From Tetmemena sp. SeJ-2015 (taxonomy: Eukaryota > Ciliophora > Spirotrichea > Sporadotrichida > Oxytrichidae), in NCBI GenBank assembly GCA_027382625.1, contig JAJKFJ010021767.1, forward strand, positions 124,001 to 188,000: DNA of 64,000 bases, written 5' to 3'. Both the position numbers and the translations under genes were made by a program. Under the pieces are notes generated by a model. It was not told the DNA's origin and did no database searches. It saw only the letters and a program-made list of their open reading frames with translations. Shown here piece by piece: positions 1-64,000 of this stretch (position 1 is its first letter; every line of letters starts with the position of its first letter).

Positions 1-1320
1 TAAGAACATTGGCAATGGACAAACTGAAATTGAGGAACAGATCAAAGATCTGAGAGAACTCCAGGCCGATGGGGATGAAGACGAAGACATGGAAGATGTT
101 CAAGAGGATGGAAGCGATGAAGAAGAGATGCAGAGAATCATCAAGGAAAGCAAGGTCTACGAAGATGAGGAAGAGGAAGATGAGGATGATGAGGAGATGG
201 AAGAAGATGATGAAGAAGAGGGCGAAGACGAAGAAATGGAAGAGGATGACGATAGTGATGAGGGAGAGAAGAAGGGCAAGAGTGGCAAGCAATCTCTCAA
301 GCAGAGAATCAAGGAGGAGCAGGAAATAAGAAAGAAGGAACTCCAACTCAAGGACAACAAGGTGCAGCCCAAGTCCATCGAGGACTTTGAGCGTCTGCTG
401 GTGTCCAACAAGGACCAGAGTTATGTGTGGATTCAGTACATCGCTTTCATGATTGATAAGCTTGGCATTGAATCAGCCAGGAAGGTAGCAGAGAGAGCTG
501 TGAAGAGTGTTTCAATCTCTAACGAGGAGGATAAGTACAACTTGTGGGTTGCATACATGAATCTGGAAAACAAGTTTGGAACTCAAACTACCCTTGAGAA
601 AGTCATCAAGAGAGCCCTTGAGGTAAACGACAGAAAGAAGATCTACTTGCAACTCATTGGAATTTACCAATCATCTGAGAAGTACCAATACATTTCACAG
701 AATTACTTAATAAGAATTTTATTAGAACAATAATGCATTTAATGATTGAAGACATTTACAAGTCACTCTGCAAGAAATTCAACGACTACTATAACATATG
801 GGCTGGCTACCTAGAGTTCCTATTCAACGTGAGGGAAATGAAGAAGGACAAGTCCAACTTCCTAGTAAAGGAGCTTACTTTCACTGACCCCAAGCAGGCT
901 CTTCAGAGAGCTCTATAATCCCTCCCAAAGAAGGAGCATGTGAACCTCATCAGTAAGTTTGGCCAGCTGGAGTTTAAGCATGGACAGCCAGAGAGCGGGC
1001 GCACCATGTTCGAGGGAATCGTGAGCAACTACCCCAAGCGCATGGACATCTGGGCTGTTTACATGGACATGGAGGCTAAGTACTGCGGCGACAACAAACA
1101 ACAGGCTCGTCACCTCTTCGAGCGCTGTTTAGTGGATCCCTTGATAGCCAAGAAGCCCAAGAAGATGAAGCTGGTGTTCTAGAAGTATATGGAGTTCGAG
1201 ACCAACCACGGATCCAAGAAGAACGTAGACAAGCTGAGAGAGCGTGTGGAGAGCTACTTGGAGACTGCCTTCACTAAGACCAACAAGTCCGACGACGAGT
1301 CTGGCTCAGATGCTGAATGA
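1..1320 (+). CDS. RRP5: RRP5/PDCD11-like rRNA-processing factor, C-terminal part
   Basis: Only the 3' end of the gene lies in the window; the frame is open from base 2. It starts with a long acidic Glu/Asp tract (about bases 90-270), as in the linker before the TPR/HAT repeats of Rrp5. HAT-like repeats follow, with the family-typical run YPKRMDIWAVYMDMEAK, then ARHLFERCLVDPL and a C-terminal region ending in TGA at 1318-1320. Rrp5 is a nucleolar factor needed for early pre-rRNA cleavages of both subunits. The frame breaks near 700-745. Either a 44-nt GT...AG intron (682-725) or a 32-bp TTAAT-flanked IES restores it; the IES version keeps the SEKYQ motif that aligns with SEKFQ of animal PDCD11. 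TAG at about 1182 reads as Gln inside conserved sequence. Identity is fairly sure from the repeats and end sequence. Confidence 0.85.
707..743 (+). other. Candidate IES in RRP5, pointer TTAAT
   Basis: TTAAT at 707-711 and 739-743 are in the same codon phase; removing 32 bp joins the two frames and keeps SEKYQ before the next HAT helix. A GT...AG intron at 682-725 would also restore the frame, and an ACATTT repeat at 690/752 is a third solution. The choice is therefore open. Confidence 0.45.
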
Positions 1321-1461
1321 TGATACTGTGGTAAAGCTGACTATAAATATATAAGGCCTTAATTAAAACAATTCTAAGTTCTTTTAACTTTTTTAATTCT
1401 AATTAAATAGTAGTGCATTCAAAAGTAAGATGAGATTATTATAATAATAGAAAAGGATAAA

Positions 1462-2043
1462 ATGAATAATCAGTAGATGAGATTGGTAGCGCTTGCACTC
1501 TCTGCGTGTGTGCTATTCATTGGCCAAGCACAGGCAGTGCCCGACTATACCAACTGCCTTAACTGCTTCTATACAAACAGAACTAACGCTTACTTCTGCC
1601 AACAGAACTCACAATCTGTAATTTAAAAACAATTAAGCCTTCACAAATATAAGTAATTTAAATGCCTCCCTTTGAACAGTCCTTCCTGTACTAAAACTTA
1701 GCAAGTACTTAAGAACTACTAGTGCGTGGAGGGTTTCGCAGACTGCACCAATGTGACCTTCGTTAGCTCCTCAATCGGCACCAATCAAAACACTGGCTAT
1801 GGACTGCTCCCCGGATACGGCTGCTACATTAAAATTGACAGAGCTGAGGATGGAAGCTATGGCACTCTGGCTGTCTAGTTCGACGATCCTTCAGTGTTAG
1901 TGTTCGACTAATATAACACTAAGTATGTCAGTGGATAGCAACTAGGCCTTGTGCTTTCTGACATCGGCTGGAGTCCTCGCACAGTCTTCATTGTAAACAC
2001 TGGTACTCAACCAATTGGATTCACTGATAATAATTATTAGTGA
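1462..2043 (+). CDS. Small secreted Cys-rich protein, unrecognised
   Basis: ATG at 1462 is followed by an N-terminal signal peptide (about residues 6-25: hydrophobic run ending ...GQAQA) and then a mature part with regularly placed cysteines (CLNC near residues 32-35, then C, PSC, YQC, DC, GC). The frame is open to TGA 2041-2043, reading TAA/TAG as Gln. A 36-nt GT...AG segment (1618-1653) may be an in-frame intron: it is AT-rich, splits a hydrophilic stretch, and its donor GTAATTTAAA repeats just after the acceptor. No family is recognised. It is probably an exported or surface protein; function unknown. It lies 141 bp after RRP5 and 281 bp before the dynactin gene, all on the same strand. 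Confidence 0.7.
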
Positions 2044-2324
2044 ATATTTGTACACTGCTGTTTATTCCCACTCTTTGAAATTTGTAGCAAGCATTTTTGG
2101 AATTGCTATGCTCGTAGTTGCCTCCATCCTATTCTGATTCAAATTATCATCTTACCTTAAATAACTATCAACCTTAAAACAAGTTTCATAAAAATTATCG
2201 ATTCAACTTCTCCCTCTTTACTTTTAAGGAATGAGTTTAATGTCCTTATCCATTTTATACATTTCGACGGATTCTTTCGTGAGTTGGATTTCGATAGGAG
2301 AAAAGATGAGTGTATAATAATAAG

Positions 2325-5300
2325 ATGTCAGCCTAAATTCAAATAGGTTAGCGCGTACTCATAAGTTCCTTCAAGTACAAGGGACAAGAGGGAGTAGTTA
2401 AGTTCTTCGGCGAAGTCGACGATAAATTTGGAATGTGGGTCGGAGTAGAGTTAGATGTAAGTAAAAGGCAAGTTAAGCTAACCCTGCTTGTAGCTACCTA
2501 AGGGAGATATGGATGGCACCGTGAATGGAGTGGTGCTCTTTGAATGCAGACCGGGAAGTGGCCTTCTGCTGAGACAAACCCAAGTAAAGCCTATTGAAGG
2601 TGGAGGAGGAGTAGCTCCTACTCAGTTTGCAGTAAGTAGTGATGCCACTTAGTTATATCTATAGGTGCCTAGTTTGAACATAGGTGGAGCAGCTCCTTAC
2701 AAAGATATGAGTGACTCTCCGCTGCTAACTCCAAAAGATCCACCTGGATCTAATCAAGGACTCAGATAGATGCAAGGAGTCATGTAAGGAATGATGAAAC
2801 AAGCTAGCTAGGCAGATGATGGCCAAGCTGAGGGAGGCTCTAATCCAGCCGAGTCTAAGACATCGAGTTGGAAAGACAGACTTGAAAAGCTGAGAAAACA
2901 GAAGGAGTTAAAGAAGCTGCAAGATGAAGAGATAAAAGCTCATGCTACTTACAACGAAGAGGCCAAGAAAGAGCAGGAAGATCTCAAAAGAGTTTTCGAA
3001 CCCACTCAGGGAATCCAAAGAGACAGAGATGGAAAGATCACAGTTCAACAATAGGAGGCTGCTCCAACCACCACACTGCTACTAAGCCAACGACAACTGC
3101 ATCTGCTGCAGCGGCTAAGAGAACTACTGCAAGTAATACTCTTAATACGAGCACAATGAGTGGGAGGTAGTCTGCAAGGCCTCAATCCAAAGAACCTCTA
3201 GGTAGATCCCGATCAAAAGATCCCTATAATCAAAGGAAGGACAACAAGTCAAGATCAAAGGATCCTGCTGCTAGAGATACCTCAGCAAGTAAGGAGGAGA
3301 AGAAGAGCACTCTGGCTTAAAGAGTAGGCACAGGTCTTAAGGGGCCTACTGGCCTCTAGTCTAGACTTGCAGGCCAAGAGCGAGTGCTGCAACCGGAGTT
3401 GGAGCGGGAACTAAAACCCAGACTTCAGCTGCTGAGGCTGCAAGAGAAAAGATCATGAAAAAGAATGAGGAGGTGAGACAAAAACTGGGTAGCAGATAGT
3501 CAGATGCACTTAATACAACGACTTCTTCGACTACAGGTTCAAAATTAGGTGCTACATAAAAGACAGCAGGAACTGCAGCTGCAACTGGGGCTGAGAAGAC
3601 ACGAGTTTCCATGGCAACTGGAGTTAAAAGAATGGCACAAAGGGAAGGCCTTGCTATTATAGACGGCAGTGTGTCTACTCCAACCCCACTACTACAAAGG
3701 CTGGGCCTGCTGCTAATAGGCCTATGACTGCTAGATAGTCAAACAAGAAGAGTTTAAATCTGACCCAGTAAAGACAACTGCAAACGCTAGAGCTTCAAAC
3801 CTGAAGACAGCAACTTCTAGAGAGAGGTCAGCAATGAAAAACAGACTTGGTGAGAAGACAAAGAGCTAGGCCGAGGACAACTATGCTACTAAATCTAGTG
3901 CTGTAGATGATGATGAAGAGAGAAAGCATAAATCATTATATAATTGAATAAAGGCAGCACCAACTCAGGTTACTGGCAGAACATCAGTCATGCCAGGTTA
4001 AAGAACCGCTCTCTCCAAGGCAACTGCTGTTTCTAAATAGTCCTCAACCAATGTTGATTCTCAATAGCCAGACTAGTCTCCAGGTTCAGGCGGTATGTTC
4101 TCAGGAATCCCTATGGCTGAGTTCAAAAAGCAAGAGGCTGAGCTTAGGAAAACTAAAGAGGAAGCCTTTGCTTTACAAATCGAAGTAAAGGAGCTCAGTG
4201 AAAAACTAACTGAGCTGCAGCGTGACCATCAAGACAAGCTTGAGGAGTTGAAAACCGACTATGAGATCAAGATCCTAGAGTTAGAAGCCAAACTTGGAGA
4301 CAATTTGTTGCTGCAAAACATGGAAATCGAGCATAATGCGCAGAAGCAAAAGCTCTAAGAAGAATTTGCCTAGAGAGAAGCAGCTCTTAAACAAGATATT
4401 GAAGCTGCAAAACAGGAAAGAGATGCTGCAATATAGAGAGCTAACGATTAGGCAAAGCTTGTCAAGCACGCTGAAGAGGAAAAAGCGAGAGTTCAAGAAG
4501 AGCTTGAGTCAAAGATATTTGCATCTTTCTTTATACTGGACTTAGAAACAATCCAACTGGAAATTGACGCACTTAAGGACGAGAAGGAAGAACTGCTGAC
4601 TCAACTACGCGCTTCTAGTGATATCCAAAATGACTCATCCTCTCTTTCAGGTTTTAACTGAAGACGAGCTAAAGAGTTAAAACACTAAGCTGAGACAAGC
4701 TATTTCTGCTCTTACAATGGGCTTTGAAGTGGAGAAGTCAAGATTCACCTCCAAGATTTCTGATCTGGAGAAGAGAGCAAGACTTGTTGAAGACTACGAG
4801 AAGAAGCTTGAGGACATGGATTTGCTTCTTGAAGAAATTGAGATCAAGGATTAGGAAATCAAAGCAATGGAGGAAAAGCTCGATGAGTAGAGTGACTTCG
4901 AGAAGATGGTGGAGGAGATGGCGAGGAGATCCTTAAGAAGGAAGAGGACATCGAGGTACTTTAGGCTAGAGTGACTGAGCTGGAGGAGCTGAACGCTGTG
5001 CAAGAGGAGTTGAATGAGAATCAAGAGCAGTACGTGAAGGAGTTGAACGAGGAGATCGCGAACAGAGATGCCCAGATTTTCAACATGGAGCAGAACGCTA
5101 TCTAGTTGGAGGAGATGGTGCTGGAGCAGGACCAGAAAGCCAGCAAGTACAAGGAGAGATGCAACGAGCTGTAGCAGAAGTCAACCATGCTCTAGGAGGA
5201 GTTGTCATCAGCCTACTCTGCTGGAGACTAGAAGGTGAAGATCTCTACTCTGATTGAGAAGCAGAACATGCTGATCACCAAGCTGAGAGAAGCAGGCAAG

Positions 5301-7676
5301 AAGGACATGGAGATCATGGTCTAGAAGATCGAGTTCTGGCAGGAGAAGCTCAAGATGAAGGTCATCGAGGGCTTCATCCCCAAGAGACTCGTCGAAGAGA
5401 CTAGACTTGACTCTACGAATAAAAAATAATAATTTTCATTAAAATGATTATAATTATTGACTCTCTGGAGAAGATACAGATGCTCAACAAGACCAAGAAC
5501 AAGGCATTGCTGTTGACGAGAGAGATCTGTGAGAAGCAAGTAAACAACATCGAAAGCATTTTCGAAGACTAGCTCTAGCAAGCAGCATACTCACGACTGC
5601 TGATTTCCATATGCGAGCAGTGCGCCAAGTTCATCGACTGCAGCCAGAGGATCATGTACGTTGTTCAGAAGCTGCCTGTCGAAAGATACTCTGAACTCAC
5701 CAAACTCATGGCCTGGAACAAACTGGAACTCATCAATTAGTATATTGACAAGATCATGGAGCTCTTGAAGGAGGAGTCGCTCACTTACAAATTCGATATC
5801 TCTCCATTCTCAGCTCAAGTCAAGTCCCTCCAGGATCTTTTAATTAGTAATACTTCAAACTTTAATCTACAAGCCACCGCAGAAGCTAAGTATGTTGAAA
5901 AGACTCTTTCAGAAATTGAGGAGGAGAAAGAAGAAGGCTACTCTCAGACCAATACCTTGAGTATCGCTTAGTAGGAGAGACAGAAGGACTTGAAGATAAT
6001 TCCAAAGCTACAGTTGAGAAATGAGTGCCTCAAGATGAGCATAGGAGTGATGGCGCTCTCTATTTTCTCTAGTTCCTCTCGCCAGGAAGAAACCACTTCA
6101 AAGTGCAAGTTGATCTACTGGAGATTACTTGAGATAATTTTCAAGCTGGATGGAATTGATCCTCACATAAGTTTAAATGGCTTTATATCCCTTTGAAAAC
6201 GGCAGTGAGTTCATAAACTTGCAAGAGTTGTTTACAGACAGTAGACTTGAGCAAAAATACCAAGCGATGAGACTGCTCTGGGATAGAGAACCCCAATCAG
6301 CTGAGTTAGAACCACAGGAAAGGGATTGGAGTTCAGTCTTAGAAGCAATTGAAAGAGACATCACTCAGCTAAACAATGACTTCAAATTTAAGAAACTGCT
6401 CTCTAAGGTCGAGGAAGAGTACAAAGAGTCTCAGCTTCAGATAGATGATATCTATGCTAAGGGATGGGATGCCAAGGGTCCCTGGACACTCATTGTAGAG
6501 AAGATTAGACAAGACCTTGAAGACACTGGAGCTATGAAGGAGAGAATTGAATAGCTGCAAACTAAAGTCAAGGACTAATCTATGCAGTACCTCATCATAA
6601 AGCGAGAGAAGGATGACTTGCAAATGGTCAATTTATCTCTAGAGACGAGGCTTGGTGATGCCTAAAGCAAGGCTGAAAAAGTGCCCGCTCTAGAAATGGA
6701 AAAGAAGCGACTCATTGAAAAAGAGCAATACTACGGACAATAGATGGAGCTAGCAAAGAAGGAGATAGACATGCTCAGAGAAAAGGAAAAAGAGCTTCAG
6801 ACTAAGCTTACCGATATGGAGAATAACCCTCAGTTCATGTCAAGGGATAGTATGAGAGCCAGCACTAAGAAGATGGGTGGACTCCCTTCAACAACCAACG
6901 CCCAATCTAGACAGTCTAGAACTTCTCAGTACTTCTAAAAGCTAGCCTAGTCTTCACTACTTGGAAAGAGAGACTCAACTGCTCCTATGTCCAGACAAAC
7001 TACCTCAGTCAGCTCGAATGAATTGCAGAAGCAGCTGCAGATATCCGAAGAAGCTTTCAACAACATCATAATTGAGTTGCAGAAGGATAGGATGATGCTG
7101 AGAGGACAACACTTGCTTGAGAGACTCCATAAGTTGGAGAAAGAAGAGTGCCCTATGAATGAGTATATCAAGCAGCAAAGGGAGAGAAGAGAAGTTGCTG
7201 GTAAGCTTACAAGAGATGAGTAGGGCAAACTAGAGAGTGCTCTAGATAACGTGATGTACCTGAAGAAGAAGATAAAGAAGGAGATGGCTCTCGTGAGAGT
7301 GATCGACATCACCAAGCGTGAAGAGTAGCAAAAGGAGGCTGAGAAGAAGCTTCTTAAGGACATAGTTCCAGAGGGCAAGGAGAAGATCAACTATGAAATT
7401 CTCAAGGCCAAGGACTAGGTCAATGAAGCCTTCAAGGTTTTATTTGCCAAGGACAGTAAGCTCCATTAGGTGCAAGGTATTTCAATAGGGTAGCACCTTA
7501 AAATCGACAAAGTTGGCCACTAGAATGTGGATCAAGTGCTTAGCTCCTAAAACTCCATCAGACTGGGTACTCTCAGACTGAACGCTCTTGCCAACGGCCC
7601 TTAGATAAAGAGCGTGATTAACTTAGTTCCTTCACAAGCTAAGGAACTCAAGTCTCATTTGACTCTCCTCTAGTGA
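2325..7676 (+). CDS. DCTN1: Dynactin p150(Glued)-like subunit
   Basis: The protein begins with a CAP-Gly domain (about residues 7-80). Its GKNDG-type groove is replaced by a variant PKGDMDGTVNGV, and the GLLLRQTQVKP end of the domain is clear. Next come a basic Ser/Thr/Ala-rich linker (to about 4.05 kb), a long coiled coil, a globular part (about 5.4-6.2 kb), and further coiled coil to TGA 7674-7676. This order matches p150, which links dynein to microtubules and cargo. Introns: 2457-2493 (37 nt, certain) and probably 2632-2664. A 50-bp IES sits at 5407-5464. The frame must shift one base near 3080, 3370, 3690, 3760, 4650, 4920 and 6175; most look like assembly indels. The exact sequence of the linker is therefore uncertain. 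Confidence 0.82.
5407..5464 (+). other. IES in dynactin gene, pointer TTGACTCT (50 bp)
   Basis: An 8-bp direct repeat TTGACTCT flanks an almost pure A/T insert with no GT...AG borders. The insert carries an in-frame TGA. Excising 50 bp joins EETRLDS to LEKIQML without a frame change. This is one of the cleanest examples in the window. Confidence 0.9.
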
Positions 7677-7869
7677 TCCAAGCATCCTAGTAGAGAGTCA
7701 GTCATCATTCACTCTTCAAAGAAGATCTTACTTCACAAAGTGGAGTGAATGAGTTACTCTTCAATTTATGATTCAACTCAAATGTTCAACCTCCTTTTTA
7801 TTTCTTAATCTTGAGTTTATTTTTGAATAAATATTGTCATATTATAATATTAATTGAGAGTTAATCGAA

Positions 7870-10050
7870 ATGGCTAAGAGACATACTGAGAGAGATCTTT
7901 CGGGAGTGTAAATCGACCACTCTCTTCAAGACTTCCAAAAAGGTAGGTGTTTATTGTCATCTCAAATACTTCTTCCCTAATAAATTGAGGACTTATAATT
8001 TTCTCTTTAGGACATGAATACATCATGACATTCATACGTATTATACTTATTACATTTAAATACTATCATTCTTGATATTGATGCTAATTTATAATTTGAT
8101 TCAAGGACAGCAGTGTGATCGTGGACAACGAAGATGAGTACGAGGGAGACGTGCTTGAAAATCAGGAGCTACAGAGTTCTTTCCGCCAGCGCATGAAACT
8201 CAAGAAGCAGTCTGAGGCTGCAGGCGGCTACAACTCTAACAACCTTACTACTGGAAAGCGCAACATCCTCCCTCAGTATGACGAAGAAGACGATGAGGTG
8301 GTTGCTAAGAGGAACAACAGAATCGTCCTCGCCACAAATAGAGCAGGCGAGGATGCTCTCGATGATGGACTCTCTGCTCTCACTAAGGAACAGAGATTCA
8401 CACAACATCATGCGAATAATTATAACAGTATGCATATTATTATAGATTGCAGGAGCTGAGAGAGAAACTGAGTGGCAAGTCAAAGCAGAAAGTCTCACTC
8501 GAAGTTTCCAAGGTAGGTTCACCCCACTTGATTTTATTCTAAAACACCTGACTATCATAGAACATAGGCTCAGATTACGCCACAACCACAGCTTCCACTC
8601 CTGGAGACCACCTTCCAACCGCAGCTGGAGTCAGCTTCAGAAAGAACAAGTAGTAATCTTCTATCCTGAAAAAGAGACTGACTGCTTTCTAAGAGGAAGA
8701 GCTTGACATAGTAGTACAGCTTGAGAGAGAAAGAGAAAGAGCCATGGAGGGAAGGATTGGCGGGGGATTAGCAGATACAGGACTCGGCACTCGAGAACAG
8801 AAGCAGCTCCAACTTGACTAAGAAAGGTAAGAGAGCATTTCACTTAATTTGGCATTATTCAAACTTTCATTTGCTCTTAAATATTTGGGGAATTGAGGAG
8901 ATACAAGTTACTATTTTAGAAAATTATAGGAGGAAGAGTAGGAGTCAAGGCAGAGGAACTTCACCAAAGCCATCAATGCCAACAAGAGAGTGAAGTATGG
9001 GAGCGCAAAAGAAACCAAGCCAGTTGAAGAAGCAATGGAAGATATTAGCAGCCTGTTGAATGAGGAGGATGAATATGCGCTATTGCAAAACCAACTTGAG
9101 AAACAGAGATTGAAACAAGGCAAGGCTAAAACTACTTAGCTCAAGGGTGAAGACTTCATCAAGCAAACTTTATTGGCCAATGGAGAAAACAAAGGAGAGA
9201 CATCAATTAGAGATAACTAGGAGAATTTACCTCAATCTAGCTAAAGATGATGAGGTTGAGTTGCTCACTAGCTAGAACTAATACCAGCAAGGTTTGAATG
9301 TAGAGAGAATCACTAGCATAAAAGGATATTCCCATGAGCAGTATGCCTCCTCCTGATCTCGTGCGAAATCATGGAAATCAGAGCATGCCTGCAACTGGTT
9401 ACCAGTCACTTGCAAATGCCAAGTCAGGCTATACAAGTGTAGTGAATGTTACTCTTCCTTCTCAAAGAGTCAAGGACATAGCCAAGTTAAATGAGTCTCG
9501 TAATCCCTATGAAAGAGTAGCTGAAGAAGAGAAATCCTTGGACTAGTCAGCTTAGTCTGCAAAGGTATAAAAATCTGAAGAGCTAGTTAAAGACCCAGCC
9601 CTAGAATCCATGGAGGAGCGACTTTGTGGCAAGGGGATAGGAAGCGCCTTGTAGATATTCAGAGAGCGAGGCATGCTTGGCTAGAATAAGTTCTTTGGCA
9701 GGAACAAGGACGAGACTTCAGAGAAGATTTTGAAATCCTTTGGTGACGATAGCAACTAAGAAAATGACAGAGTGAAGTTGGTTCACACTGACAAGAGAGG
9801 CAGACAACTTACTTAGAAGGAGGCATTCAGATAGTTGTGTTGGAGGTTCCATGGCATCATGCCCAGCCACAATAAGTAGCAGAAGCGCCAAGCCAAAGAT
9901 GAGATGGAGGGCAAGCTTAACTAAATCAGTTTAGGCCTAAACCCTCAAGCAAAAGTCCCCACCCTCAACAAAGTTATTGGCAATCTTGGTAAGCTGGGAG
10001 CAAAGCCAAATTCAAATGGAGCTGCCAATAAAAAGCCAAAGAAAATTTGA
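7870..10050 (+). CDS. SART1: SART1/Snu66 tri-snRNP splicing factor
   Basis: The N-terminus (GVQIDHSLQDF... then DVLEN) matches the conserved start block of the SART-1 family. The C-terminus matches the family signature: VKLVHTDKRGRQLT, then KEAFRQLCWRFHGI, then a Lys-rich end. The middle is acidic/basic and coiled. SART1 is a component of the U4/U6.U5 tri-snRNP in the nucleus. TGA is at 10048-10050. The gene has an intron at about 7943-8010, an intron at 8513-8560 (48 nt), and IESs at 8009-8109, 8394-8448 and probably 8829-8938. Single-base frame shifts are needed near 7937 (an A5 run), 9243 and 9300. Start chosen at the only ATG before the conserved block, 193 bp after the dynactin stop. Confidence 0.85.
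8009..8109 (+). other. Candidate IES at a splice acceptor in SART1, pointer AGGACA (95 bp)
   Basis: AGGACA occurs at 8009-8014 and 8104-8109 around an AT-rich stretch. The first copy contains the AG of the intron ending TTTCTCTTTAG. After excision the same acceptor is followed directly by the coding GACAGC. A single 163-nt intron ending at 8105 is the alternative, but introns here are usually under 60 nt. Confidence 0.5.
8394..8448 (+). other. IES in SART1, pointer AGATT (50 bp)
   Basis: AGATT repeats flank an AT-rich insert that ends the reading frame. Excising 50 bp gives KEQRLQELREKLSGK in one frame. The borders are not GT...AG. Confidence 0.85.
8829..8938 (+). other. Candidate IES in SART1, pointer AAGAG (105 bp)
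   Basis: AAGAG at 8829-8833 and 8934-8938 flanks AT-rich sequence with an in-frame TGA. Excision gives a continuous frame (ERQEQESRQRN). A 103-nt GT...AG intron (8827-8929) also fits visually, but it leaves the wrong frame unless a base is missing. Confidence 0.5.
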
Positions 10051-10320
10051 ACTGAGATTCAAGTCTTTAAAATTAATTCATCTAACAAGTTTGAGAACAA
10101 TTTAGAAATATGTCTATTGATTGATTGAGTGCTTATTCTGTTTTGGGACAGAATTTTATGAAAGACTGTAAGAATTAATATTATAATAAATCGACTTAGA
10201 TTGAAGCAATGAAAAAGCTTAAACGTGAAATTAATGTCCTCTCTAGCAACTGTAATAACACTTTCTTCTTTTTCTAAAGATTTTGATTTAGTCGCAGATG
10301 ATTTCGACACTTTGCTGAAG

Positions 10321-15419
<5,099 letters not shown>

Positions 15420-15719
15420 CAAGCAAGCTCTTGATTGAAAATTAATTTAAAAGCATAACAACAAAGTACATAGATAGTGTTTATAATTTTTGTCTAAAAT
15501 ATATAAAGTGCTTCCTTCTCATTTTCAATAAATTGAAGCAACGTCATATTTAGCAGTAAGAGGAGCCGGAGAGAAATGAAAACTTAGTAAAGGTACAACA
15601 AATCTTCAATATAAGGAATTAATAGGAATGGAGCAAACTTGATCAAACAAAGAATCTCAAGTCTACTATTCTCAAAGGGTAAATATAGATCTTTATAGCA
15701 TAATTTCTAACTCGGAGAG
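15420..15719. other. Spacer between convergent kinase and SIN3 genes
   Basis: AT-rich to about 15540. From 15545 to 15670 one + frame is open (Q/N/E-rich, ends ...NLKSTILKG) and could be a remnant or an extra 3' segment of the kinase gene, but no join was found that reaches it. Confidence 0.4.
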
Positions 15720-18700
15720 TCAATTTTGTGGGGCTTCGTTGGCTGAAGTCATCGCCACGTCTTCCACTTCTTGATTAGAAGCCTTTGGTTATTATAAATA
15801 CAAAAATTGGTTCTTCTACATTAGGGATGGAATGGCCACTGCCGGCAGCGTTTTTACTTGACTAGTTTGAATTGGCGAAGCCTCTGCTACTTTAGTTAAC
15901 TAATGACTAGGCGCGTTCTCTCGTTTCTCTGCTAATGATACCTGAGAAAGTAAAATGATATTCAAAAATAGAGACTTGTCCATATCTTTGAGTCATTTGA
16001 TCGAAGCATCGTCGCTTGATTTCCTGGGCTTAAGCAGTAGCCACAAAGTCCATGAGAAATTCGTCATCTACGTTAAGTCTGCTCTTGCGATTACGGTATA
16101 CCAAGACATCCTCTGTCTCCTCGCCATAGTAGATTTTGTAAGTCTGAGGTTGTATCCTGTGGACTAGGTTGTTTTCAATTATCATGTCCCCATTGGAATC
16201 CTCAGTGATAGATAATTAAAGATGACATTCTATATATCAAAAGATAGAAGCTAGAACATTTCCTCTTGTACGCAGAGTAGCTTTCTTCATCCTTCTCAAG
16301 AAAACTGTTGATGAGGAAGGAAGGTCGTTAGGATCCACAGGATAGTTAACAACACTATCAGTGTAGACTAAATTCTCAGACAAGTTCTTCTTATCCTGGA
16401 AAGTGAAAGGGTTAAGATTGAAGTAGTGAATGGACAGCACCTAAGAAATGGGACTGTAAAGGAGGCGAACTCCTTGGCCATTGAAGCTACTGATTTCATT
16501 CATGCAATTAGCATAATTGGCAAGATAGATGCTCTCACTTGACCATTGGTCGCTTGGCTTGGATTGGCTGCTGCCCCTCTATTCAAGGTGAGCTTAGAAT
16601 CGAGTGAACATCCTCATGCTCTTTTAGCTGGCATCATCGTTTGCGATGTTAAGAAGTTACTTAGCAGTTTATATGACTAACTTATCGAAGGAGAAGAGCA
16701 GATAAGCCTTGCTTCCCATCAAAGCTCTTGCAAAATCTTCGTACTTGTTGAAGTCCTGGCTGCTTTGCATAGACAAAACTAAGCCTCCAAGAAAAACGTC
16801 GAAACGCTCATCTTTGAATTCTGATGCTCTTGGTCGAAGTTGAGCTTGCAACTCCTCATTCTTCGTATTGATGTCCTCATCAACTTTTTACTCTATCACA
16901 GCACGAGCCTTCATTAGGCGCTCATAGATAGTGTAAATTTACCTCAGGACAGTGTAATGATTTTGAGAGCCATACATTAGCTGGTAGTCTGGCTTGAAAT
17001 AAGGGAAGAAGACCGATTTCTTAGTTATAACTTCTTAGTCAGTCTCAAAACCTTGAACAGTTATAGGCTTAAGTTACTGTTAGAGTGTTAATCCTCTGCG
17101 TGGGTTCTCTGGAGACGATTGTTAGGCGCTGCTTTTATTATCATTGGAAGAATTAGCTTTCTCTTCCTCCTTGTCCTTGGAGTTTATAAAAAGTTGAAAC
17201 AAGTTACTGTTTTTCTTGGCGTCTGTCATTTCGACATCTTCTTTAGCTTCTGCTGGCTCTTCTTCCTCAGGGAATCTCTTATATTCAAATTCATTAGCAA
17301 GCTTCAACTCGTAAATTGAATATAGTGAAGTAGGATACTATAGAAACTACACTCAATATTTAGTAGTCACTCTGGCATATCTTGTCAATTTGACTTTCCT
17401 CAATTCTATTCAACTTATGGCAAAGGCCAAGCATTTCATCATAGCCCTCGATCCCCATAAGCTGTTCAAGTAGTACCCTAAGTGAATTTCTCATCTTTTC
17501 CTTCTCTGTGCTGCCATTACTAGCAGATCTGATGCCGATCATCACCAGCTAGCAAGTAAGCAGGAAGATATCTTTGTCGTTGAGAAGGAATCTGAATTGA
17601 GGGAGCTGCTCTGCCCTAGATCGAAGCTCCTCTTCAGATTCACGAAGATTTATGGGGTAGTCAACTTCCAACTAGGGGTTTGCTAGATGCTTCTCCTAAT
17701 GAACTACTATAGACTCGAAGAGCGAGTACGTTCCATAGAACTCACATTCCTTCCACCCATCAATATAAAGAAAATAGGAGGGTAAGTAGATTTTATTCAC
17801 CCTCCTTTGAGAACATTAAGGGATTTACTCTTTACAGACTGTTGACTTAGTGTCTTAATCTCTTGAAGATAGTTCTTCTGAGTCTAGTTCTTCTTTTCGA
17901 ACTATTTGAAATGGAAAGATCTGTGATCAAGGGACTTGTGGAAGTTTTTCTCGCATACTTCTCTCCAATTCTTTATCATGCCTTTCTTCTCATGAAGTAA
18001 GCCCTCAAATGTGACTCTAATGCGATCCCTTATAATAGGAATAGCCAAGGCTGTTCTGATTGGGAGGAGTGTCATCATCTCTGAGCCTTTTTCCCCATAC
18101 ACCTTTTCAATGTAAAATAATTTATCACATGTTTTAATTGGATATTGAAAACTGCAATAGGTTTGTTTGCTTTATAGTTTACTTGAGTCTCATCTTGTTA
18201 AGTTTCTTATCGTCAAAAGTGAACTTTTCTTTCTCTTTCATAAAATAAGAATAAGTTCTTTCTCTTCCTTGGGTAGATCATTCAATCTTGCTTCCTCATC
18301 CTCTAGAACCACTAAAGTCTTTTTGCAGTTTGCTATTTCAAAGTCTATGCGGTACATATTGCTAAAATCCTTTTATAATGGCCAAAAATTGTGGCCATTT
18401 AAATCATAGAAGTCCAATAAAATTTTGATTCAGAGTGATTTATAAAAGATATAGTGAGGGTTTTTAGAACACATAAAATCAACTCAAGATTTATATCAGG
18501 TTATATCATCTTCCACTTTGAAAAGAGCATCCTCAAACTGATTCTTAGTTTTGAATTTGAATGACTCACTTCCTTGAGGCAAGCTTGAATAGTCCTCATT
18601 AAAGATTTCCTTGCAGAGTTAGCGGATCTCAGGATGAACGTATCTGCCCTTGCAGAGTGGCCTGTAGAAGTCGTCAGGCATTTGAAAGTAGGAGTAGGAG

Positions 18701-20672
18701 ATCTTCTTGAAGAGATGAGTCTCAAATTCTGAGAAAGGCTTGCAGAGTAAATTATGATGTCTGCGAGAGTTATCTCTCGAAGCTACGATAGCTTTGAAAG
18801 TCAAGAGGAGATCGTTAGTAGACTTATCGAATAGAGGGCCAATCAAATCAAACAACTCAGACTGGTTAAAAACTCCCTCTATGTAGCAGTAGAAGCACTT
18901 CATGATGTCGTCAAAGCAAGACTCATTCCTGATGGCGCGACTGAGAGTGTCAAAGAACGAATACTCAGTCTTGGAGAGGTGCTTTAGTTAAGCTTGAAGG
19001 TGACCCAGGACGGGTGGCTAGATCTTAGGAGCAGTATAATCATGTGATACATCGTCCCCCATCACGCTTCCTTACCCTCCCTTGGGTTGGGGCTTGATCA
19101 CTCCTGGCTTTTGGATTGGAGTCTTAGTCTGAATTACAGTCTTCTCAGTTGCAGCCTCTTGGATTTTCTTGACAACAGCTTTCTTACCGCCCTTGACTTA
19201 ACTCTGCTCATTCTATTGAGTCTAGCCCTGATAATGCTTAAATAACATAGGGCGAAGAAGTAAATCCATTATGAATTTAATAATGAGGAACATCTGCGCA
19301 TTCCTAAACTCAAGACATTAATATTTAGCTCATTCTTTCATATATATTAAGAGAATCAGAGCATTAATCTCAAGAGAACCTATTCGCTCCCTCCCTCTCT
19401 CACTTACAATTTCACTTTCTATAAGTTTTTTGAATCTCAGGAGTAAGACGGGGTGGTCTGAAAATAATTCAGAGATGATAGTGCTCATCTCTTCTAGGTT
19501 CACTTCCTAGCGCGAATGTTTCTCAAGAGTCATTTTGAAAATCTTATAAGATTCTTCTCTTAGTTGTATCTACGAATCAATATATAGCCGCAGCATATCA
19601 ACAATAATTATCTCATTCACTCATTCATATGTCTTACCTTTGCATCTCTGTGGAAGGCAACAGCTTCGTCCATGGCAGCCTGTTCATTCTAAAGCCAAAG
19701 TTGAGCATCAACAGGAAAAAAGGGTGCTCGAAATCTTAAGATCCAAAGTAGTATACAAATTTCAATTAAACTCCTTCATTAAAGAGCCAATAGTTAATGA
19801 TTCGCAACTGATTAAGTTAATCAGATTAGCTAGGATTGGTGGGGGCGAGGCTTATAATTAATTGAGGTTGCTTGTGATAGGCTCTTAAGATAAAACCAAT
19901 CAGTGATTGGTGGGCGTGGCTTGCTTTAATCTTAACCAGCAGCATGCCACCACCAATGATCATTAACAACTGGAAGTGAAAATAACTAACTAAAATACTT
20001 ACCAACTCAAACTGATATCTTTCAGGCAGAAACTCGTTCAGGTCCTTCTTCAGAGGAACGTAGTTTTTGAGAACCTCGTTTATGAAGTTCAATCCGTGGC
20101 TTGGTTCGTTCACAAATCTACACATACTCATTAGAAATTTCAAGCAGGAGAGTGTTAGAAAATTTAGAACAAAGTGAGCTAAGCTCCTCAGACTTTATTG
20201 GCCTAGCAACAAACATAGCTTAGTCTTCGCAAACTAAGACGCATAATCTTAGTGGTATTTTTGAACTTTGAAGGCCCAAAAGCTCTCGACTTAAGTGATT
20301 GCTTAAGTCTAAGGCATGAGGAAGAAAGTGGCCTCGGGAAAAAGTTTAAAGGTGAAAAACTTACGTTCAATAAATTAACTTGTGAGTCACTTATAATTGC
20401 AGATCAATTTTTAGGATTGAAGAGGCGCAGCAGGCTTCCTTAAAGTTTTTGTAGTCTTGCTCTTTCATGGCCCTCTTGCATTTGAAGATGAATTCATGCA
20501 ATTTTGCCCTTAGGTTCTGTGCATCCTCGGCTGAGAATATATCATTGAGATAGCTTGGCAGGCTGTGAAGAGAGAAGCCGCCATTCAATCCTGGGGCTCC
20601 AGCTTAGCCTGGACCCACTCCATTATTCAAAGACACAGTTGCTGCGTATCAAAATAACAGTATATCGCTCAT
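15720..20672 (-). CDS. SIN3: SIN3-type paired-amphipathic-helix corepressor
   Basis: PAH-like modules are visible at about 20.1 kb (NFINEVLKNYVPLKK...FLPERYQFE) and 19.4 kb (EEMSTIISELFSDHPVLLLRF). The SIN3 histone-deacetylase-interaction core follows: FYRPLCKGRYVHPEIR, VYGEKGSEMM, then WREVCEKNFHKSLDHRSFHF. SIN3 scaffolds histone deacetylase complexes in the nucleus. Introns include 15950-15983 (34 nt) and several at 19.3-20.05 kb. Four IESs are marked separately. The last exon ends at TGA 15720-15722. The likely start is ATG at 20672-20670, but codon 8 of that frame is TGA; downstream the frame is open into the SLHSLPSYL block. The segment 20.15-20.42 kb is non-coding insertion. Identity is firm for the core; the N-terminus is tentative. 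Confidence 0.85.
16207..16248 (-). other. IES in SIN3, pointer GATAGA (36 bp)
   Basis: GATAGA (+ strand) at 16207-16212 and 16243-16248 flanks an AT-rich insert with an in-frame TGA. Excision joins NVLAS to ITEDSNGDMII with no frame change. Confidence 0.85.
18110..18132 (-). other. Candidate IES in SIN3, pointer ATGT (19 bp)
   Basis: ATGT at 18110-18113 and 18129-18132. Removing 19 bp drops a TGA and joins the upstream frame to IEKVYGEKGSEMM, the conserved SIN3 block. The pointer is only 4 bp. Confidence 0.6.
18227..18266 (-). other. IES in SIN3, 11-bp pointer TTCTTTCTCTT (29 bp)
   Basis: The longest pointer seen, at 18227-18237 and 18256-18266. Excision removes a TGA and gives LPKEEKEKFTFDDKK in one frame. 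Confidence 0.9.
18355..18506 (-). other. Candidate IES in SIN3, pointer ATAT (148 bp)
   Basis: A 148-bp AT-rich insert between ATAT copies splits the conserved FEDALFKVEDD...YRIDFEI helix. Joining at ATAT gives VEDDMYRIDFEI in frame, as expected for SIN3. The short pointer makes the exact border uncertain. Confidence 0.65.
19700..20030. repeat. Near-repeat cluster inside a SIN3 non-coding segment
   Basis: Two GC-richer direct near-copies, at 19835-19853 (ATTGGTGGGGGCGAGGCTT) and 19906-19922 (ATTGGTGGGCGTGGCTT), and an inverted partial copy at 19947-19957 (CCACCACCAAT). CTTAAGAT occurs beside them. It sits between SIN3 coding blocks and is probably eliminated or intronic. Confidence 0.5.
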
Positions 20673-21223
20673 ATTTCTAATATGGATTAAAAATTTGATT
20701 GAATAAAAAGGAAGACTGAATTTATTATTGAAGCCATTTATATAATTTGAATGTATGAGGTTGAACTCATCCCGGTAATGCGATGGCTTAGTATATTAAT
20801 AATTAATTATAAATCGATACTGCGCCTCACTCTTAAACACTCAACGATATCGCATCTCTAGGCTCAATTCAGACCTTAAAAAACCAAGCTTTTGAAACCA
20901 TGAGTTGAATAAAGGTCCAAGGAGAGCCAAAACCCTATTTTTAAAGCATGTGAGCCATGATGCAAAGGCTGAAGAGCCGCTACTGTCCGACTATGGATGC
21001 TCTAATCGAAGGCATAATTTTAAATTCTTGAATAATAACAAATCTCTTTGATCCCTTTACACTCTCCAAAGGATGCATTTCACAAATAAAACTAAGTGTG
21101 ATTAAATTAAGTCATAGAGGTAGCTCCCACTTACTTAAAATTTTATTAAAGGAAGGGCAGTGGACGCAATTGCTGTGCATAATAATAAAATTGGATATTT
21201 ATTATAACAAAAATTAATAAAGA
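20673..21223. other. Spacer between divergent SIN3 and DOCK genes
   Basis: About 550 bp of mostly AT-rich sequence with no supported gene. It must hold both promoters. The less AT-rich stretch 20.76-21.0 kb shows no recognisable RNA gene. Confidence 0.5.
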
Positions 21224-24200
21224 ATGAATCAAGACGAAAGTCAAGAGCTATCATTTGAGCAAGAACCTATATTCCCGTCAGATTAGAGGGAAGAAGGACT
21301 TAATACTAGTTAGAAAAAATCTATATTGAAAGTGTCAGAAAATCATCATAAATCGAACAGACTTTCTACTTCTCTTCCTCGGGTATTAATTCCATTATTT
21401 TATTATAAAATAGGTTCAATTCTTTGAGGAAAATAAAGAGCCCATCTCTGGGGAAAGTGAGGGAAAATATTTTGACTAAGATCTCACAAGCTCCATTAAA
21501 TATTCTTATGAACTATTTTATTCATTGTAGACTAGGCTCCCTAAATGGAGTTTGACTCAAGGGAGGAATCAGCAATGCTGGAATTTGACAAACTACAGAA
21601 TTAACTGATGTACGCATCCCCTGAGGCTCAAGACCAAGCTGCTGTTGACTCAGCAACTGAGGAAGATCCAGAGTTTTATTTAAATTCACCTAAAATTATT
21701 ATATAATCATCTTGTTTTGAGTTCATATAAGATATGATAATCCACAATGCGAAAAAGAACCTATGCTTTGAGCTCGAGTACATCTAAACTGTGTTCCAAT
21801 CAAGAAGCCAATTTGATCATTCTCCAGAGGAGCACAAAAGGTAATCAACTTTATCTTGATTTGTAATGTATTTTTAGGGGAGGAATAATCCACTTAGTAA
21901 ATGAAGAGGCTGCAAAGGAAAAAGAGAGAAAGGTCTTCTTAGAGAAGGTCTATAACGTGCTCTTGCAAATGAAGAGAGATTTCCTCAAAGAGTCTTAAGG
22001 GAGAAAAGTGAGCAAGAGAGATCTACGTAGAGCTTTAAAAGCTATGGCTTGCCACTTGGAGCGCACTCGTTACTACCTCGATGGCTATATTTATCCTCGT
22101 GACATCTCTCTAAACTTGATAGACGTGGATATTGAGAGCTCTCAGCAAATGCGAAGGAAGGAGATGCACTTGACGGAGCGACTCTACACCATCGTGTATA
22201 AGGATTTGTTCACTGCCTATGAAAAAGCTGTAGAAATTAGCGAAAAGATAGAGTAAATGGAGGCTATAGATAAGGAAAGAGAAGAGAAGGAGCGAATCAA
22301 GAAGGAGATGAGAACTTCACTTGCCTTCTAAAATAATCTTGAAAATGGATCCGATGACTCAAGCTTCATTGAGACTCATACAGTAAGGAAATCAATCGAA
22401 TCATTATGTTCTTAAGATAAATGTATAGATTGTATCAGAAAACAGAACTGTCAAGGATGTGGAGGATATTAAGAGAAATTTATCACGCAAGACTTAAGGA
22501 ACTAATCAATAAGCTTTGGGAGATATAATCAAGCATTTCTGGCCAGGGCTCAAAATTGATGAAAAGGATATCAGCAATACTCTGAAGGAAGAGGTTAATC
22601 TTATTATATCAGTGAGAAGGCTTTAAGTTTAGAGCCACGATTTACTTTTCTCTCTCTATTGCTGAGAACGGCTAACCTTATTCCCTTACCTCGTAACTGG
22701 ATACCACCAAGTTGTTTTACTAGCAATAAGGAGAATTTGTCTTTATCAGTATTTCTTTACATGCCCTCTTACTACAAAAGCTTGCTCTGATAATTAACGT
22801 GATTGAAAAGAAAAGGACAAAGACCTCATCCTAAGTTCACTAGCTGCTTCACACTAATGACGAGAATAGCATACATAGAGCCTATAAGGGCTATACATAT
22901 TCTTCCTTTATCAAGTTTGGTTTGGACCTAAGAAATTAAGATAAAGCAGATTTATGAGATGAAGGAGGCCAAATTTTACAAACAGAGCAGCTCCTTCAAC
23001 ATAGAGGAGAAGTATGCCACTCTTATCGATAAAAGAGGTTTCAAGAGATATACTGACATACCGCTAGCGAAAGCCATTAACCTAAGCTACATTTTTAAAC
23101 TGTAAATTAAATGTGTTGTAAATATACTTTAGGGAGGACAAAATTGATGAGATACAATTGCTAAAGTCATCTGCAGTGATTGTGAATAGAATTATAATCC
23201 TTTCATTTATCGCTAATTGTTTTAAGTTTGTTATAACTTCCATGAAAGAGACTTCTCTCAAAAGGGAAAGGATCAATTTAAGATATTCAAGAGCAAGGAT
23301 AAGTACGCAATGAACGACATAAAGATTGACCTTCGCAAGCTTTCAATTTTTGAGTCATTCGCTAAGAAAAGCCCAGTTTTAAGGATTTAGATTGCTCTGA
23401 GAGACAGCTATGGAGTAGTTTATGACACTATATACAAGTGCATATGTGACAATCAACTCGAGTTTGTTTAGACTTTCGAGTCCTTGATATATCCTAATCA
23501 GGCATAGGTTAACATGCAAGAGTCATTCTTCATGCGCATTCCAACTAAATCACTCGACACCCTGAAGAAGTTATACTTGATAGTGCTTGTCCAAGCTCTT
23601 ACAACTAATAAAGATACGAAAGGAGCCAAAATAAAGAACTCTAACTTCTCTTAAGAGTTAGATAAGCTTTGTAAGTTAACTTCCCTTGTCTCTTCTTAAT
23701 CAAATTTATAGAATTCCAAACTGAGTTGTTCACTATAATTCCTCTGTACGATTCTAAGCGAAGCTCAATCATCAATGACTCAGACTCACTAGAGATAAAG
23801 CTTTGGCAATTCGAAGAAGATCTGTTCAAAGATTTCCTTAAGCCAGATCAGCTTAGAAATTTCAGACTTACCACTAACAGACTTCAGATTCAAGTAAAAG
23901 TAGTTTCTAACGAGTTTACTCATAATGAGAGCATTAATCGGTTAATTATGCTGACTGAGCAGCAAACTGGGGATAATCCTGTGATTAAAAGTTCTGACGA
24001 GTATATGCAAATAATTGATGGTCTGAAACTGGGGACAAACACTGATGAGAGGATAGTTTACCACGATAAGATTCTTGACAAGCTATTCTAGATAATCAAT
24101 AATTTTATCATTTAATAAAGGCTTAGTGTGTATTTTAAGCATGTGAATGAACATTAAAAAAGGGAGTTTAGGAGTTCAGGAAAAGGTGTTTGAGACAATC

Positions 24201-27200
24201 ATCCTCATAATTGAACTCTTTCATTCGAAGTATAGTGAGTACAAGGAGTATTTAAACAGCTACATTGAAAAGCACTTTGCTCACTCTAAGGTTTATATTC
24301 CCTTGCTTCATCAGATTAGACAGACCTCTGAGGTCATTAAGTAAGGACTAAGGGATGAGAGATAGCACGAAGGTGGATAGGAGAAAGGAAATGAAGTTAT
24401 TCTTGCCAGTATTAAGTATCTGAGTGTAATCTTCAAACTCATTAAGATATCCTTTAATGAAGATCTCTCGATGCAAGATAACGTCCCAAGCTATTCTCAG
24501 ACTCAAATTGGCTACAATTAAATGAGTGAGATAGAAATAGTCTTCCAAAAGCCAGAGGATTCAGCTGCCATCACAGCAGACCCGAGTCTATATTTCTAGC
24601 AATCCATGAGGCAATTAGACCTCTATAAGAGATTCCAAAGAAGCATGATTGAAGAAGGAGATGAGGATGACTCAGATGATTAAGAGGAGAAGGAGAGTCC
24701 TTCTCAGCATCACATGATGATCGCTGGTTAAGAAGAGGAGGTAAGAGATAACTATTTCGAGTCTAATAAATTTGCTTAGTCAAGAATCTTGAGAAAGAAA
24801 GCCATGAGAGCTTCGGTTCAGTATGAAGGTCTCTTAGAAAAATCTGAACTCTCTAAGAGAGAATTTGGCGCCTTTGTTCAGAGGGCTATGACTAACATAT
24901 TTGAGGGGTGCCATAAAGACGCCATGAAATCTACCCTTGCAATAAGAGCGCTTCTCTATGAAGTAAGAAATAATTAAGTTTTTATTTATACCTGTAGAAT
25001 ATAACTGATATATTTGACCAAATTATTGAGTTTATGGATGAGAATTTCCTTTCAAAGATATTGATGTTCCTCTACGAAGAGCAACCCTATTAGTACAAGG
25101 TGCCAAGGCTAGGGCTAGCAACAGCCAAGAATTAAAATTAAAACTACAAGTCTTTCTAGAACTTTTAGAGTGATACCAATAATTCTCGAAGCAAGAGTCC
25201 TCTTGCAGGTGGCCACATGAGTAGACAGCAAATCTTGAGCAGAGGTAGTGAGATCATAGATGACTATGTCTCAGATCATAACTTCCTCCAGAGCTTGAGA
25301 GCATACAGCAACCTGAATGAAATATGCATAACGAAACTTAAGATTCTAGCCATGGGTAAAATCCTCTCGAATGGCTTGCTAGATAAAGTGCAAGGAAACT
25401 CAAATAGGATAGTTAAGTTCTTCTGTGAGAACATCTAATAGCACCATCTCAGAAGAAAGGAGTTGCTCTTCCATGTGTTTTACTTCCTCTATCAGCTTTT
25501 CATCTATATGAAAGCAGTTGACGACAAATAGCATCTTTCTCATGCATCTAAGCTAGCTCCACTCCCTCACAAGCTCAAGATATTCTCTAAGAGTAATTTG
25601 GACTTGAGGGATTTCTTTGCTAAGATTCTACCCTCCGTGGCGAAGTACTTATGGTCGCAACTCAAATAGTAAAACTATAACTACAAGCTAGAGGAAGCCA
25701 AGGATCTACTTGAGTTGAAGCCCTTCAGAGATAAAGGTAAGTCTAAGCCGTTTGGTGATTATTTGAAACTTACCACATATATTTAGCTGCACTTGTGCTT
25801 TTGAATGTGGCAAACCATGTAACGAAGGAGAAAATAAAGGAGCACATTTTTGGAGATCCAAAGAAGTTGACAAAGCTCATGCTAAATCTAAAGCGTCTTG
25901 CAAAGAAGATTTCCTTCTAGCTGAAGATAGACATCTACTTTGAGAAAAAGATGGTTTAGATAATCCGCAAGATCAACGAGTTCGTGATTTAAATCTTTAT
26001 GGAGTATGAAAACCCCAGCGAGGTCAGCAAGGAGTATGAGTCTGTGCTTACTTAATGCAAGAACATTCAGGTCTATCTTTGGTGCAGACTTGCCTCACTT
26101 AAGCTCAGATACAAGTAGACTGTAAGATCAAAGACTATGATCAAGGATCAACTCAAAGCTCACAAGGGCAAGATGCTAGAAATACTAAAGCAGTTCTGTT
26201 CCAAGTTCAGAGCAAACGGCTAGCCTTGGATAAGTCTTAGATTCCTAAATGAGGAGATTCCCTAGTTCAATTCTAATCATCAATTCTATCTTAAATGTTA
26301 AGTTCTTATGCTTTGAAACTGCCAATGACAAGCCTCTAAAGATCTACATGGAGATAGTGTCTGATGTTATTTAGCAGGAGTTTGAGGCACTCGGTGACAT
26401 AAAGTACACTAGTCAAAATGTATTTGAGGTCTTTAACTCTCTAAATAAGGAAAAGAAGCAAAGTGTGTGCACAAAATTCTACTAGACCTTCCATCAGTAT
26501 TTAAGTAACACCAGGCTCTATGCAAACTCCCAGCCATTCTAGAAACTGGTAGACACTAGACTAGAACAAATGCGCAAGCTTTAAGAGGCTTTGGAGAATG
26601 TGAATTACTCGAATGACCACATGAAGAGTAATATCTTCTATAGAGTCTATTGCTAGGCCAAGCTCATGGAGGTCTTTTGGGAACTACGCCTTTTTACTCT
26701 CTATATTGAAAACAAGGAGACTTTCAAAACTCTTCACGCCAAGCTAAATAATTTCGCTGAGATGGCATACACAGATCTCAGATTTTTAGAAATCATCCAG
26801 AGTGCAGATGAAGATATAATCTAGCTGGGAGAAAAGAAAATTAACGCACTCATTCAGATAGATCTGATGAATTTAAACTTATAATAGATGTTTCTATGAA
26901 GTTGATAAAGGAAAATCTTAAAGTCGCAGAGCTTTATGAGAAAGCTATAGAGATTAGTTGCCAGATGAGAGAGCTTTATGAAAATGCAATTTTTGACTAC
27001 AGCCAAGTCAGTTAGACCCTCATTGATTATTTATTAGTTATGATCAAGCAGGGTTGTTTTAGAAGATAGCTCAGAATTAGCACCGCCACTACGCTTCTTA
27101 CTTTAAGTTGGGCTTCTTTGGACAGAGCTATCCAGAGATGCTTAAAAACAAGGAGTTCGTATATAGAGGAGGAAAACTTGTGAAGAGATCTGATGTGATA

Positions 27201-28059
27201 GCAAAGCTGCAAGAGCAGTTCCCAGATGCGATCCCTTCTCATGAGGTGACTAGCCCTTCTCAAGATATATTAGAGGGACAGAAGAAGTACATATAGATCA
27301 CTCCAGTGCACCCACTTACCTACAAAGAGATGTTGCAGTTTGGAATAAACAGGGATCCTGATGAATTAGAACTAGGAAAGAAGGTTAAGGCTCTTCCTGA
27401 GAAACTAAGGAGCTACTATACTCAGAATTTCAAGAGGAGATTCTCTCATATTAAAAGTGTTTATTCTACAGAGAGACTGTGATACCGAGTAAGCAACATA
27501 CAGATGACTTGCAGAAGGACATCTAAATTGAGATATTCAAGGTGAAAGACAACTTCCCAACTATTATAAACATCCAAAACATAGTCAAGACCAAAAAGAT
27601 AGTCCAAAAGGGAATACTTATCTATTTTACTTAATTGACAAGGCTATCAGAGATGTCAAAGATCACGTTGAAAGAATAGAAAGTGCTAAAAGAGCTGTTG
27701 AAAGTTTACTTGCAGCACATGGTTAACCTAATAGAGAGGATAACGAAATAGAGACGCTTTAGAGTCTCATTCGTTCCAGTTTGGAATCTCCAATCCAAGG
27801 AGGTATTCAACGCTACTTGAATGCTTTCCTAAATGAGCACTATCTTAACTCTCCTTCAGACAGACAGAAAGTCTTCAGACTATTTGAAATGATCGAGGAC
27901 TGTTCCAAGGTGATTAACGACAGTATTCAATTACTCCAATAGAAAAGTTAAAATGAGGTAATGCAGACTAAGATGAATGGTGATTTCCTTAAATTCAAGG
28001 AATAGATGACCGATATCAGGGCTTATATTGATTAGAGCTTCCCTCAAAGAAGATTTTGA
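21224..28059 (+). CDS. DOCK-family RhoGEF (DHR-1/DHR-2)
   Basis: The C-terminal third carries the DHR-2 hallmark: YFKLGFFGQSYPEMLKNK, EFVYRGGKL, then LQEQFPDA, which matches DOCK proteins (YFRVGFYG...F.YRG.E...QFP.A). The middle (about 23.9-25.7 kb) resembles the helical repeat region behind DHR-1, and 22.6-23.6 kb is likely the C2-like DHR-1. DOCK proteins load GTP on Rac/Cdc42 at membranes to drive actin changes. Introns: 21383-21413 (31 nt), 21841-21877 (37 nt), about 22382-22427, and one starting near 24963. There is an IES at 21474-21534 and unresolved breaks at about 22.6, 23.1, 25.7, 26.3 and 27.4 kb. Stop TGA is at 28057-28059. The start ATG leads directly into an open acidic N-terminus. 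Confidence 0.8.
21474..21534 (+). other. IES in DOCK gene, pointer GACTA (56 bp)
   Basis: GACTA at 21474-21478 and 21530-21534. Excision of 56 bp joins YFDQ to APQMEFDSREES in frame; unexcised, the frame is lost. Confidence 0.8.
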
Positions 28060-28625
28060 ATAATTTAGAAAATCAATCTTACTATCAATTTATTCTTTAT
28101 AATTCTTAATTTATTACATCATTTTGAATGAAAAATGGAACTTGGAAAATTTAGAATAGATAAAGAGTCTTTCTTCACATTTACGCAATATCATGACCCT
28201 TCTGTTCTAGGTTGAAATTTCTGAAGAATAGATCTGCTTGTGCTTTAGCTGATTTGGGGTCAGCTATTATATTTAGAGCTATACCAGGGGCTTTGCATTC
28301 TTAAACTGCATTGTTTAAAGCAATAAATGATGAAAGATTATTAAGATGAACTATTAAGTATAAAAAATAATAATCAAGTTCCAATTTTGAGATCAGAACT
28401 TAATTAAACAACTCAATCAATACTATTTAATTTAATTTATTAGGAGCCCCTAATGGGCATAAAATAACTTAATAGATTTAAAGTAAATTCACAGGCGTAA
28501 CTCCTTGATCAGTTGTGCCACGTCACCGTGAAAGCCCAACGTCTCAAGCAATACAAAATAGGACTTCCAGAGGATGATTAGAGATTAGGAATTAGAGTGA
28601 TTTATATTATTATTGGTTTGACTAT
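28060..28625. other. AT-rich spacer after DOCK gene
   Basis: No supported gene. 28490-28560 is less AT-rich (ends near GTGAAAGCCCAACG) and borders the GC-rich island; it may belong to the same transcript or be unrelated. Confidence 0.4.
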
Positions 28626-29006
28626 TTAATACCTCACACTGTCCCCCTCACAAATATGGGGGCTCATACGGTCTCCCTCGAATGCATCACCGGTACTCTC
28701 TAGACCTATTGACCACTGACCAGGAGGTCCACAGCCGATAGCCGCAAGAGGACGCGGGCGTTGCCACTCACTGCACAGGGCAATGGCCAGGAATCCCTGC
28801 CGTTCAAACCCTCCCTGACTGAGGGCGTGAGCTGCCGGTAACTCGGTGGCCCCGGGCGCCATGACTGGGGCTCAGTGGACTGGTAAAAGAGATCGAGCAC
28901 TCTACCTCCGGTGTCTGATTCAGGGTGCCTTATAGCGGTAGTCATAGGGTGGCCGCTGTCAGTATCTCGTCATCCTTCCTGTCTTAATGGCAACAAGAGT
29001 CCATCT
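28626..29006 (+). ncRNA. GC-rich island, candidate structured (Pol III?) RNA
   Basis: About 350 bp of clearly GC-rich sequence in an AT-rich genome, with no TAA/TAG-reading protein typical of the neighbours. Self-complementary runs are visible, for example CCCCC...GGGGG around 28643-28664 and CAGGGATTCCTGG-type pairs near 28790 (read on the - strand). A box-B-like CGTTCAAACCC lies at about 28802, a TTTAATA-like sequence just upstream, and T4/T7 runs at about 29006-29020 on the + strand. Landmark motifs of SRP RNA, RNase P/MRP, 5S, U snRNAs or telomerase RNA were sought and not found. It could instead be a foreign insert. Strand and ends are tentative. Confidence 0.4.
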
Positions 29007-30463
29007 TTTCTCTTTTTTTGTCTGATTGCTCTAGTATCACTGTAGTCGCCGTAGTCGGTGCGTCGTCTGCTGCTAGCACTTTTTTTTATTTTCTTTTTTT
29101 TCCGAGTAGCTCCATTAGTAAGTCCATCTTCCTCTGGAAGTCCTATTTAATAAATAAAGCAATGAAAATCGATAAATGTTTAAGCAGTGAGCAAAAATGC
29201 ATCTAAGTTCGTATTTTTTGAAAGAGAGACATGAAGTCCCAGTACCATCGCTATAATAATAAAATCATTATCATATGCAAGGATCTTACAATCATTTTTA
29301 GGAAGTTCCTTAGCATCTATATTGCTACCTCCTAACTTATACATTTACTGAATTTCACTAACTTTGAGTTTGGTGCTCCTGGATTCTTAAATGTAAAAGT
29401 GAGCATACTTCTGAGAAAGTTGAATGAGCCTCCTGCCCATTATTATTACCCTTTCGTCATAAATGAAGTCAGGGTTATCCAGATAGAACAAGATTAGGAA
29501 AGTCTATAGCTAATGAGAACTTCTTAAGATAATCGTACCCTTGTAAAAGGCTGCACTGAGTTATTGAAAGTGAAGGGTATTAAGGCATCAGGAGGCTGGC
29601 TGAAGTCAACCTTAACATTCTTTAAATCGTTTTCATCGATATCTACAATCTCGTTGAGATATTTACAGCTTACCACTTAAGTTCTCGATCTTGCTTCCTC
29701 TAGCCTTTTCAATTTGCTCCAAGACTTCTCTCATTTATTAGAAGGTAGTAACAATTTGGGTGGGCTCTTCAACTACTTTGAAGCTACCCTTACCTCCTGC
29801 ATTGTTTGGAGTAAAATCGTAAACGCAGTTCCACTTGTTATTCCAAATACTCAGCTTGGCTCTTTGCATCTGCAATAGCATAGCTTGATAATTGTACTGG
29901 TGTGGGTAGAAGGTAATGTTGCTGCAAGACTCCACCACTGGCTAAGTCAAATTGAAAATCTATGAAAAATATACCTCTGTCTAAGAATAGAGCATGATCT
30001 TCAAATTATGACAGTCTCTTAGACGCAATTGCTAGCAAGTAATGGCCATCCTACAATTTTTAGTATCCCTGATGAATGTTGAACCCTAGCAGGGACCCAT
30101 CACTATCTCGCAGTTAGAGCTATCATCGATGAATGCTCCTTCATGGTTATCATGCACGTAGATGTTGCACTCTTCGCATCCTTGGATTCTGAACTGCTGA
30201 CCATTTATGGTTCTGTCAAATTAGCCTCTTAAAATCTAATTACCCTGGCAACTTGAACAAGAACTTGTCTTTCTGATTCATAAATTGAAAGTCGTCAAGG
30301 TTTTTCTTATTAAGAACAAATAATTCAAAATATTGAAGAAGTATATTTCTTCTTCTTGTCCCAACTGTAGGTCTTTATAAAATTAAAAATGACTTCTACC
30401 CTTAGTTTACTCCACCCTATGTCGACAAGTCTTATGAATTCATTTTCTTACTTTACTCGCCAT
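28970..30463 (-). CDS. RP2: RP2-like ARL3 GTPase-activating protein (C-CAP domain)
   Basis: After two small IESs and a 33-nt intron, the protein reads YSWDKKKKNLDDFQF, then LPGQFDRTINGQQFRIQGCEECNIYV, then CQQLRLRDC and SNITFYPHQ. This is the tubulin-cofactor-C/CAP beta-helix of RP2, and both arginines of the QFRVRDC-type segment are kept. RP2 stimulates GTP hydrolysis by ARL3 and helps release ciliary cargo. A less conserved C-terminal part follows (about 29.7-29.2 kb, possibly NDK-like). With only TGA as stop, the frame stays open through a very basic tail (29.13-28.98 kb) to TGA 28970-28972. That tail crosses A-rich homopolymers and may be wrong. The start is probably ATG at 30463-30461, but the first exon is short and its join is unsure. 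Confidence 0.8.
30219..30242 (-). other. IES in RP2, pointer AATTA (19 bp)
   Basis: AATTA (+ strand) at 30219-30223 and 30238-30242. Removing 19 bp takes out a frameshift and TGA and gives LPGQFDRTINGQQF, aligning with LPGTVAGQQF of animal RP2. Confidence 0.75.
30303..30351 (-). other. IES in RP2, pointer TTTCTT (43 bp)
   Basis: TTTCTT at 30303-30308 and 30346-30351. Excision of 43 bp joins YSWDKKKK to NLDDFQFMN, matching the YSWDQRE...DYMFSG block of RP2. Confidence 0.75.
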
Positions 30464-30594
30464 TATGATTCTCAACTGTTCAACTTAATTTCTTCAAATT
30501 AAAACTTTTCAAAATTTAAATCTTCTATCAGTAAATATGAGCATAATTTTAAGCTGAAATTTTTATGCGATAATTTTGGATCCTTCAAATCTTC

Positions 30595-33500
30595 GACTAT
30601 CTATAATTAACCCTCTAAGTAGTGTCATAAATGCCCCTGTTGTCTTATCCCAAGAGCAAAAATTTATTCTTCTACTACCACGCCACACTTCCATCTTAGA
30701 TTTGACCTCTTTAACTCATTGATTTAGAATGCTAAACAAAGTTCTCTCTGTGGCTTGAATTAAGTTGCATCATGCCTCTTGCTTAATTCCCGATCTCAAA
30801 ATGCACTGCTTTAAAGTCCTGAATCCTTTCGGGAGCTAGTCTGTTTATTTCCACTTTGCCCTTGTAATTAAAAGCCTCACGCTTTTCAGTACTCAGCAAC
30901 TTAGAGGGGCTTTCATGAGGCTCGAGCCGAGAAGCATCCGCATATTCCCAATTATGCTACTTGATGAACTTCACATATGAGTCATCATAAACATTGAAGT
31001 CTCTCGCAGCCGAGTAATTATTTGGAAAACTTATTTTTGACTCAGAATTCACTCCTTCAAAAGATTGATTCTTCTTGTCACCAAACTAAATCTTAGTTGA
31101 GGATATCTTGTTCTGATTCATTATTCTTTCGCTATTTGAGATAAGGGACTGCTTTAGATCTATCTTGGGATTTCGAGAAACACTTTTCGACCTCTTCTCG
31201 AAGAAATTATAACCCTCAGGCCCGAGCTCGAATGTAGACTTGAAAGTGTTACTTATTGGAGGTTTGGGATGAAGAACATTAAGATGAGCTGTCTACCCAT
31301 AAAAGTGATTACTAGGTGGTTATTCAAAGCTCATGTTTGCATTTTCAGGCTAGCCGATTTCAAAATGCCTATTCCTCATATTTTAAAGCAGGGAAGTTAT
31401 CTCCTAGTTTCTTTGTATTTTTTGAGAAGTGGGGACTTCTTTTAAAGGATAGTCGTTTCTTTTAAAGCTTTGGATATTATAAGCAGATAGTGCGTCTGGT
31501 TATGTGTTCTGAAAATTAGTCTGCATGTTATTGATGAGTCTATCTTTTCTCATTTGGCTATCATACTTAGAAGACAAGGGCACATAATGGCTGTTAAGAG
31601 TGGTTTGATATTAAGGAGGAGATGAACCTAAACAAAATGAGTTCTACTTATTTCACTTCTCAATTGCTATTGATTTCTCATTTTATTTAGGCTTTTAATT
31701 TCAGCTTCAGTAATTTAAATGATTCATCCATAGCTAAGAGTTTACAAAAACTGAATTACTTATGTAAAATATGCGCTGATTAGTATTATAGATATAAGGT
31801 TTTATCAGACTCTTTTGGGTTAAAAGATGTCTATCTTTCATGCATCTGAGCTCTATAAAGTCAGCTCTGTTGCTATTTCCTAAAAATTATTTATTAGAAA
31901 TAAAAATCTACTTACTTCTCGAGACGAATGGTTAGATTCTTGGGACTGTTAAAAATCTCTTCAAATTTCTATATTACAAGGTTGAGCTATTTGACTAGCT
32001 CATTAGGCTTGGGAAACTCCCTAAACTTCACTGTCTTTATAAGAGCTTTTTAGAATCTCATAGCAAGATGATGAGCTGCATCTATCTCCATCATCGAATC
32101 TCCGAGAGCTATGATGTTAGTAATCAAGGCCTCATCTAAGTTGTTTTGAGTCTCTAAGAAGGCATTTAATTTCCATTTAGTAACATCACCTGGGAAGTGA
32201 GGTTCGTACTTTGTTCTGGCTGAAATGATGGTGATCTTTTCAAGAATCGGAACTAAAGAGGGCATAAACTTCTGGGCACTGAACTAAACCCAACCTTCTG
32301 CTGCGTTAGTTATGATGAAAGTCTTTCCGTTCTAAAGAGATAAAGAAAGCATCTTAGCTGAAGTGGCCTCTAGCAGCTTGATGCTTTGCCAGATCTGCGG
32401 AGGGAGATCTAGACTTTCGTAGACTCCTGAGGGGTTAATAAAACTAGTGCATAGTAGGGTATCATCCCAGTCAAATATAATGGCTGTTTCGTGCAGCTTT
32501 GGCTTTTAAAGGGGCGTAAGCCAAATTTTCTAATACGTCAACTTGCTTAGAAAGTTTCTTCTAATTGTATCACCAGTTCTTGTTTTGGAATAGAAATCTA
32601 AGGAGAAGCCTTCAGATTCGGGAATCTGAAAAGTCTCTAAAACCTCTTCCTTGGGCGAGGAGCTTTGATCTTATTGGTTACTTGGTGGATCCTCTTGCTC
32701 TAACTCAAGTTGGCTCGATACCTCATTAGTTTAGCTTAAGTTATCTTCAAGATGAATAGAATAAATTATTGCTTATATTTATGATGATTTTCCAGAACGT
32801 AATCTAAATTCTGTTTCTCAAAAGGGACAAGAGTTGTAATTTCAAATTGTGTATTCGAAGCTTTTATGGAGTTATCTTCATCTCGATTAGGACTGTTGTT
32901 ATTATTGTTATTTTAAGTGAGAGAATTTTAAGTTTAAAAGATGACGCCATCAGACTGCTTCCTATATTATTATCTTTGGTATCCATTTCCAGTCTTATAG
33001 CTACCTCCTCTGATTATTTTCTGATTCAAATCCAGTCCATTATCAGCAGGAATATTCTAAGTCTCCTATTTGTGCTATTCTCTGTCACTTTTCATCGAAG
33101 ATCTCTAGCTGGTTGCAAGGTTGTCTTTCTTTGCTAGTTGAGGTTGCGACCCAGAAGAGTTACTCATCACTAGTACTGAATTTCCCAAAAATTTATCAGT
33201 CCCTCCATAACTCGAGTCTATAACATTTTGTCAAACAAGTGAGGATCTTAAAATTATTTTAGACACTTTAAATTGTTGAAAGGCGACTTACTCATTATGC
33301 CAAGTTTGTTCATATAATTTCTTCTTCCGTTATTATTTGCTATATCGTAGGTTTAATCTGAAAATTTTCTTTCTCGAGCAGATATCGGAAGTATTGATTT
33401 TTCTCCGCCTAGCTTTTCCTAAAGTTACTGCAGCTTATAAAATGTATTCCTATTGAAAATATTTATGTACTTGAGATTAAAATCCCCATTGACCCCTATG

Positions 33501-33640
33501 AAGGCTCCTTTATAAGTTGTAGGCTAATCATTTTGAGGAGATTTATTATCCTCTTGAGATGAAGAAGCAACGTCTATTTCAGTAAGAGAGTGAGTTTGAT
33601 TCTATCCACTCAATCTAAAACGAAAAGAGGATTACAACAT
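30595..33640 (-). CDS. HAD-superfamily-like protein with long disordered flanks
   Basis: The centre (about 32.5-31.9 kb) has HAD-type motifs: IIFDWDDTLL (motif I, nucleophile Asp), FIITNAAEGWV (motif II Thr), a Lys region (VTKWKLNAF) and ALGDSMMEIDAA (motif IV). The IISARTKYE block between motifs II and IV is typical of a protist-expanded subgroup. The N-terminal about 250 residues are Ser/Gln/Asn-rich and the C-terminal about 400 residues are also low-complexity. The catalytic residues look intact, so a phosphatase is possible; the substrate is unknown. The frame needs joins near 32.75 kb and a short intron after LRLEK-like sequence (about 31.91-31.87 kb). Stop TGA is at 30595-30597; the start is taken at ATG 33640-33638, with a possible very short intron just behind it. 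Confidence 0.65.
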
Positions 33641-34040
33641 AAATGTGAAATACTTTCGTTTCTGCGCAGTCAGGGGCTTTTAACCCATTATAATAATTTG
33701 ATGATATTATTTACAGTATTAATCGAGAGGGGTCGTGATTTCACATTTTAATTCTTAATTCAAACACGAAAATTTAAGCCCCTTTTAATCCAATTATAAT
33801 TAATGTAATCTTTAATTCAGATATTGCATCATCCTCCCTGAAGAGGTATTCCTCTTTATTTGGAAAAATTCTTAAGTAAAAAACACGCGTAGCATTTTCA
33901 TCACTACTTAAACTGATCCTAAGTTATTAAAATAGACTTTTACGTGATAAATTACGAATGAGAGAGATGTATTTTAAATCATATTTCATCTAATCATTTT
34001 GCTCTCTCTGTTATCTTAAATTGTCTGTTAGTGAGATTTT
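33641..34040. other. AT-rich spacer
   Basis: No supported gene or RNA. It presumably carries the promoter of the HAD-like gene. Confidence 0.5.
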
Positions 34041-34049
34041 TAGGCTTCT

Positions 34050-35700
34050 AGTGTCAATCGCCTTTCAATTGTCAGCTAAAGTTCTGTTTGTTTTATTGAA
34101 GCGAGGAACCTGTGGTGAATTGGAGACCACCTTAGTGAATTTAAGTCAGAATATTTTGAGTCCTTTGCAAATCAAGATTAATTTGTAACTGTGGCTGTTG
34201 CTAATGGTGGATTATCTAGCCTTGGAGTGGTTGCATCTGCCCGAATGAAATATAAACAAAGGAAATTAAATAATGGCTGTTGTATTTGGAATTAACTAGG
34301 AGAGTTCTGTTGGAATTGTATAATTAAAATATGAGATTATATTAGTAGCTGGCTCTGTAGATTCAGGCCCTAGGCTTGCGAAAAGTTAAGCTAAGTAGGG
34401 TTAAAGAAGAATTGTTGTTGCTGCTGTTGTCCTGATATTCTAGAGGTGTTAGCCTGAGGAGTCCCTGCAGAGCTGCTGTGACTTAAGTTTAAAATAAGTT
34501 ATAATTATAACCGTAGGCTCGCGCTGGGTGGTTTGAGCTGTTCAGGTAAGCAGTTACAGATGTATTACTGAATCGCGAGCTCTAGGTTTGCTCAATTTAT
34601 TATAGATTTAAGATTTGCTAGGAGGGTAGTCTCAAGACTTAACTTGATTAAGAATGCTGGCTCTACTTCACAAGATTAGCTTGCTTCAAAACATGATCCT
34701 CTTCTTCCTCCTCTTTCTCATCTACCATTTTAACATTGGGAAGATTGTGAAAAATTTAAACTTAAGTACAGTGGTGTTGAACGAGATCATCTTCATCATA
34801 ACTGTCGAAATCTTCTTCATCACTGCAATCCTCTCCCTCATCTTTCTCTTTGGGTTGGAAGAACTTGGACTTTATGTTTGACTTAGGCTAGAACTGGCTT
34901 TGCTTCTTCTTGTTGAGTGCAAAGCTCCTAATTGAGGACACGTCACTTCCATTGCTTTGATAGTTTGAAACTGAGGCAACAGAGGAGAGGCCCCCAAGTG
35001 ACATTTCATCTTCGTTTTGATTAGGAATGTATTGACCCTTCGCCTGCCTCCGAGTTCGCATCGCTTAAAGCTATAGAATTCAATGAATGCATGGAAGAAA
35101 CCACGGTGGGACCAGTAACGTGCAACATACCTAAGCCTTGGTAAGAATTCACCAAAGAGTTACAAAATGATGTAAATATCAAGTTAGACAAATGAAGTTA
35201 CTTGAGAAGAAATTCTTATTGTTAGGGGGTTGTCTAGCAAACTTATTGGGTTAAGGACTTGAGGAAGAGATAAGACCATTGATGTTCATGGACATTGAAC
35301 TCTCACTTTTCATATGAGCTTGATTATGATTCCCAGAACTGCTCTGATTCTGCAATAAAAAGGAGTAGTAAAATATTTTAATGATATTAGCACTGATGGC
35401 TGACTCTATTGAATACTCATTCTGTGATGATGAGGCCACAGAGTCTCTTCTTTCTCTCAGGTTGTTAAGAGAATTCATTAGGTCATAGAGCTTCACACTT
35501 TACTCAGTCAAGGGCTGTTACTAGTTCACTCCTCCTGAAAGCTTAAAATAATTACTAGCTGAAATTGAAGTGAGTTGGCTATTCCCGCCATAGGTTATAT
35601 ACTACCAGTGATCTTAAAATTAAGTGTACAATATCTGCTACTAATTTTATATCTAGATGCTTTGAGATTGCTATTACTGAGCCCCTAGCTTTTGAAGGAA
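34050..35700 (-). CDS. Gln/Ser-rich low-complexity protein, unrecognised
   Basis: Several open - strand blocks share the same biased composition. One contains LYDLMNSLNNLRERRDSVAS (about 35.5 kb), another NEDEMSLGGLSSVASVS and acidic runs (about 34.9 kb), and a third a Q-rich tail with QQQQQQFFFNPTQ (about 34.4 kb). A 44-nt intron (about 35353-35396) is credible. Joins between the other blocks are unresolved and the true ends are not known. No domain is recognised. Since the MYB gene upstream on the same strand has no clear end, this could be its Q-rich tail rather than a separate gene. Confidence 0.45.
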
Positions 35701-37880
35701 GTTGGTATCGCATATGACGTTATTGTTTCCTACATTTCTTTACTAATCAAAAAATATAGTAATTTCTCTGTTGCTATCCGATTACAGGTGATTGAGTTTG
35801 AAATATTTGATTCTACTAAGCTTAGAAAAATTGCTGCTGTCCTCCAGAAATCAAAGCTTGAGGTTAGTTTTGATTTGGCACACTATGCATGGTTGGTGCT
35901 TGAATGAACTACATTTGAGCTGGCGCAAATTGCTTTACCATTATCTAGTTGAGTTACTAAGTCTGAGGGACAGCTGTATTCATGCTATGCATAAATATTA
36001 TTAAAGCAATTAACAAGGGTCTATAATTAATAAGAGGAAGTTAAGGATTAATACATTTAAAATCTATTTTAAAAGCTCCCACATAAATTAAGAGTTTTCG
36101 TATGATTAAGAGATAAAGGATTGGCCAGGATTATATAATAGAACTAAAAAAATTATGAATTTGCTACTAATCTAAGGCTAGAATTACATTGTACCATTAG
36201 TGAAGGTTATGATTTAAGTATCTTATGCGAGTGGTGTTAAGTTATTACTTAAATTATTTTGGCCGCCTATTTATTAATAGATAGGTATCATTTAGCTAAG
36301 AGGCTGTATGGATCCAGCACTGGATTGCTACTGTACTCCATTGAAATTATGAACATTTTGGCTGGAGGAGGAGCGAGGTTCTGAGCTCCCTCTGACGCTT
36401 GAATGCTACGAGTTCTCTCTTTTTATGTTCTGTATAAATAAAATTACACTTAGAACATAATGAATATGGGAGGAGCTTAGCTAATTATCTAGGATATCTG
36501 AGGGAGAGCTTGGTTTAAATTGTTCGAAGATTTCCTAGCTATCTATCCCTGTGTATTAAGCGATATTATATTTGCACTCTCTGGGCAATACTATCTCAAA
36601 ATAAAATTAAATGGATTAATTTTCTCTAAAATGCCTCATTGAGCTTTGCAGAGTTGTATTCGTGTTAAAGTTGAGATGTCTTCTCTGTGAGTTAGCTATC
36701 TCCGAAATTTTCGCTCTCCATGAGAAAGCGATCGAACTCCAACTCATCAATTCCATTATATCCTGCGGGTAGTGAGAATAGCCATTCCCGCCATTATTGG
36801 AGGCATCACTGGAGATGCGGTGATGATGCTATTTTTAAGTTTCAGAGCTTTGATTACTATTTTATTTAACTTCCTCTTTAATAACCTGAAATATGGGTTT
36901 GATGGCGATGCCATAAGCACCAGACAAACTGGAGAATTGCGTTTGCTAGCTTTGAATTTGATTGGCCGCTGTTTCCTATTCGTTCCTAAACGATAAAGGT
37001 TATTTAGGATCACTTATAGCTGTATTGAATTTTCTTGTTGTATTACCTTGAAGTGGAATTAGCCTTAGCAGCAATAAACATTTTCTTTAAATATGAGTCT
37101 AGGGTTTCGAGGCTTATATTGCTTTCTCTCAGCTTTTTTATGAGGTATTTTTAAAATTAAACTTTAAGTAAATAATTTTAAACAATAAGATAAATTATAA
37201 TCAATGATATAAAAACAATTTAATTGATAGAAAATAAATAAGAGCAAAAGAATTTACTTTATTTCCTTACAAAATCTGAATTTATAATTAAAATTTATTT
37301 CACTTTTATCTTTAACTATACTAATCATTCTCATATATTTGTATAATATGAAAGAATTTATTGATCCATTTATAAATTGGAGCCTAAGTCTCCAGCTCCC
37401 TCTTCTAAAAAATATATTTAAAATTCTTAGGCAGTCTAGGTTTACAATTATTAGTCGCCCTGACTATAATTTTGAGTTAATAAAATAGAATTGCAAAAGT
37501 AAACATAATTTTTAATGGAATAAATAATTTCAGCTTCTGAGTTCTCGAGAGCCAGATATTTTATATCATTCAACTGCATTTAATTATTAAATTAGTGTTT
37601 AATAGACTTGATTATAAATCATTTTCCTAGTTAATTTTATTTAAGCTCTAAAAGAATTACAAAATATTCTTTTCATACATTTTAAATTAGTCACAATAGG
37701 AATAATTTAAAATATAAAAATCCCACAAACGATAATTAATTTGCTGATATAAGTTCTTTAATGGATTGGAAATTTTAATAACTTACTTGAGCGATGTTAG
37801 CAGATTTTTCAAATATTTTATCAGATAAGAATTTAAATAATAAACTTAAGTAAATAATAATTGTGGATTTGAACCTGCTT
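35701..37880. other. Long AT-rich stretch with no supported gene
   Basis: About 2.2 kb, mostly non-coding in all frames. 36755-37013 is a less AT-rich patch in which both strands are open for more than 70 codons, with no recognisable family. It may be germline-limited DNA or large introns/IESs of the MYB and Q-rich genes. Confidence 0.45.
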
Positions 37881-37899
37881 ATCGTGCCCTAAAAAGTTA

Positions 37900-39540
37900 G
37901 AATTAATTAGGAGGTAACAGGTGTAAATTTAAAATATAGGAAATAAAATATTTTCTTACTCAAATCTTGTGGCATCTCTTCCTTCTGGACCCTGCTTATC
38001 AGCTTCCTCAGTGTACAGTAGAAGTGATTCTTAATTGCGTTGTCATTTATTAAAAAAAAAAAATCTATATGTAATGAGTCTGAAATATTAAAATCAAAAT
38101 TTTTATTAATAGCGAGAGGTATTGGACACTAAAACCTCTTTGATTAAATTAGAATTATTGGGTTATCTTTACTCAGCTCTCGAATAATATTTGAGGATTC
38201 TATAGTGAGCGATTGGAGAATATGATCAAGACCTAAATAAAAATGGATATGGCTATCATTGTGGAAAAATTAAGTGCTAAAAATGAGAAAAATAGCTCTC
38301 CTATCGTCTGGAGTGTATCTGTTAATGGACATATATCTGTTCTTATATATTAAATTATCAAACTTGACTCTTGAAATAATATGCAAAATCTGCGGCACCA
38401 GTCAGAGAATTATTTTAATTTCATTTCAACCTTGGAAAGTTCATTCAATAAACAAGGATCTTTTATCGCCTTAAATGTTCAAGGAAAGAGATGAGATGCC
38501 GAATTATAAATCAAATTTCTTCATTAGGCGTTGATAATGGTGGATCATGATTTTTATATCCATAAAATAAGGCTCCTGTGCTAGTACGATATTCGATATT
38601 CTATTGATTACTGATTTTTTAAATTGGTTTTAATTATTTCCTCTATATTATAATAAGTCTGTTCTATAAGAAAAATGTTTGAGTCTCAATGCGTAAAATT
38701 AATTGAATTATTGATCAGAGGCTTAATTATGGTTAGAAATTTCAGTTGCTGATTTGAAGCGTCAGCATTATTCGTATTTCATCACAAAGAATGTAAACTT
38801 TTAAGCAAATAATATTTTTTAGCTTTAAAATGTCGGTGCTGATATTTAATAGCAGTGATGAATAATAGACTCGTTCAAGTAGCCCTCTTGATAAATCTAG
38901 TTCATGCCCCTCCTTAGTAATTTAGATGCTAATTTTGTCACTAAGATTCGATTTAGTGACTGTCCCTGCATCTAGGTTGCGGACTTTATGGCAAGTTGAT
39001 AATCCTATCCGTATTTTTCTTAGTTCGAAGATTGGAGGGGCAGAGCGGAAGAATTCTTTTCAGCTCTGAGAAGAGCAAGGCTTAATTTCACCTTGCTCTC
39101 AAATTAGTTTGGCATATTGTAGTAGTAGTAGTGACTTACCTTCCAGGAATCATCTTAGCTATCTCTGCCCACCTGTTCCCATGAATCTTGTGAGCTTGAA
39201 TGAACACAAACTCCTCTGTCTCATTCCATGGAACCTTCCTCACCATTCAAAAAAGAATATGAGTACAAGTGGCGCTCATTTTAAAGAGTATTATAACGAT
39301 ATTGGATCAAGGTGATTATGCCACCTATTTAGAGGATAATTTTGGCTAAATAATGGTACCTTTCTCGGCATTATTTTCCATTCCTTCTTTATTAAACTTA
39401 AAATATACATGCTCCTTCTTGAATTAAAGATTCTCGCTTTAAGACAGTCTGAGATGAACGTCCATTTCTTAGTCCCATGAATTCTCACCAATTCTTGAAT
39501 TAAGTTATCCTCCTAGAATTTAACTTCGATAAAATAAAAA
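37900..39540 (-). CDS. MYB R2R3 DNA-binding protein, split by about 1 kb
   Basis: Three blocks together make a two-repeat MYB domain. R2: VRIHGTKKWTFISDCLKAR, then GKQCRER joined by a 34-nt GT...AG intron to WHNHLDP. R3: RKVPWNETEEFVFIQAHKI, then GNRWAEIAKMIPGR at about 39.11 kb. The end of R3, NDNAIKNHFYCTLRKLI, appears only at about 38.05-37.98 kb. About 1.06 kb of AT-rich DNA lies in the middle of one helix-turn-helix unit. MYB proteins of this type bind DNA as nuclear transcription regulators; CDC5-like factors lack this spacing. The start and the region after R3 are unresolved, and R2 also holds an AT-rich insertion (about 39.38-39.43 kb). Confidence 0.75.
38052..39112 (-). other. ~1-kb AT-rich insertion inside MYB repeat R3
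   Basis: It separates AKMIPGR from DNAIKNHF, which are adjacent in all MYB R3 repeats. It begins with a possible splice donor (GTAAGTC) after GGAAG. No protein was recognised inside. It could be a large IES, an intron carrying an IES, or a germline-limited element; the pointer was not resolved. Confidence 0.6.
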
Positions 39541-39960
39541 CCTCCTAATTTATTATTCTAATTGCAAGTTAGGATATGAATTTTCTGTATAACTGATATA
39601 AATGGGCTCATTTCTTGTTCATCATTTTTACCTCGATACGCCAAGGTTGGCGTTCCTCCTTTTATAATTATTGCATCGGAAATATTAAAGTTATGATATT
39701 TACGTTATTTTAAATATTATATTCTCTAAAATATTTATAAAAATTGAAAAAACCCCGAATTGCGATATAAGTTAGACCAATTTTTTTATTAAACGCTCGC
39801 AATGGAAGCAAATGAACACAAAAATATTGTTAAATTCACTGCAAACTATTTGTATCCTCGTCATAAATGATATATTCTCTAAGATAAAATGGAAATTTAA
39901 AAGTTTACAAGTCAGAAATTAATACAGAGTTGGTATATAGATATAGAATTTTGCCATTTT
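39541..39960. other. AT-rich spacer between MYB and coiled-coil genes
   Basis: No open frame of coding character. It contains a short inverted motif (CGATACGCCAAGGTTGGCG) near 39633-39655 but no recognisable RNA. Confidence 0.4.
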
Positions 39961-41733
39961 TCAGCTAACCAAATCTATAGCTGAAGCACTTTAGAGCGAA
40001 TTCTAATTTGGTCCGGATATTTGTGCTTATAGTTCTGCTTGAGTTGATGTGTGGAGTGATGATTCATCATCTTGAATGAAATTGAAACTCCCTAATCTCT
40101 TTTATCCTACTCTCTCATCAAAAGTGGACTACCTTCTAAAGCTCTTTGCAATTTGGCTCTATTGATTGAAGCTCTGGTGCTCATTTGTATCTGAGGAATA
40201 AACTCTCTTTTATCTTTTAGGCAGAATGAAGTTCTCAATATCTGTTAGTCGGTTACTTTTGAAGTCCATATACTTTGGGCTTTTGCGTTATTGCTTTTGG
40301 ATCCTCTTTTTTTATCTTCCAAACCCAAAGAATTTAAACACCTTTCTTAAGAGAACACAATTTGGCTTAAGCTCTTTTATGCAAGCTTTTTATAAGACTA
40401 ACACTGCCTCTTTTAAGTATTCCTCTTTTGCAAATGAGACTATGATCTCTGGAAACTCATAGTTTATTTCATAACCAGACCAGAGAGGAATTATTCTTGA
40501 AAGAGCTATTCTGAGCTTTGAGAAGTCTGTATCTGTCAATTAAACTTGCTGATTACTTCCCCTGTTATCCTATCCTAACTTAAAATGAAGAGATAGTTCT
40601 TCATCCTCCACGTAAAACTCAAGCACGTTTGACTTTAAGTATGCTTAATAGTGGTCTTAATTCCTCCATCTTTTTGTGCTGTCAAATCTCACACTCAAAT
40701 CCTACCTATGATAGGTCTCATATAACTCCAACTCCACTGACAAAAGCTTCTCTTGGATTGTTAAAAGTTTCTGCTCTATTTTTGTGAAGCTCTCGAGACC
40801 TAGTCTCTATATCATGAAGGCTCTCTTATAGTCTAGTAATCTAACCTCAAACTCGTTCAAGCTAACTCTTATTTTTGCGAGGTGGTTCAGATAAGATTTT
40901 GAGAGAGATAAATTCTACTCTAGCATTTCTAGCTCTCTGATGTAGTAAGTGAGGGCTTGCTCAAATTCTTCATATATAAAGACATCCACTCTTTATCGCG
41001 CATCTCCGAAAAGCTTTCTGACTGCTTTAAGAGAATGTAAACTCAATTCATGTGATCTCCCATTTTCGATTCTATTGTCACCCTGCGTATTCTTCTTTTC
41101 TTCCTTTTTCATATTTTTGCTACTTATAGATTATAATTCAACTGATGTTTCTGATAATGAATCTTCTTGGCCATCAATTTCAATTTTATTTGCTTCGCCA
41201 ATATTTAAATTAATGGCTTAGCTAGGTATATTGTGTTAGACTTAGATCTCTTTATCTTGGAGTTTATCTAAATCTAATCTGACTTGCTTACGAAATGGGC
41301 ACCTATTTTCAGTTTGCAACTTTGAAGTTGCTACATTTGAAAATCTCAAGACATCATTCTAATTTGCAGCACTCTACGAATTAGTGGCAAGCATATGGGC
41401 AGCTTCTGCTATAGGTATCGAGCATTGAGTACTTTAATCGATATTTGCCTCTTAAATTGGCAGCGGTGGATTCTCATCCTATTATAGTGAAGCCAAGGGA
41501 TCATAATTTATCTCAAATTGTTGCCTTTAGTTATCTCTGTCTCTGCTACTAGGTGAATATCTAATGGTTGTTTGCGTGTAGTTTTATGAGGAGTAAGGCA
41601 TTTTAGGCTCTGAGTTGGAGTCCTAATTCGAGTTTCTACTATGTATTCAATTAAGTGACTCCTGCACTTTGTTATAGCTCTCTGTAAAAGTGTCAATGGC
41701 CTATCTATCTTTGGGTTAAGAGCCTTCTTCCAT
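39961..41733 (-). CDS. Coiled-coil protein, unrecognised
   Basis: A long open frame runs from ATG 41733-41731 to TGA 39963-39961, reading TAA/TAG as Gln. The N-terminal about 170 residues are polar and Ser/Gln-rich. The middle (about 41.0-40.5 kb) is predicted helical/coiled (EQALTYYIRELEMLE, then KIEQKLLTIQEKLLSVELELY). A compact part follows with LWSGYEINYEFPE..., and the tail is basic and Ser-rich. No family signature is recognised. One 24-bp IES (41625-41652) interrupts the start. A cytoskeletal or scaffold role is only a guess from composition. Confidence 0.65.
41625..41652 (-). other. Candidate IES, pointer AATT (24 bp, in frame)
   Basis: AATT at 41625-41628 and 41649-41652. The 24-bp insert keeps the frame but carries TGA; excision gives VQESLNQDSNSEPKM. 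Without it the gene would stop 24 codons after its start. Confidence 0.65.
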
Positions 41734-42187
41734 TCGCAGTAATAATTTTGGATTGTTGATTCAATGATAATGATGGATGATAACTTAGTTAGCTACTCTT
41801 ATAAAATCATGAGGTAATAAATCAATCCATCAGAGAGCGAATTGAATATTTAGAAATACACACAAGGGTCTAAATTTGCATCTTGCGAATGAGAAGAACA
41901 AAAACAGGAATACTTAAAATTTTAGAGCAAGTTTAAATAATTTCCTTTGAGAAGCTGTTTCTAAGAGACTTAATGTCATATAGAAAACTGATTTCCCTGA
42001 AGAATTTCTATTACGGGAGAGACTCTTGAGTTCAATATCTCTGGCGTCTGACTCCGGCAAGGCAAGCCTTATACAAGTTGGTAGCATTTACTGCGTACAT
42101 GGTTGCGTGAATTTATAAAATTCAAGCAAAAAGTGAATTAAATATTCAATTCTCTTATCCTCAACATGATCTAAAGAAGAATTTAAC
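41734..42187. other. Spacer, no supported gene
   Basis: AT-rich, with short open stretches of no consistent coding character on either strand. Confidence 0.4.
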
Positions 42188-42552
42188 TCATACCTGAAGT
42201 TTTAAAGTCTTACTGAGATCTTCATCATCCTTGACAGCGTAGTTAGTTGCAGCGAGCATTTTACACATGTTATCTGCCTCCTCTCTATAGATATCGTTAT
42301 ATTTCAGATTCAATTTTTAGGAGAATAAGGAGTAGACTAGTTTGTATTTTTTCTCGATTTATTTACCTGAAAAGGGGGTCAGACATTCTTCCTCTGGAGA
42401 GATCGCAACCCTTTTGGCACCAGAAAATGGAAGAGTTCCACCTTAAATATACTTTTAAAGGGCAAGGAAGGATACCATTCGAAGGCCTCTTGGCAAGCTG
42501 CATAACACATGCCACCATGATCATAGTGCCTGTATGCTAAACCCGTAGACAT
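42188..42552 (-). CDS. Small conserved-looking Cys-rich protein
   Basis: ATG at 42552-42550 opens MSTGLAYRHYDHGGMCYAAC..., followed by a Cys/Trp motif (FWCQKGCDLSRGRMSDP). An intron of about 80 nt (AG|GTAAATA ... CTATAG|A) then joins LFR to EEADNMCKML. Paired cysteines (C-x3-C, C-x3-C, then C) suggest a small disulfide or metal-bound fold. TGA at 42190-42188 ends the frame just after CAG GTA, which could itself be a splice donor, so the C-terminus may be longer. Not assigned to a family; it might be a mitochondrial or ER protein, but nothing proves this. Confidence 0.6.
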
Positions 42553-42833
42553 TTCTTTTAATTATTTTCCTTAATATAGTCACAATCTATTCAAGAATAG
42601 AAGATTCTATATCCAAGTACTTCTTTCTTTCCCAAATAGAATATGATATATTAGTCGATATAATCAATATTTTAAAGTATATCTTCTGTATTTTAAGATC
42701 TCTATTTCACCTTATTTAATAAATGATGATATCTTGGGAATATTATAAATCACTTTAAAGTTATATTTTAGAAAATTATAACAAAGAGCTAACTTATTAA
42801 AGCTTATTAAACATGATTCAGTGGTTTTATTCA

Positions 42834-44687
42834 TCATTAAATTTGAATCTGATTCTAGATTGCTGCATCTACCTGAGTCCATTCTACCTTTTGAGGTTTG
42901 ATCTTATTGGCCTCCATGTACCCAACTATTTGCTCTGGCATTTCTTTAAGCACTTCCTCAGCAAGTCTGGAAATATTAGACTGTCCGTATTCAGCGAATC
43001 TCACAAATTGTACTATATCTCTCTGAGCGGGCTAGTTTCTGCTGTTTCTGAGCAACTTTCCATCAGAATCTAGAGCTTCCATCTTTTCAAATCTCTCATT
43101 GCCGACTCCTATTATGATAATGCTCACTGGGAATTTGCTCAACTCCACAATTAAGTCAATAGCTTGTTGCATGTCGTGAATTTCACCATCTGTCAATATG
43201 AGCAAGCAGTGGTACATCTAAAATTGAAGGCACTGCTCGACAAACAAAAATATAGCTAAAATTATAGTAGAGACATAGCTCTTAAGAGAGCTCAGAATGG
43301 GTGCAAAGTAGGTGGGGCCTGCTAGTCCAGTATTGGCGACTGCTCTCTTATAAGCTTGATAGACATTATCGAGTCCTTGAATTTGTGGATTAGGCAGCCC
43401 GTTAAGATTGAAGCAGTGAGAGACTGTGTTGCTGTTCAGGAATCTAGGGATACCACCAAACCCAAAAGTAGCAAATTGCAGGTTCATTGCATAAGGTTCA
43501 ACTATCTTACCGACAGCGAGGAGTGCTTGCTCATATTAGTTGAGTATTCTTCCAGTAGGATCTTGTCTGTGCAAAGAATTGACGTCATACTACTCCCCGT
43601 TAGAAGCAGTGAAGTCTATGGCAAAGGACATATTAATGGCCCACCCTGAGCGCAAATAATCCAAAAAGCTTGGAAGTTCAACTATGTGGAAGTTGTCCAG
43701 AGTCAATGAGCCTCCGATACTATTGTTTTTATTTCTAAGCTGAAGAGCAACACTGGGTTAAAGCTATACCTCTGAAACAGTAGTTTGCACTGAGCCATAT
43801 AATCTGTTAGTACCACTAGGATATCTAGAGTACACATCTATCTTTAAGGGAAGATTCTTATCTCTATAAAATTAATCGCATGATAACTTAATTATCTCCA
43901 TTGCAAAGTTATCCGAGCTTAATTTTGATGTTTCCCCAAACTGGAACATTTGTGTTATTATGCAAACATCTTTAAAAAGTGAAAGGATCTTAAAATCACT
44001 AATTGGTGGCAATATTAATTTCCTCGCTTTGATATACGGGGACGAAATCTCCCTAACCTCTCATTCTTGAGATGACAAAGTAGGGATGATTAACTCCGCC
44101 ACAGCAGAACCCTGCTTGACTGGTCAGGTGAGCTCTTGGCTTCATTCTGCATTCGTCATTATTCAACAATACGTTGTCAGTCCTAATTACCACTTTTCCT
44201 CTACTAGAAGTACTCTTCTTATCGACTAATTCTGCCACGTAAGTTTAGTTCTTGGCTCCGATTAGATTACCAATTGTTGTCTCGTGTGAGCCGATGAAGT
44301 CCTTATTATTGCCTCTCCCTCCATCATCGATATCATACACATCGAATCTCACATGCTGCTCTCTTTCAAAGAAGTACAAAACTAATATAGGAATTAAATT
44401 GATCATTTACTATAGTCGCACTCTATTGATGTGCTGAAATCAGGATTGAGATTGTTATTGATAATCTCTGTCTTTCCGATTTGAGACCAAGTTCCCATAG
44501 CTTTATCTTTCATGTACACCTCACATAGAAGAAAAAATTAAAAATGCAAACATTGAGGGTCTGACTTGCTCAATATGTCCATATTCTTGAGGTTTCTGCA
44601 GGATATAAATAGCATGATTCTCTGCTTAAGGGAATTATCTTGGCCGTATCCTTGTCCCATATTTATTTGAACTGCTGCTCTTTCCAT
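42834..44687 (-). CDS. Copine (two C2 domains + vWA-like domain)
   Basis: N-terminal C2A-like sequence: FISCRNLKNMDILSKSDP, then CEVYMKDKAMGTWSQIGKTE. The second C2 block is YFFEREQHVRFDVYDIDD, then KDFIGSHETT. The copine vWA core is FGFGGIPRFLNSNTVSHCFNLN, then GPTYFAPILSSLKSYV, YHCLLILTDGEIHDM and SIIIIGVGN. Copines are Ca2+-dependent phospholipid-binding proteins of the inner plasma membrane. A 29-nt intron restores the frame before YFFEREQ. A 27-bp in-frame IES splits SKSDPQ|CEVY. An in-frame hydrophobic insertion after SSLKSYVS (about 43.21-43.28 kb) is not expected in the family and is probably intron or IES. Stop TGA is at 42836-42834. Confidence 0.88.
44523..44553 (-). other. IES in copine C2A, pointer ACAT (27 bp, frame-neutral)
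   Basis: ACAT at 44523-44526 and 44550-44553. The insert is 27 bp with no stop, so the ORF stays open and codes an extra hydrophobic stretch in the C2A calcium loop. Excision gives SKSDPQCEVYMKDK, as in other copines. Confidence 0.75.
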
Positions 44688-45295
44688 TTTTGATCTGAAA
44701 TATTCAATTATCTTAATTTGATAAGGATAGAAAGACCACTCATTATCTGCCTGATACCCTCAGATTTTAACAAGCAATTGAATAAATTCCTTCACTTTAA
44801 ATCCTGCTATTCCTTTCAGAGTCTATTTAAGCAAATCAAATATAAAGGAAGGTAAAGGAATAAATTTAAATTCAAAATGCACAAAAATACTAAAAACTTA
44901 CTTGACCTACTCTAGGATTCTCTGGGGATCTAAGATAAAAGAAATCTTTTACACTCATTGATAAAGAATAAGTAATATTGAAATCCATTAATTTCTTGTA
45001 GGAATGAAAAGTAAAGTCTTGAGAAAGAGTTCCTAGAACCTCAATTATAGAAAAATAACAAAAATTTGTGGAGTAACAATAAAAATAGCAAAGAGATAGT
45101 TATGACTAAAGTCCAAAATATTTGTCTAAAGTAAGAAAAATTTGGAAAAACTTTAAAAAATTTTGATTTTTGTATGAGGAAAAAGAACAGAGAATTTTTT
45201 AAGGAAAAACTTTTTGCGAATAAATAGAAATTCTTAAATAAGAAAAATGTGTACTTGCACTCAAACTAAGAAAAGATGAGCACCACGGTACTTCC
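44688..45295. other. AT-rich spacer between divergent copine and GCP6-like genes
   Basis: Very AT-rich, no open frame with coding character. Presumably the promoters of both genes. Confidence 0.5.
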
Positions 45296-48200
45296 ATGAT
45301 AGACAATTTAAATGAGATCATCAAATTTAAAAGCGCTATTAAAATGATAGAGCTGCTCATCACTCTATAAAACTCAGAGGAGAGTAATAAAGATTACCGC
45401 ATCAGCGAGTATGGAAAGAAAGCAATTAAGGATTACTAAAGCTTCAATCCTGATCATATTATCAAGCCTGATCCTGTTGAGTATCAATACAGCGACACTA
45501 ATCTAATTGATAGGAACAAGTCCTTTAACCACTCCTTACACTTCTTTCAACAATCTTGCTTTTGAGAACCCTTTGTTTGGAGAAGTCATTCAAGAAAAGG
45601 AAACTTTCTCACAGAAGTTTCAATAGGAGACGAGATTTAATAAGGAGTTCAAATCCAATATAGCCTAGGAGAAAGTGTAAAATTAGACACATTCGCAACC
45701 TAGCTAAGATTAGCCAAGCTTCCTATTTGGAGCTTTCAAAAGAATCCAGCAAACAAGTAATTTGGACAACCCATTTGGAATTAAATTTGAAATTCCACCC
45801 TTGCCTGCATTACCAAATTTCTTCATCCATTTAATTATTTCTCAACTGATTTTGCGAACCTGCCGAGGCTCCTAATTTCTTTGACTTCATTAAGAGTGAT
45901 TAAAACACAGATCCTTTTTTACAGAGAGCATCCCCACCAAGAACTTCACCTAGTTAGTAAAATAGCCAGGGCTCGAACAATAGCCGCAGATCTTCCCCTG
46001 GGAAAAATAAAAGGTCAGGTCTGAAAACTCTTCAAAATACTAAGAGGAGAGTATTGAAGCAAAAGTATAAAAAGAAAATGACTAAGAGGAGTCTAATCTG
46101 GAACCTCATGCCTTACTTGAAAGAAAGTAGTCTAGCTAACAACATGAAGGAATCATCAGGGCTGCAAAGATTCTGGGAAGATGAAAACCTAGACATCAAA
46201 ATGAGGGACATGAGAGTGAGTGAGAGTGGATTAATTACACACCAAAAGATGAGAGAGTTCAACAGAGAGTTTATGATAAGTACTGAAGATGAATTTGCCT
46301 ACTATGATAGAACTGCATTTACAGAGTAGCAAGTAGTTCAAATGAGTCTACTTATGCTTTAAGGTGTGCCCAGTTCACTCTATTGCATATATATTTTCTC
46401 TTCCTTTTAAAAGACGAAAAGCTCACTTTCATATTGAGGCCTAATTATGAGATCAAGGGTTATTCTTTGAATTAAGATTCTTGCCAGCAAATATTTGAGA
46501 CTCTAATGGATTGTGGGAGCTTCTTCCTTCATTTGAGAGAGTTCACTGATTTCTTATCCATTTCCTAAAACAATGGTGGCAAAATCCTTCAAAACTTCGT
46601 GCTTGGGATCTCTGAGTTCCTCACTTTCTACTATAACTAGATTGAAAATGTAGCCTAAGAAGTGCAACAAAGGAGAAAATATGAGAACTTCCACATTTTC
46701 AAGCAAGACCCAAGTCTTAATAACTTGAAATCTGAAATGACAATATTAGAGCTCTGTACTCATACTAAGCAACTGTAGAATCAGATTAAACTCATCGCAA
46801 CTATCTGCTTCACTGAGAAGTTTATAGGTGATGTGGATCTAAACAGCGAGCACATGTCAGTGGATGAAGATAAGAAAGATAAAGTGCAGAGAATTCTAAG
46901 TTCAATATATAATAAAAAGAACCTGAGAGAGAAATTTCAAGTCGACATTGAAAAGATGAGGACTAAAGTGTGGCTTGAAAATTTTCCAAATGGCTCTAAA
47001 CTGCTATCTTATCTCTATAGAATTCTGCTTTGCTGTGAGTCTGACCTCTTAGCTGTGGATCTTTTACAGAGACTATTCCAAAAGGCTATACAACCATTAC
47101 TTTAAATGATCAACTGTTTCATCTTCAATGGAGACTTTGAAGATCCTTACAATGAATTCTTTATTGAGAAGCTATTTAGGAGAGGTGTTAGCTAAAATAT
47201 CCTTAAGCCCAGATTATCTATTCAAGATAACTTCATAACCCTTGGAAAAGGTTCCAGTTTTCCTTTTGGAGACCGTCACGACAATTTTCAAAGCTGGATC
47301 TTCCTTGCATCTCCTAAAAAAATAGGGTAGCTATCAATAATTTAATGAAGATGCCTCAGCAGTCAAATAGTACTTCGACATCTGCTCTAAATCAGTGAGA
47401 GATCTTAATTAGTCCTTGGATCATCTTCCTATAAAGCATCATCTATTTTTTATTTATCACTCTCTGGTTGAAAAGTTTGAGATGCAAGCTAATCACATCT
47501 CCCTGGACTTTGAGATAGAATCCCTGAGGAAAGACCACGAGTAGAAGACTTAGCATTTCGAGACCCAAACTGAATAGCTGTAGTAAATTGAAATGTCTAT
47601 TGTGAGGTAGGAGGAGGAGACCTATTACCAGTAGCTACTGATGATAGAGATGGCGAAGCGAGAGTTTGCAGAGAAGAGGGAAAGAGAGCAAGAGGAGGAG
47701 AAGAGGAAGAAGCAGGAGAAGCATTAGGCTTACTTGAGACAGGTGCAAGAGCAAGTTGAAGAACTGTAAAGGAGGAAAGACGAAGAGAAATAAGCTAAGA
47801 AAAGGGAAACCGATTAAGTGAGGAGAGAGCAGGAGGAATACGAACTGAGGAAGAAAGCCATAGAGGAGGATCTGAAAAGGCAGCTCATGGAAGCTATGAG
47901 GGAAAATCAAAGGATGGGCGAAGTGGGAATGATAAACGAGCCAGATAGGCAGGAATAAGAGCTAGACTAAATGATTTAGAAAGTTCAGCAGGAGAAGCAT
48001 TAAGTGGAGGAAAGTTATAGAGTATAAGAAATTGCTGATTCAAACTAGAATATAGAATCATAATATAAGCCTGATGTGATCATGCAAGAGGTCAATAATG
48101 ATGAAATAGAAGAGCCAAATTAAAAATCGGAGTTAAGAGTAGAAGACCTTGCGTTCTTACAAAATGAAGAGGAGAAAAAGGAATTTGAAAATAATCCTCT

Positions 48201-50055
48201 CCTCTCTATCATAATTTATCACTAAAAATTTGGATATATAAAAAATTATTTTGATAGATATCTATTATCAAGTATTGATAAATACCAGGATTTTTGTAAA
48301 ATAATTTTGACCATTATAAGGAACTTGAATACCTTTATTTTATCATAAATGAAGCTCTCCACAAAGCATAAGAAAATTTAAGCTAATCTCTGATGAGAGA
48401 ACAAGAGCCAACACCCTAAGTGCAAGAACAATCTATGACTTATAAAGGAGCAGCAGATATCTTAAATATAGATGAGATCAAAATAATTACAGAGAATTAA
48501 GCCACAAAGAACAAGAGCTAAATTATCCCATAAATCTTAGACGACATAAGTCCAGAGGAGAAACTATCCATGATCAAGGAAGTGTTTCTCAAACCTCTAA
48601 TAGAAGCTGTAAACAAGAGAATAGATGATATTGAGAAAATCAAAAAGAAGAGATACACTTGGAACAAGATAAAGAAGGAGCAGCAAATTTAAAAGTATCA
48701 AGAGTAAAAGTCAAAGTGGAGGTATTAAGAACCTGAGGTTTCAATTAGAACAAAGCTAAACGCAGTATTTGAGGAGTTTGAGCAAGGTAGTGATCTTAAT
48801 GAATAGAAATCTAAGTCGGAGGAAACAAAAAAAGCCAGTAGCTATTCCGCTCCAGTGACTCTTGCTATTCAGTAATGCATACAGCATGTAGTGAGAGATC
48901 AGTTTAAGCTTATCAACAAATGCTTGATCCATCTTATGTTTAGACGCCTTCGTCTTTACAGGCATCTTGAAGCTCTTAAGCAATTCTACTTCTGCTATCA
49001 AGGGGATATAATCTCCCTCTTTATGGATAGTCTATTTCAAGAAGACTATCAATCCACAGTCAAAGAGAACTCTTTGAGCTATATTAACAACTAATTCGAA
49101 CTAGCTATAAAGCTAAGCCATCCTGAGTAATTTGAGAGTTAGTCAAAGTTATCTGAGTTAGGAGGGCCAGGTATAGGAGGATTTAACTCTCTTCATCTGA
49201 GCAGCAATTTTGAATTCAGAGCAATCGATCCTATGGCTTAGCAAAGCAACCAATAGTACTAATTCCTGACTGTCTTCAATGTAATAATCCTTTTGCTTAT
49301 TTGTTGATATAGATGCAAGAAAGCATTAAGCTAGTTTTCAAAAGAAAATACCCACTAGACTTAGTGATAAGTGACTCGTGCCTAGAAAAGTACAACACCA
49401 TCTTCTTCTTTATCGTGAAGCTGAAACGAGTGAATCAGATTTTGTGCTAGCTTTGGAAGTATCTCAGTACCTCTGAATTCAGAGTAAGATTATACTTATT
49501 CCTTTTTAAGATTGTGATAGAAACTGCCTTTCCAAGATTACTGTAAGGTGAGGAAGCTGCAGCTCTTGAGAAACAAGATGTATCACTTCACTCACATGCT
49601 TGAGCAATATGCACTTACTGAAGTAATTGAAGCGGCTTGGCAGACTTTCAAGCGCTCCCTTCCTAATCAAACTGTCTTTGAAGACTTAGTTCGACTGCAC
49701 AACGACTTCTTAGACCAAATTATGGTTAAGTGCTTCATAGACAAGAAGGAACATAAGATCATGGGCCAAATTACTAAACTCTATACCTTTGTCTTGCAAT
49801 TCTTTAGAAATAAAATTGCTTGTTAATCTATTCAACAAGGTAGTGAGGGAGAATGGCGCTGAGATAGTGCACTCCGAGGAAGCGATGAACGAGATAGATA
49901 TCATATCTATGTCTTTTGAGAGATACACCTTCTACCTCTATCAGTTAGTTAAGATGCTGGCCTCAAAGGGCTCTTACAAAGAATTATTCCTTCTCTTGGA
50001 TTTCAACAAGTTCTATGACAAGGGCAGTAATAGAAACTTCGGATAGAATGATTGA
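45296..50055 (+). CDS. GCP6-like gamma-tubulin complex component
   Basis: The N-terminal third has the GCP GRIP1 pattern: LREFTDFLS..., YNQIENVAQEV, LLSYLYRIL and FNGDFEDPYNEFFIEKL. A long charged coiled-coil insertion follows (about 47.5-48.2 kb), rich in Glu/Lys/Arg. The GRIP2 part then ends with LKLVFKRKYPLDLVI, IVKLKRVNQIL and MLEQYALTEVIEAAW plus FEDLVRLHNDFLDQIMVKCF. A large insertion between the two GRIP domains is the mark of GCP6. It would act in the gamma-tubulin ring complex that nucleates microtubules at basal bodies. Start ATG 45296 gives an open N-terminus. Frame breaks near 45.56, 45.86, 46.37, 47.34, 48.2-48.4, 49.28 and 49.79 kb are introns, IESs or indels, mostly unresolved. 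Stop TGA is at 50053-50055. Confidence 0.78.
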
Positions 50056-50197
50056 TTCTTGCCTTGTGAATGCTTAATCTGAGTTTAAAATATCTATGAG
50101 TTTTAGAATTGCTAATAAAGTTTTGTGCTAATTGTTCAGTTGTTAATTTAATAAGTTTGAAATTTGAAGCCTTAATCAATAATTTATTAAGCATTTA

Positions 50198-51913
50198 ATG
50201 AGTGCCACTTCGCAAGCCAACCCACAAATCACTGTGAATGTCCAATCCCTGCTGGAGGAGTTGAGCTAGCCCTAAGTTGAAAAAGCGGCAGAAGCTGAGA
50301 GCTCTGTCAAGCATAAGATAGACTTGAACATTCGAATCACCCTTCATTAAAATTGTCCATGAGTGCATTGTCAAAAGTAAGATCCTTCGGAAAATATTTA
50401 CTCCTCTCCCTCTTACTTGATTTTATAAGTAAATGCAATTAATTATCTCAAGAGATATGTTTTGTATTTATACATGGTTGATTCTGATGATTTCTTTAAG
50501 CGTTCAAGAGCCATAAGAAGTACATCGAGAAGGAGACAAATTTAGTCGTCACCAAGATAAATGCCCTGAAGAAGCAAGGCTCCTCCAAAGGGGCACAAAG
50601 TGTGATTGACACCATTGACTAACTCATCTCAAAGCTTTCTCAACTTAAATCCAAAGTAAGTTCCACTCCCTTTCAAGAGCAGATATTCATTCTTCTATTT
50701 CAGTACAACAAGATGCTGGAGGCTGAAGATTACTTGTTCTCAGTGCTCAAAAAAAGGCTGAAGCACTTAGAACACATGAACTAAAACCAGGCTAATCAGG
50801 AAGTCATGAAGGACTACTTTTCAAAGCGACTTAACAGAATAATTATTGACTACCTCTTGAGGGAGAACTATTTTGACTCTGCTGAGGCCTTTATTGTAGA
50901 GACTGGCTTGAAGGTAAGTATTATTCTTGTATGTGTGGTTTACAAATCCTTGTAGGATTATGCTGACGTAGAGGTGTTTGAAGAAGACGAGCAAGATCAT
51001 TCAAAAGTTGAAGCAGAGAGACTGCTCTGAAGCACTCTCGTGGTGTAACACTCACAAGACCAAGCTCTAAAAGACTAATGTAAGATAAAGAAAAGAGTGA
51101 GAGAGGGATGTTAATCTTCTTGTGTTAGAGTTAATTGGAGTTCAGACTGAGGATACAAGAGTTCATGCAGTATGTGATGACCAACGACAGAGCCAAGGCA
51201 ATTGAGTACGCAAGAAAGCAGCTGACTAAGTTTGGCGATGACTAGCAGATGCTCTCAGTGATTCAGCAGATCATGGTGTTCCTCATGCTAAGAAATGAGC
51301 AGAAGGATAAATTTGGCCAGTATAAGGTATCATTTGCTTCAGAAGGGTTTTATTTCATTTTTAGGACTTCTCTGATGACAAAAAGTGGGCGGAGATAGAG
51401 GAACTCTTCCTTAAGGAAAGCTATAATCTGTTCTCTCTGCCTGAGAAACCCATCATTAGCCAAACTCTCCAGACTGGAATCCCACTCATCAAGACTTATA
51501 AATTACAAATTTTTAGATCACAATTAAAATTTACCTTGCTTTAAAGAATTAACTTTAACATTTTAAAAAATATAAATTGATCTATAAAGTGTTCATTTAA
51601 ATATATAAAATAAGACTGAGTTCTGCTCTCACAATGAAAATAAGACCGAGAACTGCCCTACTTGCAATCCCCAGATTAAGATTCTGGGCTAGAAGCTTCC
51701 AGCCTCCCACCAAACCTAAACCAGCATGTCTTGTGCAGTGACTGGAGAAGTCATGAATCATCTGAATCAACCCTACTTCATCCCCAGCGGGCATATCGTA
51801 AGCGACAAAGCCCTCAAACTTATTAAAGACCCTAAAAATCAAAATAGATAGTTTGTCCCTTCACTAAGAAAACTTACGAGGTATCTCAGCTTTAGAAAGT
51901 CTACTTCTCATGA
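50198..51913 (+). CDS. MAEA: MAEA/GID9-like CTLH E3 ubiquitin ligase subunit
   Basis: The helical start is HKKYIEKETNLVV. The LisH block is LNRIIIDYLLRENYFDSAEAFI, and the CTLH/CRA block is DCSEALSWCNTHKTKLQ, then LEFRLRIQEFMQYVM. Beyond an IES comes the degenerate RING: CSHNENKTENCPTC, then MSCAVTGEVMN, then FVCPFTKKTYEV and a KVYFS end, like the KVYIM end of animal MAEA. The protein is the catalytic partner in the GID/CTLH complex. Introns occur at about 50637-50703, 50914-50954, 51082-51130 and 51326-51363. The IES at 51491-51617 is needed to reach the RING. An insertion at 50.35-50.49 kb and one missing base near 50.99 kb are unresolved. Stop TGA is at 51911-51913. Confidence 0.85.
51491..51617 (+). 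other. IES separating CRA and RING of MAEA, pointer AAGACT (121 bp)
   Basis: AAGACT at 51491-51496 and 51612-51617 flanks a very AT-rich insert. Excision of 121 bp joins GIPLIK to TEFCSHNENK in frame, placing the RING-like domain exactly as in animal MAEA. Confidence 0.87.
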
Positions 51914-52182
51914 TGAGGATAGTATTTTTAACTTATCTTTTTTTTGAGGTAGACTAGTAGTATCAACTCTCATATAACAATAAACAAACATAAAATTGCT
52001 CAAATGAAGCTGATAATATTGAATTTGCTAAAACTTAAACTTTCTTTTCTCTTAATTCCTTCAGTATGATCATCCATTGATGCTATAAATTAGGTAAATC
52101 AATCAAGGTTGAGGAATATTTAAACTCGGCTGCTCTTTTCTTGATCTTTTAAAGTTTTAAATTAAAACCACTAAGAATCGCT

Positions 52183-52939
52183 ATGTATAATCCAGAAAAA
52201 AAGCAGCCGTGGGTAAAGTACCAAGCCAACGACCCTAATGGATTCACAGTGATAGAGCGATCCTCCGATGAGTATAAGTAATTCATAGTCAGAATAGAGA
52301 AGAACTACAACGGCAGTAACAAAATGTCAGCGTGTACCTTGTGCTGGGGCCTTATTCAGTCACTATAGAAGAAACGACATGCAGAGCATGAACCATTCAT
52401 GGTGACAGCTCACTTCTTCAAGAACGAGGAATCCTTTCTGCAGTTGTGTCTACAGCATGGGAAGATCTCAGGCAACAGACAGAGTGTAATCATCTTCAGA
52501 AATACAGTACAATTCATGGGCACTCCTGGCTACGACCCCACAGGCGGCACAACATTCATTCTCTGGAGGAGATAATCCTCTAATCAGCTTGAAGGAGATC
52601 TTAAAGAAGTCACACGAGCATGAAGTCTTTAACTGAAAAGACTTGAATACCAGCTTCACATAGGTCAGAGATGATCTTAAAACTTAGGACACAAAGATAG
52701 AGAAGATGGAAACACAGATCAAGATACTTTACTAACAGGTTCTTCAATTCGCGAGAGAGAGGATTCATGACTAAAGAGGGAAAATCCTAACTAGTAACAA
52801 GAGAATGAGCACAGTAGCAATTTAGAAGGAGTATCCAACCCAGAAGAGTAGCTATTCGAATGATGATGGACTTTAATTTCTAAGTAGTTGGATTGGAGAT
52901 GATGATGATTAGAGTTTTAATTAGGAAATAAAACATTGA
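52183..52939 (+). CDS. Unrecognised protein with C-terminal coiled coil
   Basis: ATG 52183 opens a frame of about 145 codons (KKQPWVKYQANDPNGF..., then ACTLCWGLIQSL, then FMGTPGYDPTGGTTF). A one-base shift near 52570 is then needed to follow SLKEILKKSHEHEV. After another shift a helical segment (KIEKMETQIKILYQQVLQF) and an acidic end (IGDDDDQSFNQ) run to TGA 52937-52939. No family is recognised. It converges with the next gene at a distance of only 33 bp between stop codons. Confidence 0.55.
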
Positions 52940-52972
52940 GAGAGAATGTATTTTTATCTTTTGGCTTCTTCT

Positions 52973-55900
52973 TCATATGTCATTTCTAAATTAGTATCTT
53001 TAGCATTTCTCTGCGTTAGGCAGCTGCTGCATCAACTTGATGACATTTATATCTGCCAGACCAAATCTTTCCGGTCCACTGACAGTCACAGTAGATCTTT
53101 TATTTCCCTGTAGTTCGTTAATCTTCTTACAGATGTCGATCTATTGGGAATTAAAGCTGTCTATAAATTCTTACCCAACAACTTATATAAGCAATAAAAC
53201 TATAATTATAAAACCAGTGGAGGAATCTCTAGTGATGGAGTTTTCAGGATCATCCATTGGCGTTACTCTGTACTGTGGTTTCTGACCTCCATCTAAGATC
53301 TCGCAAATGTAGTAGCACCTCTGCCCAGGATTACGCTGACTGTTGTGCTCTCTTTGACTTTTGAAGCCAATGGGGAAGAGGTTCTTCTCTGTGTGGTACT
53401 GACTTCTCTTCATACTCGATCTCTCCCAAATCCAAAATTTACAGAGAGCTGTTGATTGGGATAGGATAGGAGATGTTCCCTACACGTAAGCAATTTAGAT
53501 GAAACAATAGCAACAACATATCAGCAAGCTGATTTTTACAAATTAAGAAGGAGTTAAAAAGTAATTTATAATTTCTTAGACATTTATAGAAGTAATAGAT
53601 ACCCTTAAATTATTGCTGTATGATTAAATTCAAATCTAAAAGAAAATTAATGAAGTAAAATATTAGGCAATAATTATCTTCTAGTGAATCTTAACTATCT
53701 TACCTTGCTCATCTCTCAGCATCTGAACCTTGGCTACCTTCTTCTTTGGCTCAGCAAATTAGTTGTTTGGCAAAGCCATTTATTGCATTTGATTATCTCC
53801 AAGCATGCCTTCCATATTGGCTTTAGTGGATTAATTTGCACCTATTTAACCAGATACAGACTGTTGACCAGACAACATCATCGAGTTGCTCTTATCAACT
53901 TGCTGTGCCAACTGTCCTTAATTAACTATGGGCTACTCCTTCTTAGGTTTCTTGCCTGGCTTTGACTGCTGTTGAAAGTCCTTATAGAACTCACAGATTT
54001 CCTCAACTCTCTTGAAAGCCAAGTCGTATTCAATCTGAATATCCTCAAAGCCGAGTTCATTATTGTCAGAGATGGTCTTCAGAGCTTCAAAACCTGCGTC
54101 ATTTACAATACTCAGTAGGGCTCTATCGTGCTTTCCACACTCCCAACCTTCTGGAAGCAGCTTAGCTAATTTGCTTTACTAGTTCTCCTCATCTACTTCC
54201 ATAGCATCATCTTATAATCGCTGCTCTTAATCTCTATCTTTATTAAACTGCTCTTGTAGAGCTTCTAATCCAGTATCAAACTATTTTGCATTTCCAATCA
54301 TCAAATTTATGGGATATCATCATATGGAAATAGGCTTCAAATTATATTATTTAAAAACCTTTAAAAAACTTTTAAAATAGGAATCTTAGCAAAGAAATTG
54401 CAATTGTAAGGAAATATCTTAAATTTATAAGCCCCTTAATTTTTCCTGATGAACTGCAGAATATTCATGTTCTTGTGGAGTATGGTGGCCTTTTCAAATC
54501 CAAAATCGAATCCATCGTCATCAGGGTCAAAACTGAATATCTTTAGCTTGTTCGACAGCTAGAAGTTATTCTGATTCTACTACTCATCTCCTTGCTTCTT
54601 CTCCTCTTGCTTAAATTCCTCTTCCAGCATCTATCCTTCACCCTCTATCCTATCGCATTTTCTAACTCATTAGAGATCTAGTTGTCTGGCTGGTTTTAGC
54701 CTAATGAGTTTGGATAATCTACTGAGATATCATTCTAAGCCTCTGGATGAATCTCTCTAAGTTTTAGGCCATGTTTCTGTCTTGGTCTTTGTTTTAGTCG
54801 TCTATAGCTGTCAGCTGCATGTTCGTGGTGTCTGCCATGGCTGTATCCTACTTCCCTTAGTCATCCTCGACTATGTTAGCAATTGGTGGTGCTTTCTCAA
54901 CTTAACCCTCGGGGTTTTAGCCGTCTCCAGGTTTTTGAAGTTTGCCCCTAATGAAGCCATAGTCATTCTTGCCTTCAGAGTTTATGGGCACTCCCATGTT
55001 TACCAGTATCTCATAAATAAGGTTCTTCTCCTCTAGAGTAAACCCTGTGGGCTCTTAAGCATTCATAGCCTTCTCAAAGTTTAGTCCTTGCTGATACTCA
55101 CTCTTTCCTATGATCTGCACTAATTTCTTAAGTCTCCTGGTGATGTTGTCTGCGTTGGGGAATTCCTAGTATTACTCCCTCTACTTATTCACTCCTGTGG
55201 AAACTTAAGTTCTTGTCGTTCCTCATCGCCTAGTACATAGCATATCCGTACTTGTATGTACCATAGAGCAAGTCGATATCATGCCTTAGGGTCCACCAAA
55301 CAGAGGGGCGCTGACCATAAAATACTGAAGCTGGCAAGAAATTCAGAAGATTATCCCAGGTCTCGTAATCTCTCTTTACCTGTGGGTCTTGATCTAACTC
55401 TGTTTTAGTCAGGTAGGACTTCTTTTCAGTCTTATACATCTCGATTAGCCCCTTAACTCTGAACAGTAGCTGAATTCTCTTAACCCAAGGAGCCGCCCTC
55501 TGTTGAATCTACTCTCCCCATTCCTCTAAAATGGCTTTACCCAATCATCTAAAACTTACTTGGCTAACTTTACACAAATGGATCCTCAGGTCTCTCATCA
55601 ATGAGGTTGATAAGGAAGTTTTTCATTCCATCTTTTTCATTCTGCACATACTCAAATAGAGTTCTTATGAAGTCATTGGCAAAAGCCTTGAGCTCAGTGT
55701 CTGATTTGTCTTTGAGTATCTTATCGTGGCTCTTGCTGTACTTCCTGATCTTATTCCATCTGCCATAGCCAAACTGGAGAAGGTACTTCTTGAGAGTTTC
55801 TTTCTCCATGCTTCCCCATTTGGCTTAGAGAGCTTTGTCTGGGATCTTTTTCATCATGTGCCCTATTTTCTCATCCAGACTTAATCTATTCGCATTTGAG

Positions 55901-56592
55901 GACATGTGCTTGGTTTAAGCCAATTAAGATACAAATTAAACATGATTCTCATAATGATGCATTTAAAATGAATGCTCCATCTTTGAATTGTTGAGAGGTA
56001 GTTTCTCTAAGGGGAGAATAAAGTAGTAGAGATGTGGGATGCAGCATCTATTGCAGGGTATGTAAACTTTATCCATAGAATTGACTTGCAAGAAACCATC
56101 TTGCTCTGAAATCTCCTTATCATTCAGCTGAAATGGCGAATAAGCTAGCATTTCATAAATCTCCTTGTCTACGTTATATCTCAACAGATGTGATGCTTGG
56201 ATCTAAAATGCATTTTCAAGTAAATTCAAAAATACTTACATTGCTGGACAACAAGCTAAGTGAAGCTTGAATTTGATATCGTTATCAGTGATATACTTCT
56301 TTAGTTTTGTATCTTGAGCCAAAATTGAATCTTCTTCTTCAATTTTAAGAGGAAAGTTCAAACTCAGAGGATTAGCACCTGAAGATTGCTATATTCTAAC
56401 TTTCATAGATGTTTCACTTCCCACGACACATGGCAGCTAAAATAAATTATTCTCCTGCTATCTCAAATCAAATGACTCCTTACATATTTCATAAGTAAAT
56501 AAAATATTATAAAGATATTTAACGTAGACAGATGACTCTGCAACTGATTGGAACTTTGCGTAGAAAGTTTCATGAGAACTAGTTTGGAGCAT
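52973..56592 (-). CDS. Chromatin protein: CHD/SLIDE-like modules plus FYRN-FYRC
   Basis: The middle resembles the region C-terminal to the ATPase of CHD remodellers: KKYLLQFGYGRWNKIRKYS, SVWWTLRHDIDLLYGTY, ITRRLKKLVQIIG and GWECGKHDRALLSIV. The C-terminus is a FYRN-FYRC pair: YHTEKNLFPIGFKSQRE, RCYYICEILDGGQKPQYRV, then SGPERFGLADINV and a CQRY-type end. No SNF2 ATPase motifs are seen in the window. The 5' block (56.59-55.97 kb; CNRCCIPHLYY...) reaches the ATG at 55905-55903 with no TGA between, so I treat it as one gene; two genes are possible. An intron of 26-27 nt lies at about 55.55 kb. A non-coding insertion lies at about 53.43-53.66 kb. Stop TGA is at 52975-52973. It is likely a histone-binding or chromatin subunit. 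Confidence 0.7.
53161..53205 (-). other. Candidate IES in FYRC, pointer CTATAA (39 bp)
   Basis: CTATAA (+ strand) at 53161-53166 and 53200-53205. Excision of 39 bp keeps frame and joins RDSSTG... to DSFNSQQIDICKKI, where FYRC domains have a short loop. The insert contains TGA-free AT-rich sequence, so border support is modest. Confidence 0.5.
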
Positions 56593-56724
56593 TTTTATTA
56601 AATTATTATAATGGCATATAATTTGCGCCACTCTTTAATGCTCAATTTATCTCTTCCTAGGTTATAAAATTTATTCGAGATAATAATTTAAACAGGATAT
56701 ATATTTTGAGAGAAATAAGGAAGT

Positions 56725-58660
56725 ATGATTGTATCTACTGATTATGTTTTCGATTCTGGGAAGGGAACGAGTATGTTCTCCAAGAATGGAAGACTGACGA
56801 ACTTCTAATAAATGCAAATGGAATATAGAATTCAACATTCTAATATTTTTTTGCGTTAGTTTATAAGGTATTCACAGACCCTCCCGATGACAAAGCCAAG
56901 TAAGCTCGAGAAAGGGAGAAGAGCCAAAGAAGAGAAGAGTTAAAGATGGGAGGAGTCACATCTCTAGAAGAGGAAACTTTGACCGGTTACAATGAGTTCC
57001 TGCCTTTGATAATGTAGTAAGCCAAAAATAAGCAGAGCTATCTGGAGAAGCTCAGGAATCAACAGAAAACACAAACTACCAACCCTAAGTAAGCTAAGAA
57101 TGGAGATGGTGAAGATCCAAAAGAGAGAGTCGTTATTATTATATATATATATTTTTCAAAAGAGGAAGAAGAGAAGGAGGAACTTCCCCAAAGCCAGGAC
57201 AAGCCTTTTGAGGGCTCCTTCATATTTAAAACCATAGGCAGAAATAAATCTATAATCACTTAAAAATACTATGGGGCATAAGACAGTCCAGACCCTGCAC
57301 ACTATCGCCCAGTTTTTTCTTCAGTAGAAAAGAACTTACCTGCATTGAAATTCAAAAACGGTCAAGACCATAAGGCAAGAGAAAAGAGACTTAGAGTTCC
57401 AGATTGTGTGGGACTCAATTATACTTATTATACTTTTAAAGCATGATCTCAACATTAATTTTTGGATTAGTATGTTTAATGATAGTGTGCTTCATAAATA
57501 TTTATTATAGGCCCTGCTCTCTAGACATTCGCTAAGCTCTTAAGAAAATGGGAGGACTGAATCTCACCCTCGACAAGCAAAGATCTTCAGAGATCGAGGA
57601 ACTTTATGGGACTAGAGAGTTGCGATTAAAGGCTAAGAATGCTCAAGAAAGCACGAAATTACAGAAATTTGGAATAAGCAATTTACATTTCGAGTCCTAC
57701 TTGAACAGGAACACTGATGAATTTCTCATTAACACCATTCCACACGATAAGAGATTTGAGGTGCCTTAGTTTGACGTAGGAATACTTTCTTAAAACCCTT
57801 AAACTGGAATACCATTACTTACTAAAAGCAGTCCTAGAGGAGAACTTTTTTAACTCAAGGAAACTTAGCCCTCCTATGATTCCAAACTGGATATTGTGAA
57901 GAACAATACCAAGGTTGGGCTGCTAGACTTTGGGAAAATTACTAGCAGAAAACCAGTTGAAAATTTAAAACCATTCACTGTCCCAGAGGGATATGAGTTT
58001 TCACAAATTGAGAAAGCTTTTACTCTCCTCAGTGATTATAAAAAACCTAAGTTAGTTCCTAGTATAGAGAAAAGCTACCCAAGGGACAACTCGATGTACA
58101 ACTTGAAAAATTAATTTTTACATTTTACTATTCATCAGAGGCAAAGGAAGACATGAAGAAGCAGGCACTTAAAAGGGATTTTTCATTTTGCAGCTACCTC
58201 CCAAACAGCATAGCAAAGACTGAACAAACAAATCTTAACTCTTCCTTCGCTTCTACTGCCCATTCTCTCCTTCATCAAAGGTCGCGATAACTCTCCATCA
58301 GCAACTTCAGAAGCATTTAAAGGATTCTTCAAAAAACTTCTCGCAAAGATCTTAATTAGTCTTTTCATTAGTTATAAAATTTTAACTTACTAGTCTTTGC
58401 TGCAAACTTTGAATCGATCTAGAGCTCAGGATAACTCTAGTGTGATCTCAGGAACAGGCTCAGTGGCTTATGGAATGAGCTAGTAGCAATACACCGAAAG
58501 AGACTTGAGCTAATTAGAAAGAGTAGGCGGGTCTTTCCTGGTAATAGATCACAAAAAGAAGAAGCTAGTTGACTTGAGCACTATAAACATGACTTCAAGG
58601 GAGCAAATCACAGGTGAAAGAAGCAATTCAACTATAAACTATGATAAAAAGTTTCTATGA
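56725..58660 (+). CDS. Ciliate protein of PG-repeat/axoneme-like appearance, unassigned
   Basis: ATG 56725 opens ...VFDSGKGTSMFSKNGRLTNF. After an IES comes VYKVFTDPPDDKAKQ, a helical Lys/Gln/Glu-rich part, SPDPAHYRPVFSSVEKN and CVGLNYTYY. The later exons give LDIRQALKKMGGLNLTL, PHDKRFEVPQFDVGIL and VPEGYEFSQIEKAF. Short Pro-Gly/Pro-Asp spaced motifs of this style occur in axonemal microtubule-associated proteins, but no named family is recognised. Two IESs are marked. Further insertions lie at about 57.45-57.51 kb and 58.11-58.39 kb. Stop TGA is at 58658-58660. Confidence 0.6.
56803..56844 (+). other. IES, pointer TTCTAAT (35 bp)
   Basis: TTCTAAT at 56803-56809 and 56838-56844. Excision of 35 bp joins RLTNFQ to YFFALVYKVFTDPPDD in frame; the unexcised frame ends soon after. 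Confidence 0.8.
57119..57164 (+). other. IES, pointer AAAAGAG (39 bp, frame-neutral)
   Basis: AAAAGAG at 57119-57125 and 57158-57164 around a TA-simple insert. The insert is 39 bp and open, coding an isolated hydrophobic run (VVIIIYIYF) in a highly charged helix. Excision gives DPKEEEEKEELPQ. Confidence 0.8.
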
Positions 58661-58815
58661 GTTTTATTTCAAGATTTAATTACGATATAATTATTCTTTG
58701 TTGAAAATTGTAAAAATTATCTCTTTATATTAAAAGCTAAGATTCATTAAGGCCTCTTTTGAAGTATATTCAAGATGATGCATGCATTGCAATTAAATTT
58801 ATAGATTGATTGTTA

Positions 58816-61800
58816 ATGATGGAAAAAATCCTTAGTCAAATCAAACTGTTGAAGCAAGAATAGTATCCCTACTTTAATTTGAAAGTATAATTACTACTTT
58901 AAATATATTTCTTTGAGTAATAATAGCTGAAAGTTTTGAAAGAGTTAGAGCAGCAAGATTAGAAGCGTTTTATTTAAAACTGCAAGACAATGCTAAAAGT
59001 TTTCAATGAAAAGAAATCTGACTACGTAGTGGACAACCTTATTCAGTTGAATGAGACTTTGAGAGGCATTTCAACTGATATTTAAGGCTTTAAAAATATC
59101 AGGCATAAGCTGTTCCTTAAGGCCAGCCAAGATAAGGATCCCTCAAATAAGCTATACCTCTACCTATTTCATCTTTTTGAGTCTTTAGTGTGCAGTATCA
59201 ACACCCTAATCTAAAAATCCACTTCAACAGTCATCTAGCAATGCCCTTAGGAGATGTTTGCTCAACTATCAAAGATAAAACAAGACTTGGAGAAGAGAGA
59301 ACATAATGAATCCACTGCAAGCGGCTCGAGTTCAGGTAATTAGTAGGAGGGATTTTTCGCAGACAACTTCAGGCAGTTATTAAAGAGTTAAAAGCATATT
59401 GATCAGATCGTTGAGTCTTTGAATAAAGATTCTCATAGGAACGCTAAAATGATAAATAAGCAGAGACTCGCTCTCGACTCTTTTCTGAAGGAGCTCCACC
59501 TTCAACATTTAATTCTTTAAAATATGTTAACAATAGAACTAATCAGTAGATAACTCATTTGAGGTGAGATGGAGTTTGCAAGAGTTGGAGAACATCGTGT
59601 ACGAATTCTTGCATTTCTAGATCGTGCCTCCTTAATTTATGAACGATAAAGCGCCTTTAGAAGCTAGAAAAGAGGATATCTTAAGGGTGAAGGGTAAATC
59701 AGAAAAAGGAGTAAATGATAGCTCCATATGTAATGATTCACAGTAGCTTCCTGACATGATACGAGAGTACATCCTCCACGATAGAGGAAACTCCCTCTAT
59801 TTAGGAGATTCCTTCGCCAATTTACCTTCCCCAGTCAACGAAGATAAGACTATCAAGAATTTATTCAAAGCCAAGGAGGAAGATGAAAAGAAAGGTCCAA
59901 AGAAGGGCAAGGCTCAAAATGGTGAGTAAGATGGCAAAATTAAGATCACGGTCGAAGGGAAAGACGCTTAGCTGGATAGTTCGGCTGAGGAAACTTCAAA
60001 ATCCATGGTGAGCATCAATGTTCAAGACATAGAACATATGGTTTTTAATCAGAACAGAAGCGAAATTATGAGAGCGAAAGAAGCTTATGAGGAGGAGGAC
60101 AGTTACATAAATCCCTCAAATGTCATAATAGATAGTTTTGATGAGAAGCAACTAAATGAGTAAATTGAATCCTTTTAGCAGACTGCCATTCATCAAAAGC
60201 TAGCTTAACAGAAGTCCTCTCATAAAAGTAAAGCTATGATAAATTAATCAAACTCTTCAATGACTTCAAACTCTATCTAAAGAGGTACTATCAAGATCAA
60301 TTAAAGTGACATTAACATCCCTTAGGTACAGGTTGAAAAAAATAAACCAAGTAAGGCATATTTTAATGAGCAGAAATCATTAAAGTCCGAAAGGAGTAAT
60401 CAATTTGCACAAAATTAAAGGCAAAAATAGTCCATGTATAATCCTTATATACCAATAAGTAGCAATTTAGTGCAAAGAAACTTATCAATTAATATTCTGG
60501 ATGAATAGTCAAGTATGATCTCTTATGCAGAGAGTTCAAAATCTAAGAGATAAATTAATTAGAGCAGCTTAGATTCGGTTGAAAAATCTGTAGCTCAAGT
60601 TAGAGACAACGGGCAATTTAAGATAAAGAAAAAATCATTCCAAGGCTAAAGCGATGAATAGAATTTTGAGGAGTCAAAGTATAAGGTGAGAAGGCGGTTG
60701 CATTAAGATCAAAGCCAACTTTCTCAAAATGAGTTTGATGATGGAGGAGTAGTGAACATAAGTGATCTGCACATTTAAGATTAGATCCTTAGTCATAGTT
60801 TTATGCAAAAAATCGGGGAATAAGAGTTGTCTTAATCCTAGCTGGATATATCTTAAGATGATGAGCATAGCAGCTGCAAAGATACTATCAAACTTGTTCA
60901 GTAGTAAGATTTCAGCTTTTTCAAGGAGGGCTTGATGAAACTTTCTCAACTTAATCCCGATTAAATTGCTAGGTAGTTTGGATAAGAAGGATAAGAAATA
61001 AATTTTAAGAGGGATCTAGATGGATCCTAAAATATAGGAAACCATTACTAGAATCGAAGGGCTTAATCATTCTCAGCTAAGTAACTATCAAAGTGTCTAG
61101 AATAAGCCACTTAACTAGCCAACCTTTGTAAAGCATGAACCTTAACTCTCTTAACCTCAATATGAAGAATCGGCTTATGTTAATCAAAGCTAGGTGGAGA
61201 TGTAGTAGTAGCAGCCTTCTAAATTTAAAAGCAAGTTCGCTAAGAGATCAGTCTCTCCCATGGTGAGCAACTAAAATGACATCAATAGAAATAAGCAGCA
61301 GGCTTTAAATAAATGCACCTCTTTGAAGTAAATTCAAAATCCCTCTTAGTAAAAGTACCCCTACCAGTCGGTGAATATACAGCCTATGTCAAATAAGCAT
61401 AGTATCTCAAACTATGATGTCTCTACTATGGATGGAAATCAGGGTTAAACTCCCAGTATGCTCTCCCATCACCATCCTTAATCTTAATACACTTCAGTTG
61501 CTCTTTCAAAAGACCCCTCCCATAGATCAATTGGAGGTGGCAGTAGTTTGTAAAAGTACAAGACTCCTGGCAACTAAAACGTTTAAAAGTCGCAATAATT
61601 TAGAGCCATCGTTTCTAAGCAATTAAGCAACGAGGGAGCAGATTCTTTCAATATGAAAAATTTAGATGCACTAAAGGTTGTTCTTAGCTAGAAAGAAGCA
61701 TCATCAAGAAATTATGGCTCTGTGGTCAATCAGTCCTAGCCTAATTATCCAGTGAGCAATCTCTCCTACAGAGCAGCCTAAAAATAAGAGCATTAGGATT

Positions 61801-62120
61801 AGTATACAGCGAGAAAGTAATATCTTAATCCCATTACCGAGAGAAATGGCTACTCTTCAAGAGACTCCAAAAATGATTCTAGTAGTAACCAAAGTACACT
61901 CAATAATATGAAAGGACAAAAAGATTCTTAAAAACAACATTATTCTTAGAGGACTGGTGTGGAATCCTCTAGAGCACAGGGAGCTTCAAAATCTAAGCCA
62001 AAGTTTTCAGTAAAGAAGGGTGGAAGAGAGAATAGCAATTTGAGAGGGAGTGTGAAATAAGATGCAGGCTAAGGAGTTCACAACGCTTTACCAGAAATAT
62101 CAAGTCGTTTAGGTTATTGA
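58816..62120 (+). CDS. Large mostly disordered protein, unrecognised
   Basis: The N-terminal about 240 residues are helical and leucine-rich (KILSQIKLLKQEQYPYF, then LFHLFESLVCSINTLIQ, then HRNAKMINKQRLALDSF). A frame break at about 59.56-59.59 kb leads into an IVYEFLHFQIVPPQF block. Then come more than 700 residues of Ser/Gln/Asn/Lys-rich low-complexity sequence to TGA 62118-62120. Glutamine codons TAA/TAG are very frequent in the tail. Two ATGs in frame lie at 58816 and 58819. No domain is recognised; the helical start followed by a disordered tail suggests a scaffold. Confidence 0.6.
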
Positions 62121-62232
62121 AATTGAATTTATTTTCACTGAGTTTCAAATTTTAATTTTGGATTTTATCTTGTTGGAAATCATACTGAGGATAGATTTGG
62201 AAGACACATCTCAGCTCAGCCTGTAAGATCTT

Positions 62233-62864
62233 ATGGCTCTAGAATGGTTTCAATTAACTCCTTTACAATAGAAAAATTATTAACCTCCTGTGACTGAGTA
62301 ACGCGCGAAGTTTCATCTTGGCAACAGCATGTTCGCATATGAATTCTAACCGAAAAGTTTGGATGATCTCTTGGTAAATATCCTTCCCTCTCTTATTTCA
62401 TTCATTTAGGCAGAGAAAGAGTAGAAGGAATATAATGAGCACTTGAGTAACCCTTTAAGACATTTAACCCTTTTCAGATGACATCCAGAGAGGAACTAAG
62501 ACTCATCTGTTCTTCGGTCATGGAGCCACTCAAGATGATTTCGTGAAGAGAGACTTCGGTACCTCAAATAATCTGTTCTATGATAAGAAAATGAAGACTG
62601 AGGACCTCATCAACCCTCACTATTATCATGGTAAATCCAATGCTTGTTTAAACTATTATTATAGCTGAGGAAGTTAAAGAGAATCCCCTTCTTGCAAAGT
62701 ATCAAGCCACTAAGTTTGATGGATCAGAGCCAACCTCCGCTCAGTCGTTTGGAAAAGGAGCTTTCGATGCTGCCAAGATCAATGATTAAACTAAGCCAAA
62801 GGCATACAGTGACTTCACTAAGAAGTTTGACAACAACTATCAAAAGATGGGGCTTAGAAGATGA
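62233..62864 (+). CDS. Small protein with three introns, unrecognised
   Basis: Exons join cleanly through introns 62374-62409 (36 nt), 62447-62477 (31 nt) and 62631-62664 (34 nt). The protein of about 175 residues begins MALEWFQLTPLQQKNY and contains FFGHGATQDDFVKRDFGTSNN and FYDKKMKTEDLINP. It ends ...KMGLRR at TGA 62862-62864. No family is recognised; the regular, fully spliced frame makes it a confident gene. It follows the disordered-protein gene by about 110 bp. Confidence 0.7.
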
Positions 62865-62909
62865 AACGAATTTAGATTTGACAGAAGGAGATTTATTTTA
62901 ACAATTAGT

Positions 62910-63615
62910 ATTTTTAGACTCTTCTCTTTTAACTGAGATGAGTATTCTTTATTTGGCAAGAAAGTTTCTTACAACTTTGCATATAAATTTTAGTCTTTGG
63001 CATTGAATTGATAGACCTTATTGTTAGCTGAATAAGAGGTAGAGTAGTCATTCTCATATATAGGGTTCCAGTCAAAGAACAAGTGCTGAATTGGGCAGTC
63101 TATTTTCAAATTTAATTTCACTCCAATATACTTACTTTCTTGCGATAGGTAGTCGATTAAAGAAGAAAACTGGGAGTGAGTAAAGCCGTTATTGCTAAAC
63201 CTATATAAAATGGTGAGCATCCAATAAACTTTCGTTAGTCTTACTTCAAAGTGTGAATATTAGGAGATGTGCTGAGTGCAAGGAACATAACTTTCATTGA
63301 GCTCTTATCTAGTCTGTGCTTGAAAATGTTGATTGTATTTAACTCAGCATGCTTCTATTCCTCAACTGGTGGGGCAAGATTTGCTTGAGAGTCCACGGCT
63401 TTCCCTTCTTCACTTTAACTGTAGACGGCAGGCTTCAAAGCTGGATGCACCTTGATGCCAAACATAGATAAAACATATAATGGAGATATATATTCACTCA
63501 TCCTACAGAGAGTCTCCACGTCTTCATAAAATTTGCCCACTGGCTTATACGCTTTCATATCAACGCCTTCAGTCTCAGCGTTTTCGTTTTCTTTGAAGGT
63601 CCAAATTTTCTACAT
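62910..63615 (-). CDS. Leucine-rich-repeat protein (3' end unclear)
   Basis: ATG 63615-63613 opens MQKIWTFKENENAETEG..., then LYVLSMFGIKVHPALKP. LRR-like turns follow: VMFLALSTSPNIHTLKF, then SNNGFTHSQFSSLIDYL, then PIQHLFFDWNPI. Two introns, about 63213-63257 and 63110-63144, both GT...AG, join these blocks in frame. After NNKVYQFNAKDQ the frame stays open towards 62910 and overlaps the end of the neighbouring gene, so the true stop or a further intron is unresolved. LRRs mediate protein-protein contacts. It is divergent from the next gene with a 50-bp gap. Confidence 0.6.
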
Positions 63616-63665
63616 CTTAACTTCCAACTAATAATTTATAATTTAGAATTTATATTAAAATTAAA
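63616..63665. promoter_or_regulatory. 50-bp shared upstream region of divergent LRR genes
   Basis: AT-rich gap between two start codons on opposite strands; it must hold both transcription starts or be crossed by both. No defined promoter motif is known. Confidence 0.4.
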
Positions 63666-64000
63666 ATGTCAAACCAGGCCTTCTCCAAGGATTCCCAAAA
63701 CCCATACAGAACTGGTGTTCTTGTTGGAAAATAATTCAAAATTATCCATACCCATAGTTAAATAGAAATCTTAAACTTTCTTGATTAAATTGGTTTAGAC
63801 TATCTCAAAATCACAGACTGTAAGTGCTTTTCTTAAGAGCATCAAACATCACAGACGAGGATGTGAAGCAAATGGCACATGCACTAAGCCAGATCCTGCT
63901 TACCCAGGCCAAGCTAATAAGAGTCTAAAGGTGCTAGATTTATCTTACAACCCTATTTCAAAGAAGTGCTTGAAGTTCCTGGCTGACGCTATGGAGACTA
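63666..64000 (+). CDS. Leucine-rich-repeat protein, 5' part
   Basis: ATG 63666 opens MSNQAFSKDSQNPYRTG, then a block (GLDYLKIT), a small intron (about 63821-63855), ITDEDVKQMAHALSQ and SLKVLDLSYNPISKKCLKF. The last two are ribonuclease-inhibitor-type LRR units. A one-base shift is needed between them near 63890. Truncated by the window edge. Confidence 0.65.

Follow-up and report, generated by a model that had tools for sequence, protein, structure and literature searches.

Short repeat-bounded inserts in a 64,000-nucleotide window are very probably IESs of an oxytrichid micronuclear genome

Main

The 64,000-nucleotide stretch of DNA analysed here (the window) is very probably oxytrichid micronuclear DNA, in which short AT-rich inserts are IESs between macronuclear-destined segments, with pointers of variable length. 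Nonscrambled IESs with short variable pointers are described for Oxytricha trifallax and Tetmemena in the available portion of PMC9797194, and mostly TA pointers for Euplotes vannus and Paramecium in the available portions of PMC9797194 and PMC10901763. A preliminary description, made from the letters of the window, had proposed over 20 short IESs in a spirotrich germline and had named seven inserts as the clearest. We curated 17 sites, these seven and ten more. A direct-repeat pair of 3–11 bp is present at all 17 (two at 3 bp), the repeat having been used in choosing the sites; excision restores the reading frame in every case, and a solved homologue spans the joint at 11.

Results

The curated sites are listed below as putative IESs, two of them as possible ones, with the pointer and the length excised.

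692–747, plus strand: IES in the Rrp5 C-terminal gene; pointer ATT, 53 bp
5407–5464, plus strand: IES in the CAP-Gly (dynactin p150-like) gene; pointer TTGACTCT, 50 bp, frame restored
8030–8103, plus strand: IES in the SART1 gene; pointer ATTCA, 69 bp
8394–8448, plus strand: IES in the SART1 gene; pointer AGATT, 50 bp
15196–15299, plus strand: IES after a kinase domain; pointer CATTTTAA, 96 bp, frame restored
16207–16248, minus strand: IES in the Sin3-like gene; pointer TCTATC (minus strand), 36 bp, frame restored
17311–17365, minus strand: possible IES in the Sin3-like gene; pointer TAC, 52 bp, frame only
18110–18132, minus strand: IES in the Sin3-like gene; pointer ACAT, 19 bp
18227–18266, minus strand: IES in the Sin3-like gene; pointer AAGAGAAAGAA (minus strand), 29 bp
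18356–18506, minus strand: IES within the Sin3_corepress domain; pointer ATAT, 147 bp
43858–43898, minus strand: IES in the copine gene; pointer GAGATAA, 34 bp
43956–44017, minus strand: IES in the copine gene; pointer TAATA, 57 bp
44523–44553, minus strand: IES in the copine C2 domain; pointer ATGT, 27 bp, in frame
48207–48348, plus strand: IES in the gamma-tubulin complex component gene; pointer TATCATAA, 134 bp
49799–49833, plus strand: IES in the GCP_C_terminal domain; pointer ATTC, 31 bp
51491–51617, plus strand: IES in the MAEA gene; pointer AAGACT, 121 bp
56803–56845, plus strand: possible IES; pointer TTCTAATA, 35 bp, frame restored

A sequence check found the direct repeats in place at all seven named inserts, namely TTGACTCT at 5407, AGATT at 8394, CATTTTAA at 15196, GATAGA at 16207, TTCTTTCTCTT at 18227, AAGACT at 51491 and TTCTAATA at 56803. 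Six of the seven coordinate pairs hold as first given, whereas the last repeat of the 56803 site ends at 56845 and not at 56844. Excision joins open frames at all seven, as had been claimed: left in place, the inserts at 5407, 15196, 16207 and 18227 contain an in-frame TGA, and those at 8394, 51491 and 56803 shift the frame. The further claim that a known domain is restored was too broad. A homologue runs across the joint at 8394 (SART1), 18227 (Sin3) and 51491 (MAEA); since the evidence at the other four is the restored frame, a known domain is restored in some of the named cases, not all. Pointers reach the proposed upper length of 11 bp but go down to 3 bp, below the proposed minimum of 4 bp. 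Their sequences are diverse and not only TA, and ANT occurs in nine of 16, a count that leaves out TAC and a dropped candidate, CATAAGA. The inserts are AT-rich as described, with a GC content of 14–28% across the 17 and of 16–26% for the named seven including repeats, against 33–43% in most 1-kb steps of the window.

Several joints are placed closely by homologues. The alignment with yeast Rrp5 is free of gaps at 692 (E 1.5e-62), where a GT-AG alternative would add three residues, and that of copine is free of gaps at 43956, where GT-AG alternatives gain or lose residues. Residues match across the joints at 8030 ('imtfkdssv', homologue 'iltlkdkgv'), 18227 ('eekekftfdd', homologue 'edqekfrldd') and 51491 ('iktefcshne', homologue 'iktpqcyked'). 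Alignment gaps lie near other joints: four residues, a few residues upstream of 8394, where GT-AG alternatives are present; two residues, immediately ahead of the pointer at 43858, where a 31-bp GT-AG cut yields one more residue; and one residue, one residue past the joint at 49799, where GT-AG alternatives lose aligned residues. At 18110 the gaps stop about six residues ahead of the joint. Excision at 44523 raises the C2 domain score from 39.6 to 63.9 bits, and excision at 18356 with two further excisions raises Sin3_corepress from 47.4 to 64.5 bits and extends the match from profile positions 2–72 to 2–98 of 98. After excision copine reads without interruption over 568 residues, and the gamma-tubulin complex component matches 309 of 309 profile positions.

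Elsewhere the joints are placed by the frame. No Pfam match spans the joint at 5407. The insert at 15196 contains two in-frame TGA codons, with no homologue over the joint and one GT-AG alternative; the joint at 16207 lies beyond the homologue alignments, with an in-frame TGA in the insert and two GT-AG alternatives; and excision at 48207 rejoins an open frame, with no homologue at the joint. The 17311 site is weak, with a 3-bp repeat and nine GT-AG alternatives. The 56803 site is ambiguous: the excision with the 8-bp pointer leaves eight AT-rich codons, a 2-bp pointer looks equally open by eye, and GT-AG alternatives are possible. Among 20 exon pieces, Pfam gave matches in seven, two of them under the cut-off, and no family reached threshold in 13. 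A protein database search with MAEA returned four proteins (29–37% identity), and Rfam and tRNA scans of the window found nothing.

The inserts could instead be spliceosomal introns, removed at the RNA level. The same genes contain GT-AG introns that resemble the inserts in size and AT content, and a frame-keeping GT-AG alternative lies near 12 of the 17 sites (at most 40 nt upstream or 30–40 nt downstream), with at least one beginning GTA at seven of these 12; individual sites may therefore be introns. Repeats at some spirotrich introns, and a proposed interconversion of introns and IESs, also appear in the available portion of PMC1805493. One candidate, 50312–50518, bounded by the 7-bp repeat CATAAGA, turned out to be intron-like and was rejected as an IES because the following intron fits two homologues better:

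50355–50500, plus strand: GT-AG intron in MAEA, superseding the repeat-bounded candidate 50312–50518

Against solved MAEA the intron scores 200.4 bits and the 50312 excision 196.1 bits, and homologues retain the residues that this excision deletes. Against an intron origin of the curated inserts, however, none of the 17 exact excisions has GT-AG ends, and five sites have no frame-keeping GT-AG alternative nearby (8030, 18110, 18227, 48207 and 51491), 18227 and 51491 being spanned by homologues. Most alternatives at homology-placed joints gain or lose homologue-aligned residues. Boundary repeats have a mean length of 5.3 bp at the 11 joints placed by homology, compared with 1.2 bp (0–3 bp) at ten introns of the window. 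On this evidence we regard it as very unlikely that the inserts are introns, and a minority of the 17 sites may be introns or have slightly different ends.

Combined over these 11 joints, the repeat p is 2e-5 (0.003 excluding the 11-bp site; 2e-6 when 50312 was still counted, making 12 joints among 18 sites), values obtained with cuts placed with the repeat in view, for which the null permits slack, yet placement is not independent. Four of these 11 pointers are of 4 bp and one is of 3 bp, each unremarkable singly (p 0.28–0.69). Boundary permutation over 33 gaps gave p=0.010 for repeats of at least 6 bp and p=0.16 for the mean. Ab initio calling with the true repeats, run in three settings, produced 18, 52 and 43 calls; the control means were 11.7, 44.2 and 32.8 and the control maxima 14, 50 and 40 (17 offset controls per setting). 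In each setting the score with the true repeats lay above that of all controls. When a leave-one-out margin of at least 2 was required, there were 22 calls against a control mean of 13.7, inside the control range of 5–23. The calling is too permissive, and single calls were excluded as evidence. Since unguided calling is only modestly above controls, the figure of over 20 IESs is an extrapolation from 17 curated sites and not a number demonstrated one by one. Short direct repeats are very common here, which accounts for a chance 7-bp pair at the frame-restoring 50312 excision.

TAA and TAG had been read as Gln throughout, and this agrees with the data. Together they make up 654 of the 13,862 codons that lie in long TGA-free frames, and part of these frames may be non-genic. 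The solved TEBP-alpha has a Gln at a position where the DNA reads TAG, and TGA terminates TEBP-beta at its known C-terminus; TAA as Gln follows from the open frames. TEBP-beta of the same assembly is identical to PDB 2i0q_B at 384 of 385 residues once three features are set aside: an intron, one extra base and an IES of its own, a GTCCA-repeat insert close to the start that is missing from the known protein. TEBP-alpha (contig C3416) is scrambled, its pieces being out of order and closely matching PDB 1jb7_A; the displaced pieces were identified by eye in the PDB sequence, and phmmer left them unaligned. We take both PDB entries to come from Sterkiella nova. On these genes the assembly is oxytrichid germline, most likely of Sterkiella nova or of a species close to it, the species name coming from two proteins. 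These matches make it exceedingly improbable that the window is germline DNA of another, non-oxytrichid spirotrich, even though varied pointers and TAA/TAG as Gln are also reported for Halteria and Strombidium in the available portion of PMC10901763.

The one-base differences bear on a further reading, in which the genes would be pseudogenes in decay or the inserts would be artefacts of assembly. Single-base frame breaks occur in TEBP-beta, judged against the known protein, and in MAEA, and the CAP-Gly gene has direct frame switches, some of them introns. However, such one-base indels form a different class from the inserts, each of which is exactly repeat-bounded, and removal of the inserts yields full domains in copine and the gamma-tubulin complex component. 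Pseudogenes or artefacts are thus barely conceivable as the explanation.

Two haplotypes are 95–96% alike, and one of them (contig C1815) has an insertion of about 6.5 kb, outside the window, whose near end bears C4A4 repeats. In starting with C4A4 repeats it resembles telomere-bearing elements (TBE), which are part of the O. trifallax and Tetmemena germline in the available portion of PMC9797194. Nine contigs begin with exactly 20 nt of C4A4C4A4C4, with no telomere at their opposite ends. One of the nine, C298, was considered as a clean somatic chromosome and rejected because it retains IES-like inserts, at places matching C1815 by eye. In searches for somatic copies, five pieces (4900–10900, 15000–20900, 20001–24000, 42500–48000 and 48000–54000) matched only themselves and weak relatives; 20-kb searches did not recover the window itself and therefore carry little weight on somatic absence.

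The window also holds one dispersed repeat:

28324–29153, no strand assigned: dispersed repeat in an intergenic spacer, GC-rich in its core and with inverted repeats at its ends

We suggest, tentatively and with more doubt than conviction, that this is an undescribed germline element eliminated in development, with a core of about 600 bp that is partly 60% GC, inverted-repeat ends of about 28 bp, a linked left block and dozens to perhaps a thousand copies. The copy in the window would carry an additional insert (about 118 bp) flanked by near-identical repeats of 13 bp; if the suggestion is right, an insertion or IES would here lie within a repeat that is itself limited to the germline.

Discussion

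The proposal of spirotrich germline IESs with variable pointers is supported by the absence of GT-AG excisions among the curated sites, by the homologues across 11 of the 17 joints and by the oxytrichid control genes. Each IES would sit between macronuclear-destined segments, bounded by a direct repeat of variable length, the pointer. After sex, the developing macronucleus would cut out the IES together with one of the two pointer copies and rejoin the flanking DNA, so that the frame would be restored prior to transcription. By analogy with established knowledge of Oxytricha, the choice of segments would be RNA-guided, the DNA would be cut at the pointers and these exact segments would be lost from somatic DNA.

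The telomere-binding protein genes of the Sterkiella (Oxytricha) nova micronucleus are classical work. This assembly resembles those micronuclear genes in the IES of TEBP-beta and the disordered pieces of TEBP-alpha, but the window holds other genes, and the six that were traced through homologues run in linear order with no scrambling seen. In a partial literature search, no paper on a germline genome of Sterkiella or of Oxytricha nova came up. As with the IESs of O. trifallax and Tetmemena in the available portion of PMC9797194, the inserts lie within genes, have short variable direct repeats and would leave one copy behind; unlike in that study, as far as its available portion goes, the loci and the species are others and the sites come from protein homology rather than from mapping to a macronuclear genome. 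Euplotes vannus and Paramecium likewise have repeat-bounded germline inserts that get removed, but their pointers, in the available portions of the two papers cited above, are mostly TA, whereas those found here are diverse.

The mechanism is not new, and the system has been known for decades. The controls mark the limit of the approach, given that a 7-bp pair at a frame-restoring excision proved to be chance. Within that limit, it is possible to recognise hypotrich germline DNA and to place many of its eliminated segments even where no somatic genome is at hand, if solved homologues are threaded through the repeat-bounded inserts.

Results

The window is germline DNA, and genes on both of its strands hold repeat-bounded inserts whose removal restores the encoded proteins. 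The preliminary description had named seven AT-rich inserts as internal eliminated sequences (IESs), flanked by direct repeats (pointers) of which one copy is kept. The repeats are there at all seven, and cutting each insert with one repeat copy joins open frames, as had been claimed. If retained, the insert brings in an in-frame TGA at four sites (5407, 15196, 16207 and 18227) and shifts the frame at the remaining three. The weakest site is 56803, where the end had been placed one base off (it lies at 56845), eight unsupported AT-rich codons remain after excision and, by eye, a longer cut bounded by 2-bp repeats would be open as well. The curated set adds ten sites (n = 17; sites are called by first coordinate).

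Curated candidate IES sites
First named: 5407, 8394 (8394-8448), 15196, 16207, 18227, 51491 (51491-51617), 56803
Added: 692, 8030, 17311, 18110, 18356
Added, copine gene: three sites
Added, gamma-tubulin complex component gene: two sites

A solved homologue spans the joint at 11 of the 17 sites; frame is the sole support at 5407, 15196, 16207, 17311, 48207 and 56803.

Joints spanned by a solved homologue
Rrp5: one; strong match (E = 1.5e-62)
MAEA: one; strong match (E = 3.9e-58)
copine: three; strong match (E = 3.6e-71)
Sin3: three; fair match (E = 1.3e-30)
gamma-tubulin complex component: one; fair match (E = 3.4e-23)
SART1: two; modest match (E = 1.3e-6)

The alignment is gap-free within about four residues at eight of these joints. 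The others are 8394 in SART1 (a four-residue gap ending a few residues upstream of the joint), 43858 in copine (43858-43898; a two-residue gap immediately ahead of the pointer) and 49799 in the gamma-tubulin complex component (a one-residue gap, one residue past the joint). Upon excision the Sin3_corepress domain rises from 47.4 to 64.5 bits and is then complete, and the copine C2 domain rises from 39.6 to 63.9 bits. The earlier count was over 20 IESs, and 17 sites are curated here; more than 20 across the 64-kb window is an extrapolation, and a likely one, because the 11 joints sit in six genes that make up a small part of the window.

Could the inserts be introns? None of the 17 exact excisions becomes GT...AG by rotation within the repeat. 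A GT-AG cut with other ends nearby does keep the frame open at 12 sites, starting with GTA at seven of these; 8030, 18110, 18227, 48207 and 51491 have no such alternative. At most homology-placed joints the GT-AG alternative gains or loses residues aligned by the homologue, and at copine 43858, which may be either an IES or an intron, it differs from the IES cut by one residue only. Boundary repeats at ten GT-AG introns of the window measure 0-3 bp (mean 1.2); across the 11 joints the mean is 5.3 bp.

One candidate was dropped in favour of an intron. Excision of 50312-50518 on the 7-bp repeat CATAAGA restores the frame and had seemed as good as many curated sites, but it loses residues kept in a homologue from the protein search, and intron 50355-50500 fits better (solved MAEA match of 200.4 versus 196.1 bits). 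The CATAAGA pair bounds a frame-restoring excision by chance, which means that chance repeats pass easily as pointers; a published study likewise describes them as abundant in ciliate genes (PMC1805493).

Ab initio calling was compared with 17 offset controls in each of three settings. True repeats gave 18, 52 and 43 calls versus control means of 11.7, 44.2 and 32.8, and scored above every control in all three settings; the leave-one-out margin gave 22 calls versus a control mean of 13.7 (range 5-23). When boundaries were permuted over 33 gaps, repeats of 6 bp or longer reached p = 0.010, and the mean repeat length p = 0.16. Combined over the 11 joints placed by homology, p is 2e-5, rising to 0.003 once the 11-bp site is left out.

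The window spans positions 124001-188000 of contig C2838, which belongs to an assembly of 146.2 Mb and 5213 contigs. Elsewhere in this assembly, TEBP-beta is identical to PDB 2i0q_B at 384 of 385 residues; by eye, its germline gene has an insert with a GTCCA repeat near the start codon, a single GT-AG intron and an additional base. On contig C3416, the mid-protein and N-terminal pieces of TEBP-alpha share a strand, with the mid-protein ones in front (residues located by eye in the PDB sequence), and TEBP-alpha is therefore scrambled. The matched PDB proteins come from Sterkiella nova, in which both genes are classical examples. The order is linear in the six homologue-traced window genes.

Searches with window pieces 4900-10900, 15000-20900, 20001-24000, 42500-48000 and 48000-54000 found no near-identical second copy; coverage of the remainder came solely from 20-kb searches, whose matches did not include the window itself. 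Single-base frame breaks without an insert, at about 3068, 3405, 4922, 51010 and 51840 and near 2100 of fetched locus L059, are probably residual assembly errors; TEBP-beta likewise shows a single-base break against its known protein.

Contigs C298 and C1815 are one locus in two versions, 95-96% alike. By eye, IES-like inserts occupy matching positions in both haplotypes (loci L027 and L044/L045; C298 ~279-325 and 518-540), and their content is more diverged than the flanks. C1815 carries an insertion of ~6.5 kb (L045 from ~3855; contig from 29965), missing from C298, whose near end has C4A4 repeats and which looks like a telomere-bearing element; a related end starts C982, C1161 and C3843. 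Nine contigs (C298, C586, C672, C739, C770, C1030, C1301, C4311 and C4966) begin with exactly C4A4C4A4C4, 20 bases being the hypotrich somatic telomere length, and no telomere was found at their opposite ends. A long G4T4 array internal to C2828 (3804-4160; L042) may be a cluster of repeats or a germline telomere.

The longest stretch of the window without coding signal is 36749-38961 (2.2 kb), where GC falls to 24%. A dispersed repeat occupies 28324-29153; of 1017 candidates from a first look, 39 copies were scored, with identities of 82-89%. Six fetched copies have inverted-repeat ends (AGGACTTCCAGAGGA), with flanks diverging beyond the right end; the core (28672-28966) is 60% GC. The window copy has an extra ~118 bp, missing in these six, between near-identical 13-bp repeats (~28412-28555).

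Discussion

An IES/pointer system of this kind is already well known, and the dispersed element is the one feature of the window that might be undescribed. A literature search of partial coverage turned up no paper on the germline genome of this species. In a published account, each pointer closes one segment and opens the following one, the shortest being 2 bp, and is retained in one copy, with joining programmed by template RNAs (PMC9797194). By extension from that literature, the window inserts would be handled in the same way, through pointer-based joining that keeps one copy and is guided by RNA templates.
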